A stretch of 64,000 bases of DNA from Stieleria bergensis (GTDB lineage: Bacteria > Planctomycetota > Planctomycetia > Pirellulales > Pirellulaceae): assembly GCA_007745635.1 (NCBI GenBank), contig CP036272.1:1701911-1765910 (forward strand), in the 5' to 3' direction. The position numbers and the translations under genes are program-made. Positions 1-64,000 of this stretch are shown piece by piece. Every line of letters begins with the position of its first letter. Position 1 is the first letter of the stretch. Below the pieces are notes generated by a model, which saw nothing but the letters and a program-made list of their open reading frames with translations, did no database searches and was not told where the DNA came from.

Positions 1-412
1 CAATCGTATAGGGTTTGGCGCTACTTAGATAACACGAGGCGCACTGTGCATGCACGTCCGTTCCCTGCTGAAAAGTTCGGTCCATGCCGGTGATCAGATT
101 GATTTGATCTTTGAACGGTTCCAGCGGCTGCATGGTCGGCGTCAACTCGTCGAGCGGTTTGACACCGTAGTTGGGGTCCTGTTGACCCAACGAACTCATC
201 ACATTGCCGAGATTGCCTTTGGGGATCACATGCTCGGCTTCACCGGGAAAGAAACCGCGGCGAACGACTCCGATGGGCACGTAGAAGTGTGCCATTCGCA
301 ACGGCGGTGCCGCTGCGGCCAGGGTGGCGCCTGGGGCAATGCTTTCTAGTGCTGGCAAAGCCAAAGCGGTGCCGCCCAGGCCATGCAAAAAACGCCTTCG
401 CGAGACAGTCAT
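1..412 (-). CDS. DUF1552 family Tat-exported protein, 3' part cut by window edge
   Basis: The first 137 codons of a minus-strand gene are present; the rest lies before position 1. The protein opens with a twin-arginine motif (SRRRFLHGLGG, residues 4-14) followed by a hydrophobic Ala/Leu stretch, so it is probably exported folded by the Tat system. After the signal come an ENHFYVP-like segment (MAHFYVPIGV) and the sequence INLITGMDR, both typical of DUF1552 proteins that planctomycetes carry in many copies, often next to c-type cytochrome (DUF1592/1595) partners. No partner is visible here. The molecular function of DUF1552 is not established. The ATG at 412 gives a complete Tat signal. Confidence 0.85.
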   Translation of the reverse strand, partial: MTVSRRRFLHGLGGTALALPALESIAPGATLAAAAPPLRMAHFYVPIGVVRRGFFPGEAEHVIPKGNLGNVMSSLGQQDPNYGVKPLDELTPTMQPLEPFKDQINLITGMDRTFQQGTDVHAQCASCYLSSAKPYTI

Positions 413-577
413 CGTGGTGATTCCGTTCCAGGACAAAAGAGAACAGGCATGGTTGGCAACCGTGTGCCAGTGCCGTGGAAAACCACCACTATACACAAAA
501 TCACCGCACAAATCCCGTTCGGCCCGACAATCGTTGTGCGATCCGGTCGCTCGATGGCGGTGTGCTGTGCCGATTGG

Positions 578-997
578 CTAATCCGTCCAGTTCCACTTGC
601 ACTGATAGCGGTGGTGTTCTTTGGGATTGATTAGCTGAAAAGAGACCATCGAGCCTGCGGGAAGGTTGACGATGCTATTGGGAATCACGGTTTTGCGTTC
701 ACCCGGTTGGTCGATTGGAAAGGAGGTGATTTCAAAGCGATTGTAGGCGCGTCCCTGAGGCAGCAGCAGCCAAACCTGAGTGATGTTGGTGTCCATCACG
801 ATTTGCATCTCGAACTCGGCTTGTCCGCCGGAGGATGAAGCCGCGTCTGGAGCAAGTTACCCTTCGAGAATTAAATCGACTTCCTTGCCGACGGGAACCT
901 CTGACAAGTCAAAATCCATCTCCCAGGCACAGTTTCCATCGACCGGTCTTGTCTTGCGAAACACAAAATCCAAATTCGGTGAGAGCGAGTTCACCAT
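578..997 (-). pseudogene. Displaced C-terminal reading frame of the upstream patatin-like protein
   Basis: Immediately after the stop of the patatin gene (TGA at 991-993) a second frame opens at ATG 997, overlapping that stop, and reads 46 plausible residues (including WEMDFDLSEVPVGKEVDLI) to a TAA at 857-859. The same frame then continues without a stop to 578 with protein-like sequence (AEFEMQIVMDTNITQ, TSFPIDQPGERKTV, HRYQCKWNWTD). The simplest reading is one C-terminal beta-rich domain broken by one frameshift near 995 and one nonsense codon. Alternatives are sequencing errors, or two very small separate genes at 857-997 and 578-808. No function is assigned. Confidence 0.5.
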
Positions 998-2673
998 GGG
1001 GCTGTGGCGCAGACGTCGCTGCTAAGAATCAGATGCCCATCAACCGAATCTTCCTGACGCAACAACTTGACCCTGGCATACATGTACGGGGCAATGTCTT
1101 TCTGTTCAGTGCCGTCCCATTTTCTCAGGTCGATGATTCGATGGTCCATGATGGCATCGAATCCCGTCGTCTGAAGACCTTGGATTTGATCGACAATCTC
1201 CACCGGTGGCGTGGCGATCTCCGGGGGGCCTGGCAATGACAGAAGCCGAATGATTTGATTGTAGACGGGACTGGTGCTCTGAATGGCCTGCAACACTTGA
1301 CTTTGCGTTCGCGACTTTTTCATCGTGCGATAAAGCACCATCGGTGGCGCTAGCAACACAACAAGCAGCACAGGGATCCAGAAGTAGCTTGACCAATCGC
1401 GCCCATCAAACAGGGTGGAAAAGACACTGCGTGATGATGATCCACGCAGTTCACGACCCGCTTGAATCATTGGCGAGGCTGTTCGTGAAGCGGGTTCGGA
1501 CTGGGGGAGTTTCGGAAGCGAGGGGGAGGTCGATCGAGATTGCTTGAGCGGGCTCCAAGTCACTTGCTTGACCGGCGTAGCCAGTTCGTCGCTCAGTTTT
1601 TCTTCGCAGATCGATTTGGCAACGGCGTAGCCGTGTCGAACCAAGAGGTCGACTTCCAAGTCACTGAAATGATCCATGTCGGTACGAATAAAGGCGATCT
1701 GTTTTTGAATCGAACGCGGCAGGTTGAGCGCTGCGAACTCCGATTCGACCGTTTGGGTGATTGGGAAGAAGACGGCATTCTCAAAGCCACGAAATGCTTC
1801 GTCTTCTAATTGATTGACGCGGTCAAGCAGAATGTCGGTGGAACGCAGTGCCGTGACAACCAGGCCACCGGCACGACCTTCAGAACGAATCTTGAACGTG
1901 GCGCCGGCGTTGGAAACGAAGATCCGTTTCAGTTCGTCGGCATGATATTGGTTGCGTAGTTCCTTGCCTCGCAAATAATGGAACATTCGCAGACCAATGT
2001 TGTCATAGATGCCGCCATCAGTCAGGGAGAGTTTGCGAAAGTCCGATTCTCGAGCGCCAAGATTGGCCGCTGAGAGTTCCATGGGCGGGAAGAAGCCGGG
2101 GAACGCTGATGAGGCGGCAACGGCGGTCGCAACCGTCGTCAAGCCAGCATCGATCTGTTCGAAATGCAAGTCACCGTTCGCCCGGCGACGCTGCATCAGC
2201 ATGCCCCCTTGGTGAAAGGCGCAAAGCGAGCCTTCGTTCAAGTTGGTCGACAACAGGAAAACGTGTGGTGTTGCCGGAAGATCCAGCATGCCAACATCAC
2301 CATACAAGTGACGACGGTAATCGGATTCCAGCATCCCTGCCCGAGTGAGACTGCGTTTGCTGCCCATCCGCACGGACTGTCGCAGGATGTTCAGACCCGA
2401 AGCGAGCGGAAAACGTCGCACGATCTTGTTGCGAACATCCTTTTGCACAAACTGGACAAGCTCACGCGCCGCGTCGTCAAAGCTGTCGGGATCACCGTTG
2501 TAACGATCCCAATTCAAAATTAAATGTGCCGCGGTGACGCTGCCGCCAGAGACGGCGGTAATGTGAGAGATGTTCTGCAGCAGATTGGCGTCATGAAGAA
2601 AGCGAATCACACCAAGATGGTAAAGGCTGGCCCGAAAACCGCCCCCCGAGAGTGCCAATCCAAATTGAGTCAT
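991..2673 (-). CDS. Patatin-like phospholipase with C-terminal membrane segment
   Basis: The protein has the patatin hallmarks in order: the oxyanion-hole glycine motif LSGGGFRAS near the N-terminus, the nucleophile region ITAVSGGSVTAAH (about residues 40-50), and the catalytic Asp in LTDGGIYDNIG around residue 215. These predict a Ser-Asp acyl hydrolase acting on membrane lipids. A low-complexity linker is followed by one transmembrane segment (YFWIPVLLVVLLAPP, about residues 420-440) and a small C-terminal domain. The ATG at 2673, directly before TQFGLALSGGG, was preferred to a TTG eleven codons upstream. The frame ends at 991, and matching C-terminal sequence continues in another frame, so the last domain may be truncated. 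Confidence 0.85.
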   Translation of the reverse strand: MTQFGLALSGGGFRASLYHLGVIRFLHDANLLQNISHITAVSGGSVTAAHLILNWDRYNGDPDSFDDAARELVQFVQKDVRNKIVRRFPLASGLNILRQSVRMGSKRSLTRAGMLESDYRRHLYGDVGMLDLPATPHVFLLSTNLNEGSLCAFHQGGMLMQRRRANGDLHFEQIDAGLTTVATAVAASSAFPGFFPPMELSAANLGARESDFRKLSLTDGGIYDNIGLRMFHYLRGKELRNQYHADELKRIFVSNAGATFKIRSEGRAGGLVVTALRSTDILLDRVNQLEDEAFRGFENAVFFPITQTVESEFAALNLPRSIQKQIAFIRTDMDHFSDLEVDLLVRHGYAVAKSICEEKLSDELATPVKQVTWSPLKQSRSTSPSLPKLPQSEPASRTASPMIQAGRELRGSSSRSVFSTLFDGRDWSSYFWIPVLLVVLLAPPMVLYRTMKKSRTQSQVLQAIQSTSPVYNQIIRLLSLPGPPEIATPPVEIVDQIQGLQTTGFDAIMDHRIIDLRKWDGTEQKDIAPYMYARVKLLRQEDSVDGHLILSSDVCATAPW

Positions 2674-2928
2674 CTGTTTGTGCTCATGTCCAAACGCGAT
2701 CTGCAATGTTTAGATAAACATGGGCCATGACCAGCGTTTGAAAACCAAAAGAAGGTCATCCAACCTCGGTTTGCAGTGGCTACTGACTTGTTGGAGGATG
2801 GGTTTTGCCTAACCCACAGCGTTTGCAGCTTGCGCCAACCAGGCCGGATCGATGGAATGTTCCGATTGCGCTTTCAAAGTCATCAGGGAGATCCAACGAC
2901 AGGCAACACTGTCGCCCCGTCCCTGTGA

Positions 2929-4545
2929 CTACGGAAGCACGCAGACAATGGAAAATTGCAGTCGATTGGCGTCTGCGGATGCCCCGTCGGCGTTTTGACG
3001 GGTGCCGTAAAGATACTCAACGCCTGCATAGACCCGTTTGGCCGGGCTCCAGATCAGGTTGGCCGCCAGATAGCTTGTCTCAGCGACATCATTGGCGAAC
3101 CCACTGACTTGGGTGTCGAGTGTGTTTTCAGCATAGGTGAAGTTCGAGCTGTACTTTTCGCTCCACTGCACAGTGCAGCCGACCATCCAGCCAAACAAAG
3201 GCTGGGTGATCGTGCCGAACGACGGGTCATAGACCGCATCGGGAAGGCTACGGAAACTGCCAATGCCGTCACCGACAAGAATTTGTGAATACACTTGGAA
3301 CTCGTCGATCAAGGCGACGACGGATGTCAAGTTAACGCCCCAGCCGTCGCCACGGACCGTTTGTTGATCCAGGGGTTGGAATCCACCTTCACGAAACAGG
3401 ACCGCGACCTGTGATGAAGTCCAATCGTTGGTGTACCTGAGGTTGGTGACCAAATCTGGGACGGGGGAACGTGATTCACCTAATACCAAAGGAAGCGTTT
3501 CAACGACGAACAACGCGTCTTCAATCGAAAGTGACCATGAAAGGTGGTCAGGGACCAGGATTCGTTTCCAACGGATCAGTGCCTTGCGCCGGTTGACTGA
3601 CGAAACCGAACCTTCAAAGTCAAGGGTTCGCGGAGCCGCAGCGACATCGGTAAACGCGGTCCAAGTATGCCCAATGGTGAATTCACCGACATTGCCATAG
3701 GCATGCCGCAGTCGCAGGCGATCTCCGTCACTGAAAAAGTCTGCTTCGACATACATCTTCAGCGTTTCCCCACCGGTGCGCCAACGCGTGTCTAAACTCA
3801 AACGGGTTTGCCGAGCATGAATGCGATAGTTGGTGCGTGGAGGCGCCCCGACCGGGATCTCCGTCGTGATAAACGTATCAGGCGAATCAATGGGGTTGAA
3901 GTCATAGATGAAGTCTGTCTTGACGTATCCGCCAATCTTCAGCACCGCGTCGGTTCCGCGAATCAATAGACCGCCTTCAAAGAGCGGTTCAGAGTAAAAG
4001 TCAACGCCAACGCCACTGCCAAAACTGGCTGCCTGGGTCGGTCCGTTATTGTCGGGGAGCAGAGCGACACCGCCGGTGCCAAACAAAATTGAGGGACTCG
4101 GCGCCGGAAGATCTTCCTGCAGCATTGCTGGCATCACTGGAAACCGACCCGTCATGCTGGGGGCGGTTGGGATGGGCGTGACGGTGGACTGGGGCTGCTG
4201 CGGTTGGATACCGGATGCATCATTGCCGGGCGCATCATTACATGAAGCTTCCAGTCGGGCGTCGTTGGATGGGTCGGCAGTCCAATGGGAATCAGTGAAG
4301 CTGTTCTTGATCGGCACACTATCGAGATGCTGCCAAGTCATGGTTGGCGATTCGGGTTGTGTGATCGGTGGTAAGGCAATGGGTGAGGCTGGCGAGATGG
4401 TCATCAGCTCCGGCAGCGACGTGAAATCCGGCGCCGTCTTCGGTTCATCACCTTGAACACTGCTTGCAAACAAGCATGCCACCAGCCAGAGGCTGGTCAA
4501 TCCAGGCATCCAGTGATGCAGCGGTCGTTTGATTGCAAAGAACAT
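2929..4545 (-). CDS. DcaP-like outer-membrane porin
   Basis: The 538-residue product has a signal peptide (residues 1 to about 33, ending SSVQGDEP), a Pro/Ser-rich linker to about residue 165, then a beta-barrel-like region with alternating aromatic and polar residues. The block GGYVKTDFIYDFNPIDS followed by a TRLSLDT segment and a C-terminal strand matches the DcaP-like porin family seen in proteobacteria and planctomycetes. Family members form outer-membrane channels for small substrates; the substrate here cannot be told. The gene stands alone, with about 220 bp downstream and about 415 bp upstream non-coding. Confidence 0.75.
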   Translation of the reverse strand: MFFAIKRPLHHWMPGLTSLWLVACLFASSVQGDEPKTAPDFTSLPELMTISPASPIALPPITQPESPTMTWQHLDSVPIKNSFTDSHWTADPSNDARLEASCNDAPGNDASGIQPQQPQSTVTPIPTAPSMTGRFPVMPAMLQEDLPAPSPSILFGTGGVALLPDNNGPTQAASFGSGVGVDFYSEPLFEGGLLIRGTDAVLKIGGYVKTDFIYDFNPIDSPDTFITTEIPVGAPPRTNYRIHARQTRLSLDTRWRTGGETLKMYVEADFFSDGDRLRLRHAYGNVGEFTIGHTWTAFTDVAAAPRTLDFEGSVSSVNRRKALIRWKRILVPDHLSWSLSIEDALFVVETLPLVLGESRSPVPDLVTNLRYTNDWTSSQVAVLFREGGFQPLDQQTVRGDGWGVNLTSVVALIDEFQVYSQILVGDGIGSFRSLPDAVYDPSFGTITQPLFGWMVGCTVQWSEKYSSNFTYAENTLDTQVSGFANDVAETSYLAANLIWSPAKRVYAGVEYLYGTRQNADGASADANRLQFSIVCVLP

Positions 4546-4961
4546 CTGGCCGTTGGTATCAGGAAAACGTGTGAATGCGGTCCCTGCTGTGTGAACGCAC
4601 CAGCCTTCATTGACTTTGGCGCATCCGTGCAGCGAGAGAGGCGTTGTTGGGAAGCGAGACGCAGTCGCTTGTCTGTGGATACGAAAGCTGAGTTTCGCCT
4701 GTCAATGTCGGCCCGCCGGGATTGTGCACATTGCGGCCGAACGAGAGACTGTTCCCGGCAAGCGGAGAACCAAAGAACTGGCCAGCGGGAAACATGGCCT
4801 GTTTTGAGGCTGAGTTTCACAGCTGACTACAATCCACAGAGATGACATTCGGCTCGCCCTGCGAACCGATTTTCTTTCTAGCAGGAGACAGGCTCTCTCA
4901 TCAGGGCTTTCCCGGTGCTGCTCTGCTCCGTTCATCACACGAATCCACGGTGACCACGACG
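4546..4961. other. Intergenic region between divergent genes
   Basis: About 415 bp separate the porin (minus) from the DUF2200 gene (plus). Both promoters should lie here, but no convincing -35/-10 pair, hairpin or repeat was recognised. The short open frames inside look like chance frames. Confidence 0.5.
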
Positions 4962-5330
4962 ATGACCACCACGAAAGAACATGACCAGCGAATCGCTTCG
5001 ATGACCTTCGCTTCGGTCTATCCGCATTACGTGACCAAGGTCGAAAAGAAAGGTCGGACCGAGGCCGAGCTTCACGAGGTGATTGCTTGGTTAACAGGCT
5101 ATTGCCCGGCGGACCTAACGCGTCTGATCGAAAGCAATGCGACGTTTCAGGATCTGTTTGCCGGTGCCACGCTGAATTCCAACGCAAGCCTGATCACAGG
5201 CACGATTTGTGGCTATCGCATTGAAGAAATTGAGACTCCACTCACCAAGCAAGTGCGTTATTTGGATAAACTGGTCGATGAACTCGCTAAGGGACGCAAG
5301 ATGGAAAAAATCCTGCGTTCAGCGAAGTGA
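4962..5330 (+). CDS. DUF2200 family protein
   Basis: A 122-residue soluble protein containing the conserved DUF2200 blocks [49 protein letters not shown] and [19 protein letters not shown], which together span nearly the whole family length. Function is unknown for this widespread small family. The ATG at 4962 begins a few residues before the conserved RIASMTFA block and gives the usual length; an open frame extends 40 codons further upstream without family similarity. No neighbour suggests a pathway. Confidence 0.85.
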
Positions 5331-5463
5331 TTTGACCAACCTTGGTTCGCTCGACAGCGTTGAAGATCGCGGGGCTTGCGATTTCTGACTGCGTTTTGGC
5401 TAACCCGCCGATGAACTGCCTGACTTTTTTTTCCGCTTCTGTTGATGCCCTGAGGTTCTCCCC

Positions 5464-5796
5464 TTGAATGCCAATCTCATCGAAACCGCCCGTCGATCCA
5501 TTTTGTCTGCCGGGATTCAGTCTGAGGACTATCCAGGCATTGGCTTATTCGTTTCACATCACATTGACGAATTGCCCGCCGACTATTGGATGAATCAGAC
5601 GGGGACGGCTAAGCCATCTGCTGACGCGATCCTGAATCTTCTTGAAGCGATGGAGATTGATGATGAGGAAGCTGACCTCGATGAAGAAGGTGAGATGGTG
5701 ATTGATTTCACGCTGCCCGGTGAGGCCACTCAGTACCTGCTTAGCGTCACCCTTGACTCTGATGGGCAGGTCTCTGACATCGACATGGAAAGCTGA
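5464..5796 (+). CDS. Small acidic hypothetical protein
   Basis: A 110-residue acidic protein, not recognised. It has no signal peptide or membrane segment. The middle is very acidic (MEIDDEEADLDEEGEM, about residues 62-77) and the C-terminal half alternates hydrophobic and polar residues like beta strands (FTLPGEATQYLLSVTLDSDG). The likely start is TTG at 5464, since no in-frame ATG or GTG precedes the folded part; TGAGG lies about 10 bases upstream. It follows the DUF2200 gene by about 130 bp on the same strand and could be co-transcribed. Confidence 0.65.
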   Translation: MNANLIETARRSILSAGIQSEDYPGIGLFVSHHIDELPADYWMNQTGTAKPSADAILNLLEAMEIDDEEADLDEEGEMVIDFTLPGEATQYLLSVTLDSDGQVSDIDMES

Positions 5797-6030
5797 TTGT
5801 ATAGCTTCATCGCCATCTGGTGTGATCTGGTTGACCGGTCGGGCTGGTGCGCAGGTGGTGGACGACGGGTCCTTGAACGCCTGCAATGCGTCATTGCCAA
5901 GCATTCGTCACCGGGCATTAGAGAATGCCCTGTAAAAAACACCCCGAGCGATCCGATCGCTGTTAAATTAGCTGAATCGAGTCTGGTAGCCAGCAAACTT
6001 GCAATCGTGGAACTTTAGGCGGGAGTCAAC

Positions 6031-6462
6031 GTGGTGAAAAATGTGCTGGGTTTAATCCTTGGCTTTGTGATCGGTGGTGTCGTCAACTTTGCGATTGTTG
6101 GTCTTGGGCCGTTGGTGATACCAGTGCCTGAAGGCGTCGACATGTCGGACATGGAGAACTTTGCCGAAAACCTCCAAAAGCTCAAACCCGTGAACTTCAT
6201 TGCGCCCTGGCTTGCGCATGCCGTTGGCACCCTGGTGGGAGCCATGGTTGCGGCTCGAATTGCCACCAGTCATCGAACGCTGATGGCCGTCATCATCGGC
6301 GTGTTCTTCTTGGCCGGAGGAATCACGATGGTCGCGATGTATGGAGGCCCCGTTTGGTTTGCTATTTTGGACCTGGTGTTTGCGTACATCCCGATGGGAT
6401 TGCTCGCCGCACGCTTGGTGGGGCAACCGGGGAAGCCTGGGAAACCTGCTCAAACCGCTTAG
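6031..6462 (+). CDS. Small integral membrane protein, hypothetical
   Basis: The 143-residue product is predicted to have four membrane helices (about residues 3-27, 60-78, 85-105 and 110-130) and no catalytic motif. A polar loop between helices 1 and 2 contains MSDMENFAENLQKLKP. GTG at 6031 is preceded at good distance by a Shine-Dalgarno-like GGCGGGAG. Function is not recognised; it converges on the zinc-ribbon gene downstream with about 65 bp between stops. Confidence 0.75.
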   Translation: MVKNVLGLILGFVIGGVVNFAIVGLGPLVIPVPEGVDMSDMENFAENLQKLKPVNFIAPWLAHAVGTLVGAMVAARIATSHRTLMAVIIGVFFLAGGITMVAMYGGPVWFAILDLVFAYIPMGLLAARLVGQPGKPGKPAQTA

Positions 6463-6526
6463 CCATTCCAGCAGACACGACGATCGCCGTTGGGCGAGCA
6501 CAGCGATTTTGCAAACGGGCTCGTGG

Positions 6527-7510
6527 CTACGGTTTTTTCAGCGACGCGAAGAACGCTTCTGGATTGTCGATCTTTTCGACTTGATCATCTGGGACAAGAG
6601 CTTTGCCCATGCCCGCGGCTTCTCGTTCGGTGCCGGGAATGTAGATGACCATCAACGCTTTGTTATTCGCGGCGGTGAACAGTTCACACTGTCCTTCAAT
6701 TCCACGTGGGTCTGTCATTCTAAACTTCCAGCCTGACAAGCCCGCTCGCTGAACGTCCGTCACGGTGCTCGAGCCTCGCATCATCAGGCCTTGTTTGACC
6801 TGTTCTGCGGAGACCGTTCGGCCAGCGACAAACAAGCTTTGCGAAGCGATCATGTATTCGCTGTTCGTGCGGCGCGAGTAAATGGTTTGTCCAGTGATCA
6901 TGCCGCGTGTCTGGGTCGGCATCTTTTTGCCCTTGGCCTGGACGGTGTAGCCGTCTTGAGTGACCGTAACGGTTGATTCTGGCATCGATGAGACAGCCAG
7001 TCCAATGCCGACCAGGACCAGAATCAATGCCACGCCACCGCCGCCAATGATGGCTCCGACCTTGAGCAGGGTCTTGCCCGCTTTGCTGCCCGATTTGGAA
7101 CGCTTCTTCTTGGGGCCACCTGGCATGCCGGCACCCGGGCCGGGCGGCGGCATGCGATAAGCCGGCTGAGCGGGAAACTGGCTGGCTCCGCCTCCGGGCC
7201 CAGAGGGCACTGATGCAAACGGGTCGTGTTGCCCCGCCGGAGCAGCGGGAAACGACGGAAATCCTCCGCCGGGCTGAGCTGCGGCCGGAGGAAGTTGATC
7301 GAAGGCTGGCTGGGGCGATCCGGCAAACGGAGCTGGCTGTTGAGGATTTGCTTGCTGTGCTATCGGCTGCTGTGCTTGAGGCGTCTTGACCTTCATCTGC
7401 CCCTTGCATTTTGGGCAGGTCAGCAGCGTTTCAGCTGCAGTGGGGACAAAACGCAGAACCGTGGAGCAGTTGACACACTTCACCTGAACCGGAGAGCCTT
7501 GACTGGCCAT
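6527..7510 (-). CDS. Zinc-ribbon, proline-rich, single-pass membrane protein
   Basis: A 327-residue protein of unknown function. The N-terminus has a CPXCG-type zinc ribbon (VKCVNCSTVLRF ... LTCPKCKGQM, about residues 9-40). A Pro/Gln/Gly-rich disordered linker follows, then a basic stretch (GGPKKKRSKSGSK) directly before one transmembrane helix (IIGGGGVALILVLVGIGL, about residue 178), and a C-terminal soluble domain of about 130 residues. The basic residues before the helix favour the zinc ribbon being cytoplasmic. ATG at 7510 has GAGG about 10 bases upstream; an in-frame extension to 7720 lacks protein-like character. This zinc ribbon-linker-helix layout recurs in planctomycetes. Confidence 0.75.
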   Translation of the reverse strand: MASQGSPVQVKCVNCSTVLRFVPTAAETLLTCPKCKGQMKVKTPQAQQPIAQQANPQQPAPFAGSPQPAFDQLPPAAAQPGGGFPSFPAAPAGQHDPFASVPSGPGGGASQFPAQPAYRMPPPGPGAGMPGGPKKKRSKSGSKAGKTLLKVGAIIGGGGVALILVLVGIGLAVSSMPESTVTVTQDGYTVQAKGKKMPTQTRGMITGQTIYSRRTNSEYMIASQSLFVAGRTVSAEQVKQGLMMRGSSTVTDVQRAGLSGWKFRMTDPRGIEGQCELFTAANNKALMVIYIPGTEREAAGMGKALVPDDQVEKIDNPEAFFASLKKP

Positions 7511-7820
7511 TCGCGAAAACCTCGAAAGTACCTTGAGAAACCGCCCACAATCATTCAACCCATTTGCAAACCAGCATATCAGAAATGGGCTTGCTTTTGA
7601 GCAGAAAAGTTTCTTACGGTGCCTTCGTCGATCCGATGAGTGGTGCGATTTTGTCGCGACACAAGGTGTTCGCTGTGAGTTTCTCACGTCGTCATCGTTG
7701 CTGTTTGCTGAGCCTCCCACCCGTCGGTCTCTCGTTTAATCGGTGAAGCTGTGATCTAGATGGATGGCCAGCTTTGTCGGGGCATTCAGATTACGAATAA
7801 ACAACTCCAAGGCTGCAAGG
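7511..7820. other. Intergenic region between divergent genes
   Basis: About 310 bp between the zinc-ribbon gene (minus) and the lipoprotein gene (plus). It is somewhat AT-richer than its neighbours and should hold both promoters; no clear box or repeat was identified. Confidence 0.4.
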
Positions 7821-9011
7821 ATGCAGAAGCGAAGTAAGTTGCAAGAGCGTTGGTTGGCAGCAGGATGCGCCGCCGCGATATTGGTTTCCACTGGCTGCCG
7901 AACCGGCGCGCCAAAATGGAATCTGCTAGGAATGGGCAAGCCTTCGGCTGAAACGCTGGCTGGTGATGGGCCGACCGCAACGTTCCCGTTGCCTCCCGGA
8001 GAGTCTGCCTCACCGTCCGCCATCGTCTCCAACGCAGTTGGTGGGCGTCCCTCGGGCACCGCCATCGCTTCGGCAGCAGAGTCAGGCCGTTATGATGCCG
8101 CCAACAAAGCTTTCAGTGCACAGGCCGATCGGGCTGCAGCCGAGCAAGCTCTGTCCGAAAAAGCAAAATACGCTGCAGCAGCGGCGAATGGGTTCACGAC
8201 GCCCGGTACGACGCCCGGCATGGCTCCCAAAACGACTGCGTCGAATCCCGCTGCCGCCAATGCGGCTTTGGCCGGGTACTTGAACAATGGTCCACCACCT
8301 CGCCAGCCAGTTCCGCCAAGCCCCAACGCCGGCCCCAGCCTGCCGTCGATGACCAGCCCCGCGACCGCTCCAGCGAGTTACCGACTCGACGACGGCAAGG
8401 CACCCGGTGGTTTTGCCGTGCCTGCTTCTTATCCAGCTCCCTCCGCTGGTGGGGCCGGTGCGCCTGCTTCGACGAGCGGTTTTCAGCTCCCGTCATCAGC
8501 TAGCAATCTTGGCGGAAACGGATCCACCACAGGAATGGCTTCAGGCGGGTTCAGCCTGCCTAGCAGCCCGGCGTCGGCAACGTTGGGCGTACCCACTGGA
8601 GAGACAAGATCAACACCCACTGGTATAATTGCTGCAGCGAATCCGTCAGCCCAACAGGTTTCGTCGGCTAACAGTGTGGCAATGCCCGCGACTCCCAGCG
8701 GTGCCATGTTCACTGAAAAGTCCACTGCGGGTACTCCTTCAGCGCCAACGGCAACCCAGTCACTTGGTTTGCCTACGCCTACCACGGCCTTGGCCGGTGG
8801 TGCGTTGCAGGATTTGCCCGTGGCCCCAAAGACTCCGTCGGCAAGCATTTCCACTGCAAGTGCGACGTTGTCAGATCAAGGCTCGTCCTCTTCCCCAGCG
8901 AGCCCCAGTGTAAACAGCGGATATGCTCCTGGTAGCACATCAGCTGGCACTGGCTATCCAAGTCCCACCGGTTATCCCACAACGGGAACAAACGGAAGTT
9001 TTTACCGTTAA
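7821..9011 (+). CDS. Low-complexity Ala/Pro/Ser-rich lipoprotein
   Basis: The start at ATG 7821 (AAGG just upstream) gives a lipoprotein signal with lipobox VSTGC near residue 26. The remaining roughly 370 residues are almost entirely Ala, Pro, Ser, Thr and Gly with few charges and no recognisable domain, so the mature protein is probably a disordered, membrane-anchored polypeptide in the periplasm or at the surface. A frame extension to 7764 would bury the signal peptide. A strong terminator follows. Function unknown. Confidence 0.75.
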   Translation: MQKRSKLQERWLAAGCAAAILVSTGCRTGAPKWNLLGMGKPSAETLAGDGPTATFPLPPGESASPSAIVSNAVGGRPSGTAIASAAESGRYDAANKAFSAQADRAAAEQALSEKAKYAAAAANGFTTPGTTPGMAPKTTASNPAAANAALAGYLNNGPPPRQPVPPSPNAGPSLPSMTSPATAPASYRLDDGKAPGGFAVPASYPAPSAGGAGAPASTSGFQLPSSASNLGGNGSTTGMASGGFSLPSSPASATLGVPTGETRSTPTGIIAAANPSAQQVSSANSVAMPATPSGAMFTEKSTAGTPSAPTATQSLGLPTPTTALAGGALQDLPVAPKTPSASISTASATLSDQGSSSSPASPSVNSGYAPGSTSAGTGYPSPTGYPTTGTNGSFYR

Positions 9012-9054
9012 GCAAACTGTTCGGTTTGGTGTTTCATCACGAATCTCCATCCTG

Positions 9055-9084
9055 AGCCAAGCTGTCCAAGCAGCTTGGCTTTTT
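9055..9084 (+). terminator. Rho-independent terminator after lipoprotein gene
   Basis: A 10-bp perfect stem (AGCCAAGCTG / CAGCTTGGCT) with a 6-base loop is followed directly by a run of T on the plus strand, 43 bp after the lipoprotein stop. Confidence 0.85.
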
Positions 9085-9137
9085 CCGAGGCTTTGCTTGC
9101 GGTGCAAGTGAGGTGTCTAACGGAAAGAGGATTGGCG

Positions 9138-9650
9138 ATGAATCTGCAAAGCCAGCAATTATTCAATGGGCCAGGCCATCGGGCCTGGAGGGTGAACGTT
9201 CAAACTTGGTGCGTTGGTTACGGCCAGTTCAGGTGTTTTCTTTTCACCTGTCTCATTCTTCTGGTCGGCTCGGACGCAGCGCCCGCTGCGTCGCCACCAT
9301 CAAGCACTTTTGAAGAACCGCCGGCGCAAGCCGAAGTGGACTTGATTGAGCTGAACCATTTCCTAGACGACACAGGCCGCGAGGTCTTTCAGCAGATCAT
9401 TTTCTATGACTGGTCCAGGCATGATCGCCAGTTAGAAGTTCGCGCGTGGCGGTTGGTCAAACAGCCATCCCAGTTGCCGCGTCGCTTGCGAGATGACAGC
9501 GGCTATCGGGTTCGTTGGCGAGACAAAGGCAAAGTTCGCGAGGTGGTGAGCACGTCTTTGCGAGAGACCTTCAGCCGCCAGGATCCGGAGCGTGAAAACC
9601 GTCGGCTCGTTCCAGAGAACGAGCGGATCCCGTTGTGGCAAGGATTTTAG
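9138..9650 (+). CDS. Hypothetical exported protein
   Basis: A 170-residue protein of unrecognised family. ATG 9138 has AAAGAGG seven bases upstream. A hydrophobic segment around residues 33-50 (FLFTCLILLVGSDAAPAAS) looks like a late signal peptide or anchor. The mature part is highly charged (WRLVKQPSQLPRRLRDDSG, RWRDKGKVREVV), reminiscent of small planctomycete proteins of unknown role. It converges on rplK with only 14 bp between the stops, so it occupies the place where rplA would normally follow rplK. Confidence 0.7.
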   Translation: MNLQSQQLFNGPGHRAWRVNVQTWCVGYGQFRCFLFTCLILLVGSDAAPAASPPSSTFEEPPAQAEVDLIELNHFLDDTGREVFQQIIFYDWSRHDRQLEVRAWRLVKQPSQLPRRLRDDSGYRVRWRDKGKVREVVSTSLRETFSRQDPERENRRLVPENERIPLWQGF

Positions 9651-9664
9651 GGAGTCAAAGGCGA

Positions 9665-10090
9665 TCAGCCTTCGACATCAATGCCCATGCTGCGGGCGGT
9701 TCCTTCGATCATGCGAACGGCTTGATCCATGCTGCGAGCATTCAGGTCAGCCATCTTCTTGCCGGCGATGTCTTCGCACTGAGCGCGAGTGACGGTGGCG
9801 ACTTTGTTGATGTGGGGCTCACCGCTGCCTTTGGCAATCCCGGCAGCTTGCTTCAGCAAGGAAGCCGCTGGAGGGCTCTTGGTGATAAAGTCAAAGCTAC
9901 GGTCATTGTAAACCGTGACGATGACAGGAATCGGAGTGCCGTTGTATTCTTTGGTGCGATCGTTGAAGGCTTGGACGAATTGTCCAAGGTTCACGCCGAA
10001 CTTACCAAGCGAGGTACCAACTGGAGGAGCAGGCGTGGCTTGTCCACCGGGGACTTGGAACTTTGCTTGTCCTGTGACTTGTTTTGCCAT
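9665..10090 (-). CDS. rplK: 50S ribosomal protein L11
   Basis: At 141 residues it is the normal length. It carries the N-terminal [17 protein letters not shown] block and the C-terminal rRNA-binding domain with [16 protein letters not shown]11 forms the base of the GTPase-associated stalk and contacts 23S rRNA. It is the last gene of the tRNA-tuf-secE-nusG-rplK block; the usual rplA-rplJ-rplL-rpoB continuation is absent, since a convergent unrelated gene ends 14 bp downstream. Confidence 0.98.
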
Positions 10091-10202
10091 GATCGAGAAA
10101 CAATAGGTGTTGAAGTTGAAGTGTGTGCTAGGTCAGATGTGCGGCGCATCGTGAGATGATGCCGGATCTGCCAGCGAATGGATGATTGTGGAAGCGTGGC
10201 CG

Positions 10203-10841
10203 TTACAGCGGCTCGACTTGCCAGTGATCCAATTCCATTGGCACCGAGCGGCCGAAAATATTGATGATGACAGTGATTCGGCCATTGGCTTCATCGAGTG
10301 CATCGACGTCACCTTCTTGGTTTTCGAAGTTGCCCTCTTTGACTCGCACACGATCGCCAACCTTGAATGGGATGGCGGTCTTGATGGGTGCGTCTTCCTC
10401 GTCCTCTTCGACAGGACGATTGATAAAGCGGTCAACATCGACGGGATCCATTGGCATGGGTTTGCCAGCAGATCCGGTGAAGTCACTGATCCCAGCGGTT
10501 TCGCGAACCAGGAACCAGGTGTCATCGTTAATGGCCATCCGGGCCATGATGTATCCGGGCAGCAATCGTCGTTTGGAGATGCGTTTTTTGCCGTCACGCG
10601 AGAACGTTGCGACGTCCTCGCTGGGGACGACTACATCGCCGAAGAACTCTTGCATGCCTTCAATTGCGATTTTTTTACGCAGTGCGTCGGCGATCGACTC
10701 TTCGCGGTTGAAAGCGACTTTCAAGATGTACCAGTCCATCTCAATTTCGTCTTCGCCCGCTGATTCGACATCATCAGCTTGATCCACTTCGCCACTCAGT
10801 GGCGTTTCGTCGATCGGGTTTTCGTCGTGTTCGTCGCTCAT
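10203..10841 (-). CDS. nusG: Transcription termination/antitermination protein NusG
   Basis: NusG couples RNA polymerase to the ribosome and to Rho. The NGN domain starts at DWYILKVAFNREESIA (about residue 36) and includes RRLLPGYIMARM. The C-terminal KOW motif is VGDRVRVKEGNFENQEGDV. The protein is 212 residues because of an acidic N-terminal extension of about 35 residues and an acidic linker between the domains (RPVEEDEEDAP). Both look lineage-specific. It lies between secE and rplK as in most bacteria. Confidence 0.96.
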   Translation of the reverse strand: MSDEHDENPIDETPLSGEVDQADDVESAGEDEIEMDWYILKVAFNREESIADALRKKIAIEGMQEFFGDVVVPSEDVATFSRDGKKRISKRRLLPGYIMARMAINDDTWFLVRETAGISDFTGSAGKPMPMDPVDVDRFINRPVEEDEEDAPIKTAIPFKVGDRVRVKEGNFENQEGDVDALDEANGRITVIINIFGRSVPMELDHWQVEPL

Positions 10842-10907
10842 AGAAACGCTGATTGCAGTGAAAGAAAGTGCTGGCCAGGAGCCGTCAAATGTCGGAGTGA
10901 GCGTTGG

Positions 10908-11387
10908 TTACCCAAACACCATCCAAAGCGCGTTGAACAGTGCTTGCCAGCCGGCGTCGTAAACAAACAGCATCACAGCCATCAGTCCGATGGTCACCAT
11001 CACGACAATTGATGCACGCTTGACTTCGGCTTGACTGGGCCATGAAACCTTTTTCATTTCGGCTTCGACGGCGATCAAGAAGTCAGCGAAGGTCACCCAT
11101 TGAACCAGTCGGTAGGTGACCCAGAATCCAACGATGATCAGGACTGCGGGAACAGCAACGGCGATCGCATCGCCGTTACCCTCGTTGCCCGAGAGTTGTG
11201 CGTTCAGTGTGTTGTACAAACTCCAGTTGCCTAACCCGACGACGACCCACATTGCGAGCAATGTAACTTGTCGTACGATTCGGCCTTGATTGGGTTTGTA
11301 GCTTCCAGTGCTGACCATTTCGCCCATCAATGAGGGCTGTTCAGGCGATGCAGCGCCGGATTTGCTTCCGGTGATCTCTCGAGACAC
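10908..11387 (-). CDS. secE: Protein translocase subunit SecE
   Basis: At 159 residues this is longer than the single-helix form. The diagnostic amphipathic segment EMKKVSWPSQAEVKRAS (about residues 110-126) precedes the last membrane helix, and two further helices lie upstream (about residues 40-58 and 76-97), as in the three-helix SecE of enterobacteria. SecE clamps SecY in the inner-membrane channel. The gene sits between tRNA-Trp and nusG, the conserved bacterial order; secY and secA are elsewhere in this window. Confidence 0.95.
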   Translation of the reverse strand: MSREITGSKSGAASPEQPSLMGEMVSTGSYKPNQGRIVRQVTLLAMWVVVGLGNWSLYNTLNAQLSGNEGNGDAIAVAVPAVLIIVGFWVTYRLVQWVTFADFLIAVEAEMKKVSWPSQAEVKRASIVVMVTIGLMAVMLFVYDAGWQALFNALWMVFG

Positions 11388-11420
11388 TCGTCCGTCCTTA
11401 CAATACGTTCTGTGATCAAG

Positions 11421-11493
11421 CAGGAGTGGAGGGACTCGAACCCCCAGCCGCTGGTTTTGGAAACCAGAGCTCTGCCAATTGAGCTACACTCCT
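11421..11493 (-). tRNA. trnW: tRNA-Trp (CCA)
   Basis: A full cloverleaf reads on the minus strand: acceptor AGGAGTG/CACTCCT, D-arm GCTC/GAGC, anticodon CCA in the loop of the CTGGTTT...AAACCAG stem, T-loop TTCGAGT and discriminator G, as usual for bacterial tRNA-Trp. It lies between tuf and secE. Confidence 0.98.
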
Positions 11494-11545
11494 TCATCGC
11501 ATTTCGCTGTGGAAATCGCCAGAGCGAAACGCCAAGTTTAACGTA

Positions 11546-11582
11546 AAGAACCAACGAACCGACAGGCGGTCCGTTGGTTCTT
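11546..11582 (-). terminator. Hairpin terminator or attenuator after tuf
   Basis: An 11-bp perfect stem (AAGAACCAACG / CGTTGGTTCTT) closes a loop of about 15 bases 57 bp downstream of the tuf stop. On the minus strand the stem ends in TTCTTTACG, a weak T tail, so partial read-through to tRNA-Trp and secE is possible. Confidence 0.65.
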
Positions 11583-11638
11583 ACTGTGTTTTTTACGAAA
11601 CTTTGGGCTTCAAGCGGCCCAGAGTTCGCTCGTCAAGA

Positions 11639-12835
11639 TTACTCAACGATCTTGGTAACAACACCCGAACCAACGGTGCGGCCACCTTCGCGAATCGCGA
11701 AGCGAACGCCATCGTCCATCGCGATTGGCTTGTGCAGCTCAACCGAGACGCGGACGTTGTCCCCTGGCATGCACATGTCAGCGCCTTCCAGGTTAGCGGT
11801 ACCGGTCACGTCCGTTGTACGGAAGTAGAACTGTGGGCGATAGCCACTGAAGAATGGCGTGTGGCGTCCACCTTCGTCTTTGCTCAGGCAGTAAACCTCA
11901 GCTTCGAACTTGGTGTGAGGAGTGATCGAACCTGGCTTGGCGAGGACCTGACCACGTTGGATTTCTTCACGCTTGACACCACGCAGGAGGCAGCCGACGT
12001 TGTCGCCAGCACGGCCTTCTTCCATTTCCTTGCGGAACATTTCGACGCCGGTGCAGGTGGTTTTGGCGGATTCGGCAGACAAGCCAACGATTTCGACTTC
12101 TTCACCAACTTTGATCACACCACGCTCGATACGTCCGGTCGCAACCGTACCACGACCTTCGATCGAGAAGACGTCTTCGATTGCCATCAGGAATGGCTTG
12201 TCGTCTTCACGAACAGGCTCAGGGATGTACTCATCCAGAGCGTCCATCAGATCGCTGACGCACTTGCTGGCTTCAGGGTCGGAGGGATTGTTGTACGCTG
12301 GCAGTGACGAACCTTGGATGACAGGAACGTCATCGCCGGGGAAGTCGTACTTGCTGAGCAGCTCACGAGCTTCCAGTTCGACCAGTTCCAGCAAATCTGG
12401 ATCGTCGACCAAGTCGCACTTGTTCAAGTAGATCACGATGTAAGGAACGCCAACCTGGCGAGCCAACAGGACGTGCTCTTTCGTCTGAGGCATTGGGCCG
12501 TCAGCTGCAGAGACAACCAGGATAGCGCCGTCCATTTGGGCAGCACCGGTGATCATGTTTTTGACAAAGTCAGCGTGGCCCGGGCAGTCAATGTGGGCGT
12601 AGTGACGATTGTCGCTTTCGTATTCAACGTGAGCCACAGCGATGGTCACGGTTTTGGTGTCGTCACGGACCGTACCACCCTTGGCGATATCGCTGTAACC
12701 CTTAGCCTCAGCCAAGCCTTTAGCGGCTTGGACAGCCAGGATCGCGCCTGTGGTGGTGGTTTTACCGTGGTCAATGTGCCCGATGGTGCCGACGTTTACG
12801 TGGGGCTTGGTCCGTTCAAATGTTGCCTTGGCCAT
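11639..12835 (-). CDS. tuf: Elongation factor Tu
   Basis: This 398-residue GTPase delivers aminoacyl-tRNA to the ribosome. It has the P-loop [11 protein letters not shown] (residues 19-29), G3 DCPGHAD, G4 NKCD and the conserved domain 2/3 blocks ([36 protein letters not shown]). The switch I region, however, reads [19 protein letters not shown] then KTVTI where most bacterial EF-Tu has the APEEKARGITI signature, and is two residues longer. The magnesium-ligand Thr is kept, the Arg-Gly is not. The gene follows four tRNA genes in the order Thr-Tyr-Gly-Thr, as in tufB of enterobacteria. Confidence 0.98.
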
Positions 12836-13443
<608 letters not shown>

Positions 13444-13451
13444 ATCGGCAG

Positions 13452-13522
13452 AGCGGGTGAAGGGAATCGAACCCTCGTATTCAGCTTGGAAGGCTGCTGC
13501 ACTACCATTGTGCTACACCCGC
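13452..13522 (-). tRNA. trnG: tRNA-Gly (TCC)
   Basis: Minus-strand cloverleaf with acceptor GCGGGTG paired to CACCCGC, anticodon TCC in the loop of a CAGC/GCTG stem, T-loop TTCGATT and discriminator T. It lies 9 bp from tRNA-Thr(GGT). Confidence 0.97.
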
Positions 13523-13593
13523 ATGAACGCCCTTGGATCGATCCGCCTCAATGGCTTCAGGCGATGCAAGGATGGCTGCGAATTGACTTCTAG

Positions 13594-13675
13594 TGGGGGC
13601 TATTGGATTCGAACCAATGTAGGCGTAGCCAGCGGATTTACAGTCCGCCCCCTTTAACCACTCGGGCAAACCCCC
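13594..13675 (-). tRNA. trnY: tRNA-Tyr (GTA)
   Basis: An 82-base class II tRNA on the minus strand with acceptor GGGGGTT/AGCCCCC (one T-G wobble), anticodon GTA in the stem GCGGACT...AATCCGC, a long variable arm (TGGCTACGCCTA) and discriminator A. The length and variable arm are as expected for bacterial tRNA-Tyr. Confidence 0.97.
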
Positions 13676-13756
13676 AGAAGTTGTTTGTTGTTGTGGCCGG
13701 TGAATCAACCTGACGCCGCATCCTCATCCAATCGATGGTGATGCTGTCGATGCCAG

Positions 13757-13829
13757 AGCCAGCGGAGGGATTCGAACCCACGACCGGCTGATTACAAATC
13801 AGCTGCTCTGCCAACTGAGCTACGCTGGC
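13757..13829 (-). tRNA. trnT: tRNA-Thr (TGT)
   Basis: Minus-strand cloverleaf with acceptor GCCAGCG/CGCTGGC, anticodon TGT in the stem GCTGATT...AATCAGC, and T-loop TTCGAAT. It is the first tRNA of the Thr-Tyr-Gly-Thr-tuf array. Confidence 0.97.
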
Positions 13830-14307
13830 CATTCGACCGCACGTGACCGGTTTGACGATCGCTGAGGTCACAACTTGTCGGTCGCAACCTCGCCTTCGCC
13901 GTGCCATGTCTTTGCAACGGTTTCCACAACGGGACTGCCCTGTGATCGGCATTTTGACCGCGTCACCTGACAGCTTCCCAACAACATCTTAAAAAAGCTG
14001 CTGCTGGGAGAGGGCAGAGTTTAGCAATCGATCTGCATGCGGCAAGGTGGAATTGACCGGTTCAGCGATCAATTTCCAGCGGAATGCGTAAAATGGTGGC
14101 AATTCTAGCCGCAAAAAAACAGTTCCATCGCTCACTCGGCTAAACAATCTCTGCGAATGACTCCTGTCGGCGGTGGCGAGTTCGCGCGTTTGTCCACCGA
14201 ACCAGCCTTTGTTCGCCTGCCGATTGGTGGAAGCCTGACGTGTCGCAGGCTGATTGCCGCTGTTGCCCCGCTCTCCAGTGGCCGCCCGCGTTCGCCTGAC
14301 CGCTCGA
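13830..14307. other. Upstream region of the tRNA-tuf array
   Basis: About 480 bp between the first tRNA and the convergent end of the MBL-fold gene's neighbourhood. The promoter of the tRNA-tuf transcript should be here. An A-run (TTAAAAAAG near 13989) is visible, but I could not fix a -35/-10 pair. Confidence 0.4.
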
Positions 14308-15243
14308 TCACGGGATGTCTCCGCCAGCAGGCGAGGCGGGACCCGAGACGGGCACCACCAAATGATCTTCTGCCAGCGTCAGTTTCACCCTGGCCTCCAG
14401 CCCGTTCTGGCCTTGGCTCCTGGCCAATCCCACAGCACCCAGTTCCACAGCACCCAGTTCCACAGCACCCAGTTCCACAGCACCCAGTTCCACAGCGTCC
14501 ACCCCCAGAGCGTCCACCCCCAGAGCGTCCAATCCCGTGGCGACCTCATTAACGATCGCTTCGGGGTGCGGGTCCAGCGGATTGAGATGCGTGATCAACA
14601 CGTGCTGAGCCGCCGTCCCCTGAATGATCTCAACGAGCCTGTCCGACCAGGTGTGTCCGGTGGTCTCGGCCCACTTGGCAAGCTTGTTGGCAAAGTAGCA
14701 TTCATGCAGCATCAGGTTGGCTCCGCTCGCCCAGTCCAAAAACGCTGTCTCGGTGCTGCCAACGGTGTCGGTCAAGTACATCAGCTTGCACCCGCCGGTC
14801 CACTGCAGTCGGAACCCCAGTGAGCCACCAGGGTGTTGCTGGGCTCGCCAGTCAACGTTGCAGTCGCCCAGTTGAATCTCTGTCAACTCATCCAGGGCTC
14901 GCCACTGCAAGTCCAAGTCTAGGTGCTCCAGGCCCACGGGAAAGATCAGCTCGGAGAACAGGTGCGCGCGGATCGCATCAAGTTTTTTAGACTGTCCCCA
15001 TATTCGCAGGCGGCGGACGTTTTTCTCGTAAAGGACGTCCAGCAGGAAGGTCAGGCCCGCAATGTGGTCCAGGTGAGCATGGCTGAGAATGATGTCCAGC
15101 GTCTCGGTCTGGATGAAGTCTCGAACGCGAAATAAACCTGTTCCAGCATCCAGGATGATGCCTTCGCTGGGCAGGAAGTAACAGCTCGTGTGCCGGGTCT
15201 CGTTAGGGTGATAGCCTGCGGTTCCCAGGCAATGCAACTGCAT
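14308..15243 (-). CDS. MBL-fold metallohydrolase (RNase Z-like) with repeat tail
   Basis: The metal-binding motif HAHLDH (residues 55-60) followed by later His/Asp ligands (YLTDT, MLHECYF, ITHLNP) identifies a metallo-beta-lactamase fold hydrolase of the RNase Z/ElaC-like class; the exact substrate is unknown. The catalytic domain ends near residue 235. The last 75 residues are a low-complexity tail built from in-frame 15-bp DNA repeats giving GVDAL twice and GAVEL four times, then a short unique end. Such a tail is not part of the fold and looks like a recent expansion. Confidence 0.85.
   Translation of the reverse strand: MQLHCLGTAGYHPNETRHTSCYFLPSEGIILDAGTGLFRVRDFIQTETLDIILSHAHLDHIAGLTFLLDVLYEKNVRRLRIWGQSKKLDAIRAHLFSELIFPVGLEHLDLDLQWRALDELTEIQLGDCNVDWRAQQHPGGSLGFRLQWTGGCKLMYLTDTVGSTETAFLDWASGANLMLHECYFANKLAKWAETTGHTWSDRLVEIIQGTAAQHVLITHLNPLDPHPEAIVNEVATGLDALGVDALGVDAVELGAVELGAVELGAVELGAVGLARSQGQNGLEARVKLTLAEDHLVVPVSGPASPAGGDIP
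14431..14530. repeat. Two adjacent 15-bp tandem repeats inside the MBL-fold gene
   Basis: Four perfect copies of CACAGCACCCAGTTC (14431-14490) are followed by two copies and a partial third of CGTCCACCCCCAGAG (14496-14530). Both units are multiples of three and keep the reading frame. Confidence 0.95.
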
Positions 15244-15491
15244 GATCGATCACCGAAGTCAAAGGCAAGATGGCGTTCAGGTTTCGCTCTCAGTATACGC
15301 GATCTGCTGGGGCGATGGCATAGGGGATCACGCAGCCTGGCGAACAAGCCAATCAGCCACGCCGCAGCCTGCTTTCGCTTGCTCTGCTTTCCCTTACTCA
15401 GCTCTGCTTTCCCTTGCTCTGCTCGCTGGTTGAAATGTCCTGATGCCTCGTTCGCTGGACTTCGCTTTGGCGCCCCTGCTGGGCGTTTTGC

Positions 15492-16304
15492 TTAAGAGCC
15501 GAACAGTTTGAACGCGACAAGGTAAACCGCCAGCCCCACCGGATAGACAAACCCGAGGTTGGACATGTTGGAGCCGGTCAGGTTGTCCAGTGCTTCCTGA
15601 GTGTCGTCCAGGCCGTCCAGTTTGCCTTCCTTCTTGGCTGCCCCGTAGACGGCAAAAAACGTGATCATCTCTGGAATACTGGTGGCAAAACCAAGGATCC
15701 ACCCGGCCAGCGCCGGTCGCAGATTCATTTCGTTGACAACCGCCGCGGTGGCATCTCCCAGGAACGTTCCGACGACCACGATGGCTACCAGGACCGTGAT
15801 CATCAGGATGATGCCCAGCGGCAGATTGCCGCCCGCTGGATGCTCTTCTTCTCCTGTTTTCTTGTTGGCCTTGGCGTCCATCCACTGATAGAACACAAAC
15901 AACCCCAGCAGCAGTGGAACCAGGTACCACTGCGTTTCAAGGCCAAAGTGCATCAAGCCAATCGGCGTTAAGATCGCCAGCCCAGCAAAGAACAGTTCGT
16001 CAAAGAATCGCCAGTGCAACAGTTCATGGAGTTGCCGGTAACGAATTCCAGCCATGATCAGTAACACGACGTTGATAATGTTACTGCTGGCGATGTTCCA
16101 CAGGCCGGCTTCCCAAACGCCATGTAAGCCGGCTGCAACCAGGCAAACCAATTCGGGAACACTGGTGGCGTAACCGGTCAGTTTGCCGCGTGTCTTGACG
16201 GACAGGTTCAATGCTTCGGACACATGGTCAATGCCTTTCAGTAGACCGTACTTGACCAGAACAATAATCGCTCCGGCAGAAATCAGCATGATTAGCAATG
16301 ACAT
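15492..16304 (-). CDS. Sodium/calcium exchanger family antiporter
   Basis: The 270-residue membrane protein has the two inverted alpha repeats of the CaCA superfamily: GYATSVPELVCLVAA with SSNIINVVLL in the first half, and GFATSIPEMITFF with TGSNMSNLGFV in the second. The halves are joined by a charged cytoplasmic loop (MDAKANKKTGEEEHPAGG). It probably exchanges Ca2+ or another cation for Na+ or H+ across the inner membrane. At 270 residues it is a little shorter than YrbG-type members. It stands alone on the minus strand. Confidence 0.87.
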   Translation of the reverse strand: MSLLIMLISAGAIIVLVKYGLLKGIDHVSEALNLSVKTRGKLTGYATSVPELVCLVAAGLHGVWEAGLWNIASSNIINVVLLIMAGIRYRQLHELLHWRFFDELFFAGLAILTPIGLMHFGLETQWYLVPLLLGLFVFYQWMDAKANKKTGEEEHPAGGNLPLGIILMITVLVAIVVVGTFLGDATAAVVNEMNLRPALAGWILGFATSIPEMITFFAVYGAAKKEGKLDGLDDTQEALDNLTGSNMSNLGFVYPVGLAVYLVAFKLFGS

Positions 16305-16364
16305 TGATAAACACTTGTGTAGGTGTTGGATGATTGAACCGCCAGCTTGGCTGCTCGGCGGATG

Positions 16365-17207
16365 TCAATGGGATGGATTGTCGGGCCGCGTCAACCAGTG
16401 CATCATGATCCCGCCAGCGACGGCAACGTTAAAACTATCGACCGCCAGTTCCCCGTTGGCGGTGTTCAATTCCAGCGGTGACATGGCAATTTCGACGCGA
16501 TGTTGGCAAGCCTGCTGAACGCGCTCGCTTAGCCCCTGGGCTTCATTGCCAAGCAAGATCAGTTTCGGTTGATCACTCAGGTTGACTCGATGCAGTGGTG
16601 ATGTCTGCGGCCCAATCGCTGCCGCAATGGTCTGCACGCCCCGCCCGTGGATGGTTTGCAAATCTTCGATCACATCTTGGCAGCGAATCAATCGCATGGC
16701 AAGGGTCGCGCCCATGCTGACTCGGATCACGCGTCGCGAAAATGGATCCGCGCTCGCTTTGTCAAACACGACTTGGCGAATGCCCAATCCCGCCGCGGTG
16801 CGCAACAGTGTCCCCATGTTTTCCATGTCAGTGATTCCCAGTAGCCCCAGCGAAACGGAGTCGGGCTCGAACGCCTGGCAGGTTTTCAATGGTTCGCGAT
16901 CGGCACTGGCCAAGTAGCCACGGTGGAAATCAAACCCGCTGATTTCCTGAATCTCTGACTTGCTAAGTTCAAACACCGGGACGTTTGCGGGGATCTGTCC
17001 AAGCACTTCGAGACTGCGGCCTTGCTGAACAATCACCGAGCGAACCCGATGCCGGGACAGCAACAGTCGCTCAACGATGAACTTGCCTTCAGCAATGAAG
17101 AACTCAGGCTGCTCGATCGTCCCACCAGGGCGCGCTTTCATGGCGCGATAATCTGCCAGCAGTTGCTGGGGCGATGATTCGGCGGCGGATGATGAGTTGC
17201 CAGTCAT
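16365..17207 (-). CDS. TrmH/SpoU-family RNA 2'-O-methyltransferase
   Basis: The 280-residue protein has the N-terminal substrate-binding domain (FFIAEGKFIVERLL) and the SPOUT knot with its three motifs: motif 1 near NMGTLLRTAAGLG, motif 2 LILLGNEAQGLS, and motif 3 IAMSPLELNTANGELAVDS. It should methylate a ribose 2'-OH in rRNA or tRNA using S-adenosylmethionine; the target is not predictable. Motif 3 is interrupted by extra residues (LNTANGE) compared with the usual short form. Its ATG overlaps the stop of the upstream propeller gene by 4 bp (ATGA), indicating translational coupling. Confidence 0.9.
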   Translation of the reverse strand: MTGNSSSAAESSPQQLLADYRAMKARPGGTIEQPEFFIAEGKFIVERLLLSRHRVRSVIVQQGRSLEVLGQIPANVPVFELSKSEIQEISGFDFHRGYLASADREPLKTCQAFEPDSVSLGLLGITDMENMGTLLRTAAGLGIRQVVFDKASADPFSRRVIRVSMGATLAMRLIRCQDVIEDLQTIHGRGVQTIAAAIGPQTSPLHRVNLSDQPKLILLGNEAQGLSERVQQACQHRVEIAMSPLELNTANGELAVDSFNVAVAGGIMMHWLTRPDNPSH

Positions 17208-18190
17208 GGAGTGGTGTCGATCCGCTGGGGACGTGGTTTCTGCCGAACGACCCGCCGCAGAGGTGTTGGGCTGCCTTCGGATGTCACCCAGGCTCGCCCC
17301 TGTTGGTCGATGGCAATCGCTTCGACCTGTTTTAGTCGCGGCAGCGAGATCATTTCGGGGCTTTGCTGGATTTGCACAGCTACCGATTTCTCTGGCAGCT
17401 TTGCGAACCGGATCGCATGCAAATAGTTACAGGCCCAAATGTCGCCTGTCTTGGGGCAGATGTCCATCCCGGTCACCAGCGGCAACGGCACCGCAGCGAG
17501 CCATTTGCTTTCCATCGCCAACTGATGCAGGCCGGGTTGCTGGATGTGCCGCTCGATCTGTTCCGTCGCTGGCAACTCGATGCGGTGCAGTGAGCTCAGC
17601 AGCGGTGACTTGCTAAGGAGCAAGATCTGTTTGCCGCTGACATCTACGGCAACCGCTTCGCAGTTTGTCGCTCCGCCCTGGTAGGTCAGGTTGATTTGCA
17701 GGATTGCATTGACGTGCTGATGCCGGTCCGGATCGGGTTCCGAGAACACGTACAGCGTCACTCCGCTGCGACGACGATCGTTGTCACCCACATCGGCCGC
17801 CATGAGATACGGCCGTCCGTTGACTTGGAAACAGTCCATGGCTTCCCAGTCGACCGCCCGCACGCCGGCCAGTGTCACCGATCCGGTCGCCTGGCCGCGA
17901 TGGTCGAAGCAAAACAGCCGAGCACGTCCGCCAGAATCGTTGTGAGACCAAATGCGATTCGGTTTGCGGCGCGAAAACGCGACGCCACTGCTCTCGGTGA
18001 GCTGTCGTTCCATCAACTTGATGGCTTGATTGCCCGAGCGGACTGCAGCGTCTTCGACGCGCCAAGCTGGCAGTGGCTGTCCAGCTGATGGCGATGGAGT
18101 TTGCGGTGCTGTGGCCGGTTCGTCAGCGCCGATGGCAGCGGATAGGCAAGCGATCATCAGTAAACTTGCCAGTCGTGTCATCAGGTTCAC
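17204..18190 (-). CDS. Secreted beta-propeller protein, phytase-esterase-like
   Basis: The 328-residue protein has a signal peptide (residues 1-22, cut near IGADEPA). Repeated blade-like blocks contain an acidic residue in the same place: VDWEAMDCF, NCEAVAVDV, QVEAIAIDQQGRAW, plus SGVAFSRRKPNRIWSHNDSGG. This pattern is seen in six-bladed propellers such as SdiA-regulated and esterase-like-phytase proteins. It is probably periplasmic. Ligand and activity are unknown. The stop overlaps the start of the SpoU methyltransferase gene by 4 bp, an unexpected operon partner. Confidence 0.65.
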   Translation of the reverse strand: MNLMTRLASLLMIACLSAAIGADEPATAPQTPSPSAGQPLPAWRVEDAAVRSGNQAIKLMERQLTESSGVAFSRRKPNRIWSHNDSGGRARLFCFDHRGQATGSVTLAGVRAVDWEAMDCFQVNGRPYLMAADVGDNDRRRSGVTLYVFSEPDPDRHQHVNAILQINLTYQGGATNCEAVAVDVSGKQILLLSKSPLLSSLHRIELPATEQIERHIQQPGLHQLAMESKWLAAVPLPLVTGMDICPKTGDIWACNYLHAIRFAKLPEKSVAVQIQQSPEMISLPRLKQVEAIAIDQQGRAWVTSEGSPTPLRRVVRQKPRPQRIDTTP

Positions 18191-18219
18191 CTCCGCTGCC
18201 GGCGTTGCAAACGCCCCGA

Positions 18220-18283
18220 CTACTGTTGTGACTGGCTACTGCTGTGACTGGCTACTGTTGTGACTGGCTACTGTTGTGACTGG
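18220..18283. repeat. 16-bp tandem repeat spanning the dapA-like stop codon
   Basis: Four copies of CTACTGTTGTGACTGG, one with a single T-to-C change, run from intergenic DNA into the last codons of the DapA-like gene. The TAG stop lies in the first copy that the gene enters, so the expansion lies outside the reading frame. Confidence 0.93.
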
Positions 18284-19251
18284 AGCTGTGCGATGACTTG
18301 TTGCACAATCTTGTCGACCGCATCGTTGGACGCGGTTTCGCTGTGCTCGTCGACGTAGCTGTAAAGCAGGTCGTCGATTTGGCGCTGTGCGGATTGAATC
18401 GCGTCCAATTGATGATCTGAAAGTGGGACACGTCCTGGGCCGAGGTCCCAGCCCCGAGATCTGGCCCCGGCGCGGAAGCCTTCTGGGAATTCGCCAACAC
18501 TGATCATCGCATCAAACAGGGGCAGCAGTTGATACTGTAGCCGCATCGCTTTCTTGATGTCCCCATCCAGCACGCTGCGGTGGATCGCGCGGGTTAATTC
18601 GGGGACAACACCGCTGGTTGCGTTGGTGCCGCCGTTTGCTCCAGCAACCAGCATGGGAACCAAAGCAGCATCCCAGCCAGTTAAGAAGCAAAAGTCAGGA
18701 CGCATCGGACGGATCTGGGAAATCATCCGCATCATGTTGGGCAGGTCACCCGAGCTGTCTTTAATGCCCACCACGCGAGGGCATTCGGCTGCTAAACGAA
18801 CCACGGTGTCCACCGAAATCGGTGACGCGAAGAGCGGAATGTTGTACAGCGTGACGTCCACCGAGACGCGATCGGCGATCTCGCGGAAGTACGCATACAC
18901 ACCTTGATCAGAAAGCCGATAGTAGAACGGCGCGACAATGGCCACCGCACGGACGCCCATCGCGCCATAGTGGTCGCAGGCCTCGATGGTTTCTTGCGCG
19001 TTGGCTTCGGCAGCCCCAGCCAGAATCGGCACTCGGCCAGCGGCTTGCTCGACGACGACTTGAACAATGCGGCGTCGTTCTTGGGGAGTGAAGCGGACGA
19101 ATTCACCGGTGCTGCCGTTGGGGTACAGACCGTCCACCCCTTTTTCAATCAACCAGTCAATGTAGCGGCGTAAGGTGTCCTCGTCGATTCGTCCGGCGCT
19201 GTCGACAGGGGTGATGTTGGGGGTTAGGATCCCCGAAATCGGCTTGCTCAT
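18268..19251 (-). CDS. DapA/NAL-family (dihydrodipicolinate synthase-like) aldolase
   Basis: The 327-residue TIM-barrel protein has the family marks: pyruvate-carboxylate motif GSTGE (residues 46-50), Tyr in YNIP (Y136) and the Schiff-base Lys in GIKDSSGD (K164). This is a class I aldolase that condenses or cleaves pyruvate. It may be DHDPS (lysine pathway) or a sugar-acid lyase; the longer C-terminus and the absence of lysine genes nearby favour the second. The last 30 residues are Gln/Ser-rich and end inside a tandem repeat. Confidence 0.85.
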
Positions 19252-19663
19252 CGTTGTCTATCTGGCGTGGTCTCAAAGTGTGTTGGAAGGGCGTGGCGAG
19301 CGATCGGTTGCCGTGAGTTGGCGGTCTGCAGTCATCCACACCCGTTTGAAATCGGTCGCTATGGGGGAAGACTAGACCAATGTGTCATGAATGCCAGGAA
19401 TCAGTTTGTCGATCTGGTAGGAATCAACGATTATCCGGCTGGCGCCAGTGGAAGCGGCATCCAACGGCCTGAGGCAGCTTGCTGATGGGATCAAACGCTG
19501 GGAAGGCAAGCCCGAGGCGACTGGGATTCGTTTCCTGTTCACGCGCCGGTCCGCTGGGCCATCGTTTCAACTGGGCCATCGTTTCAACTGGGCCATCGTT
19601 TCAACTGGGCCATCGTTTCAACACACGCGCTGGGATAGGTGTCGCGGTGGTGTGGATGCCGTG
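19252..19663. other. Intergenic region with tandem repeat
   Basis: About 410 bp between the DapA-like gene and trhO, both on the minus strand. It contains a 17-bp tandem repeat (listed separately) close to the 3' end of trhO. No gene was seen. Confidence 0.6.
19556..19622. repeat. 17-bp intergenic tandem repeat
   Basis: Nearly four perfect copies of GGGCCATCGTTTCAACT in tandem, about 40 bp downstream of the trhO stop. The unit is not a multiple of three and the array is non-coding. Confidence 0.95.
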
Positions 19664-20611
19664 TTAGCAGTCCTTGAGGGTCTTTCCAGGGCTGGTCAAG
19701 CCTTGCTTTTCCCACATGGCTTGTCGTTCGGCAAAGCGGCGTTTGCGTTCTTCTGAGATTTCGTTCACGCAATTGGGACAGTGCACGCCGGCTTCGAAGT
19801 CTTTGTGTTGTTGGTCCGCTTCGCTGACGGGCCAGCCACAGGCAAAGCACATCACGTGTCCGCTTTCTTGGACACCATGGCCAACGGAAACGCGCTGGTC
19901 AAAGACGAAGCAATCGCCTTGCCATTTAGAGTCCGCTTCAGGAACGGTTTCCAAATACTTGAGGATGCCGCCCTTGAGGTGATACACCTCCTGGAAACCC
20001 TTTTGCTTGAGCAAGGCGGTGGATTTTTCGCAGCGAATGCCGCCGGTGCAAAACATGGCGACTTTGGAATGCTTTTCAGGATCCAAATGGTGGTCGACGT
20101 ATTCAGGAAACTCGCGAAACGATTCTGTTTCCGGATTCACGGCGCCTTCAAAGGTGCCAATCGCAACTTCGTAATCGTTACGAGTGTCAATCAGGATCAC
20201 CTCCGGATCGGAGATCAATTCGTTCCAGTTCTCCGGATCGACATAAGTGCCGACGACTTGTTTGGGATCAATGCCTTCAACACCCATCGTGACGATTTCG
20301 CGTTTTAGCTTGACGCGCGTGCGGCGAAACGGTTGCTCTGCACAATTGGATTCTTTGACATCCAAACCCGCAAACTCAGGGATTGCGTTCAAGTGCTCAA
20401 GCACCGCATCGATGCCTTGACGGGAACCGGCGACCGTTCCGTTGATCCCCTCGGCGGCTAACAGCAACGAGCCTTTGATGTCGTTGTCAGCCAAGGCCTG
20501 CTGCAATCCACTGCGGAGTGACTCGTACTGGGGCAGGCTGACAAAACGGTACAGAGCAGCGACAACGATGGGCAGATCGTTGTCGCTTGATGATGCTTGC
20601 GGATCATTCAT
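19664..20611 (-). CDS. trhO: tRNA uridine(34) hydroxylase TrhO (rhodanese family)
   Basis: TrhO makes 5-hydroxyuridine at tRNA position 34. The N-terminal acylphosphatase-like domain ([25 protein letters not shown]) precedes the rhodanese domain with catalytic loop [15 protein letters not shown]-terminal zinc-like region has two Cys pairs (CFACGWP, CPNCVNE). Order and length (about 315 residues) match the family. ATG 20611 was preferred; a second possible ATG lies 14 codons upstream at 20653. Confidence 0.93.
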
Positions 20612-20724
20612 GAGTAGGTTCGCCCAAAGAGGCTGGCCTCGCGAGTCAGACAAAGCGAACCGGTCGGTTGGAAACCAGCAAACTGAGATCCTGCAGGCAG
20701 GAAACCCGTTTGGTGTCCAGCAGG

Positions 20725-21240
20725 TTAGACCAGCATTCGCAGCGCAGCCATCGCGGTGGCGTAGTCGGGTTCGTCGGTGACTTCGGGGACGATTTCAATG
20801 TGAGCCACTTCACCGTCGGCATTCAGGACGATGACGGCCCGCGTGAGCAGTTTAAGCTCTTCGATCGTCATTCCATAGTCTGCGCCAAAGGCATGCGTTT
20901 GATAATCGCTGGCCGTGCGCATTTCGATATTTTCTGCACCACAGAAGCGAGCTTGTGCGAATGGCAGGTCGCGGCTGATGGTGACCGCGTTGATTTGATC
21001 ACCCAAGGAAGCCAGTTCCTCGTTGAATTTCTTGGTTTGGATTGCGCAGACGCCGGTGTCAAGGCTGGGCACAATGCTTAACAGCGTCGGCTTGCCTTTC
21101 AGATCATCCAGGGTCAGGGTCTGGATACCAGCGTCGGCATAGTGCAATTCGAAGGCCGGGGCCGGTTTGCCGACCTCCAACGCGCTACCAGCCAAGGTCA
21201 TCGGATTGCTTTTAAAGGTGATTACGCCAGTTTGTGTCAT
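20725..21240 (-). CDS. tpx: Thiol peroxidase Tpx
   Basis: The 171-residue atypical 2-Cys peroxiredoxin reduces H2O2 and alkyl hydroperoxides with thioredoxin. The peroxidatic Cys is in [15 protein letters not shown] and the resolving Cys in [12 protein letters not shown] 21240 starts the family N-terminus ([15 protein letters not shown]); the frame is open for 36 more codons without similarity. It lies 70 bp downstream of trhO, possibly in a separate unit. Confidence 0.95.
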
Positions 21241-21477
21241 GGTGACAAGTTCCAGTAAGTTGGGTGAAGTTTCATTCCAGGAGGCGGCGTTTCGCCCACC
21301 TGATTGCCACATTATGCAACAGCGGCTTGCACCAAGAAAGAGGGGCAAACCGCGACCCGTTGCTGGTCGTCATCACGCGCTGGGCTGACAGGGCTTGACG
21401 ATGGGGGCGGTTTCCCGAACGGGACACCCGTCGAAGTGTCGCCCAGTGTGTCGCCGGGGTGTGTCGCCGGGGCGCGA

Positions 21478-22038
21478 TCATGTGGCCGCGACCGGCATGC
21501 GGCGTTCGATGGCACGCCGCAGTTGATCCCAATTGACCGGCTTGCCAACAAAGTCGGTGGCGCCCAAGGCTTGCATCTGTCGACGAACCGACACGTCATG
21601 ACAGCCACTGACCACAATCACTGGGATCTCCGCCGTGGATTTCGATTCCCTGAGTCGACGTAAGAGGTCATCGCCATTGCCGTCAGGCAATTCATAGTCC
21701 AATAAAATCGCCGAAGGCGCATCAATGAAGCGCTGCTGGCCCCCTGCCCTGGCCTCTTTGACGTTCAGCATTTGCCAACCAAATTCATTGACCCGCACCT
21801 GCAGGATCTTGGCAAAGTCATCGTCATTTTCGATGCAGAGAATCCACGGTGCTGAATCCTTCGAACCGCATGGCTCTACCGACGTGCCGGAGCTTTCCGA
21901 GATCGATGGCAGCTCTGGGGACTCGCTGGCCGGCGCCGAACCGATCGTCGTTAGAACAGCGTCCAGCAAATTGTGTAAGCCATTGAGTGCCGTGAGCGTT
22001 CCCGCAGCAGAAGGATGAGTGGTTTCTGTTGTTTGCAT
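21478..22038 (-). CDS. Response-regulator receiver protein
   Basis: The 186-residue protein has a disordered N-terminal region of about 65 residues (Ser/Pro-rich) and one receiver domain. Acidic pocket ENDDD, phospho-acceptor Asp in LLDYELPDGNG, the switch Ser in VIVVSG, and Lys in FVGKPVNW are all present. No output domain follows, so it works by protein-protein contact or as a phosphate relay. No histidine kinase is adjacent. The start has GGAATCAC 11 bases upstream, a leader shared with two other genes here. Confidence 0.87.
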   Translation of the reverse strand: MQTTETTHPSAAGTLTALNGLHNLLDAVLTTIGSAPASESPELPSISESSGTSVEPCGSKDSAPWILCIENDDDFAKILQVRVNEFGWQMLNVKEARAGGQQRFIDAPSAILLDYELPDGNGDDLLRRLRESKSTAEIPVIVVSGCHDVSVRRQMQALGATDFVGKPVNWDQLRRAIERRMPVAAT

Positions 22039-22421
22039 GCTGTGATTCCTTCGTTGATTAATCTTCGTAGCGCCAGCGATCGATGACGGTGCTGATCAGA
22101 AAGCCAGCCAGTCAGCTAGCCAGCACGGGCATCCGTTGAATGCCAGACATCTTCTTCGCTCATAAAGACATAGGACGCACACTGTTCATGGCAAGCACAC
22201 ATGAGCCGATAATCTGGTTGCCCCGTCAGAAGGGCCACAGGGGGTCCAATTGGATCGTCTGTGATCAGCGCAGCAATCCAGAGACAATCTAGATGTAGAG
22301 ACACAGCATCGACGATGCCGAAGCGCGCCGCTTCTTAGGGTGCCGTGCTTGCAAACAAAAACAGGGCACGCCCTGTGGACGTGCCCTGCGAAAGAAAACG
22401 TGTTGTTTGCTCCGTGGTCAA
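22039..22421. other. Intergenic region with terminator
   Basis: About 380 bp between the sigma-factor gene and the receiver gene, both minus. It contains the terminator of the sigma gene at its right end and presumably the receiver promoter. No gene seen. Confidence 0.5.
22355..22388 (-). terminator. Rho-independent terminator after sigma-factor gene
   Basis: A 9-bp perfect stem (CAGGGCACG / CGTGCCCTG) followed on the minus strand by TTTTTGTTTG, 33 bp past the stop. Confidence 0.9.
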
Positions 22422-23003
22422 TCAGACGGCTGCTTGCAGCGAATCCATGCGCTGCGCCAATCGCTTTCGAGCGACGTGCAGGCGACGCTTGATGGTTCCG
22501 ATCGGTGCATCAAACTGATTGCTCATCTCGATCAAGGTTTGACCTCGCAAGTAAAACGCAGTCAAGGTTTCTTGATCCAAGTCGCAAAGCTGATCGATGC
22601 TGTCGCGAACCGCTTCGGCCCGTTCTTGATCGGAGACCACTTGGTCGGGCGACAAGTCGCTTGCGCAAGTGGCTTCCAGGGTTTCGGGGTCACAGCTCAC
22701 CGCACCTCGGTTTCGAGTCACTCGGTTGATCGCCATGCGGTGAACGATTTGTCGCAACCAGCCCCCAAACGCTTCGGGGGTTCGCAGTTGGCCGATCTTT
22801 TGCATCGCTTGAATGAACACATCTTGTGCTAATTCATCGGCTTCATCGGCGTTGCGAACTCGATTCATCGCACCGGCAACGATTGCTGGTCGATAGCGTT
22901 GAAACAATTCACCGAAGGCCTCTCGATCGTTGTCTTGTGCCAGGACGACCAATTGAGCAACGGTCAATTCGGTCATTTCCAATCCAGCGCTGTTAGTATC
23001 CAT
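22422..23003 (-). CDS. RNA polymerase sigma factor, ECF-like
   Basis: The 193-residue protein has region 2 (FGELFQRYRPAIVAG; DELAQDVFIQAMQKI; FGGWLRQIVHRMAINRV) and region 4 (LDQETLTAFYLRGQTLIE with helix-turn-helix IGTIKRRLHVARKRL). It directs RNA polymerase to a set of promoters, probably in response to an envelope or stress signal. No anti-sigma gene is adjacent. ATG 23003 is preceded by GAGAGGAATCACCACG; a longer frame to 23126 has no family similarity. Confidence 0.9.
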   Translation of the reverse strand: MDTNSAGLEMTELTVAQLVVLAQDNDREAFGELFQRYRPAIVAGAMNRVRNADEADELAQDVFIQAMQKIGQLRTPEAFGGWLRQIVHRMAINRVTRNRGAVSCDPETLEATCASDLSPDQVVSDQERAEAVRDSIDQLCDLDQETLTAFYLRGQTLIEMSNQFDAPIGTIKRRLHVARKRLAQRMDSLQAAV

Positions 23004-23497
23004 CGTGGTGATTCCTCTCCAGGCCTGCGAGGTCGCATCCTTTTGATTTGCGACGGGAGAATGCAGGACTCGGAACGTTGGCGACTGCTGATGTTCGGTG
23101 GCCGTGGCGTTGGCTCGGTTGGGCACACCGCAACAAGCAGAACAAGTCGCTTGGTTGTTGTGGACGTATCAGTTGCTCGGCTGCAAGACACCAAATGATG
23201 TTCTGGCAGTGAGCAAGGTCTGTTTCAAGTGCAGCGTTTGGTTGCTTCAGGAGCTGGAGCAAGGGTCAAACGATGGCGGCCGGAACAACCGTGACAGGGC
23301 CTGGTTGGGCGGTCTGTCGAGTCGACGTTGACGGATTGCAGGTTGAAAACTGCGCAGTCATCGTCAAGGTTGAAAACTGCTAAGGCCGATCGTTGAGATC
23401 GATGCCAGTTGCAGCGGCACAGCTAGGCTGGCCAAGCAACTGGCGCCTCAGAGGTTTCCGGCAATGGTTCGCAAAAAGCGTGTGGCAAACTGCCTGC
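23004..23497. other. Intergenic region
   Basis: About 490 bp. A 14-bp direct repeat AGGTTGAAAACTGC occurs at 23340-23353 and 23367-23380. The sigma-factor promoter should lie near its left end. No gene seen. Confidence 0.5.
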
Positions 23498-23872
23498 TTA
23501 GCGATCCTGCTGGGCTAACGCGTTTTGTCGTTCGCGTTGCAACCCTCTGGCGCCTGGATCGGCGGGAATGAATCCCAGTCGATCGAGCGTCGGTTTACAG
23601 CGTTTGCCTAGCTGGTCTGCTAGGCGATGCATGCAATGGCCGACGCCGCGGGCCGTTGTGGCTGTGCCTGTCTCCGGTTGCCAGCTCATAAACTCGGGCA
23701 TGCTTGATGCCGGTTGGTAGCTGGAACTGGGATAGCCTCCACTTGAAACATGGGCCGTACAGAGATGGAGATTGAAAGGTGCGCGTGTAGCAACAACATC
23801 AATCAGTTCACGTACAGCCACGACGTTATTTAAGTTTCGTGCGACTACGGCGATGATTCGTTGAATACGCAT
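23498..23872 (-). CDS. Hypothetical protein
   Basis: A 124-residue protein, not recognised. GGGAGGA lies 7 bases before ATG 23872, the best Shine-Dalgarno in this area, which is the main support for a real gene. It begins with an amphipathic stretch (RIQRIIAVVARNLNNVVAV) and ends in a basic region (GLQRERQNALAQQ). No signal peptide or domain was seen; a frame extension to 23896 adds eight residues only. Confidence 0.6.
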   Translation of the reverse strand: MRIQRIIAVVARNLNNVVAVRELIDVVATRAPFNLHLCTAHVSSGGYPSSSYQPASSMPEFMSWQPETGTATTARGVGHCMHRLADQLGKRCKPTLDRLGFIPADPGARGLQRERQNALAQQDR

Positions 23873-23896
23873 TTTCAATCCTCCCGGCCCCATCAT

Positions 23897-24306
23897 GGGT
23901 GCGGTGTGGAAAAAAGATGAAATCGATTGTTCGCGAATACTGAATCCAATACTCAGTTAGCGAACGATAAAGTCTGGCTTTCTTAGGAAGAAAAATCGCC
24001 AGACGGGGTCTGTGGTCAGACAAGCTTTCTCGTCTAACAAGGTTTCGATGTACAAGTGTGTTCGCCGCAAGGCAAACGATCTTGTCACCAAAGCCATCAA
24101 GTTCCCGTATAAAATACAGTAACTGGTGGTGCCATTGGAGGCCAGCGAAATTCGTCGGCTTAACGACTGGGACATTCATTCCCGTGTGGTTTCACCGGGT
24201 TCCCTCCCCTTGTTGATCGTACAGACAGGGGGCACGAGAATAGGTTCGCAGGAAAAAAAATTTCATGCGACTTTGTTTCCCTTTTTCCGTTCAGGTCTGT
24301 TGATTG
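23897..24306. other. Intergenic, comparatively AT-rich region
   Basis: About 410 bp between divergent genes, with A and T runs (for example near 24250) unlike the GC-richer neighbours. An imperfect inverted repeat (GTTCGCGAATACTGA / TCAGTTAGCGAAC) lies near 23931-23967. Probably promoter DNA for both flanking genes. Confidence 0.45.
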
Positions 24307-25530
24307 ATGCCCTCAGCCGCCACTAGTCTGCCGAATTCGTCCTCTGCGGGATCGTCCAGAAACACGGGATCGTCCAGAAACACGGGATCGCCGAGAAACA
24401 CGGGGAAACACCTTGCAATGGCGTCAACGGCGGAACCTGAGACGGTGATTGGCCCTCTAGCGCTGGACGCACCCGTCGGCAATCCCACTTCACTGGACAC
24501 TCTGTCCGGCCAGGGCGGCGAAAGGAGTCCCGGGCCGAGTGAGCTGGCTCATTTGGCCAGACAGCGACTCGATTCCCCGCGATTCGATCACTCGCCGTCT
24601 TGGCGACGTCACTGCATGACTCTGTTTTGGCCGCCAACCTGCCGACTTTGTGACCACAGCGTGATGGTCGGGATGGAGCTGTGCGACAGCTGTTTTCGTC
24701 AACTTGAAATCAGTCGTTGCCACACGTCACAAGTCTGTTCTCGCTGCGGGCTGCCGGGGGCGGGAGCTTCATTGGCCGGAGCTTCATTGGCCGGAGCTTC
24801 ATTGGCCGGAGCTTCATTGGCCGGAGCTTCATTGGCCGGAGCTTCATTGGCCGGAGCTTCATTGGCCAGCCCTGTGGCCGATTCAGCGGCCAGCGGTTGT
24901 CTGGAGTGTCGTGATCAGACCTTGCATTACGATCGTTGCTTGTCGGTGTGGAGATACGATGGTTTAGTGCGGCAAGCGATTGTGGCGGCAAAATTTGGAC
25001 AGGCGGTCCCCCTGGCGGAAACGCTTGGAAAGCGTCTTGGCTGGCGCTTGCTAGCTGATGACACCTGGCTTCGTCAGTCCTGCCCGGTCGCGGACACGGA
25101 TGCGGCTCCGGATCTGATTGGTTGGGTGCCGTCGCATTTCTCGCGGCGAATGACGCGTGGCGGCGGCGGTGCTCAAGCGCTCGCGCGTGCGGTTCACTCT
25201 GTCTTGACGCGCCGTTGGCCGGATCTGTGTCGGGTTAACTTGCTGCGAACCACTCGGGTGGTCAAAAAGCAGGCTTGGCTGAGTGAAACGGAGCGAGCAC
25301 AGAATGTTCGCGGTGCCTTTGCTCCCCGGCGTCCCTGGCTGAATCGATCGATTCCTTCTTCCTGGCTGCGTCATCGGCTCGGTGGAACCGCAGCGATTGT
25401 CGCGGGCAAGCATGTGTTGGTTGTTGATGATGTCATGACCACCGGTGCCACGCTGAATGAAGTCGCTGGTGTGTTAAAGCGGGCCGGGGCAGCTCAGGTC
25501 ACAGTGGCCGTCGCAGCCAGGGCGGCGTGA
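24307..25530 (+). CDS. ComF family phosphoribosyltransferase-like protein with repeat insertions
   Basis: ComF-type proteins combine zinc ribbons with a PRT-like domain and take part in DNA uptake. Here the first zinc ribbon is CRLCDHS...LCDSCF, the second is split into CSRCGLPG and CLECRDQ, and the PRPP-loop is VVDDVMTTGATLNE near residue 370. Between the Cys pairs of the second ribbon sit seven GASLA copies from a 15-bp DNA repeat. The roughly 100-residue N-terminus also carries an 18-bp repeat (GSSRNT). ComF proteins are normally about 230-250 residues, so both insertions are unusual. A later ATG near 24418 is a possible true start, which would drop the first repeat. Confidence 0.88.
   Translation: MPSAATSLPNSSSAGSSRNTGSSRNTGSPRNTGKHLAMASTAEPETVIGPLALDAPVGNPTSLDTLSGQGGERSPGPSELAHLARQRLDSPRFDHSPSWRRHCMTLFWPPTCRLCDHSVMVGMELCDSCFRQLEISRCHTSQVCSRCGLPGAGASLAGASLAGASLAGASLAGASLAGASLAGASLASPVADSAASGCLECRDQTLHYDRCLSVWRYDGLVRQAIVAAKFGQAVPLAETLGKRLGWRLLADDTWLRQSCPVADTDAAPDLIGWVPSHFSRRMTRGGGGAQALARAVHSVLTRRWPDLCRVNLLRTTRVVKKQAWLSETERAQNVRGAFAPRRPWLNRSIPSSWLRHRLGGTAAIVAGKHVLVVDDVMTTGATLNEVAGVLKRAGAAQVTVAVAARAA
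24349..24402. repeat. 18-bp tandem repeat at the comF 5' end
   Basis: Three copies of GGGATCGTCCAGAAACAC, the third with two changes, in frame in the N-terminal region (position may be off by one base). The encoded unit is GSSRNT. Confidence 0.9.
24763..24867. repeat. 15-bp tandem repeat inside the comF zinc ribbon
   Basis: Seven perfect copies of GGAGCTTCATTGGCC, encoding GASLA seven times, between the two cysteine pairs of the second zinc ribbon. Complete identity of all copies points to recent expansion. Confidence 0.97.
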
Positions 25531-25891
25531 CGCCATACGGTCAGGCTGCCAAGCAACGCAGTGCCCGTGCCAGGCAACGCGAAAGGGTTGAGTTGCGAGG
25601 TTTGTGACGATTTGGCAATGATTGAGTGTTTAGAATCGTTCGCAATCGGCAAACATTGGCGAGTTTGCCAGTTGTTTGCCCGATGAACTAGACTGATTTT
25701 ATTGGGTAAGCTGGGCAGGATTAGCGGTTTTGGCAAATCCCATGTTTTGACGGCTAGAGCGCCACGGCGCGTCGTCTACAGTGACAATTGTTCCAGTAAA
25801 GGACTTGTCGGTTAACAAAGTTATTGGATGATGGAGTCTAGCGACACTCGCTGACCTCGTCATGACACTACGCTTCAACGGTTAATTCCAC
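25531..25891. other. Intergenic region
   Basis: About 360 bp between comF and the DUF502 gene, same strand. The region around 25620-25740 is AT-richer and may hold the promoter of the DUF502 gene. No gene or repeat seen. Confidence 0.4.
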
Positions 25892-26866
25892 GTGAATGCG
25901 CAATCTTCACCAGCCAATCCATTGACCGTTCGCGGTCTGCTGCTGCGCGGTTTGGCAGTGATCTTACCACTGTTGCTGACGATCGTGGTCATTCTTTGGG
26001 CTTGGGCGACCGTCGAAACGTATCTTTTGCGGCCGGTCGAAAGCACCACGCGTTGGATCACCCTGGCCTATTACGAGTGGAACGAGGGGATCTTGGATTC
26101 GGTCCCTGAGGATTCGCTGTCTGAGGGCAACGGACGCTTCAATTACGAGGGCGTCACCTACACCATGGGGCCAGGTGGGAAGTATTTACCGCTACAGGTG
26201 GTCGAGGTTGTGGACAGTCGTCCGGAGTACTTCGGGCCCGATGCTCCGGAGCTGGACTCTGCGAAGAACTACTGGAGACGCTATGTGATGATGGAGGTGA
26301 TGCCTCGATCGCGCGTCTTGCCGGTGTTCCTGATTGTCTTTTTGACGATCCTGTACTTCTTGGGTCGGCTATTCACGTTCGGTATCGGGCGCTGGTTCTT
26401 GCGCGGTTTCGATGCCGCCATCCTGCGAATTCCAGTGATTAGCAAAGTCTATGGGAGCGTGAAACAGGTCACGGACTTTGCCTTTAGCGAACGGCAGATT
26501 GAATTCAATAACGTGGTTGCGGTGCAGTATCCCAGCAAGGGACTGTGGTCGATCGGCTTCGTCACCGGCAGCAGCATGCGACAGCTTGCTGACCTGAATG
26601 ATGGCGAGCAAATGATCAGCGTCTTGATGCCTACCAGCCCCGCACCCATGACTGGCTTCACCATCAGCATCAAACGAAAAGACACCTACGACATCGACAT
26701 CAGCGTTGATGAAGCCATTCAGTTTGTCGTCAGCTGTGGTGTGGTGGTTCCAACACATCAGCGTGTCGAAGGTGGCGAGGAGAGCGGTTCGGATCCGTCT
26801 CGCGGCCGCGGCAAACTGGTCGGTGACCAAGTCGTGTTGACCGAAACGGCTCAGTCGTCAGATTAG
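25892..26866 (+). CDS. DUF502 family membrane protein
   Basis: A 324-residue inner-membrane protein with two predicted helices (LLLRGLAVILPLLLTIVVI, about 14-40, and VLPVFLIVFLTILYFLG, about 142-160). The DUF502 signature RIPVISKVYGSVKQVTDF follows, then a conserved soluble part (VAVQYPSKGLWSIGFVTG, MPTSPAPMTGF). DUF502 function is unknown. Compared with the family there is an inserted loop of about 90 residues between the helices (VPEDSLSEGNGRFNYEG). The start is GTG at 25892. A pair of hairpins follows. Confidence 0.88.
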   Translation: MNAQSSPANPLTVRGLLLRGLAVILPLLLTIVVILWAWATVETYLLRPVESTTRWITLAYYEWNEGILDSVPEDSLSEGNGRFNYEGVTYTMGPGGKYLPLQVVEVVDSRPEYFGPDAPELDSAKNYWRRYVMMEVMPRSRVLPVFLIVFLTILYFLGRLFTFGIGRWFLRGFDAAILRIPVISKVYGSVKQVTDFAFSERQIEFNNVVAVQYPSKGLWSIGFVTGSSMRQLADLNDGEQMISVLMPTSPAPMTGFTISIKRKDTYDIDISVDEAIQFVVSCGVVVPTHQRVEGGEESGSDPSRGRGKLVGDQVVLTETAQSSD

Positions 26867-26925
26867 AAGCGGCCAAAACGCCGCTTTTCTCTGTACCAAG
26901 CGGCCAGGACGCCGCTCTTGCTTGG
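26867..26925. terminator. Two hairpins between convergent genes
   Basis: The first stem (AAGCGG ... CCGCTT, 26868-26888) is followed by TTCT and the second (AAGCGG / CCGCT, 26899-26920) by CTTGCTT. They lie in the 60 bp between the DUF502 gene and the convergent DUF11 gene and could terminate both. Confidence 0.65.
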
Positions 26926-26926
26926 A

Positions 26927-29900
26927 TTACTGGTCTGCGTAGACCTTGATGCTTTCTTCTTTGGTCACCGGGACGTCGTTTTGGTCGCTGGTCACGATCG
27001 CTTTGACCAAGTGACTACCCGGTGCGGCACCACGGGCTCGGAAGCGAAGCACAATTTCCTCGTTCGCTTTGAGCAGTCCCCGAGTTGGGAAGGCCACCAC
27101 GCCGTTGCCTTGCGGTGTGAAGTTTGCTTGCTCAAGCAACTCCATTCCCGGCGGCAATTGAACGGCAATGTTGACATTGGTGTCATCACGTGATCCGGTG
27201 TTGGCGACGCGAATTTCGAACGTGGACTCGCCACCGACTTCGATCGGGTCGGCGCTATCTGCGATCGAAAAGGTCAATTCGGCAAGCGCGTCGACATTCA
27301 CCTTGGTTTCGTGCTCCGTCGAAATGTTCAGATCCGCGACTGCTTGGGTCTTCAGGATGCGATTGCCTTCCTGTACCGGTAACAGTGTTAATGGGACGCG
27401 GCCGATTTGCCCAATTGGCAGAACCGGCAGTGACCAGAACACGGCGTGTCGGGCAGCATCATACTGGCCTTCAAAGTCTGTTTTGATGAACGTGAATCCA
27501 CGATCCAGTTGCACGCTTAGTTCGACGTTGGTTGCATCGGCGGTGCCGGTGTTGGCGATTTCGAGGTGATAGGTGGCCTGGCGTTCGAGGAATCGTTTGG
27601 TGGGGCCCGTCAGAGTAGCCTTCAATTCTGGGGCCACCACTTCGACGGCAACCGTGTGAGTCGCGTCCAAGCCATCGTCTCCTTTGACATGGATCTTGTT
27701 TTGCACAATGCCGGGTTTGACCGCTCGCATGCGCAGCAACTGGCGACGCGTTTGACCGGGACCCAGGGTGCCCAGGAAGTTGTCCAGCTGTTTGCCCGCC
27801 GGGTGATTGAGGCCTTCTGGCACGTCTTCTTGAAGCACAACGCCTGTGGCTTCGCCGGTTCCAGGGTTGCTGACTTCGAGTTCGATTTCAAGCTGTTGGC
27901 CGATCAGGACTTTTTCTGGAGCACGCTGTGAAACTTTCAGAGCGGGCCGAGTGCTGATGGTGCGTACCGAGGCCGCTGCCTGAAAGGTGACGCGAGCAAC
28001 GCTGCCCAGTTCACCTTCTTGGTCTGGACGCAATTGCATCGTAATGGTGCGTTCTTGGTTGGGTTCCAAGTCACCGAGTTCCCAGACAAGTTCATCGCTT
28101 GTATTGGGGTTCGGGGTGGGGGTCGCGTCGGTCAGCGTCATGCCGGCTGGGACGCGATCATGGACACGCACATTGAGGGCTTTGGATTTGCCGACGTTGC
28201 GGACTTGAATCAGGAAGCTGGCGGCTTTGCCAACCTTGACTTCTTGCGGGGCGCGTTTCTCGATGACAACCGAGGGGCTTTGGGGGCCGTCCAGGTAACG
28301 GTCGCCTGGAGCCGCCATGGTTGGTCCCACGGTAACGGGGACAGCAGGTGTGGGCTGGGCCTGCAAGTCCACGCTGCGTGGCGTGGCGGAAGCCGGCATC
28401 GTCGGTGTAGAGAATGTCGCCGTCGCTGGCAGTGCCGTCGCTGCAGCGCTGTTTCCAGCAAGTTCATTGGCGGTGGAGAGCGCCGCGGGGGCAGGCGTCT
28501 GAATGCTTTCCGACGCAGGCAGTGAAGCCGCCGCAGGCAGGGCTGCGATCTCTGCTGCTGGGCCGACGGCGGGTTGTGTGTTTTGTCCGGTGCGAAAACC
28601 GATCGTGCGAGCAGGGATCGCGACGCCTTGAGTTGCCGTGGCTGCTGTTGCAGGAGGGCCAACAGGCGGTGAAATCGCTGGCGTGCCCATGGTCAGGCTG
28701 GATCGCGAAGGTGGCGGTACAGGTGCTGGCGCCGCCGCAGGTGCTGGCAGTTCAGCAACGGTTGCCGCTGCATTGGCCGCTGCCGCTGCGGGAGCGCTCA
28801 CGACGGTGCCGTCTTGGCCAATGATAACCGGTTGGCCAACAAAGCCCATCGAGGCCGGCGTGCGGATGGCTGCAGGCTGCGGTGTTGCCGCAGGCTGGGC
28901 AGCCGCGTTGGTTGTGATTTGAGGCGTGGAATGGCCCCCATTTGGTGCAACGTTTGGTGCCGCGTTTGCTGAGGCAACGCTTGGCTGGCTTCCGGGCAGC
29001 AGCAAGCTGTCCGATCGAATTCGCATCGTCGCCTCACCGCGTGGACTGGCAGCGGGTTGCGGATTGCTGAATCCAGTGGCTGTTGTGTTTTCGGGGACAG
29101 ATTCAGTGGCGCGACGTAAATCGTTGGTCGCCCCGGGTGCGGCGCCGGTCTCCGTTGGCAGGCCACGCAGTGAAACGCTTGGCGCGCCGTTGGCTGCCGC
29201 TGAGACAGCAGGGTTGGTGTGAGTTGCAGCGGGCGATGCGACAACCGCTGATCCCACAACCGCTGATCCCACTGCTTGACCCTCGATGGTGACCGTTGGG
29301 TGGATGACCATGCGCGGCGCTGTGGCAGCGGCTTCTGATGCACTGGTTTCAGTCGTTGGTTGGCTTACAGGTCCAGATTCTGTGGGTGCCGATTCGGCAA
29401 GGACCGAGCCCGGTAGATTCAGTGTGTCGGGAAGTGGCATGGCTGGAGCAGCCGCAGCGGTCGTCGATGGCAAACTGATCGCTGGAGCGGCCTTGGTTGG
29501 CGCTTCGGTTTCAGCGGCGGAGCTGGCGGTGCTCTCGAAACTTGGGAAACGCATGCCAGACGCTGCGGCAGCTGGTGCTGCTGCGGCTTCGTTTTCGGCT
29601 GCCGCTTCGTCAGTGGCGGCATCCAGTGTTGCTTCGGTGTAGGCAACCAGTTTGATTGGGTCTTTCACGGGCAACAGCGAATCGCTGGGCGCGTTGTCTT
29701 CCTGGACGCCACTCAGGTGAGAAGCATCGCCACGCAGGTCATCGCTGACCTGTTTGAGGCGGTTGTCGATCTTGCTGAGGTCGGTGCCATCGGCAAGGGT
29801 TGCTGTCGCATCATCCGTCAGGTTGTTGCTGGCCGAAGCGGGGTTGGCGTCGCTATTTCTAAGAAGTAAAGCCAGGGTGGTTGCGACTGCAATGGTGGCA

Positions 29901-29935
29901 ACACCAGCACCGATTTTTAAGCTCAACGCTTTCAT
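26927..29935 (-). CDS. Large DUF11-repeat surface protein
   Basis: A 1002-residue protein with an N-terminal signal anchor (residues 1-27), a roughly 500-residue Ala/Pro/Thr-rich disordered region, and four C-terminal DUF11/CARDB-like beta-sandwich repeats. The repeats start at about residues 545 (IEKRAPQEVKVGKAAS), 665 (VSQRAPEKVLIGQQLE), 775 (LTGPTKRFLERQATY) and 890 (IADSADPIEVGGES); each contains an N-x-G-x-x-x-A/D-x-N-V core. Such repeats are found in cell-wall and surface proteins. It is probably exposed on the outer surface or in the periplasm. Confidence 0.8.
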   Translation of the reverse strand: MKALSLKIGAGVATIAVATTLALLLRNSDANPASASNNLTDDATATLADGTDLSKIDNRLKQVSDDLRGDASHLSGVQEDNAPSDSLLPVKDPIKLVAYTEATLDAATDEAAAENEAAAAPAAAASGMRFPSFESTASSAAETEAPTKAAPAISLPSTTAAAAPAMPLPDTLNLPGSVLAESAPTESGPVSQPTTETSASEAAATAPRMVIHPTVTIEGQAVGSAVVGSAVVASPAATHTNPAVSAAANGAPSVSLRGLPTETGAAPGATNDLRRATESVPENTTATGFSNPQPAASPRGEATMRIRSDSLLLPGSQPSVASANAAPNVAPNGGHSTPQITTNAAAQPAATPQPAAIRTPASMGFVGQPVIIGQDGTVVSAPAAAAANAAATVAELPAPAAAPAPVPPPSRSSLTMGTPAISPPVGPPATAATATQGVAIPARTIGFRTGQNTQPAVGPAAEIAALPAAASLPASESIQTPAPAALSTANELAGNSAAATALPATATFSTPTMPASATPRSVDLQAQPTPAVPVTVGPTMAAPGDRYLDGPQSPSVVIEKRAPQEVKVGKAASFLIQVRNVGKSKALNVRVHDRVPAGMTLTDATPTPNPNTSDELVWELGDLEPNQERTITMQLRPDQEGELGSVARVTFQAAASVRTISTRPALKVSQRAPEKVLIGQQLEIELEVSNPGTGEATGVVLQEDVPEGLNHPAGKQLDNFLGTLGPGQTRRQLLRMRAVKPGIVQNKIHVKGDDGLDATHTVAVEVVAPELKATLTGPTKRFLERQATYHLEIANTGTADATNVELSVQLDRGFTFIKTDFEGQYDAARHAVFWSLPVLPIGQIGRVPLTLLPVQEGNRILKTQAVADLNISTEHETKVNVDALAELTFSIADSADPIEVGGESTFEIRVANTGSRDDTNVNIAVQLPPGMELLEQANFTPQGNGVVAFPTRGLLKANEEIVLRFRARGAAPGSHLVKAIVTSDQNDVPVTKEESIKVYADQ
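29241..29270. repeat. 15-bp duplication in the DUF11 protein gene
   Basis: Two perfect copies of a 15-bp unit containing CAACCGCTGATCCCA give GSAVV twice in the low-complexity region, in frame. Confidence 0.85.
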
Positions 29936-30297
29936 GGGTCAGGGTCCGTCCGTGAGACTGCGGCCGCCAAGACATTTCGCGGCGGCTATTTTTTTAGGGT
30001 CGATAAGTTCTGCTTAGCAAAATTCACCGGGCTGGCAAAAGTCCGCTTCGCTAGGAGCTCCTAGAAAGCGAGCCAGAAATCCGGTGTTGCCGTTGTGGGC
30101 GGTTAAAATAGGAAGTTTTTCCGCTTGAATGCGAACAATGACGGGCCCGGCTGGGGGGAAACTGGTGCTGATTGTTGATCCGGTTGCTATCATAGCGGAA
30201 GAGAATTTCCCCTCCTGGCAGCAGTGGCCCGCTTCGCGCGACCTCCTGCTAGTCCCCGCCTTCCCTGCTCTTCCACTTACGCCTTGAGTTGTCACCG
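29936..30297. other. Intergenic region between divergent genes
   Basis: About 360 bp between the DUF11 gene and the esterase gene. It contains a perfect 14-bp palindrome CTAGGAGCTCCTAG at 30051-30064, a possible operator. No gene seen. Confidence 0.5.
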
Positions 30298-31317
30298 ATG
30301 AGTGTCTTGCGTTTTTTTCCGCACCCTAAAATGGCTTGGTTGACCCGGCGATTCCGCGTTGGCCGGCATCGGATTCAGCTTGGCAAGCTGGTGTTTTGTG
30401 CTGCGGCTGTGGTGATGTTTCCTGTTTCTCTAGCGGCTCAGGCCCCACAGGAGTCTGCTGAGCAGGTTGCTGGCGGCACGGTGGAACATCCACAGCCCTA
30501 CGAACATGGCGTGGATTCACAGCTCAATTCGTCGGTTCCTCAAGGCACTGTTTCACAGCACGTGTGGACCGACAGCAAGGTGTTTGCGGGAACCAAGCGG
30601 CGTTACAGCGTTTACGTGCCGGCTCAATACGACGGCAAGGCGCCAGCGGCGTTGATGGTGTTTCAAGATGGCCACGCTTTCGAAGGGAACACGGGTGAGT
30701 TCCGTGTGCCGATCGTGTTTGACAATCTGATTGCCAAGGGCGACATGCCGGTGACGATCGCGGTCATGATCGATCCCGGGCACACCGGCGAGCTCCCCGA
30801 AAAACGAGGCTGGCGACCTCGCCCAGCCAATCGCAGTGTCGAATACGACAGCATGAACGGCGACTACGCAGAGTTTCTGCTAACCGAGATTCTGCCCGCG
30901 CTAGAGAAGGATTATCGCATCACCAAGAATCCAGAGCTGCGTGCCATTTGTGGAAACAGTTCGGGCGGCATTTGTGCGTTTAGTGTGGCGTGGCACCGCC
31001 CTGATCAGTTTCACAAAGTCCTTAGCCACATCGGTAGTTTCACCAACATTCGTGGTGGGCATGACTATCAGGCTCTGATCCGCAAAACCCCCAAGAAGCC
31101 GTTGCGGGTGTTCCTGCAAGATGGCGCCAATGATTTAGACAACTCGCATGGGAACTGGCCACTTGCCAATCAGCAGATGGCCAAGTCATTGCAGTTCGCC
31201 AAATACGATTACAAATTTGTCTACGGTACCGGTGGCCATAGTGGCAATCACGGCGGGGCAATCTTCCCGGACTCGTTGCGTTGGTTATGGCGAGGCTGGA
31301 AGGAAGGGACGCTGTGA
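30298..31317 (+). CDS. Secreted alpha/beta-hydrolase esterase (Fes/esterase D-like)
   Basis: The 339-residue protein has a basic N-terminus followed by a hydrophobic segment (LVFCAAAVVMFPVSLAAQA), so it is likely exported. The hydrolase domain has a YSVYVPAQYDGKAPAALMV start, the nucleophile region CGNSSGGICAF (S-S-G-G) and a C-terminal His in GTGGHSGNHGG; these suit an enterochelin-esterase-like serine hydrolase. Substrate unknown. ATG 30298 was preferred to TTG 30289. The stop TGA shares a base with the next ATG (TGATG), so translation with the EboD-like gene is coupled. Confidence 0.85.
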   Translation: MSVLRFFPHPKMAWLTRRFRVGRHRIQLGKLVFCAAAVVMFPVSLAAQAPQESAEQVAGGTVEHPQPYEHGVDSQLNSSVPQGTVSQHVWTDSKVFAGTKRRYSVYVPAQYDGKAPAALMVFQDGHAFEGNTGEFRVPIVFDNLIAKGDMPVTIAVMIDPGHTGELPEKRGWRPRPANRSVEYDSMNGDYAEFLLTEILPALEKDYRITKNPELRAICGNSSGGICAFSVAWHRPDQFHKVLSHIGSFTNIRGGHDYQALIRKTPKKPLRVFLQDGANDLDNSHGNWPLANQQMAKSLQFAKYDYKFVYGTGGHSGNHGGAIFPDSLRWLWRGWKEGTL

Positions 31318-32555
31318 TGTTACATTCCAACGATCGAAGTAGCGGACATTCGGAAGTTACCGTGGATGAGTCACACCTGACGGATCGCCCTCGCAAACCT
31401 GCCGACAGCGTTTCCTTTGATGCTGACGTCTCGTTCAGTGTCCCGTTTGTTCATCGCTTGCGCCGAACCGACAACGTCGCAGACCAAGACTTTCACGTTT
31501 TAGTGGAGCTCTTGCATGGCGGTCATGACTTGCCACGCGTGTTGCTCCTTGCCGAGCGACCGGTTGCCGAGGCATCTGAATTCGTGCCTCAGCTCGCTCA
31601 GCGGCTCACCGAGCATCCGGGGGTCAACCTGGTGCGCGAGCTGTACGTGACCGCTGGCGGCGAAGCGGTCAAGAATGATTCGCAGTGCGTTGAATCAATT
31701 CTGCAGTTGATCAATGAACATCACCTGGATCGTCGAAGCTATGTCGTGGCCGTCGGCGGCGGAGCGATGTTGGATGCGGTCGGTTACGCCACCGCAATTG
31801 CTCATCGCGGCGTTCGTCTGATTCGAATTCCGACCACCACACTCGCTCAGGGTGACAGTGGCGTGGGAGTGAAGAATGCGATCAACTACTTCAACAAGAA
31901 AAACTGGGTCGGTACCTTCAGCGTGCCCTGGGCAGTGATCAATGACTCGGCGGTCTTGCAGTCGCTTTCAGATCGCGACTTTTGCAGCGGCTTTAGCGAG
32001 TCTGTCAAAGTCAGTTTGCTCAAGAGTGTTCAGGAATTTGATTGGCTCTGCCGCAACGCCGAACGCATTCAGCGGCGTGATCAAGAGAAGGTCGATCGAG
32101 CCATTGCGGTCAGTTGCCAATTGCATTTGGATCATATCACCAAGGGTGGCGATCCCTTTGAAATGCTAGAAGCCAGGCCGCTGGACTTTGGACACTGGTC
32201 GGCGCATAAGCTAGAGCCACTGACGAACTATCAAGTCCGGCATGGTGAGGCTGTCGCGATCGGTGTTGCGATCGATTGCTTTTACTCGCATTTGAAGCTT
32301 GGCTTGCCCCTGGAAGATGTGCATCGTGTTTGCGATTGCTTAAAGCGTCTGGGGATACCTTTGTGGCACCCCGATTTAGAACCGATGGAACGCTTGCTGG
32401 CTGGCTTGGAAGAGTTTCGCCAGCACCTGGGGGGACGATTGACGATCACGCTGCTGCGACAGATCGGACAAAGTTGCGATGTGCATGAAATCGATCGCGA
32501 AACGATGCACGAAGCACTGAAAATGTTGCAACAATGGAACGCAGCCTCAGCGTAA
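31317..32555 (+). CDS. 3-dehydroquinate synthase-family sugar phosphate cyclase, EboD-like
   Basis: The 412-residue protein has the NAD-binding core VVAVGGGAMLDAVGY and IRIPTTTLAQGDSGVGVKN, and the metal-ligand region with ESVKVSLL, DFGHWSAHKLE and RHGEAVAIG. The set ITKGGDPFE...RPLDFGHWSAHKLE resembles EboD, the cyclase of the eboABCDEF cluster needed for export of certain metabolites. It may alternatively be another sugar-phosphate cyclase; aroB proper lacks these features. No other ebo gene is adjacent. AAGGAAGGG precedes the ATG at 31317. Confidence 0.82.
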   Translation: MLHSNDRSSGHSEVTVDESHLTDRPRKPADSVSFDADVSFSVPFVHRLRRTDNVADQDFHVLVELLHGGHDLPRVLLLAERPVAEASEFVPQLAQRLTEHPGVNLVRELYVTAGGEAVKNDSQCVESILQLINEHHLDRRSYVVAVGGGAMLDAVGYATAIAHRGVRLIRIPTTTLAQGDSGVGVKNAINYFNKKNWVGTFSVPWAVINDSAVLQSLSDRDFCSGFSESVKVSLLKSVQEFDWLCRNAERIQRRDQEKVDRAIAVSCQLHLDHITKGGDPFEMLEARPLDFGHWSAHKLEPLTNYQVRHGEAVAIGVAIDCFYSHLKLGLPLEDVHRVCDCLKRLGIPLWHPDLEPMERLLAGLEEFRQHLGGRLTITLLRQIGQSCDVHEIDRETMHEALKMLQQWNAASA

Positions 32556-32702
32556 CGTTTCGCTGCGCCTGCTGATGCCAGCCAATCTCTCTCCGTCGTT
32601 GGTGCGAGTTTGATTGGCTGCCTACTATCAGGCGTGCGAAACGCCGGGTTTGGTTCCAAATGGATTGCATCACCCTTCGACCGAAGACAGAGCCCGATAA
32701 CA

Positions 32703-33755
32703 ATGGACGTGACATTCAAGCAGCGAGTCAATCAGTTCTGGCTTTGGTTCGAAGGCGTTGCGCCGCGTTTCTATGCTGAGATCGAAGCGGGGAATTGTTC
32801 GGATTTGGTTGATGAGGTGGGCCAGTTTATGGGCCAAACGATGCCCGAACTCGCCTGGGCCTTCGGTCCCGGCGATGGTGGCGGGCATAGCTTTACCGTG
32901 TCCGGTGAAGGTGTTGTTCCCAAGCAACTGCTGGCCGAGTACTGGCATTCACATCAATCCCAGTGCGAGGGCTGGACGTTCTTTCCGTCGCGACAACCAA
33001 ACCATGACGTCGATGGTATTTCTTTGGCAATCGATGGTGTTGGCCAAATTGACGCGAATGACATGCTAGTGCAAACGGTGGTTGACGAGGAAGCCATGGT
33101 GTTCGACATCGTGATTTGGCATCCCTTGTTCGAACAATTTAACCACGAGTTGCAGGTGCAGTTTTCGTTCTTGCTGTTGGATGAAGTCCTGGGGGAATAT
33201 GGCACTCAAGGATGGGTCGGTGGCCTCGAAATGAAGCCGCTCGATGAACAGCAGATTGACGGCAAACGGGTTCATCGCTTAAAGGACCTTCCCAAATTTA
33301 TCGATGGCGTCCAACGTTATCATCAGTGGAATAAGTTGCCTCCTCCGGAGTCCTTTACTGCGTATGCCATTGAGTCCGAAGTTCAGGGGCCTCGGGGGGA
33401 TACGATTGCTGGTGTCACTTGCGTCCCCGGTTTGTTGTTTGAACTGATGGAAGAAGGCGGCCGGCTATCGGAGGATCCCATGGCCGGGACAGGTGCCGAA
33501 TTGGCGTACGTGCAAATCGATTCTGAAGCCTTTCCTGCTGATCAGCAGCCAGAGGCAAGGTACAATCTAGAAGAGCAGATTCAAGAGGCACTTGATGATG
33601 CCAATTGTGGCCGCATCTTGGGAGGTGCGACAGGGACTGAGTTTAACTACATTGACCTGCTGCTGTTCGATGGTGAAGCCTCCCGCAGCGTTGTTGAATC
33701 GGTCTTAACGGGGGTGAATCTGAGTGGGCGCTATCGCTGGAGTCAATTTGCGTGA
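32703..33755 (+). CDS. Hypothetical protein
   Basis: A 350-residue soluble acidic protein, not recognised. It starts FKQRVNQFWLWFEGVAPRFYAEIEAG and has two blocks that look like related alpha/beta folds (residues 1 to about 190 and 190 to 350): the first with GHSFTVSGEGV, the second with DDANCGRILGGATGTEFNYID. No signal peptide or membrane helix. ATG 32703 begins just before the first block; a 31-codon extension lacks protein character. Its last 32 bp overlap the rhomboid-like gene in another frame, so the two are probably co-translated. Confidence 0.7.
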   Translation: MDVTFKQRVNQFWLWFEGVAPRFYAEIEAGNCSDLVDEVGQFMGQTMPELAWAFGPGDGGGHSFTVSGEGVVPKQLLAEYWHSHQSQCEGWTFFPSRQPNHDVDGISLAIDGVGQIDANDMLVQTVVDEEAMVFDIVIWHPLFEQFNHELQVQFSFLLLDEVLGEYGTQGWVGGLEMKPLDEQQIDGKRVHRLKDLPKFIDGVQRYHQWNKLPPPESFTAYAIESEVQGPRGDTIAGVTCVPGLLFELMEEGGRLSEDPMAGTGAELAYVQIDSEAFPADQQPEARYNLEEQIQEALDDANCGRILGGATGTEFNYIDLLLFDGEASRSVVESVLTGVNLSGRYRWSQFA

Positions 33756-34362
33756 AGTCAAGCAAGCCGCCTATTGGGTCGGCATCTTGCTGTTGGTGTT
33801 CTGGCTGGTTCGGATTGTCGATAGCATTGTCCCAGCGAACTTAACGGAATTCGGGTTGACGCCGCGAACCGTGTCTGGCCTGGTTGGCATTGTGACCATG
33901 CCACTGTTGCACGCCGATTACGCCCAGTTAACCGCAAATTCCATCTCAATCGCGATCCTGTGTTCGCTGTTGATTTTGGTGCAGAGATCGAATGCCTGGT
34001 GGATTCTGGCGGGGATTTGGCTTGGCAGTGGAGTCGTGATTTGGTGTGTGGGCGACGCCAGTACTCAGGTCGGGGCAACCGCGCTCGGCGCTGGGATGAT
34101 CGGTTACCTGATCCTGCATGGATTTTTAAACAGCCGTCCGCTGACCATCATTGTCGCAATCTTGGTTGCGGTCTTCTTTGGTGGCACCATCACCAGTGGC
34201 ATGTTTCAAGCGGTTGAAGGTCCAGACCATTGGCGAACCTATGCAAGCGGTTTTGTGGTGGGGCTCGCAATGGCCTACCTTGCCCATCGATTCTCGCCCA
34301 AGACACCTCAAGCAATTGCCAGTACCGATCAAGCGGACCGCAAGAACCACGCTTCGGAATAA
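33724..34362 (+). CDS. Rhomboid-like membrane protein lacking catalytic Ser and His
   Basis: The 212-residue protein aligns with the planctomycete type of rhomboid protease: FGLTPRTVSGLVGIVTMPLLHADYAQLTANS keeps the H...AN motif. The nucleophile motif GASG, however, is replaced by VGATALGAG (Ser to Thr), and the catalytic His of the last helix motif (usually HxxG) is replaced by Tyr in WRTYASGFVVG. About six membrane helices are predicted. The protein is therefore probably an inactive (iRhom/derlin-like) member. GTG 33724 overlaps the upstream gene by 32 bp; a TTG at 33748 with GGAG upstream is an alternative start. Confidence 0.75.
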   Translation: MGAIAGVNLREVKQAAYWVGILLLVFWLVRIVDSIVPANLTEFGLTPRTVSGLVGIVTMPLLHADYAQLTANSISIAILCSLLILVQRSNAWWILAGIWLGSGVVIWCVGDASTQVGATALGAGMIGYLILHGFLNSRPLTIIVAILVAVFFGGTITSGMFQAVEGPDHWRTYASGFVVGLAMAYLAHRFSPKTPQAIASTDQADRKNHASE

Positions 34363-34838
34363 AAGCGTCCCAAAAGAGACGCGGAAACACGGAAACACGG
34401 AGGCATGGAGCGTGCCAGTGGACCTTTGATCCGTGCTGTATGGGTGTTTCAAATCAGGTGATGTTCTTCCCGTGAAAGGCTTCCAGCCGGAACGGCAGTT
34501 CACAGCCGTGAAGGCGAAGCCACTCGACTTAAAAACAAAGTATTTCTTCGACAAGCTCACGCCCCCACCGTCGGCACGGACGTAGGGTGCCGTGTTTGCC
34601 TTGGTTCGTTCGGCAGCGAGTGTAGAACACCTACGGCGTTCGGCAGATGGATCGCCACGCTTACCCAGGGTGCGCTGCGCGACCCTGGGCTGTGAGTATG
34701 GAACACCTACGGCGTTCGGCACGGACGTAGGGTGCCGAGCTTGCACGCACCAGTGCTTTGGAAGATTTTGAACTCGGTTGGTGCGTGCAAGCACATACAC
34801 CAAGCCGGACGTGTTGGGGATTGAATCGGCAAACGCTT
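34363..34838. repeat. Intergenic block of direct repeats and a hairpin
   Basis: Two repeat pairs: GAACACCTACGGCGTTCGGC at 34625 and 34701, and CGGCACGGACGTAGGGTGCC at 34572 and 34717. A strong hairpin (stem CCCAGGGT/ACCCTGGG, extended by GCGC) lies between them at about 34664-34690. No gene was found. This layout resembles REP/BIME-like dispersed elements. Confidence 0.75.
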
Positions 34839-37800
34839 TTATCGGTTCAGGTTTAACACGGAAGGCTTGGGCGTTTCACCAAAGGTAAATGTGACCGATT
34901 CGCCACCTATCTTGGCAATGATTTGCTGCTGGGCAGGACGCACCAGTTGCGTGGTTTCAAACCCGTTGGTTGTTTTGCTAACCTTGTGGTCCTTCTTTAG
35001 ATACAACTGTTTACCATCACTGACACTTAGCATGTTGACGTCGATGTACTTGTCCACATCCGTGATGGTGTACTTGCGTAGCATTCTGGTCAGCAGAATG
35101 ACCGGCGAGGCATAGGGTTGGAGGATCGTGATGCCCCAGGCTTGTTCGAAGGCTTTGTCCCAGTTGATGGAGCCATCGGTGGTCGAGATCGCATAGATGC
35201 GACGCGCTGGCTGGTGCGTCGTGGAATGCTGCACGAGGTATCCATCGCCTGTTTCCGAAGGCTGCTGTTCCTCGGCAGGGACGACCAGTAACTGGCCTTG
35301 CATCCACAAGACGTGAAGATAACCCAGGTCTGGCAGGGCCTCCGTTTCGTGTTGGCAAAGCTGTTTGCCGCCGATGATGTCCCAGATCACAAGTCGTCCA
35401 TTGGTGTCGTACAGCACCATGAATCGATCTTGGATGATGCGTCCGAATCCGCGTGCGGCTTGGTCGTTGACGGGCTGGGCGACTGGCGCTTCGATTTCGA
35501 TGATCACTTCATTCGTCAGTGGCTCAATCAGGCGAACGGTCGCGATCGATGCTCCGGTTTCTTGTTGGTAGGCCACCACATGTTTGCCGTTGGCGGACCA
35601 GACTTCGCCATATTTCCAAGGTCGAGTTTCAAGCAACTGGCCATCACTGATGGAGTAAACGGTCACCTCTCCGTCGGTCAGATTGTTTCCGTACTGAGAC
35701 GGTGTGACGAGGGCGATCTGGTCCTCTTTGACAAGCAGATGTCCGGTGGAAGGAACGCCTGAACGAGCCCAAATTCGGTCACCGGTCATGACATCAATCG
35801 CTGACAGCGTGCTGTTGTTAAGCACAATGACTCGGTCGCCCAGGATGGGGCCAACACGGAATTCAGCTTGCGTGGTTGATGCGCCGGTGCCAAAGTAGCG
35901 TGGTTGTGCGTCACCAAAGACCGTCGCGCGATTGCGCCGCGTGATGTTGCCGCCGGCTTCTTTGGCAAAGTCTTGTGACCAGCGCAACATATCGGATCGG
36001 CGCTGGCTAGCAATGGTGGTCATGTCTAGCAGCGACAGCTTGCCAGCACGTTGCAACAGAAACGCCCCTCCGCTGAACACTCCCACGCAGTTGGACTGCG
36101 AAGAATCACTGCTCGGCCGTGGTGGTGCAGGAATGCTAATGGTTGTCCCCTGGGGATCCTGAAGCCGAGTTCCCAGATAGTCATTGGTGATGACCCAGCC
36201 GCGATAGGAGTTGCCGCCTTGGATGCTGGGGGCGGTGGCGCGAAGCGAGTTCTGTCCCGGAATGTTCCGGATACGGTTGACGAACCGCGCGCTCACTGGC
36301 TGGGTGATATCAAGCGGTATTGAGGAGCCGCGCGTGACCACTTGGCTTGGAACCTTGGCTGGAGCGTCATCACCAGCTAACACAGATTTCAGATAATCTG
36401 CATCCGGTGACATGCCGGCGTCTTTGTAGATTCTGGACAGCAATTCAAGCTGCGCGGGCGTTCCGATAGGCTGGGGAGTGTTCAACCACTGGTCAGCCCG
36501 AGTCTGTCCCATCAAGGCACGTTCAGCGCCGAGGGCCGATTGGTTGGCCAGCAAACGCTTCGCGAGCGACGTTTGCAATTGTTGGGGATGGAAAGGCGCG
36601 AACTGGCGGGCCAGTGTTTCCAATTGGTCAGTGGTCGTCAGCTCTTGAGTTTCCGTGGAATTCAAGTGCGCGTTGACCAGTTCGTTGACCTCAGCCGATT
36701 TGCCGGACGCTTTGGCTTTGGCTTCAATTTCGGTTGCTTTCCCTGCAAGCCAAGCATCGAAGGAAAGATCCCGTTGGGAGGTTTCTTCTGCGGTGAGTGT
36801 TTTGGGCAGCCCCTGGTCACGAGGCAGATTGAATGCGGAGGCAGAATCCGATAGTTCGATGATCATCTTTGTTGCGGTACTGATTTCATCGCTGTCCAAG
36901 GCCGAACGCAGTCGCATCGCAATGAACTCGCGACGATCGTCCGGCATGTCGATCAAGGCATCGAGCTCTTGCAAGAGCTTTGCCGATGGGCGTTTCGATG
37001 TCCGCAACAGACTGAGATACGCTTTAATGGATGTATCCAGCACGTCGGCGTTACTGGGATCTAGCTCACGGGCCCGATCAAGAAGCTTGAGCGCTTCAAC
37101 CATGTCGCCATCGTCAAGCAACACCTGAGCTTTGTCGGTCAGCGATGAGACATCGTCGGGGTTTTTCTGAAGCAGGAATTCAACGGTTTCGCGTAAGCTT
37201 TCTTTGCCTTGTGCACGAACGATGCGGTTGGCGTCCTGTGACAGTAAGCTGCCTTGAACCGCGACCAAGTTGCCCAGCGGGTATTGCGTTTTCTGGCGTT
37301 TGATGACCGAGCCGTCTGCAAGTGAGACCTGCGCTAGGGTGTTCCCCGAGAGCGGCAGGAAATAAGTGTCTTGACCAAACACCCCTCGGCCGACGACTTG
37401 TTGATCACCGGGGGCCAAGTCTTGGTCAGTCCGCCACAGGAACGATCCATCTTGAATGTCATAGCCATTGACTCGGTCCGCACCGACCGCCACTAACAGT
37501 CCGTCGCGGATCCCAGCGGCATAGAACAGACCGTCGCGCGACTTGGTGAAGCGGGTTTTGCCCGAAAGCAGGTCGAGACACAGAAGGCTATCGCTGATCG
37601 CTGGAGTCAGAATCACGTTCTGTTGGTCGATGATCGGACCCCAGTTGATCCAGCGATCATGCGAGCTATCGGGGATAGACTGACGGACGGTGAAGGGGCG
37701 ATTGTTCAAGCTGACGGCACGGCGTGGATAAGCGTTGCCCCAGCGCAGCGTGCGATCAATCAAATTCACTCCGATGGTTGCACCCGCACCGGTTGGGCAT

Positions 37801-39377
37801 ACCAGGACACCTTCGTTGTAGGAAAGCGTGGCACCGGAAACGCGGCGTTCTTGGTCGGCCAGGAAGGGGGCTCCTTCGACGGCAGCCAATTGCTGCAGCC
37901 AGTTCAATTCTCCAGTCGCCGGGTTCAAGCAAACCAGCGTAATGTCGCCAGCGATCTCAACCACGGTGTACAGCGATCTTTCGACGACGATCGGAGCACT
38001 TAAGAACAGCGCGCCGTTGAGCGGACTGTCGATGGTGGGGCTGGAGCCGATTTGCCAAAGCAGTTTGCCTTCGCTTTTGAGTTCGACCGCAGTCAAGGTG
38101 TTACCTTGCTGGCCGGTGACTCGCATGGGACCAATGCCTATCATCCGGGACGGAGGCGGTGGCATCACGGCATCCAGGTCTTCGATCAAGAACACCGCCT
38201 TGCCATCACTGGACATCTGGCCATGAGGCATGTCATTCCAGACACGCATTTTCCATTGGTCAGCCGGGCTGTTGCTCCGTATCGTCGTGCGACCAAAGAG
38301 TGGATTGCCAGCCTGGTTGGGTGACGGCTCTTGTTCGTCTTGCCAGGGTGGATAGGGCCAAATCCGACGGCCGGTCGCAAATTCCATGCCCCAGATTTTA
38401 TCCGTGTTGCGATACAGCACCAAATCGCCGATCTGCAACGGCAGCCAACTTGGCGGTAACAACTGGTGCTGACGCAGAATGTCAGCTTCCAGTTCATCGA
38501 TCTTTTTGTCTTGCTGTGGGCTGGTGGCCGTGATGGTGCTCCACTTTTCACTCGGCAGTGGTGTTTCGCCAGCTCCGTTGCCATTGCGTTCGGTGGTCGA
38601 ACCGGTCAGCAAGTTGTTCTTGGTGTGTGGATTGGTAACCAGTGTCTTGCTGTAGTTTGCTTTGACCCAAGCGCGAACATCGTCAATGGTTTCGCCGTTG
38701 GTCAGGGTGATCGGTTGGTTGGCGACCTCCGCTGGCAACTTGCGATCGGCCATGTAACAGGCCGCCGCGTGCAACAGTTTTAGCTCTGGACCACAGATCC
38801 GAGTCGCTCGTGGATGAATGGTGACATCATCCAGCAAGATGGATGCCGAGATCGCGCGTCCATGCAAAAGTTCGTTTTGCGCTAGCAGGAACGATGCCTT
38901 GTAGCCAGCTTCGGTGTGATAGTACTTGCGGCGGACTTCTTTTAGTTTTTCCCAGTCACGCTGTTGGCTTGCCTCTCGAAACAGTTTCTCCGCCAGAGCA
39001 CCAAACTGCAGCTGATAGGTTTCCCAGCCCTTGGACGGCAGGTTTCCGATCATGGCTCGGCACTGTTGCTGGACGGTCTGGCTTAAGTGCTGAGTCTCAT
39101 CGTCCGAGATCTCCAGGAAGAAGTCTTGTGACTGCAGCGTCGGGTCGTCTTCGTCAGACGTTTTGCGCTCCATCAGATCACCCAGCAGGACAATCGCATC
39201 ACTGAACCGCTGATCGTCGATCGCTTCGGCGGCTTCTCCCAGACGCTGCGTCAAGGCACGCGGCGGTTGCACAAAACGCGCCGACAACTGGGCCGACGCG
39301 ACATCGCCGAAAACGATGATGCTGGCCAAGCCAACAACCATGGCGGTAGCGACACGACGGTGAATCGAACTGTGCAT
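34839..39377 (-). CDS. Giant secreted PQQ-type beta-propeller/TPR protein
   Basis: A 1512-residue protein with a signal peptide after ATG 39377 (MVVGLASIIVFGDVASA). An N-terminal helical part (about residues 30-280) is followed by an eight-bladed-propeller-like region with PQQ-type repeats (ATGRRIWPYPPW, VELKSEGKLLWQIGSS, NPATGELNWLQQL, LDLLSGKTRFTKSRDG, IQDGSFLWRTDQDL). A TPR helix pair (TDKAQVLLDDGDMVEALKLLDRA..., split here) sits in the middle, and a second propeller lies toward the C-terminus (LSAIDVMTGDRIWARSG, STTDGSINWDKAF). It is probably periplasmic. Such large propeller proteins are frequent in planctomycetes; no enzymatic motif is visible. Confidence 0.8.
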   Translation of the reverse strand: MHSSIHRRVATAMVVGLASIIVFGDVASAQLSARFVQPPRALTQRLGEAAEAIDDQRFSDAIVLLGDLMERKTSDEDDPTLQSQDFFLEISDDETQHLSQTVQQQCRAMIGNLPSKGWETYQLQFGALAEKLFREASQQRDWEKLKEVRRKYYHTEAGYKASFLLAQNELLHGRAISASILLDDVTIHPRATRICGPELKLLHAAACYMADRKLPAEVANQPITLTNGETIDDVRAWVKANYSKTLVTNPHTKNNLLTGSTTERNGNGAGETPLPSEKWSTITATSPQQDKKIDELEADILRQHQLLPPSWLPLQIGDLVLYRNTDKIWGMEFATGRRIWPYPPWQDEQEPSPNQAGNPLFGRTTIRSNSPADQWKMRVWNDMPHGQMSSDGKAVFLIEDLDAVMPPPPSRMIGIGPMRVTGQQGNTLTAVELKSEGKLLWQIGSSPTIDSPLNGALFLSAPIVVERSLYTVVEIAGDITLVCLNPATGELNWLQQLAAVEGAPFLADQERRVSGATLSYNEGVLVCPTGAGATIGVNLIDRTLRWGNAYPRRAVSLNNRPFTVRQSIPDSSHDRWINWGPIIDQQNVILTPAISDSLLCLDLLSGKTRFTKSRDGLFYAAGIRDGLLVAVGADRVNGYDIQDGSFLWRTDQDLAPGDQQVVGRGVFGQDTYFLPLSGNTLAQVSLADGSVIKRQKTQYPLGNLVAVQGSLLSQDANRIVRAQGKESLRETVEFLLQKNPDDVSSLTDKAQVLLDDGDMVEALKLLDRARELDPSNADVLDTSIKAYLSLLRTSKRPSAKLLQELDALIDMPDDRREFIAMRLRSALDSDEISTATKMIIELSDSASAFNLPRDQGLPKTLTAEETSQRDLSFDAWLAGKATEIEAKAKASGKSAEVNELVNAHLNSTETQELTTTDQLETLARQFAPFHPQQLQTSLAKRLLANQSALGAERALMGQTRADQWLNTPQPIGTPAQLELLSRIYKDAGMSPDADYLKSVLAGDDAPAKVPSQVVTRGSSIPLDITQPVSARFVNRIRNIPGQNSLRATAPSIQGGNSYRGWVITNDYLGTRLQDPQGTTISIPAPPRPSSDSSQSNCVGVFSGGAFLLQRAGKLSLLDMTTIASQRRSDMLRWSQDFAKEAGGNITRRNRATVFGDAQPRYFGTGASTTQAEFRVGPILGDRVIVLNNSTLSAIDVMTGDRIWARSGVPSTGHLLVKEDQIALVTPSQYGNNLTDGEVTVYSISDGQLLETRPWKYGEVWSANGKHVVAYQQETGASIATVRLIEPLTNEVIIEIEAPVAQPVNDQAARGFGRIIQDRFMVLYDTNGRLVIWDIIGGKQLCQHETEALPDLGYLHVLWMQGQLLVVPAEEQQPSETGDGYLVQHSTTHQPARRIYAISTTDGSINWDKAFEQAWGITILQPYASPVILLTRMLRKYTITDVDKYIDVNMLSVSDGKQLYLKKDHKVSKTTNGFETTQLVRPAQQQIIAKIGGESVTFTFGETPKPSVLNLNR

Positions 39378-39677
39378 GGGATCTCTCTTTAGCAACCCGG
39401 TGGGGTGGAGTTGAAATCTGGCGAACTGACCGCTGAGCGAACTGGTCGCTGCGCACTCACTATTGTAAAGCTGCACAAGTTTTGCGGCGCGGGGGGAACC
39501 CGAAGAAATCCATTTTGCCACCCGATTTCCGCCCCCAATTGCCAACTTTGCGGACCATGAAGCGGGGGAAGTCCCAACCGGTGCGCTGGAGGAAGAACTC
39601 CGAAGACGCCAGCCCAGTGGCCGATTGAAGCCAGTGGCCGATTCAACCCAGTGGCTGATCTTCCTGGCTGAACGACT
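39378..39677. other. Intergenic region with 17-bp repeat
   Basis: Three copies of a 17-bp unit, CCAGTGGCCGATTGAAG and close variants, occupy 39614-39664 just downstream of adk. The other side presumably holds the promoter of the giant propeller gene. Confidence 0.7.
39614..39664. repeat. 17-bp intergenic tandem repeat after adk
   Basis: Three tandem 17-bp units; the first two differ at two bases and the third is more degraded (CCAGTGGCTGAT). The unit is not a multiple of three and the array is non-coding. Confidence 0.8.
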
Positions 39678-40244
39678 TCAGGGATCAATGGACAGTTGCC
39701 GCAGCGTTTCCCCAGCGATGCTCTCTGGATCGGCGGTGGCCTCGATGACGACCACGATGCCCTGCTGGCGATAGTGTTCGATGACCGGTTCGGTCTGACG
39801 CTGGTAATCCACCAAACGCTGTTCGATCGCTTGTTGATTGTCATCCGCACGCCCCTCGACGGTCCCACGATGCAACAGGCGTGCAATCAGAACTTCATCG
39901 GGTGCCAAATACTGCACGACGCGATCGAGACGCTGGCCGCTGGCATGCAGATGCTCGTCCAGTTGCTGGGCTTGGACCACGGTGCGTGGGAATCCGTCCA
40001 ACAGGTAACCCGCCGAGCAGTCGGGCTGCTCTAGACGCTGCCCCATCAGGTTTAGGATCCACTGATCCGGGGCGAAGTTGCCACTATCGACGTGCGAGGC
40101 AATGGCCTCGTTCTCTGCCGACTGGTTGCGTGCGTCACGCAAGAGTTGGCCTGACGACAGATGGGGGATGCCGAGTTGTTGGGCAAGCAAACGACCTTGC
40201 GTTCCCTTGCCCACACCTGGCGGTCCGATCAATAAGAGTCGCAC
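39678..40244 (-). CDS. adk: Adenylate kinase
   Basis: Converts ATP + AMP to 2 ADP. The 188-residue short form has the P-loop GPPGVGKGT (residues 8-16), AMP-binding LSSGQLLRDA, GYLLDGFPRT and a short LID starting RGTVEGRADD, without the zinc-binding insertion of long bacterial forms. It follows secY by 37 bp, the conserved spc-operon position. Confidence 0.95.
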   Translation of the reverse strand: MRLLLIGPPGVGKGTQGRLLAQQLGIPHLSSGQLLRDARNQSAENEAIASHVDSGNFAPDQWILNLMGQRLEQPDCSAGYLLDGFPRTVVQAQQLDEHLHASGQRLDRVVQYLAPDEVLIARLLHRGTVEGRADDNQQAIEQRLVDYQRQTEPVIEHYRQQGIVVVIEATADPESIAGETLRQLSIDP

Positions 40245-40281
40245 CGTATCAACCTAAATCTGTCGTAAGTCTATTCCGTGA

Positions 40282-41670
40282 TCAGACGACTGGGCTGACA
40301 CCGCCACCGGCGTCTTCCAGCATGCCACGGTAGTTTCGCATCACCAAGTGAGCGTCGATCTTTTGAACCAGGTCAAAGGCGACACTGACGGCGATCAACA
40401 ATCCAGTTCCGCCGTAAAAACCGGCGATCGAATAGGGAACACCGAGCGAACCGTAAACGATGGTCGGAACGATTGCCACGATCGACAAGAAACCAGCACC
40501 AACGTAGGTGATCCGTAGCATGACCTTTTCCAGGTAATCCGTCGTCCGTTTACCAGGACGGTAACCAGGAATGAACGTTCCGCTGTCACGCAGATTGTCG
40601 CTGATTTCTTTCGGGTTGAAGGTAATCGCAGTCCAGAAGTAACAGAAGAAGAAGATCAAGACCACGTACATCAAGTTAAACACAAACGATGCTTGGTCCA
40701 ACAACGGACCCGACATGGTGCGGAGTAGCTTCGCGAATGAATTGTCGTTGTCGAAAGCTTGGGCAATGAAGTCCAAACCATAGCCGGGGATCATCAACAA
40801 GCTACTGGCGAAAATGATGGGCATCACGCCAGCTTGATTGATTCGCAGTGGCAAGAACTGACGTGTGCCACCATAGACGCGACGCCCGCGAGTGAACTTT
40901 GCAGACTGCGTAGGGATCTTGCGCTGTCCAAGTGTGATAAACACCACCCCGACAACGACGCTGACAAAGAGAACACAGAGCAAAATCAGTGTCTCGATCC
41001 CAAAGTTGCCCGCCTGAAGACCGGTCAGTTTGGGTTCCATGGATCCAAAGAGCTCAAACAAAGCCTTGGGCATTTGAGCCAGAATACCGGCCATGATCAG
41101 CAAGCTGATGCCGTTGCCGATTCCGTGCTCGTCGATCTGTTCACCGAGCCACATCAGGAACACACTACCGCAAGTCATCACCATCACGGCGGTCAATTGC
41201 CACCCGAAGGCGAGTCCAGTCCCATCGGCGTTCAGGAACAGGGCATTGATATTACCCTCGCCGCCTGTGCCGGTGGTGGTCAATACGAACGAGAGGTAGA
41301 GCCAGCTCTGAACGACACAGATACCAACGGTCAGGTAACGTGTGTATTCGTTGATCTTCTTTTGACCGGCCTGCCCTTCTTTCTTCAGTTCGGCCAGCGC
41401 GGGAACCGTAGTGCTGAGCAGTTGCAGGATAATCGATGCCGAAATGTAAGGCATGATTCCCAGACCAAAGATGGTCAACTGGCGCAGGTCACTGGCTGCA
41501 AACAGGCTAACACGTTCCAGAAAGTCAGAGGCGCCACCCGATTCGGAGGCTGACACCATCGGCAGCGGAATGTGGAAACCGATCCGGTAAATCGCCAGCA
41601 AGCCCAGCGTCAAAAAGACTTTGTAGCGGAGCTCAGGAATGGTGAAAATGATGCGCAGTTTTTCAAGCAT
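40282..41670 (-). CDS. secY: Protein translocase subunit SecY
   Basis: The 462-residue channel protein has ten predicted helices with family blocks: plug region near LPMVSASESGG, LGIMPYISASIILQLL, GISLLIMAGIL, LPLRINQAGVMPIIFASS and FNPKEISDNLRDSG. ATG 41670 starts MLEKLRIIFTIPELR, the usual N-terminus; a frame extension to 41769 has no similarity. It lies at the end of the spc-type ribosomal cluster before adk. Confidence 0.97.
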   Translation of the reverse strand: MLEKLRIIFTIPELRYKVFLTLGLLAIYRIGFHIPLPMVSASESGGASDFLERVSLFAASDLRQLTIFGLGIMPYISASIILQLLSTTVPALAELKKEGQAGQKKINEYTRYLTVGICVVQSWLYLSFVLTTTGTGGEGNINALFLNADGTGLAFGWQLTAVMVMTCGSVFLMWLGEQIDEHGIGNGISLLIMAGILAQMPKALFELFGSMEPKLTGLQAGNFGIETLILLCVLFVSVVVGVVFITLGQRKIPTQSAKFTRGRRVYGGTRQFLPLRINQAGVMPIIFASSLLMIPGYGLDFIAQAFDNDNSFAKLLRTMSGPLLDQASFVFNLMYVVLIFFFCYFWTAITFNPKEISDNLRDSGTFIPGYRPGKRTTDYLEKVMLRITYVGAGFLSIVAIVPTIVYGSLGVPYSIAGFYGGTGLLIAVSVAFDLVQKIDAHLVMRNYRGMLEDAGGGVSPVV

Positions 41671-42042
41671 TCGCTCGATCCATCTGTGAAGAACAAGTGG
41701 TGGGGGACCTGATAGGCTCCGCCTTCTGGTAGGTGAGTGGCCGACGCCGCAGTTTGCAGGCTGTACCAAACACGCGAAATGTAGTGGTTTGCCGGATTGA
41801 TGACGAGGCCAGACGGGGCGTCTGGAACGAAATCACCGGAATCCATCCAAAATCACCAGCTGCGAGCAGCCAATGAGTCCCACAAAAGGTGGGCCGCCGC
41901 TGGATCTCGCAGGCGATCTGTGGTGGTGCGTCGGGAGTCAGTTTCCGGCAAAACAAAACGCCAGACGGCACACGATGGCTGACTGGCGTTGAGCTGGATG
42001 GTTTGCTGAGGACGCTGGTGTTGCCAGTGCCAACACCAGCGA
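41671..42042. other. Gap between rplO and secY
   Basis: About 370 bp, unusually long for this pair. A strong hairpin (stem CGCTGGTGTTG / CAACACCAGCG, 42013-42041) lies two bases after the rplO stop but lacks a T-run, so it may be a processing or attenuation site, and a separate secY promoter may follow. No gene seen. Confidence 0.6.
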
Positions 42043-42540
42043 TCAGGCTTTTTCGCTTGCCAGAGCTGCAACACGTTCGGCAGGGGTGCGCTTGGCAACC
42101 AACTTGACGACGGTTCCGCCTGCAGCGGTAATTTTCTCTTCGGCCGACTTGCTGAAGCGGTGAGCGGCAACGGTCAGCTTCTTGGTCAGTTCCCCGTCGC
42201 CTAGAATCTTGACTTCGTCAAAGGTTCCTTTGGCAACGTCTTTGGCCGCCATGGCTGCCAGGGTGACTTCGTCGCCGTCGTTGAAGCGTTCGTTCAGCTT
42301 GCCAACGTTGACAGCGAAGACGGTCACGGCCCAGCGGTTATTGAAACCACGTTTGGGGACGCGACGGAACATCGGCATCGCACCGCCCTGGAAGCTAGGC
42401 TTGCGGCTGAAACCGCTGCGACTTTTCTGTCCCTTGTGACCTCGACCCGAAGTCTTCCCGGTACCGCTACCGGGGCCTCGACCGATTCGTTTACGCTTGC
42501 GGTTCTTTTGAATTCCGCGATGGACGTCATTTAGGTTCAT
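42043..42540 (-). CDS. rplO: 50S ribosomal protein L15
   Basis: The 165-residue L15 has the Gly-rich N-terminus [24 protein letters not shown]-like signature and [13 protein letters not shown]. It follows rpsE directly; rpmD (L30), normally between them, is missing from the 42-bp gap. C-terminal part ([13 protein letters not shown]) is slightly extended. Confidence 0.97.
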
Positions 42541-42582
42541 AACGAAACCCAGTGCTCAATGTAACAATGGTGTTGAACGTGA

Positions 42583-43146
42583 TTAGGCAGACAGTTCTTC
42601 GACTGTCAGGCCACGCAGGGCAGCAGCTTCTTCTTTGGTGCGAAGTTTAGCCAATGCTGCCACAGTTGCTTTGACCAAGGTCACGGGATTATTTGTTCCG
42701 TAAGACTTGGTCAGAATATCATGGATACCGCAAGCTTCACAAACAGCTCGAACTGCTTGCCCAGCGATGATCCCGGTACCAGCTCCGGCTGGAATCAGGG
42801 TGACTTTCGCTGCACCGAAGCTGCCCCAAACTTGGTGGGGAATGCTGCCTTCGACCAACGGCACGTTGATCATGTCGCGAGTCGCTTGCTTGGTGGCTTT
42901 TTGGACGCTTGGTGGAACTTCATTGGCTTTGCCGTAGCCCCAGCCGATGCGTCCTTTGGTATCACCGACGACGACCATTGCTGCAAAGCTGAAACGACGT
43001 CCACCTTTGACAACTGCCGCACAACGTTTGATTTTCACCACGTTGTCGACCAAGCCATCATCTTTTCTCTCTTCCGCTGGCTTGGAATTACGGCGACGAT
43101 TTTGGTTGCTTCCGCTACTAATGGTTCCGACCCTCAGTTGGTCCAT
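42583..43146 (-). CDS. rpsE: 30S ribosomal protein S5
   Basis: The 187-residue S5 has the dsRBD-like block AAVVKGGRRFSFAAMVVVGD and the C-terminal TGIIAGQAVRAVCEACGI. S5 helps decoding accuracy on the small subunit. A basic, Asn/Arg-rich N-terminus (NQNRRRNSKPAEERK) of about 30 residues precedes the core. Confidence 0.97.
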   Translation of the reverse strand: MDQLRVGTISSGSNQNRRRNSKPAEERKDDGLVDNVVKIKRCAAVVKGGRRFSFAAMVVVGDTKGRIGWGYGKANEVPPSVQKATKQATRDMINVPLVEGSIPHQVWGSFGAAKVTLIPAGAGTGIIAGQAVRAVCEACGIHDILTKSYGTNNPVTLVKATVAALAKLRTKEEAAALRGLTVEELSA

Positions 43147-43260
43147 CGAGATGGCTGGTTTGATTTCCGTGGTGAATCAGGTCAGCCGCACGAACGATGG
43201 AGTGAGTTTCTTAAAAGGGAGCTTGTTGTAAACAGGTAAGGTTGCTGACTGGCGTCGTGT

Positions 43261-43629
43261 TTAGACGACCAAACCAGCTTCGCGAGCTGCGTCGGCAAAT
43301 GCTTTGACGCGGCCGTGGTATTTGTTGTGTCCGCGGTCAAGCTTCGCTGCGGTGACACCGATGCCTTGAGCCTTGGCGGCGATCGCTTTACCGACGGTGG
43401 CCGCTGCATCGCAGTTACCGCCCGACTTGATCTCATCACGCACGGCTTTGTCACGAGTGCTGGCACTGGCGACCGTTTGGCCTGTTGAGTCGTCAACCAA
43501 CTGAACCGAAAAGTGCTTCAGTGTCCGTTGGACGCATAGGCGAGGCCGTTCGGCCGAGCCACGCAACACATTGCGAACGTGATTGCGGCGACGCAAACGT
43601 TGTTTTGCAAGTTTCTTGTTCTTGTCCAT
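43261..43629 (-). CDS. rplR: 50S ribosomal protein L18
   Basis: The 122-residue L18 binds 5S rRNA. Seen are the basic RLRRRNHVRNVLRGSAERPR start, FSVQLVDDSTGQTVASAST and the conserved end YHGRVKAFADAAREAGL. Spacing to rpsE is about 114 bp. Confidence 0.97.
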   Translation of the reverse strand: MDKNKKLAKQRLRRRNHVRNVLRGSAERPRLCVQRTLKHFSVQLVDDSTGQTVASASTRDKAVRDEIKSGGNCDAAATVGKAIAAKAQGIGVTAAKLDRGHNKYHGRVKAFADAAREAGLVV

Positions 43630-43710
43630 GGTGATGCCGTCCTAAAGTCGCGGCTTAAGTCTTTGTTATTTCGGTAGGTGTTGTCGACGGCATGATGGCC
43701 GTCAGACGAA

Positions 43711-44250
43711 TTACTTGGTGGCGCTCTTACCAGGCTTGATCTTGACGTGTTCGCCTTGGTAGCGAATGCCCTTGCCCTTGTAAGGTTCAGGCTTGCGAAG
43801 CGAGCGAACTTCAGCGGCAAACTGAGTCACTTGTTGCTTGTCACAACCTTGAACGACAATGTGCGTTTGGTCGGGGCAAGTGACGGTCAGTTCCTTGGGG
43901 ATCGTTTGGTGCAGTTCGTTGGCAAAGCCGACGCGAAGCTGCAGGGTGTCACCTTGAATGTTGCAAAGGTAACCGACACCAACGATTTCAAGACGACGCT
44001 CAAAGCCTTTGGTCACGCCTTCAACCATATTGTTGACCAGGGCGCGTGTCAGGCCGTGAAGTTCACGAGCGGTGCGTGAATCGTCTTCTCGTTTCACGAC
44101 AACGGTATTGTCTTCGACGATGACGGCGACTTCCGGACGATGCGTGAAATCCAGCTTGCCCTTAGGGCCTTCGACCGTGATCTTTCCGTCAGCAACACCG
44201 ATGGTCACTCCACCGGGAACTTCGATTGGTTTATTTCCGATACGACTCAT
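43711..44250 (-). CDS. rplF: 50S ribosomal protein L6
   Basis: The 179-residue L6 starts SRIGNKPIEVPGGVT and ends with the conserved EPYKGKGIRYQGEHVKIKP. Two repeated alpha/beta domains as in the family; normal length. Confidence 0.98.
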   Translation of the reverse strand: MSRIGNKPIEVPGGVTIGVADGKITVEGPKGKLDFTHRPEVAVIVEDNTVVVKREDDSRTARELHGLTRALVNNMVEGVTKGFERRLEIVGVGYLCNIQGDTLQLRVGFANELHQTIPKELTVTCPDQTHIVVQGCDKQQVTQFAAEVRSLRKPEPYKGKGIRYQGEHVKIKPGKSATK

Positions 44251-44418
44251 TTCAGATCACTTGCTGAAAGCGTGGTTGCAAATTGCAAACGTGGGTTGCT
44301 TTGTTTGCCAGCCAGGCGGACTGCCTGACGGCTGTGTAGTTTGGTGTCGGCTTTGCGTGAGTTTGCCTGTGGTCAGGCAAACACTCGGGAAAGCTGTTGG
44401 ACTGCTAAACCGTTTGGT

Positions 44419-44814
44419 TTAGGCGATTTCGCAAAGGACTTCGCCGCCCACGTTTTCGCGGCGAGCTTCACGATCACTGATCACACCTTTGCTGGTGCTG
44501 ATGATGGTGATTCCCATTCCGCCCAACACGGGTTTCAGGTCTTTGCAGTGTGCGTACAGTCGACGTCCTGGTTTGCTCATGCGGCGGATCGTTTGGATCA
44601 CGCGTTCGCCGTTGGAGCCGTATTTCAGCTCTAAACGCAAAACGTTGACGGGTTTTTCATCGACTTCTGACCAATCCCAGATAAAGCCTTCGCGCTTTAG
44701 CACGTCAGCAATACCGCGTTTAACGCGGCTAGCGGGAACATCCACGTAAGCGCGTTCAACGTGAACGGCGTTTCGGATGCGGGTCAACATGTCGGCAATA
44801 GGGTCTGTCATCAT
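44419..44814 (-). CDS. rpsH: 30S ribosomal protein S8
   Basis: S8 binds the central domain of 16S rRNA. The TDPIADMLTRIRNA start and the end block GITIISTSKGVISDREAR are diagnostic. ATG at 44814 (or 44811) gives the usual 131 residues with GGAG upstream; the frame is open to 44859. It is preceded by rpsN. Confidence 0.97.
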   Translation of the reverse strand: MMTDPIADMLTRIRNAVHVERAYVDVPASRVKRGIADVLKREGFIWDWSEVDEKPVNVLRLELKYGSNGERVIQTIRRMSKPGRRLYAHCKDLKPVLGGMGITIISTSKGVISDREARRENVGGEVLCEIA

Positions 44815-44836
44815 GGCTTTTTGTCGCTCCGTTGTC

Positions 44837-45022
44837 CTACCAGCTGGCCTTACGAACACCGGGGATCAAACCCTTGTCGGCGTTTTCGCGGAAACAAATA
44901 CGGCACAGTCCAAACTTGCGATAGACCGCACGAGGTCGTCCGCAGAACTTGCATCGATTTTCGCGACGGGTACTGAACTTAGGACTCCGATTCGCCTTGG
45001 CGATTTTTGATTTACTTGCCAC
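44837..45022 (-). CDS. rpsN: 30S ribosomal protein S14, zinc-binding type
   Basis: The 61-residue short form has four cysteines in CKFCGRP and LCRICFRE, the zinc-ribbon (C+) S14 type, and ends [11 protein letters not shown]. It lies between rplE and rpsH as in most spc operons. Confidence 0.97.
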
Positions 45023-45085
45023 GGGCTGTCTTGGGGTTGCAGCAGTGAAACGGTATGCAAACTAAATTGTTTTGTAAAACGACGC

Positions 45086-45658
45086 CTACGCGGCACCGCT
45101 CTTTTCGGGAGCCGCTTTGAATGGCATGCCGAACAATTCCAATAGGGTTCTGGCTTCGTCGTCGGTTTTGGCCGAGGTAACGAAGGTCAAGTTCATGCCT
45201 TGCGGGCGGGTGAACTTGTCGGGATTCAACTCAGGGAAGACCAACTGCTCGGTCAATCCCATGGTGTAGTTGCCGTTGCCGTCGAAAGCTTTGCGGTTGA
45301 TCCCGCGAAAGTCACGAACACGTGGCAACACCAAGGCAACCAAACGATCCAAGAATTCATACATCTTGGCTCGACGCAGCGTGACCATGCAGCCGATTGG
45401 CATGCCTTCACGTAAACGGAAACCAGCGATGCTCTTGCGAGCGTAGGTGGTCACGGGCTTCTGCCCACTGATTTGGGTCATGGCGTCGTAAGCCAAGTCC
45501 AAAACCTTCTTATCACCCACCGCCTGGCCGACACCCATGTTAAGGGTGACCTTTTCCAAGCGAGGAATTTGGTGTGGATTGCTGTAGCCGTACGCTTCGA
45601 TCAGCTTGGCGCGGATCGACTCTTCGTAAGCGGTTTGTAGTCGTGGAACGTATGTCAT
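45086..45658 (-). CDS. rplE: 50S ribosomal protein L5
   Basis: The 190-residue L5 binds 5S rRNA and helix 84. Signature blocks are RLEKVTLNMGVGQAVGDKK, TYARKSIAGFRLREGMPIG and VRDFRGINRKAFDGNGNY. Normal length. Confidence 0.98.
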   Translation of the reverse strand: MTYVPRLQTAYEESIRAKLIEAYGYSNPHQIPRLEKVTLNMGVGQAVGDKKVLDLAYDAMTQISGQKPVTTYARKSIAGFRLREGMPIGCMVTLRRAKMYEFLDRLVALVLPRVRDFRGINRKAFDGNGNYTMGLTEQLVFPELNPDKFTRPQGMNLTFVTSAKTDDEARTLLELFGMPFKAAPEKSGAA

Positions 45659-45663
45659 ATTAC

Positions 45664-46011
45664 TTACGCCTTCTTGTAACGGTCGCGGGCGGGAGCGATC
45701 TTGCCGAGTGAGGCACCGCTCTTCTTTGCGTAACGCTCCTTCGAGCCATCTTCCAGGTAGCGAACGCCAAGGCGTGTCGTTTGACCGGTCGATTGTTCGA
45801 CGTACATCACGTTGCTGGCTTGAATGGGCATCTCTTTACTAAGACGGCCACCCTGCGTGTTCTTTTGGCTGCGAGCCACGTGCTTGAGAACCAGGCCGGC
45901 TCCTTCCACAACGACTTTGTTTTTCTTGCGGTCGCAGACCAGGATCTTGCCACGATGACCTTTGTCACCACCGGCGATCACCTCGACTACGTCGTCTACT
46001 TTCAGCAACAT
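45664..46011 (-). CDS. rplX: 50S ribosomal protein L24
   Basis: The 115-residue L24 has the KOW motif VIAGGDKGHRGKILV near the N-terminus and KNTQGGRLSKEMPIQASNV. It ends 5 bp before rplE. Confidence 0.97.
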   Translation of the reverse strand: MLLKVDDVVEVIAGGDKGHRGKILVCDRKKNKVVVEGAGLVLKHVARSQKNTQGGRLSKEMPIQASNVMYVEQSTGQTTRLGVRYLEDGSKERYAKKSGASLGKIAPARDRYKKA

Positions 46012-46109
46012 GACAGGAACTGTGTTTGGGGGATTGCCAGACCGTGTGAACGGTGCGGCGGTTTCTAAATGTTTGGAGATCAGTCTCGACTCAGGCGGGA
46101 AGCAGTTGT

Positions 46110-46478
46110 TTAGACAACTTCGCTGGCCAAGGAAACGATCTTCATGAATTTACGTTCGCGAAGTTCGCGGCCAACAGCACCAAAGATCCGTGTTCCGCGG
46201 GGGCTCTGGTCTTTGTCGATCAAAACGACGGCGTTGCTATCGAATTTGATGTAGCTGCCATCGGTACGTCGTACCGGAGTCTTGGTGCGAACGATGACCG
46301 CTCGCACGATCGACTTCTTCTTGATGTCACTACCGGGAATGACATTCTTGACACTGCAAACGATGACATCACCCAGGCGGGCAAAGCGTCGACGGCTTCC
46401 GCCGAGCACCTTGATGCACATCACTTCGCGGGCGCCGGTGTTATCGGCAACGTCAAGGCGTGTTTCTTGTTGGATCAT
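46110..46478 (-). CDS. rplN: 50S ribosomal protein L14
   Basis: The 122-residue L14 begins with [20 protein letters not shown]-type sequence and ends [15 protein letters not shown]. Fully standard length and order. Confidence 0.98.
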
Positions 46479-46578
46479 GGCTGACTGTTAAACCTAAAAC
46501 GGTTAATACTTGTGTATTGGTGGCCAAGCCGGGAAGATCAGTTGAATGTTTCAACGGTTCTTCTCCGGCGTTGCTGAA

Positions 46579-46902
46579 TCAGCCTTCGCTGGCGTCTTCA
46601 GCAGTCTCGGCTTTCTCAGCTTCTCGACGGGCTGCCCGCAGGGCGAGCAAGTCGACGTCGGTGCTCTTCTCGATCACTCGAACCAGTGTCCAGCGTTTGG
46701 TTTTGCTGATGGGTGCTGATTCAATGATCTCGACGAGGTCACCGGCACCGGACTCGTTGTTCTCGTCATGGACGTGACAAACGGTGCGGCGGCTGATGTA
46801 TTTCTTATACTTGGGGTGCTTCACCGAACGGTTGAATTCGACGCGGCGCGTCTTGTCCATTTTGTCGCTGGTGACGATGCCCGAAACTACGCGTTTTGGC
46901 AT
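46579..46902 (-). CDS. rpsQ: 30S ribosomal protein S17
   Basis: S17 binds 16S rRNA early in assembly. The core ([47 protein letters not shown]) is followed by an Ala/Glu-rich tail (about 20 residues, ending [10 protein letters not shown]) absent in E. coli. ATG 46902 begins the family N-terminus and lies 4 bp after the rpmC stop. Confidence 0.96.
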
Positions 46903-46906
46903 TTTC

Positions 46907-47128
46907 TTAAGCTTCGGCTTGAGTGGTGTTGGCTGCTGCTTTGGCTCGCTCGGTCTGGATCGTCTTAATCCGAGCAATCAAACGACGGTGTTTACGCATG
47001 TCACTCGGCGTGCTCAGTCGCTCGCTCTGTGATTCAAATCGCAAACGGAACAGCTCACGAGCCGCGTCATCGGCGGTCGCTTGGAGCTGTTCGTCGCTCA
47101 TTTCTCGCAGTTCGGTATTGCTGGTCAT
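46907..47128 (-). CDS. rpmC: 50S ribosomal protein L29
   Basis: The 73-residue helical L29 has [25 protein letters not shown] and [11 protein letters not shown]. It lies at the tunnel exit near the trigger-factor docking site. The order rplP-rpmC-rpsQ is standard. Confidence 0.96.
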
Positions 47129-47174
47129 GACCAGGCCTTCGTTACAAAATCAGTGGTTCGGTTAATAATCGGTC

Positions 47175-47591
47175 TCAGAACGTGCGTCGTTTGACGAATC
47201 GTACTTGCACCGGTAGTTTGCTTGCCAATCGTGCGAAACAAACCTTTGCTTGCTGTTCGGTGACTCCGCCCAGCTCATAAAGGATGGTTCCGGGCTTGAC
47301 AACCGCGGCCCAGAAGTCAGGCTCACCCTTACCTTTACCCATCCGAGTTTCCAGTGGAGTACTGGTCACGGACTTGTCGGGAAAGATCCGAATGTAAAGC
47401 TTGCCTTCACCGCGGACATATTGTTGAGCAGCGATACGACCAGCTTCGATGGTGGTTGCTTTAACCCATCCGGCATCCAAAGATTGAAGGCCGAAATCAC
47501 CGAAGACAACCGTGTTGCCTCGAGTCGCACTACCTTTTATGCGCCCTCTTTGGCTTTTTCGATGCTTGACCCGTTTGGGCATCAGCGCCAT
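47175..47591 (-). CDS. rplP: 50S ribosomal protein L16
   Basis: The 138-residue L16 contains [17 protein letters not shown] and [14 protein letters not shown]. Its 5' end overlaps the 3' end of rpsC by up to 62 bases in another frame. Starts at ATG 47591 or 47582 are both possible; the second matches the common MPKR start. The long overlap suggests tight coupling of S3 and L16 translation. Confidence 0.96.
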
Positions 47592-48240
47592 CGTTGTCGT
47601 CTCCGTAGTTACCTTGGTTAATCCAGACCTGAATTCCGATGTGCCCCTGTGGCGTCATCGCTTCGGTCGTTCCGTAATCGATTCGTGCTTGCAACGTGCT
47701 CAATGGAATTGAGCCCGAGCTTTGCTTTTCGCGGCGAGCCATTTCAGCCCCGCCAAGACGTCCTGCCAATTGGATCTTGATCCCTTTGGCACCGGCGTCC
47801 ATGGTTTGTTCCAGCGAGCGTTTCATGGTCCGGCGGAAGCTCGATCGCTTTTGCAATTGCTGAGCGATGTCTTGGGCGACCAATTGTGCTTGCAGTTCCG
47901 GACGGCCGACTTCTTCAACTTTCAAGTTGATACGGCGTCCGATCAGGTTTTGCAGTTCAGCCTGGAGGATTTCAATCTCCTGCCCCTTTTTACCGATGAT
48001 CAAACCTGGTCGAGCGACGAACAACATGACGCGTACTTCGTCACGTGTCCGTTCGATTTCGATCCGGTCGATGCCGGCGCTTTTGTACTGGCTTTTCTTG
48101 GGGTGGTTGGTGATGAAGTTTCGCAGTTTGCGATCTTCAACCAACAAATCGGCGAAGTCTTGCTTGGATGCGTACCAGCGACTTGCCCAGCCCCGGGTGA
48201 CACCGGTACGGAACGCGATCGGGTTGACTTTTTGTCCCAT
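47530..48240 (-). CDS. rpsC: 30S ribosomal protein S3
   Basis: The 236-residue S3 has the KH domain (GLIIGKKGQEIEILQAEL) and the C-terminal fold (RRTMKRSLEQTMDAGAKGI, GAEMARREKQSSGSIPL). S3 lines the mRNA entry channel. The Asp/Lys-rich tail ([18 protein letters not shown]) runs into rplP. Confidence 0.97.
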   Translation of the reverse strand: MGQKVNPIAFRTGVTRGWASRWYASKQDFADLLVEDRKLRNFITNHPKKSQYKSAGIDRIEIERTRDEVRVMLFVARPGLIIGKKGQEIEILQAELQNLIGRRINLKVEEVGRPELQAQLVAQDIAQQLQKRSSFRRTMKRSLEQTMDAGAKGIKIQLAGRLGGAEMARREKQSSGSIPLSTLQARIDYGTTEAMTPQGHIGIQVWINQGNYGDDNDGADAQTGQASKKPKRAHKR

Positions 48241-48283
48241 CGTTTACGACTCTTTGCTTGTGTTGTTTCCGAGGGGCCTAATG

Positions 48284-48643
48284 TTAAAGCTCATCAATCG
48301 GTGTCACTTTGACACTGATGTGGCTGCTTCGTTTCTTGATGATGTGTGCACTGCCGCGGCCTTTGGGTCGCATGCGACGGAACATCGATGCACCGTCAAC
48401 GCGAACGTCGGTCAACACCAACTCTTCAATTCGGTACTGGCGTCCGCCGGTTTGCTCGACATCCAAGGCGTTGGCAACCGCACTACGAATGACTTTTTCA
48501 AGCATCCGTGCACTTCGTTGCGGTTGGAACTTCAGGGTATCCAATGCTTCGTCCGCGTACTGGCCGCGAACCAAATCGGCGACCAAACGTGCCTTTTGGG
48601 CACTGGTGCGAGCATTGCGATGGCTGGCTACATAACTGGACAT
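48284..48643 (-). CDS. rplV: 50S ribosomal protein L22
   Basis: The 119-residue L22 has NARTSAQKARLVADLVRG and the exit-tunnel hairpin region followed by MRPKGRGSAHIIKKRSSHI. Standard length and position between rpsS and rpsC. Confidence 0.97.
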   Translation of the reverse strand: MSSYVASHRNARTSAQKARLVADLVRGQYADEALDTLKFQPQRSARMLEKVIRSAVANALDVEQTGGRQYRIEELVLTDVRVDGASMFRRMRPKGRGSAHIIKKRSSHISVKVTPIDEL

Positions 48644-48652
48644 AGTGAAAAC

Positions 48653-48919
48653 CTATTTCTTTCTACCGCCGTGACCTTTGAACGTCCGCGTTGGAGCGAA
48701 CTCGCCCAACTTGTGACCGACCATATCTTCGGTCACCTGCACGGCAACGTGCTTGCGTCCATCGTGGACCATGAAGGTCAAGTTGATGAATTCCGGCACG
48801 ATCGTGCAGGCACGTGCCCATGTTTTGATCGGCGTCTTTTTGCCTTCTTCGATCTGCTTCTGTACTTTGAAATACAGTTTGGGATCGACGTAAGGCCCTT
48901 TTTTGCTACTGCGGCTCAT
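48653..48919 (-). CDS. rpsS: 30S ribosomal protein S19
   Basis: The 88-residue S19 shows [18 protein letters not shown], the head-contacting [13 protein letters not shown] and [19 protein letters not shown]. Standard. Confidence 0.98.
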
Positions 48920-48957
48920 CGTTCTTTGGCTACCTGGGAACTTTGTTTAGCTGATTA

Positions 48958-49815
48958 CTAGTGCAGCTTCAACTGGCCATATCGTTTGCTCTTGCGGCGG
49001 CGAACGATCGAGCTGTTGCTGGGTTTACGTTTCTGACGTGTTGATCCACCCTTGGCACTCTTACCTTGAGGGCTCACTGGGTGACGACCGCCCTTGGTAC
49101 GACCTTCACCACCACCGTGCGGGTGATCGATTGGGTTCATGGCAGTACCACGGACGTGTGGGCGACGGCCAAGCCAACGAGCTCGTCCAGCCTTACCCAG
49201 CACGACATTCATGTGATCGCTGTTACCGACCTGGCCAATCGTTGCTCGGCAGCGACTGGGAACCCGGCGTACTTCACCGCTGGGCAGCGAAAGCTGAGCC
49301 CAATCGGCTTCACGAGCCATCAGGGTTGCCCCGGTGCCAGCTGAGCGACACAGGACTGCACCGCCGCCGATCCGCATCTCGATGCAGCTGACGGTGGTTC
49401 CAAGTGGAATGTTCTTTAGCGGCAAGCAGTTGCCAACCGTTGGCGGAGCGTCTGGACCGTTGATGACCTTGTCGCCAGCCTTCAGGCCAACGGGTGCAAC
49501 GATGTAACGCTTGTCACCATCGGTGTACTTCAGCAACGCGATCCGAGCGGAGCGATTGGGATCGTATTGAATCGAATCCACAACAGCTTCCACACCGTCT
49601 TTGACGCGACGAAAGTCGATCACGCGGTACTTCTGCTTGTGACCACCACCACGGTGACGTGAAGTGATCTTGCCTTGGTTGTTGCGTCCGCCAGTTTTTC
49701 GTTTTGGCTTCAACAGCGACTTTTCGACCTTATAACCCGGTGTCAGCTCTTTAAAGTCGCTGACCGAGGCGTTTCGGCGCCCAGGGCTGGTCGGTTTGTA
49801 AATGCGAATACCCAT
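48958..49815 (-). CDS. rplB: 50S ribosomal protein L2
   Basis: The 285-residue L2 has the RNA-binding core and the conserved end [29 protein letters not shown]-type sequence with the His essential near the peptidyl-transferase centre. Standard length. Confidence 0.98.
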
Positions 49816-49882
49816 CGCTGATTTCTTCGTTGTTGGGGTTTAAACGTTTGTTTCTGTGCCGAAGGACTTCTCTAGTGGCGGC

Positions 49883-50206
49883 CTAGAAGAAGTCGATCTT
49901 GCTTTCTGCGTCCAAGTGAACGATGGCTCGACGCCAGTCCGAAGTGCGGCCGACACCGTGACGTGTGCGGCGGTATTTGCCTTTTCGGTTCTGCGTGCAA
50001 ACCTTTTCGACTTTGACGTCGAACAGCTTTTCAACCGCTTCTTTGATCTCAGGCTTGGTCGCCATGCGATGCACTTCAAAAGCGTATTGATTGTTTCGTG
50101 TAGCGCGGTGAACACCCTTTTCAGTCACCAGAGGTCGCAACAGAATCTGGTGCGGCTCGAGCTTGATCTTGCGTTCGGGTGCTTGCGGTGGTTGTATTCG
50201 TGACAT
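49883..50206 (-). CDS. rplW: 50S ribosomal protein L23
   Basis: L23, 107 residues, has LRPLVTEKGVHRATRNNQY and the tail GRTSDWRRAIVHLDAESKI. It surrounds the tunnel exit together with L29 and provides the trigger-factor docking surface; tig is also in this window. Its 5' region carries a basic N-terminus (RIQPPQAPERKIKLE). Confidence 0.96.
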   Translation of the reverse strand: MSRIQPPQAPERKIKLEPHQILLRPLVTEKGVHRATRNNQYAFEVHRMATKPEIKEAVEKLFDVKVEKVCTQNRKGKYRRTRHGVGRTSDWRRAIVHLDAESKIDFF

Positions 50207-50258
50207 GGTTCAGGCTCGTGTGGTCCGTTGGACGCAACTGAGGTGACGTGGCAAAGAC

Positions 50259-50909
50259 TTAGGCTTCGGTCTCTTCGGAAACAGAGAACGAACCGTCTTT
50301 AATTTTGTCCAAAGCGTCTTTGGTGATCAGCATGCGGTTGGGGCGAAGAACAGAGATTGCGTTCAACTGACGCACTGGCTGAACAGCGACACCCGGTAAG
50401 TTGCGACCACTTTTGTAAACGTTGACATCAGTGCCATCGGTGGCGATCAAGGTCGTGGTGGCGTTCAAGCCACAAGCCTTCAAGATGCCGGCCATCTTCG
50501 ATGTCTTGGGAGCGTCAAACGACAGGCTGTCGATTACAACCATTTCGCCGTCGTCGATCTTGCTGCGGATCGCCATGCGAGTGGCCAAACGCAACGCCTT
50601 CTTTGGCAAGCGGTAGCTGTAATCACGTGGCTTGATCGTGCGAGCAACACCACCACCGCGGCGAACGTTGGTGCGTTTGCTACCGGCACGAGCGTTACCT
50701 GTGCCCTTCTGGCGGTAAAGCTTTTTGTTTGTTCCGCTGACCTGGCCGCGTGACTTTGCACTGTGGCTACCCTGACGGGCGTTGGCCTGGTACATGACAA
50801 CAGCATCGTGTAGCAATTGCTTGCTGATGCGGTCAGCGATGGCTTCGGAGTCAATTTCGTATTTGCCGACTTCAGCGCCGGATTCGTTAACGATCGATAG
50901 CGTCGCCAT
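50259..50909 (-). CDS. rplD: 50S ribosomal protein L4
   Basis: The 216-residue L4 has the conserved loop RQKGTGNARAGSKRTNVRRG reaching into the exit tunnel and the GKALRLATRMAIRSK-like region. L4 is an S10-operon autoregulator in enterobacteria; whether that holds here is not known. Confidence 0.97.
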   Translation of the reverse strand: MATLSIVNESGAEVGKYEIDSEAIADRISKQLLHDAVVMYQANARQGSHSAKSRGQVSGTNKKLYRQKGTGNARAGSKRTNVRRGGGVARTIKPRDYSYRLPKKALRLATRMAIRSKIDDGEMVVIDSLSFDAPKTSKMAGILKACGLNATTTLIATDGTDVNVYKSGRNLPGVAVQPVRQLNAISVLRPNRMLITKDALDKIKDGSFSVSEETEA

Positions 50910-50913
50910 TGGA

Positions 50914-51600
50914 CTAACCCACCTTGTTCGTTTGACGGATTGAAATCAGACCGCCGTTGGGGCCTGGGACCGAGCCGCGGATCAGCAGTAGGTTGTCCTC
51001 TGCGATCGCCTTGACCAGTTCCAAGTTTCGTGTTGTGACCTGGACGTTGCCGTACTGGCCCGCCATGCGGCGTCCTTTGAAGACACGACTTGGCGAAGCA
51101 CTGCAACCAGTACCGCCAGCGTGCCGGTGGACTTTCTTCACACCGTGCGAGGCGCGTTGTCCAGAGAAGTTGTGTCGTTTCATGACACCGGCGAAGCCAC
51201 GGCCCTTGCTGGTGCCGGTGACGTCAACGCGAGTGACGCCTTCGAAGACATCGACGGTGACTTGGTTGCCAACTGCCAAGTCGCTTGCGCCGCGGAACTC
51301 TTTAATGAAGCGTTGCGGTTCGCAATCAGCTTTTTCAACGAGCTCAACGCCGGCTGCAGCTTGCGCTTTGGCTCGCTTGCTATCGAGCTTGGCAACTTGG
51401 CCGCGTTCGGCGCGGCTGGCGAGACGTCGCGGTTTATCTTCAAAACCCAACTGGACAGCTTCGTAGCCGTCTCGTTCCATACTGCGAATCTGAAGCACGT
51501 TGCACGGGCCGGCTTGCACTACGGTTACCGGAGCGACGGTGCCGTCTTCCAGGTAAATCTGAGTCATGCCGATCTTGCGACCGAGGATTGATGGTGACAT
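50914..51600 (-). CDS. rplC: 50S ribosomal protein L3
   Basis: The 228-residue L3 has the ILGRKIGMTQIYLEDG start and the central block GRGFAGVMKRHNFSGQRASHG with the Gln that is methylated in enterobacteria. ATG 51600 gives the conserved N-terminus; the frame is open 26 codons upstream. The rpsJ-rplC gap is about 400 bp. Confidence 0.97.
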   Translation of the reverse strand: MSPSILGRKIGMTQIYLEDGTVAPVTVVQAGPCNVLQIRSMERDGYEAVQLGFEDKPRRLASRAERGQVAKLDSKRAKAQAAAGVELVEKADCEPQRFIKEFRGASDLAVGNQVTVDVFEGVTRVDVTGTSKGRGFAGVMKRHNFSGQRASHGVKKVHRHAGGTGCSASPSRVFKGRRMAGQYGNVQVTTRNLELVKAIAEDNLLLIRGSVPGPNGGLISIRQTNKVG

Positions 51601-52003
51601 AGCTCTATCACCACGGGTTCGCCGTGGCGCTTCATCGCTTGTATCGTCTAGGGTTTTGAACTCACCGGCCCGAACCACAGGTCGCTTGCGGTGTCATGAA
51701 TGACAAGGCAGGCTAACGCGGGTTATCGGGACGGCTTCCGTGCATACGGAATACCGGACCTGTTGTTTGACTTTTGCCGGCGACTGGTCCGCCAGAGTGA
51801 TTTCTCTAGCTGGCCCGTGAGGGCCACGCGTCGTTCGCGGCTACTGACCGCGTTGACTTTTGGGAGAGTCGCTAATTTCGAGTCGTCGTTCGCCAGGCAG
51901 GAAGTTGATCAGATGAACACGTGTGCTCAGGCGATCGCTGCCGGGACTTTGTTTCTTTCTCCAGCCCAAGCCAATGACTTGAGCCGAATGGCGTCTGCAA
52001 GAA
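51601..52003. other. Gap between rpsJ and rplC
   Basis: About 400 bp inside the ribosomal cluster, where this pair is normally only a few bases apart. No gene, clear hairpin or promoter was recognised. It may hold a second promoter or a leader controlling rplC onward. Confidence 0.5.
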
Positions 52004-52330
52004 CTATCTTGCCGAAGCCTTGATCTTGATGTCTACACCAGCTGGCAGACTTAGCTTGTTCAGCGCTTCGATCGTCTTTGCAGTTGCTTGGACGATGTCG
52101 ATCAGTCGCTTGTGAGTTCGGATCTCGTATTGCTGACGAGCTTTCTTATTCACAAAGGGACTGCTCAGTACCGTGTAACGCTCAATGCGAGTTGGCAACG
52201 GGATGGGCCCGTGCACTTCGCTGTGCGTTCGCTTCACAGTGTCAACGATCTCCTGGGCGCTCTGGTCAAGCACAGAGTGGTCGTATGCTTCCATACGGAT
52301 ACGAATGACTTCGTGGGCTCCGGCTGACAC
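52004..52330 (-). CDS. rpsJ: 30S ribosomal protein S10
   Basis: S10 (108 residues) starts at GTG 52330, giving the family N-terminus [16 protein letters not shown], and has [20 protein letters not shown]. The alternative in-frame ATG far upstream would add more than 50 non-conserved residues. GGAAG lies about 8 bases before the GTG. It heads the S10-spc cluster. Confidence 0.93.
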
Positions 52331-53156
52331 GTTCTTACTTCCAGGTATCTTGAGTGATGAAGCTTGGTACTGACCGCTTTGCTTGCTTGCCTGCTTTGCC
52401 TTGCTTCCGGGTGAAGCTTGGTGTGAAGCGTTAAGCAGGTTCTTTGGAGAGTCCCTGCTGGCTAGCGAAGCTAGGTGGCCCCTGGTCGTCATCGTTAAGT
52501 GCTTTCACACGCAGGACGCCAGTTGCGAGGGCGAGAATTTAGGGGCGTTCCGTCTTGTCGTCAACGGCTCTTCTTGAAATGTTCAAAAAAGATTGTGCGT
52601 TTCGCGGTCAGTTGGGTGTTTTGCGGCAAGGGGATGGGATTTCGGCGGCGGTTGCCGGTTCCAGCGGAGCACTTGTGTCCCCAGGATGGCGGCTTTCATT
52701 GATCTGGTGGGCTGTGTTTGTCGTGTTCCGGCACGTGATGTGCTTCTCTGTGATGCCCTTCCCTTCTCTCGCGGTGTGTTGATCTGCGTCGTGCGCAGAG
52801 TTCCGGGCCGAGTGCTCGGTTGCTGCTTTGTGCTCGGTTGCAGTGCGGTGGTTTCCGCTTGAGCCTGTGTCGTGGCGGCCGGTTGGCAGGGTTCGCGTTG
52901 TGTCTTTGTGTTATCGGGTTCGGTGGTCAAGTTTTCCGGTGCGGAGGCTTGTTTGGGCGGCCTGAGGTCTTGGGTGTTTGGCCGCAGTTGGATTGCAGGG
53001 GTGTTTGTTTTGGGGTTGAATTTCAGGGTCTGGGTTTCAGCGTCTGGGGCTTCGTGCCGCAGTCGCTTGGTGTTCTGGTTCAGCAGCCTATAGTTAGCCT
53101 TGTCGGGCGGGGTGTCGGGTGAGGTTGTTCAGCGCGTGTGTAGCGGAGTGGTTGTC
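52331..53156. other. Upstream region of the S10 cluster, A-poor and GT-rich
   Basis: About 825 bp without a convincing gene. From roughly 52560 to 53150 the plus strand is strikingly poor in A and rich in G and T; as transcript from the minus strand the RNA is C/A-rich and G-poor. The promoter of the ribosomal cluster should lie here. No box could be fixed. Confidence 0.55.
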
Positions 53157-53345
53157 GTGAATCAAATTCTGGGTCTGTGGCGTGATACCTGGATCGTCTG
53201 GTGTGTCTTTCTGGCTCTCAGTGTCGCGATGGGCGCTGTGCTGGGCTGGTTTTTCTATCTCTTGGTGGTCTGTCTGCCGGTGCCGTTCTTGTATTTTGCC
53301 TTCAATCGCTATGACAGTCTCGGCCGGGAAAAGGCTGATCTGTGA
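53157..53345 (+). CDS. Small two-helix membrane protein
   Basis: A 62-residue protein with two predicted membrane helices (WIVWCVFLALSVAMGAVLG and FFYLLVVCLPVPFLYFAF) and a charged tail (DSLGREKADL). The GTG start at 53157 has GGAG about 9 bases upstream. It is not recognised and sits between the ribosomal cluster and tRNA-Gly, on the opposite strand. Confidence 0.55.
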   Translation: MNQILGLWRDTWIVWCVFLALSVAMGAVLGWFFYLLVVCLPVPFLYFAFNRYDSLGREKADL

Positions 53346-53446
53346 GCTCCAGCCAGTGAATTCCAGCCAGTGGGAGTCCGCTTTGTGGCGGTTGGGGCTG
53401 GCTCGCCGCGGTTGGCTGGGGGACGAGTCTGTTTGGAGAGCGCACG

Positions 53447-53477
53447 AAAAAAGGCACGCCTGGATGGGCGTGCCTTC
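53447..53477 (-). terminator. Rho-independent terminator after tRNA-Gly
   Basis: On the minus strand the stem AAGGCACGCC / GGCGTGCCTT with a short loop is followed by a T-run, about 30 bp after the tRNA 3' end. Confidence 0.88.
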
Positions 53478-53508
53478 TGTGTCGATGCTTCGCTAGTGGA
53501 AGCGAAAG

Positions 53509-53581
53509 AGCGGCTGATGGGATTCGAACCCACGACAATCACGTTGGCAACGTGATGCTCTGCCAACTGAGCTACAGCCGC
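53509..53581 (-). tRNA. trnG: tRNA-Gly (GCC)
   Basis: Minus-strand cloverleaf with acceptor GCGGCTG/CAGCCGC, anticodon GCC in the stem TCACGTT...AACGTGA, T-loop TTCGAAT and discriminator T. Confidence 0.97.
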
Positions 53582-54477
53582 ATCGTGTGCGGCGGCATTA
53601 TGCACTGAAAATTGATCTCGGCAAGGCCTGCGGGGCAAATGTGTAGAAAATTGTTTTGGAATTTTGCCCTGCTTCGGATCGGTTTCGCCAGAGGCGTGTT
53701 GGGTGGCGCTGCCGGTCGGGTGAATCGAACGGCTCGGTCCACTTCGGTGTGTTCTTGGTCAACGGGTGCGCATTGGTGAATGGGGCGCCGTTGGTGAACG
53801 GGGTGCATTGGTGAATGGGACGCCGTTGTGTGAATTCCTTCGTGCTGTGCTGGAAGTCCCTCAGCGCTGGGCGGGTGAGTCGGCTGCTGTGAGACGTCAT
53901 GGCCAGGGAGTGGATGAGTAAATGGACGCGTAAAAATCGGGGAATCGGCTTGTCGATTCGGAGCGATGCACGCTAGATTACCGGTTTGGTTGAAACCCTG
54001 GGCATTGATGTCAAGTCGGTTTCTGGCATGCGTGATGCCGATGAGAGGCCATCGATCGTTGATGTTTTGTGGTCTTGAACGACTGCTCATTGACCGGCGG
54101 TTGAGGCTGACGCTCGATCGGTGAACGCTTCTGTTAGCGACACAGTGTGGTTGATCATGCAGTTCGGCCGATGATTCGTTCGGCTGGTAAGTACTGTGGC
54201 TGATCAATACTGTCGCAGTTTTGCACAGCACGATTGGGCAAGGTAAACAGCATCGAAGCGCAGCGTGCCAATACGGTCATTGCAAATGAGATCAAACGCG
54301 GTCCGCTGCGGTCGTGATCAGATGTGAGGCTGTCCATTGTGAGATTGTGCGGATGCGATGACTCCAGAGTGTTGTCATTTGCATTCGCAGCGATGATTTG
54401 TTGCGGCACCGTGGGCTGCAGCGTGAGTGAATCAAAGAACATTCCCCTCTACCAGTTTTTCAAAGGTGTCTCTTAGG
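53582..54477. other. Intergenic region upstream of trigger factor
   Basis: About 895 bp. A degenerate repeat built from CATTGGTGAATGGG and CGCCGTTGGTGAACGGGG units lies at about 53770-53830. The long minus-strand frame covering part of it also runs over the tRNA and looks like chance. Promoters for tig and tRNA-Gly must lie here. Confidence 0.55.
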
Positions 54478-55959
54478 ATGTCATCGTCCATTGAAACTTC
54501 AGAAAACACCGAGCAAACGCCTCTTCAATTGGACGTTCAGGTGCAAAGTCCTGAGGCCTGCGTTCGCGAAGTCGTTGTGACTGTCCCCGAAAGCGAAGTC
54601 AAGCGTTACTTGAAGGAAGCATACGACAAGTTGGTTCCAGATGCTCAAGTGCCTGGTTTCCGTGATGGGCGTGCTCCTCGCCGTTTGGTTGAAAAGCAAT
54701 TCAAGGATCGCGTTGCCGAGCAGGTCAAGGGTCAGCTGTTGATGGACAGCCTGGCATCGGTGACTGATAGCGAAGAGTTCTCGGCGATCAGCGAGCCCGA
54801 TTTCGACTACAACTCCATTCCTGAACCAGGTGAGGGAGCCTTTGTCTTTCAGTTCAAGATCGAAGTGCGTCCAGAGTTCGACACACCGAACTGGAAAGGC
54901 ATGAAGCTTGAAAAGCCAGTGGAAGAAATCACCGACGAGAAAGTCGACGAAGCGCTGTTGCGAATCTTCCGCGATCGGCTTTCTTTCCAAGCCACGGACG
55001 ATCCTGCTGCCCTCGGCGATCGCCTGACGGTGAACTTCACCTTCACGCAGGACGGCAAGGAAGTTGGCCAGATTGAAGAAGAGCAAGTGACCTTGGCTGA
55101 GGCGCTGAGCTTTGCAGACGGCAATTGCAAAGAGTTTGGTGAGAAGGTCGTTGGCGCCAAAGAAGGTGACGACATTCAAGTCAGCGTTGAACTGTTCCAA
55201 GAGGACAGCGAAGAAGACGCTCAGGTCGTGGATGTCAACGTCCATGTCGTGGAAGTCGCGAAACTTGAAGACCTCGATTTGACTGACGAAGTGTTGGATG
55301 AATTGGGTGGCTTTGAGGCAGAGGACGAACTGAAATCGTTCATTCGTAATTCGCTTGAGCGTCAAGCCGACTATCGCACTCAGCAAGCTGTTCGTCAGTC
55401 GGTTGCTAACCTGCTTTCGGAATCCGTTAGCTTTGATCTGCCAAGTGGCTTGGTCCAAAGCCAAACTCAGCGTGAACTGAATCGTAAGTCGTTGGAGCTG
55501 CAACGCAGTGGCTTCCCCGTTGATTCCATCAATTCATTCTTGAACTCAATGCGTCAAAACGTTCGTGCGACCACCGAGTCTGCACTGCGTGAGCACTTCA
55601 TCTTGGAGCAGATCGCTGAAGATGAGAAAGTTGATGCGGAGCCAGCGGATTACGATTCGGAAATCGAATTGATCGCTGAGCAGTCCGGTGAAAGCGCACG
55701 TCGCGTCCGCGCCCGTCTAGAAAAGACTGGTCAAATGGATAGCTTGCGAAACCAAATTGTGGAACGCAAGGTGATCGACTTGGTCGTCGAAAATGGCGAA
55801 GTCACCGAGACGGAAGCCGCTGTGGAAGAGGGGCAAGACCCCAACGCCCTGTTCGCGATTCCCCAGAGCATCTTGAAGGCAAACGAGGAAAGCGACATTC
55901 CTGAAGCCAAGTACGAAGACAACAAGCCCGTTGGGGCTGACGCCAAGACTGGCGAGTGA
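54478..55959 (+). CDS. tig: Trigger factor, ribosome-associated chaperone
   Basis: The 493-residue protein binds L23 at the tunnel exit and helps nascent chains to fold. Ribosome-binding signature GFRDGRAPRRLVEKQF (usually GFRxGKxP) is present at about residue 60. The PPIase-like middle domain is divergent (LGDRLTVNFTF) and the C-terminal helical arms follow. The acidic tail (about 30 residues) is extended. ATG 54478 has AGG just upstream. clpP and clpX, often next to tig, are not here. Confidence 0.93.
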   Translation: MSSSIETSENTEQTPLQLDVQVQSPEACVREVVVTVPESEVKRYLKEAYDKLVPDAQVPGFRDGRAPRRLVEKQFKDRVAEQVKGQLLMDSLASVTDSEEFSAISEPDFDYNSIPEPGEGAFVFQFKIEVRPEFDTPNWKGMKLEKPVEEITDEKVDEALLRIFRDRLSFQATDDPAALGDRLTVNFTFTQDGKEVGQIEEEQVTLAEALSFADGNCKEFGEKVVGAKEGDDIQVSVELFQEDSEEDAQVVDVNVHVVEVAKLEDLDLTDEVLDELGGFEAEDELKSFIRNSLERQADYRTQQAVRQSVANLLSESVSFDLPSGLVQSQTQRELNRKSLELQRSGFPVDSINSFLNSMRQNVRATTESALREHFILEQIAEDEKVDAEPADYDSEIELIAEQSGESARRVRARLEKTGQMDSLRNQIVERKVIDLVVENGEVTETEAAVEEGQDPNALFAIPQSILKANEESDIPEAKYEDNKPVGADAKTGE

Positions 55960-55980
55960 TCGCAGTCCATTGACCTGGGG

Positions 55981-56007
55981 AAAGCGGCTTCACGGCCGCT
56001 TTTTTCA
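55981..56007 (+). terminator. Rho-independent terminator after tig
   Basis: A stem AAGCGGC / GCCGCTT with a short loop followed by six T on the plus strand, 22 bp past the tig stop. Confidence 0.88.
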
Positions 56008-56217
56008 TGCGCCAACGGAAGTGGGCATTCACAGGGTTTTCCAGTTCGCTGTTTTGCGTCCACTGCCAGCGTTGGCGTGGACCGGCGTCTTTGCCTCCAC
56101 TCAGGCGATTCGCTTTTCGGCTGGCTTTCTTCTCGGGCTGCATGGGTTACGATAGGGACCATCTCAGCGCGTCGGCCTGTTCGCCATTCGGTGACGCCCT
56201 GTTTCCTGTGACTCCTG

Positions 56218-57951
56218 ATGGTAAACACCATGGCGTTTTTGTCGACACATTCTACTAGTGCTGCACGACGCAGCGACGTTGATGCGGCTGCTGATATCGT
56301 CGTCGGTGGTGACCGTCGCTTGGAGCTTGTCGAAGCTGAAACCAAACTGGGACGTCACCCCGAGTGTCAGATCGTCGTCGAAGCCAGCGCGGTAAGCCGT
56401 TATCACGCCAAGATTGTACGCGCTGGCAATGACTATGAATTGGTTGATCTCAATAGCCGCAATGGCACCTTTCTCAATGGTCTCCTGGTCAAGCAGCAAC
56501 TGCTTCGCAGTGGCGATCGGATTCGGATTGGCGACATTGAGTTTACGTTTGCCGACGGCCTGGGCTTGGTGACCGATGAGTCTCAGCTGACCTTTAGCGG
56601 AAGCTGTTTTGGTGTCGTCATGGTTGACGAAGAGCCCAGTAAAGCCTCCAAGGCGTTTTCTTCGGGGGTGAGCTACACGCGTGCCGAAGATGGCAACTTG
56701 AAGATGACGGCGACCGCCGAAGCGAAGCTCAGTGCACTGCTGCAAATCAATCATCATTTGCGCAATAGCTTGGCGCTCGATGAGATCTTTCCATCGATCA
56801 TTGAGAGTTTGTTTACGATCTTTCCGTCAGCCGATCGTGGCTTTATCGTCATGGATAACGAGGGGCAGTTGGTCACGCGTTGGATCAAAACGCGCCGCCC
56901 CAGTGACGAAACGCAAACGGTGCGCATCAGTCGGACCATCATTCGCCGCGTGATTGAAACCGGTGAAGCGATTCTTTCTCTTGATGCGACCGAAGACATT
57001 CGTTTTAACACCAGTGATTCGATCGCTGACTTTTCCATTCGCAGCATGATCTGTGCACCGCTTTGTGATGCCGATGGCAATGTCTTTGGCGCCCTGCAAA
57101 TCGATACTGCTCAGGGGCACGGGCAGTTCTCTCAGGAAGACATTGACGTCTTGATGGGCGTCGCGGCGCAGGCCGGTATCTTGATCAACAACGCGCGAAT
57201 GCATGAGCAAGCCATGCTGCAGCGAGAGTTCGAACAAGACCTTAAGCTGGCGACCGATGTTCAGAAAGCTTTCTTGCCCAGCGTGGCTCCGGCCTGTTCG
57301 GGCTTCGAACTTGACAGTTACTACGAAGCAGCCAATCACATCGGTGGCGACTATTTCGATTACATTCAGCTTTCTGGCGATCGCTGCGCCGTGGTGGTTG
57401 CCGATGTCGTTGGGCATGGGATCGCGGCGGCGATGTTCATGGCCAAGCTGGCTGCGGAAACTCGCTACTGTTTGGCTGGGGAAGCCGACATTGCCACCGC
57501 GGTTTCAAAGTTGAATCGGCGAATGTGCCAGTTGGATCTCTCGCGCTTTGTCACCTTCTTGTTGGTCGTGCTGGATCCCAACGAATCGAACGTGTGGTTG
57601 GTCAACGCAGGGCACATGGCTCCGATCATTCGTCGTGGCGCCGATGGCAGTCTCTGTGAACCCGGCCAGGAGGAGTCCGGTCTGCCTATCGCGATCATGG
57701 AAGATTCGGATTATCAAGCCGTGGCGGTGGATTTTCTGCCCGGTGATGTGATGCTGATGTACACCGATGGGATCAATGAAGCCATGGATGCTCAGGATGA
57801 ACCCTTTGGGATTGAAGCCATTCGCCAGCTGGCAAAACAGGACAGCCAAGCCGGCGCCGTCAAGCAACGGGTGGTCAACGCCGTCAAAAAACATGTCGGT
57901 GACCTGCCTGCAACCGATGATCAGTGCTTGGTGGTTATCCAGCGAGCGTGA
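56218..57951 (+). CDS. FHA-GAF-PP2C (SpoIIE-type) serine phosphatase
   Basis: The 577-residue protein has three domains in order: FHA (phospho-Thr reader; LGRHPECQI, SRYHAKI, NSRNGTFLNG, about residues 40-120), a GAF sensor (about 170-330, with CAPLCDADGNVFGALQI), and a PP2C/SpoIIE phosphatase (HIGGDYFDYI, VVADVVGHGIAAAMF, LVNAGHMAPII, LMYTDGINEAMD). It should remove phosphate from a Ser/Thr protein when the sensor is triggered. No kinase or anti-sigma partner is adjacent. Confidence 0.92.
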   Translation: MVNTMAFLSTHSTSAARRSDVDAAADIVVGGDRRLELVEAETKLGRHPECQIVVEASAVSRYHAKIVRAGNDYELVDLNSRNGTFLNGLLVKQQLLRSGDRIRIGDIEFTFADGLGLVTDESQLTFSGSCFGVVMVDEEPSKASKAFSSGVSYTRAEDGNLKMTATAEAKLSALLQINHHLRNSLALDEIFPSIIESLFTIFPSADRGFIVMDNEGQLVTRWIKTRRPSDETQTVRISRTIIRRVIETGEAILSLDATEDIRFNTSDSIADFSIRSMICAPLCDADGNVFGALQIDTAQGHGQFSQEDIDVLMGVAAQAGILINNARMHEQAMLQREFEQDLKLATDVQKAFLPSVAPACSGFELDSYYEAANHIGGDYFDYIQLSGDRCAVVVADVVGHGIAAAMFMAKLAAETRYCLAGEADIATAVSKLNRRMCQLDLSRFVTFLLVVLDPNESNVWLVNAGHMAPIIRRGADGSLCEPGQEESGLPIAIMEDSDYQAVAVDFLPGDVMLMYTDGINEAMDAQDEPFGIEAIRQLAKQDSQAGAVKQRVVNAVKKHVGDLPATDDQCLVVIQRA

Positions 57952-57999
57952 TAATAGGGGCTGGGAAAATTCGGTGCTGGAGAAACAACAGGTGCTGGA

Positions 58000-58302
58000 A
58001 TGAAGTCTTCTCGTCGCCCGCGCCAGCCTGCCAAGCAGGTTCGTTTGATCGCCCGGTTCAATGGGCGTGTGCAAGGCGTTGGTTTTCGCGTTACGGCGCT
58101 GCTGGCGGCCAGGGACCTAGACGTGCATGGCTTTGTCCGCAACGAACCTGGCGGCTCAGTGTTACTGGATGTCGACGGCAAACGAACGGAGTTAGTCGAG
58201 TTGCTCAACCGCATTCAGAATCGGCCGGCGGGTTTTATTGAGACCTGTGACGTGAGTTGGACGGATTCGCTGCAGCGTGAGACCGGATTTTCCATCGCCT
58301 AA
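58000..58302 (+). CDS. acyP: Acylphosphatase
   Basis: The 100-residue protein has the signature GRVQGVGFR (phosphate-binding Arg) and FVRNEPGGSV (catalytic Asn). It hydrolyses acyl phosphates such as carbamoyl or acetyl phosphate in the cytoplasm. The ATG at 58000 is preceded by TGGA. It follows the PP2C gene by 48 bp and precedes thiL by 48 bp, probably one operon. Confidence 0.92.
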   Translation: MKSSRRPRQPAKQVRLIARFNGRVQGVGFRVTALLAARDLDVHGFVRNEPGGSVLLDVDGKRTELVELLNRIQNRPAGFIETCDVSWTDSLQRETGFSIA

Positions 58303-58350
58303 GACAGACGCTTTACTCATCTCGCTGCATCTTTCATTTGAGCTGAAACC

Positions 58351-59268
58351 ATGGAACAGTCATTTTTGGCCTACTTGCGCGGACGGACCAGTGAATTGCC
58401 ACAGGTCGAAGTTGGGATCGGCGACGATGCAGCGGTCATCCTGCCAGGCCCCGGGCCTCTGGTGGCCTGCACCGATCAAATCATCGCAGGCGTTGACTTT
58501 GAGCTGCCCGCCGCGTCGCTGCATGATGTGGGTTACAAGTCGATGGCCATTAACTTAAGTGATCTTGCCGCGATGGGAGCGGTAGCGGAATCCGCGCTGG
58601 TGACATTGGCGCTGCCCAAGGAAAATGCAACCCAGATCGCCGGTGAGGTTTACGAAGGAATTCTCGAAGCTGCCGATGCTTTCCAAGTCGCGATCGCTGG
58701 CGGTGACTTGACCACCTATGATGGTCCTCTGGCGATCAGCGTGACGTTACTGGGACGCTGTCCCGATGGTCAGCCTTGGCTGCGCAGTGGTGCTCAGGAA
58801 GGGGACGTCGTGCTGGCTAGTGGCGCCTTTGGCGGTAGCATTTTGGGACGCCACTTGCGTCCAGTGCCACGCAATGAGTTGGCGCTGGCCATTCGTCGGC
58901 TAGGTGTCACCGTGAACGCGGCGATCGACGTGAGTGATTCCTTGTCGATCGATTTGGATCGGTTATGTGCTCGCAGTGGAGTCGGCGTGGACTTGGAAGT
59001 CGACGCGATTCCCGTTCACCCTGATGCTGACCGCTTGGCCGAGCAATCCGGCCGCCGAGCTTTCGAGCATGCCTGGAGCGATGGAGAGGACTTCGAACTG
59101 CTGTTGACCCTGTCGGCGGACGATGCGGGACAATTGCTTGCGGCTGCTGAGCTGCCCGCACCACTGACACCGATCGGCAAAGTCATCGGTCGGACGGGGC
59201 TGTGGATGATGGAAGACGGCAAACATGTGCGACTTTCCCCACAGGGTTACATTCACGGCGACCAGTGA
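58351..59268 (+). CDS. thiL: Thiamine-monophosphate kinase
   Basis: ThiL makes thiamine diphosphate from the monophosphate with ATP. The 305-residue protein has the PurM-type GIGDDAAVI near residue 22, GDLTTYDGPLAISVT, and the C-terminal ISDS-like VSDSLSIDLDRL with SDGEDFELLLTL. Normal length. Other thiamine genes are not seen here. Confidence 0.94.
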   Translation: MEQSFLAYLRGRTSELPQVEVGIGDDAAVILPGPGPLVACTDQIIAGVDFELPAASLHDVGYKSMAINLSDLAAMGAVAESALVTLALPKENATQIAGEVYEGILEAADAFQVAIAGGDLTTYDGPLAISVTLLGRCPDGQPWLRSGAQEGDVVLASGAFGGSILGRHLRPVPRNELALAIRRLGVTVNAAIDVSDSLSIDLDRLCARSGVGVDLEVDAIPVHPDADRLAEQSGRRAFEHAWSDGEDFELLLTLSADDAGQLLAAAELPAPLTPIGKVIGRTGLWMMEDGKHVRLSPQGYIHGDQ

Positions 59269-59605
59269 GCCAGTCGCCGTGGTCTTTTCCATGGGACGCC
59301 AGACGTGATGGGTGCCAGGCGTCGAACTCATCGATCTCTAGCAAGGCAGCGATCCCTGGGTGGCCGGTCTGTGATTCGCCGAAACTTTTCTGCTCCGCCG
59401 AGCATCCATCCCCAGCGACCAGCGTTCGAAGATTACAATACGTGGCGACGCCCTTTTGGGTACCGGAGGAGGATGCATTGGTGGCAATTCCGATGGCTTC
59501 CCCTGCTCTTTCGGTGCTCTCGTCGTTTTCTGCTGACATCGGTGGTTGCCTGCAACGACCGGTCGCTGCAGCGTTTCATTCAACCAAGTGTCGGAAGCCA
59601 GATCG
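59269..59605. other. Intergenic region upstream of second FHA gene
   Basis: About 335 bp without a convincing gene. A TACAAT box near 59436 with TTCGAA upstream is a weak promoter candidate; nothing else was recognised. Confidence 0.4.
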
Positions 59606-60055
59606 ATGAATGCTCAATCTGAACGTTGTAAAGTGGTCATGCTGGATCCAGAAAGCGGTGGCCAGCTGCAGTCTTGGATCGTTGAATTGCCCGCCAAGCT
59701 TGGGCGGGGAATCTTTGCGGACATCAGCATTGATCATCCCTCGATCAGTCGGCGACATTGCGAGTTTTTCATGGATGCTGAGGGGCAGGTCTCCGTCCGT
59801 GATTTAGGCAGCAAGAACGGAGTCTACGTCAATGGCACCAAGCTCGATCAGGGGCCCATTGAATCCAGCGCGCGAGTTCGAATCGGTTTGGTTCAGTTGA
59901 AACTGGACACCACCGTGGAGCCAGTCGATGGACAGGCTGCCGGTCCCGGCAAGGGCTTGGCCAGCGGCCAAGCCACCGGAGATGAGACCAAAGCCGTGAA
60001 TTTGTACCCCGGTCAGTCGGGGTCCGGCCAGTCAGGGTCCGGCCAAGAAAATTAG
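59606..60055 (+). CDS. FHA domain protein
   Basis: A 149-residue protein consisting of one FHA domain (LGRGIFADISI, SRRHCEFF, LGSKNGVYVNG, about residues 25-110) and a Gly/Ser/Gln-rich tail that ends in two copies of SGSGQ from a 15-bp DNA duplication. It reads phosphothreonine on a partner. With the FHA-GAF-PP2C gene 1.6 kb away this suggests a Ser/Thr phospho-signalling locus. ATG 59606 starts a few residues before the domain. Confidence 0.87.
   Translation: MNAQSERCKVVMLDPESGGQLQSWIVELPAKLGRGIFADISIDHPSISRRHCEFFMDAEGQVSVRDLGSKNGVYVNGTKLDQGPIESSARVRIGLVQLKLDTTVEPVDGQAAGPGKGLASGQATGDETKAVNLYPGQSGSGQSGSGQEN
60008..60050. repeat. 15-bp duplication at the end of the FHA gene
   Basis: Two copies of a 15-bp unit (GTCAGTCGGGGTCCG and GCCAGTCAGGGTCCG, slightly diverged) encode GQSGS twice in frame just before the stop. 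Confidence 0.8.
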
Positions 60056-60117
60056 CCGGTTTGTGGGACGCGGCCTCCCGCGTGCCAGGCCGTGGCTAGC
60101 GCCAAAACGGCAGGTGC

Positions 60118-62070
60118 CTAGTAGTGGTAGATGGCACCGATGTTAATGCTCTGCACCCAGTGAGTGGTGCTGTGCAGAGGGAAACCAGCAGGAACAACAT
60201 CGGCCGCACCAGGTGGTGTTGGCGAAACGTTGGGATCAATGTGTTCTCCAGCGATGGCGACATCATCGAGCAACAGGAAGGTGTAGCCAAGGGTCAGATC
60301 CAGGTTCCGGCGGTAGTGGTATTCCAGGTCGATGTCCAGTTCGGGCATCCACGTGAATGCGTCTCGCTGGAGAACGCCTTGATTTTCATCTGCCAGGATC
60401 CCGGCATTGAAGTTCGCGGCCGGAGCGTTGGCCAAGAAGTCGGTTGTCTGACCATTGATCTCAACCGTTTGCTGGTTGTATCCAAAGTGAACTTTGGCCA
60501 TCGATCGGAGCGACCATTTCTGGTAGTGCTTCAGCGATGTCATGCCAAGTTGCATGCCGTGGAAGCGGTTCTTGGCATTGAAGGAATCAGAGTGATCGGT
60601 TCGTGGCAGCGTTCCGTCATTGATGTTGGTCGTCGTGGTGCGGATGCGGACCGAGTCATTGAACGCCGCGAAGGTGTAACCAGCGGTCAAGTCGATTTGT
60701 CCACTGCTGCCACCTTGGTAGCGATAGTGGCTGATCGCTTCGGCCATCAGCAGGGATGACTTGTACAGCACATCCACGGTGCCTGAGGTGAGCCCTTGTT
60801 GGGAAACGATGACGGCGTCGTTCGCCCCACCGTCAAGGAAGGGGATACCGTAGGAGCGATCGGCTTGGTTCTGGTTGCCCGAGAGGACCACGCCATCACC
60901 GTTGCCGCCGATGTAGCGGAATCGACCGCTGAAACCGTGGCATTCGTCGCGGTAGCGTCCCCATTCCAGCAGGATGCCTGTGGAGAAGGTCGTGTCCAGC
61001 GGGTCACCGAGTTCGTTGCGAGCCCCAGCGACGCCAATTTGTGGCAACGCACCGACGTCGTTTGAAACGACCAGTGGTGGTGAGTTGCGTTCCTTCATCC
61101 AGCTAAACAGCAGCTCGCCGCGAATCCAACCCTCGCGTGTGCACAGGTTTGGCAGCAACGCGCGGCTTGAGTCGCAGCTGACGTCACAGGCAGGTCCCTT
61201 GTCGCCGCTAGAAGCGATGATTGGCGAAACGGGTGGCTCAGTCGCTGCTTCGGCAATCGGTGCTGGTGGAGCTGCGACGTCGCTGGGTGAAGCCGCTTCA
61301 GCTTCTTCGGCGGCCTCCGTTTCCTCTGCTTGAGTCAGCGTCGCGATGTTTACTTCGGGACCGGTCACCAGATCGTCAATTTCAACCGCCGTCATATTGT
61401 CCGTCGAAGCAGCTTGTGAGCGTTGGCTTTCACGCTCTTTCAGCGAGGCTTCGATCCGATCGCGAGATGCTTGGTCCAGGTCAACCACACTGGTCTCGGC
61501 CAACGGTGTTGGCATGGGAGCGGGGGCGATCCGAGGTGCTGGTCCGATTTCAGGTGCAGCGTGAGGGATCTTCAGGTCGCCAACAACGGTGGCTTGGATC
61601 CCTGGCGTGGCGCTGGGTTCTAACGCATCGGGCGTGCCGGGGAACACGGGCATCAAGATTTGGCCCGCGACGATTTCTTTAAATGCCGGTCCCAAGTCTC
61701 CAACCGATTGACTGCCGATCGCGGGGGGCGCGATTGGCTGGCCTGGTGCCGGCGGCAGAATTCCATCAGCGGTTGCCACGGGTGCCAAGTCGCCAGCAAC
61801 GTGAGGCATGGGCTGAGCCGCAATCCTATCCGAAGGCGAGGCGATCGCAGGACCGGCAATCGGTGGCAGGTCCAGCGGAGCGAGTTGCAACTGTGGACTT
61901 AGATCCCCGACACTTTCCAGGGCTAAGTCGCCAACGACTTCTGCAGATGAATCGCCGGTGAACGCTGTTTGAGCAACTGACGAGTTGTCGCCAGTCAATC
62001 TCTCTTGCCCAAACGCGGAGGCTGGTAGCATGGCAAAAGCTACAACAATGCCTCTCAGTTTAATCTTCAT
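60118..62070 (-). CDS. BBP7 family outer-membrane beta-barrel protein
   Basis: A 650-residue protein with a signal peptide after ATG 62070 (IVVAFAMLPASAFGQE), an approximately 300-residue Ala/Pro-rich linker in which VGDL-like motifs recur (VVGDLALESVGDLSP, VAGDLAPVATADG), and a C-terminal barrel of about 320 residues. The barrel starts WIRGELLFSWMKERNSPPLV, has STGILLEWGRYRDECHGFSGRFRYIGG split into strands, and ends with an aromatic residue (IGAIYHY). This is the pattern of the planctomycete BBP7 family. Function unknown. Confidence 0.8.
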   Translation of the reverse strand: MKIKLRGIVVAFAMLPASAFGQERLTGDNSSVAQTAFTGDSSAEVVGDLALESVGDLSPQLQLAPLDLPPIAGPAIASPSDRIAAQPMPHVAGDLAPVATADGILPPAPGQPIAPPAIGSQSVGDLGPAFKEIVAGQILMPVFPGTPDALEPSATPGIQATVVGDLKIPHAAPEIGPAPRIAPAPMPTPLAETSVVDLDQASRDRIEASLKERESQRSQAASTDNMTAVEIDDLVTGPEVNIATLTQAEETEAAEEAEAASPSDVAAPPAPIAEAATEPPVSPIIASSGDKGPACDVSCDSSRALLPNLCTREGWIRGELLFSWMKERNSPPLVVSNDVGALPQIGVAGARNELGDPLDTTFSTGILLEWGRYRDECHGFSGRFRYIGGNGDGVVLSGNQNQADRSYGIPFLDGGANDAVIVSQQGLTSGTVDVLYKSSLLMAEAISHYRYQGGSSGQIDLTAGYTFAAFNDSVRIRTTTTNINDGTLPRTDHSDSFNAKNRFHGMQLGMTSLKHYQKWSLRSMAKVHFGYNQQTVEINGQTTDFLANAPAANFNAGILADENQGVLQRDAFTWMPELDIDLEYHYRRNLDLTLGYTFLLLDDVAIAGEHIDPNVSPTPPGAADVVPAGFPLHSTTHWVQSINIGAIYHY

Positions 62071-62342
62071 GTTACGTGATCTCTTGCGGACCGGGATTCC
62101 AAGATTCAGTCGTATATGTGGATCGACCAAATTGGCACGCAGATGCAACACCTTCCGGTTCAGGCGTAAGGTTCCTGTAGATGACCTAGATTAACTCAAC
62201 GGTGAAATCGTTCCCAAATCCCTCAACAGCGGTTTCTTGTGAGGGTAAACTGCATCGCGTTATTACACTGTGTTTCTCAACGTGCTGCGTTGCGAAGGGC
62301 CTGCTCCCCATCAACCTGTTCCCGCCGCCCCCAGATCGCTTG

Positions 62343-64000
62343 ATGAATTCCGATTCCAACGACCCGCAGTCCACTGAAAACGTTTCGGGCAGGCAGCCAG
62401 AGGAAATTTTAAGGGCGGCCGGGCAAGAATTGCCTGATCCACAACTTCCGGATGAATCCGCAAAATCGGAACCGTCCGCTGCAAGCCATTCTGCACAACC
62501 GGAGGCTGACGGCTCTCGGCCAACCAGCCAGCCCAGGGCGGCCGACGAATCTAGTTCGGCTGCCCCCGCCTCGTCAGGTTCCGTTCCATTGGCCAAGATC
62601 CCGTTGACCAAGGCGGTTGCGGATCCCGATCGTCCTGGGCAAGCGCTGGCCGCTGATGCTCCGCCTGCTGGTGACGGCGACGCTTCAGACGTTTCGGGGC
62701 TGGAGCCGACCATTGCTCCCAAGCGTTTTCAGACCTCCGGTCAAGCCAAAATGTCGGTGTTTTCCGGCCGTGGCTTTCATCCCAAGATGGTCAAGTGGAA
62801 ACAGTTGTTGGCTCAGGTCAACGAGTGGGAAGACCAGTTGATGCAGGAGCCGGACGACGCGCTGCGCAAACGTTCCTTAGCGCTGCGTTACCGAGCGATG
62901 GCCGGTGAGAAGCTCAGCAAGCTGCTTCCCGAAGCCTATGCCTTGGTTCGTGAAGCCGGGCGACGGACCCTGGGCATGCGTCACTACGACGTGCAAATGA
63001 TTGGCGGCATCTCTCTGTTTGACAGTCACATCGCCGAGATGCAGACCGGGGAAGGAAAAACCCTGACCGCTACCCTGCCCCTGTATCTGCATTCGTTACC
63101 AGGCAAAGGAGCGCACTTGGCGACGGTCAACGATTACTTAGCCAAACGTGACGCCGAGTGGATGACGCCGCTCTTTCAGAAGCTGGGCGTCAGCGTGGGC
63201 ATCATTCAAACCCCGGATGACCAGGCCGCTCGTCGAACCTCTTATGCAGCCGCGGTGACGTACGGGACTGCGAAGGAATTTGGCTTTGATTTTCTGCGTG
63301 ATCGTTTGCTGCTTCGGGCACAGAACCGCATTGACACGGAAATGCTTGGTGACGGCGGTGGGTTTTCGCAAAGTGGCGATAAACCGGTGATGCGCGGCAT
63401 GCACTTCTGCTTGGTCGATGAAGCCGACAGTATCTTGATCGATGAAGCGCGGACGCCGCTGATCATTGGATCGCTGGAAGATACCGTTCGTGATCAGATC
63501 GTTGAAACCTATCGTTGGGCCGCCGAACATGCCCCTGAGTACATCGAAGACGAGCATTACATCATCGATGAGGAAACCAAGCAATTCGAGTTGACCGCCC
63601 GCGGTCGTCAAAAAGTTCGGGCGCTGCCCAAGAGTGATCTGGTGCGCACGATGGGCTTGGTCGATCTTTATGAATACACCGAGCGAGCGGCGAAAGTGCA
63701 CGCAGAATTCTTGCTCGATCGCCAGTACGTGATTCGTCCCGATGACGAAGACAAAGATGAAATCGTCATCGTCGATGAATTCACCGGTCGTTTGGCTGAA
63801 GGGCGTAAGTGGCGTGATGGCATTCACCAAGCGATCGAAGCCAAGGAAGATCTGGAGATCAGCGTGCCCACCGGGCAAGCGGCTCGAATCACGGTTCAGG
63901 ATCTGTTTTTGCGTTACAACCACTTGGCCGGGATGACTGGAACGGCAGCCACCAGCGCGCGTGAGTTGAGCAAGATTTATCGAACACCTGTGTTGCGTGT
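62343..64000 (+). CDS. secA: Protein translocase ATPase SecA, 3' end beyond window
   Basis: The first 552 codons are present. After an unusual N-terminal extension of about 130 residues rich in Ser, Pro, Ala and Asp, the SecA motor begins (EAYALVREAGRRTLGMRHYD). Walker A is MQTGEGKTLTATL, Walker B/DEAD is LVDEADSILIDEARTPL, and RYNHLAGMTGTAATSARE follows before the edge. SecA drives export through SecYEG, whose SecY and SecE are also in this window. ATG 62343 is preceded by about 190 bp of non-coding DNA. Confidence 0.95.
   Translation, partial: MNSDSNDPQSTENVSGRQPEEILRAAGQELPDPQLPDESAKSEPSAASHSAQPEADGSRPTSQPRAADESSSAAPASSGSVPLAKIPLTKAVADPDRPGQALAADAPPAGDGDASDVSGLEPTIAPKRFQTSGQAKMSVFSGRGFHPKMVKWKQLLAQVNEWEDQLMQEPDDALRKRSLALRYRAMAGEKLSKLLPEAYALVREAGRRTLGMRHYDVQMIGGISLFDSHIAEMQTGEGKTLTATLPLYLHSLPGKGAHLATVNDYLAKRDAEWMTPLFQKLGVSVGIIQTPDDQAARRTSYAAAVTYGTAKEFGFDFLRDRLLLRAQNRIDTEMLGDGGGFSQSGDKPVMRGMHFCLVDEADSILIDEARTPLIIGSLEDTVRDQIVETYRWAAEHAPEYIEDEHYIIDEETKQFELTARGRQKVRALPKSDLVRTMGLVDLYEYTERAAKVHAEFLLDRQYVIRPDDEDKDEIVIVDEFTGRLAEGRKWRDGIHQAIEAKEDLEISVPTGQAARITVQDLFLRYNHLAGMTGTAATSARELSKIYRTPVLR

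Follow-up and report, generated by a model that had tools for sequence, protein, structure and literature searches.

Short tandem duplications of confined unit length along a Stieleria chromosome

Introduction

The closest published pattern to the arrays described here, judging by the available portion of the source, is that of the tandem repeats of archaeal Borgs (PMC9879509), extrachromosomal elements in which the repeat units are scattered, unrelated to one another, recent and rarely kept between close relatives. In that portion, all coding Borg units are divisible by three, compared with 14-38% of the intergenic ones, and the units mentioned measure 18-36 nt and are strongly A-rich. The Stieleria arrays share with them the scattered unrelated units, the turnover between species, coding units in multiples of three against 31% (18/58) of the non-coding ones, coding repeats of disorder-type residues, and units that are not common to different loci (judged in Stieleria by k-mers of 2-5 bases, with a few repeats in one cluster, L167). 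Unlike the Borg units described there, those of Stieleria are not A-rich (A = 0.188 in 55 leading-strand-oriented non-coding units vs 0.176 in flanks), lie on a bacterial chromosome and, where non-coding, occupy a tight window of 13-19 bp.

Bacterial minisatellites, or VNTRs, are likewise head-to-tail arrays with units of 10-30 bp, the coding ones multiples of three; the prokaryote satellite survey consulted (PMC6749651), which requires at least four copies, assigns Rhodopirellula baltica 29 satellites (4.06 per Mb), and its accessible text shows no unit window comparable to the 13-19 bp of Stieleria. Duplications produced in animals and plants by fill-in of staggered breaks are also short, local and tandem; unlike the present case, where Ku was not found, they are attributed in the available part of that work to double-strand-break repair by joining (PMC8355091). 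Among the matches listed, in a coverage mostly outside subscription papers, there is no published 13-19 bp unit window in planctomycetes.

Results

The window, by which we mean the whole 64-kb stretch of DNA analysed, belongs to a 7.1-Mb single contig, and the best named relative, judged by the TrhO-like protein, is Stieleria tagensis. All nine repeat loci claimed in the earlier note were recovered, with small corrections, by TRF and an exact periodicity scan (Table 1). In the metallo-beta-lactamase-fold protein, homology ends at residues 238-265 in all 12 relatives with a match (at 238-244 in 10 of them), which is approximately where the repeats start. The ComF-like linker array matches the Pfam pentapeptide repeat (25.7 bits vs a cut-off of 20.2), and the array near the 5' end of the same reading frame is coding (peptide GSSRNT) only with TTG 24304 as start, being otherwise part of the 5' leader. 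Nor is the 16-bp array purely non-coding, because the dihydrodipicolinate-synthase-family (DHDPS-family) gene has its 3' end, with the stop codon, inside the gene-proximal copy, and the frame that covers the 35-bp array has no Pfam match.

Table 1. Tandem arrays in the 64-kb window
Position	Unit (bp)	Copies	Identity	Strand	Location and remarks
14430..14496	15	4.5	100%	-	Peptide AVELG; C-terminal tail of metallo-beta-lactamase-fold protein (14308-15243); TRF and exact periodicity scan
14490..14531	15 (second unit)	2.8	96%	-	Peptide DALGV; adjoins AVELG array in the same tail
15381..15424	20	2.2		n/a	Intergenic; weaker TRF row, absent from the earlier note
18220..18283	16	4.0	95%	-	Straddles 3' end and stop codon of DHDPS-family gene (18268-19251)
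19554..19622	17	4.1	100%	n/a	Intergenic, TrhO-like (UPF0176/rhodanese) gene to DHDPS-family gene
21446..21472	13	2.1		n/a	Intergenic
24347..24404	18	3.2	95%	+	Near 5' end of ComF-like reading frame
24759..24867	15	7.3		+	Peptide ASLAG; seven exact copies at 24763-24867; linker between zinc-ribbon and phosphoribosyltransferase parts of ComF-like protein
29241..29272	15	2.1		-	Peptide VGSAV; about residue 221 of 1002-residue DUF11-repeat protein
39613..39659	17	2.8	86%	n/a	Between two minus-strand frames: adenylate kinase gene (39678-40244) and PQQ/TPR-repeat frame (34839-39545)
53755..53834	35	2.2		n/a	Unit is a doubled ~18-bp unit (nested 18 bp); weaker TRF row, absent from the earlier note
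60009..60045	15	2.5	90%	+	C-terminal tail (GQSGSGQSGSGQEN) of FHA-domain protein

Beyond the window, short tandem duplications are confirmed as a real, chromosome-wide phenomenon. In 1.264 Mb of this chromosome, made up of the window and another 1.2 Mb and about 20 times the sample of the earlier note, 113 arrays combine a unit of 12-21 bp with a minimum of two exact copies, which amounts to 8.9 per 100 kb; merging neighbours within 5 bp leaves 97. No array of 12-21 bp arose in any of three size-matched third-order Markov simulations; 200 kb of E. coli held none and 250 kb of pSymB two. Instead of the missing 13-18 bp excess over shuffled sequence that would have spoken against the proposal, there is thus a large one over both simulated sequence and two real control replicons. 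With mismatches allowed, the 12-21 bp arrays reported by TRF number 159 in the 1.264-Mb sample vs 47 in 1.545 Mb of Pseudomonas (77 loci, once a different genus and one further locus from the fetch had been set aside), a smaller contrast than that of the exact copies and one in which 26 of the 47 Pseudomonas arrays are of 21 bp; since the Pseudomonas set is one gene neighbourhood repeated, more weight is given to E. coli and pSymB. Scans that start at 8 bp or above display some 7-bp arrays as 14 bp, and a recount by smallest period moves a single array here and lowers G002 from 10 to 8, G004 from 7 to 6 and G049 from 4 to 1. At least four copies are present in 41 of the TRF arrays in 1.264 Mb (32.4 per Mb), a density obtained with other software than the survey's and roughly comparable with it. 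Rhodopirellula baltica belongs to the same family as Stieleria. Between sampled stretches of the chromosome the density varies about ten-fold, from 2.5 to 24.5 per 100 kb, with no clear origin-terminus trend.

Spontaneous tandem duplications are usually expected to cover a broad range of lengths. The non-coding units here pile up at 13-19 bp (55 of 58, with 9, 12, 12, 7, 9, 3 and 3 arrays at 13, 14, 15, 16, 17, 18 and 19 bp, respectively), and the margins hold one array at 12 bp, none at 20 and two at 21, so that the proposed length preference is borne out. The more specific statement that non-coding units are of 13, 16 or 17 bp proves to be a small-sample effect, as genome-wide they are mostly of 13-19 bp, 15 included. 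Furthermore, two-copy arrays occupy the same size window as those of three or more copies, which argues that length is set at birth, and the narrowness of the size range suggests an enzyme whose footprint or reach is fixed.

Within genes, the arrays are under strong selection for reading frame. All 48 coding units are divisible by three, compared with 18 of the 58 non-coding ones (Fisher 1.8e-15), in a test that leaves out seven arrays overlapping gene edges and relies on a home-made gene caller, which missed the 5' part of ComF, so that some 'non-coding' arrays are really coding, and with which an array that breaks the frame could divide its gene and thereby shift itself out of the coding class. 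The distinction persists when neighbours are merged (37/37 vs 18/54; 3.6e-12), and against an expectation of about 179 frame-breaking arrays within genes if frame were irrelevant, none was observed. Coding units abound in Gln, Ser, Pro, Ala and Asn, and tolerant tails or linkers house several of the coding arrays. The frame filter of the earlier note therefore holds together with its length preference, and the single length-preferring duplication mechanism that it suggested is a candidate explanation for the latter.

The 155 merged units show a slight excess of GC and a shortage of CG and TA, with no k-mer of 2-5 bases clearly enriched, and by the same k-mers different loci have no sequence in common of the kind seen in a dispersed satellite or mobile repeat family. 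A few repeated units occur within the L167 cluster, and a GGAGCTTCAYTGGCY-like unit of this genome recurs at two contig ends of G017. A hairpin signal confined to the exact array edge is found at 7 of 302 edges, six of them from the L167 palindrome cluster and one from L214, and outside the palindrome-rich cluster hairpins at array boundaries provide no general context. The arrays display no replication-strand bias and no intergenic-class bias, and different units and lengths are found side by side. Among 32 clean two-copy arrays, 15 carry 0-1 bp of extra end homology, which shows that long microhomology is not required, and 13 carry at least 4 bp (7 of 19 in relatives; chance, ~0.5).

Relatives were represented by one genome per species, so that the differences observed are between species. 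At the compared loci, the arrays derive from native single-copy sequence and differ by species: the DHDPS-family gene end is a native single copy, not repeated, in 11 of 13 relatives (those alignable by script); the ComF linker of G013 bears a 15-bp array different from the one in this genome; and the SpoU-methylase gene carries two separate 15-bp expansions and one 18-bp duplication, absent from G012 and G003. Of the 15 distinct sister-species indels of 9-60 bp listed, six are tandem duplications in which the unit measures 12, 15 or 18 bp; a seventh candidate (17 bp at 71% identity) is not counted. Rather than identical old repeats in all relatives, the other outcome that the earlier note had set against itself, the compared places show one copy or other units. 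Of nine Stieleria sampled, five have 4-9 arrays per 100 kb, and density is patchy within the genus, since 120 kb of the Stieleria genome G010 hold no array vs 10.7 expected at the density of this genome; two other families of the same order have 0 and 1 arrays per 100 kb (100 kb each), and to speak of planctomycetes at large was thus too broad.

None of the replication and repair genes tested distinguishes genomes dense in arrays from empty ones. All 12 genomes tested, of both kinds, encode MutS and exonuclease VII, and loss of either as the cause is rejected; SbcD lacks a match above the curated cut-off in all 12 and therefore cannot explain the difference. Loss of a PolA/FEN1-type flap nuclease is likewise rejected, as PF02739 is present in this genome and the nine carboxylates of the predicted PolA 5'-nuclease are all kept in an alignment to E. 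coli PolA. Ku (PF02735) has no match in 27 of the 30 genomes searched, this one included, and NHEJ is rejected as the cause here.

Discussion

We favour, with a probability of roughly 0.6, the reading that the arrays are independent products of one size-limited, sequence-independent tandem-duplication process, followed by growth and frame selection. Loops of 13-19 nt are too large for MutS-type repair. In the proposed sequence of events, 13-19 bp of arbitrary sequence would be copied and the copy set directly beside the original, presumably through slippage or fill-in at the level of the polymerase while DNA is replicated or gaps are filled; the nascent end might slip back by about 15 nt, or a displaced end equally long might be re-used. 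The resulting loop of 13-19 nt would escape MutS-type repair and be sealed in, the two-copy array could then expand via ordinary slippage, and purifying selection would purge frame-shifting arrays from genes, leaving the observed Gln/Ser/Pro/Ala/Asn-rich coding units. Against this reading, simple slippage predicts broad lengths and end microhomology, whereas the window is narrow and microhomology is present only in part; furthermore, no tested replication or repair gene tracks density, which itself varies ten-fold without a clear origin-terminus trend.

The narrow window would also be explained by a fixed stagger, if opposite-strand nicks about 15 bp apart were both filled and joined, leaving a blunt duplication as long as the stagger. 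Such a model has been described for plants and animals in the part of PMC8355091 available, and it is consistent with the many two-copy arrays without extra end homology; we nonetheless consider it unlikely for Stieleria, as Ku, not found here, is detected in only one of 14 genomes of the genus, G008, which has a single array in 40 kb. Slightly less probable again is that all bacteria make such duplications by ordinary mutation and that weak selection or a low loss rate lets them build up in some Pirellulaceae. The coding arrays in tolerant tails and linkers are in line with this, as is the listing of R. baltica as moderately satellite-rich in the accessible part of PMC6749651, but weak selection does not account for the narrow window, frame selection is strong here, and the empty 120 kb of G010 run counter to a general build-up.

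It is very improbable that the arrays were selected for a function, be it as binding sites, regulatory RNAs or structural protein repeats, or that they belong to a mobile repeat family: a few similar units, such as the GGAGCTTCAYTGGCY-like one, would suit this reading, against which stand the lack of k-mer enrichment, intergenic class counts that match the expectation from length, the juxtaposition of different units and lengths, and arrays that are not kept between sister species at the compared loci. Chance or an assembly artefact, in favour of which nothing speaks, can be practically dismissed, given the empty simulations, a frame kept in every coding unit, which an assembler cannot know, and the recurrence of the same pattern across several separate assemblies.

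Because Stieleria has both dense and empty species within one genus, the cause of the favoured size-limited duplication process can be sought by genome comparison and mutation accumulation. We tentatively suggest that some Pirellulaceae may possess a characteristic mutational process that is switchable and governed by a molecular ruler of about 15 nt; it would make blunt or near-blunt duplications of arbitrary sequence, be gained or lost between sister species, and continually add five-residue repeats to protein linkers and tails. The duplication process supplies ready-made short peptide repeats, from which new disordered linkers and pentapeptide-like stretches such as the ComF array could plausibly arise.

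Array abundance and chance expectation

The window spans 1,701,911−1,765,910 on one contig of 7,107,266 bases. All nine short tandem-repeat loci claimed for it in the earlier note were recovered, together with at least two further arrays; two of the nine can be classed neither as cleanly coding nor as cleanly non-coding. Under a strict rule, an array needed two or more exact copies and was assigned its smallest period; we applied this rule to 1.264 Mb, made up of the window plus five further stretches of this chromosome totaling 1.2 Mb. This sample holds 113 arrays with 12−21 bp units, or 8.94 per 100 kb (97 arrays after merging of neighbors), versus none in three equal-length sequences simulated with a third-order Markov model of this DNA, in agreement with the anticipated excess over simulated sequence; an earlier simulation set gave the same null result for the periods it printed. 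Control sequences yielded no arrays in 200 kb of E. coli K-12, 2 in 250 kb of Sinorhizobium pSymB (both 12 bp) and 4 in 1.545 Mb of Pseudomonas (77 loci, all from one gene neighborhood). The contrast with Pseudomonas is smaller by TRF, since this method, with mismatches allowed, returns 47 arrays of 12−21 bp there (26 of them at 21 bp) versus 159 in the 1.264 Mb here.

With 8 arrays over its 64 kb, a density of 12.5 per 100 kb, the window is not exceptional for this chromosome, whose sampled 200-kb stretches run from 2.5 to 24.5 arrays per 100 kb. The GC skew is positive as far as the window, close to zero at 2.5−2.7 Mb and negative at both 3.5 Mb and 5.5 Mb. Within the window, 42043−48240 carries a series of short genes on the minus strand, among them ones for L15- and S3-type ribosomal proteins; the series is probably a large ribosomal protein cluster and contains none of the window's listed arrays.

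Unit length and reading frame

Both parts of the earlier interpretation, a length-preferring duplication mechanism and selection for reading frame, are supported. Non-coding units in the 1.264 Mb pile up at 13−19 bp under the strict rule (bp:count, 12:1, 13:9, 14:12, 15:12, 16:7, 17:9, 18:3, 19:3, 21:2, 39:1); in all classes together, 8 arrays have 5−11 bp units, with a minimum of 12 matching bases, and units above 21 bp occur in three (24, 30 and 39). The length window is identical for two-copy arrays and for those with three or more copies, and we therefore infer that unit length is fixed at the birth of the first duplicate. Copy number in exact arrays runs from two to seven; TRF, with mismatches allowed, extends the maximum to 15.6 and slightly widens the non-coding window (8−30 bp units: mean 16.4, s.d. 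3.0).

Excluding 7 arrays that overlap gene edges, units are divisible by three in 48 of 48 arrays inside called genes versus 18 of 58 outside (Fisher P = 1.8e-15), and merging leaves 37/37 versus 18/54 (P = 3.6e-12; 6 left out). Were frame irrelevant, non-coding density would predict ~179 frame-breaking arrays in genes, versus 0 observed; the density of in-frame units is 4.65 per 100 kb within genes versus 7.80 outside. With mismatches allowed in TRF, unit length is a multiple of three in 61 of the 64 coding 12−21 bp arrays; the other three (two at 19 bp, one at 20 bp) are weak, with 76−84% matches, as is a further one at 25 bp. Gln, Ser, Pro, Ala and Asn are abundant in coding units, which lack Phe, Tyr, Met and Cys altogether, and the arrays fall anywhere along the gene (9/45 in the first fifth, 9/45 in the last).

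Comparison with relatives

At the loci compared, relatives carry a single copy or different units, and not the identical old repeats in all relatives that would have refuted the earlier reading. The 16-bp end of a DHDPS-family gene, stop codon included, is present four times here and is unrepeated in 11 of 13 relatives (the 11 that the script could align). In a SpoU-methylase gene, G006 carries three additional copies of a 15-bp unit, two bases of which differ from the native stretch, and G001 carries two additional copies of a different 15-bp unit at the same spot; G012 and G003 are free of repeats, and a nearby 18-bp duplication occurs only in G001 and G006. The ComF linker reads ASLAG x7 in this genome versus AMPVT x2.5 in G013, and the ComF protein of G002 has a PVLGG/PVLGD array outside the linker. 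Among the 15 distinct sister-species indels of 9−60 bp listed, 6 are tandem duplications of 12, 15 or 18 bp units, a count that leaves out a 17-bp duplication at 71% identity and indels with poorly aligned flanks.

The stretches L003 and L011, at the ends of contigs G017:C30 and G017:C18 from another genus, hold 15-bp arrays whose unit is close to that at window position 24763; the likeness is possibly chance convergence, and the contigs possibly end where a long array broke the assembly.

Distribution of 12−21 bp arrays across genomes (many samples are small)
Genome	Group	Arrays per 100 kb	Sample (kb)
This genome	Stieleria	8.9	1264
G002	Stieleria	8.0	100
G004	Stieleria	6.0	100
G012	Stieleria	6.0	100
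G001	Stieleria	4.0	100
G008	Stieleria	2.5	40
G011	Stieleria	0	40
G010	Stieleria	0	120
G007	Stieleria	0	20
G017	Other genus, same family	13	100
G036	Other genus, same family	12.5	40
G062, G065	Other genera, same family	5	40 each
G030, G042, G049	Other genera, same family	2.5	40 each
G035, G041	Other genera, same family	0	40 each
G024	Other family	1	100
G023	Other family	0	100
G085, G103	Other families	0	20 each

Two zeros are clear at this genome's density, G010 (10.7 expected, Poisson 2e-5) and G023 (8.9 expected, 1e-4), both values being optimistic because density is uneven along this chromosome. G049 (stretches L263−L264) has a different unit-length spectrum: its 40 kb contain eight arrays with 7-bp units and a single array in the 12−21 bp range.

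Junctions, repair genes and mechanism

Extra homology amounts to 0−1 bp in 15 of the 32 clean two-copy arrays here and to at least 4 bp in 13 (0.5 by chance); the corresponding figures in relatives are 9 and 7 of 19. The split is rough, because one palindrome-rich cluster (stretch L167) supplies 5 of the 10 arrays with zero homology and one long-homology array has a true unit of 7 bp. The palindrome GGGGACWGTCCCC clusters at L167:18534-19760 (G000:C1 about 1,018,534-1,019,760) and L169:12560-13247; it matches exactly 13 times in L167, 5 times in L169 and once each in L187 and L242, and several 14−17 bp tandem duplications in these clusters start or stop at or beside its center.

The arrays could arise by end joining at staggered breaks or by polymerase-level duplication involving a loop of 13−19 nt. 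We favor the latter, because units have no enriched motif, arrays carry no strand, intergenic-class or general hairpin signal, Ku was not found in this genome, PolA retains its flap-nuclease residues, MutS and exonuclease VII are both present, and no gene tested separates array-dense from empty genomes. MutS-type repair is not known to act on loops of 13−19 nt. Among 14 Stieleria genomes searched, the sole Ku match is G008:C42:509137-509682; SbcD has no match above the curated cut-off in 12 genomes searched, with weaker partial matches in 11.

Relation to known repeats

The closest printed pattern found is that of Borg elements, which, in the available passages of PMC9879509, show the same frame filter and the same unrelated recent units; unlike the arrays here, those units are A-rich and carried by archaeal elements. 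As excerpted, a satellite survey already places Rhodopirellula baltica among the richer bacteria (PMC6749651), a table in PMC4807772 gives 10−20 bases of tandem repeat per kb in 7 of 8 planctomycetes listed, in a passage without unit lengths, and PMC4060949 treats units up to 11 bp. Among the literature matches listed, the available passages hold no report of a 13−19 bp unit window in planctomycetes. The arrays belong with bacterial minisatellites, an already known class, among which they are unusual in their density, their narrow size window and their patchy spread within one genus.
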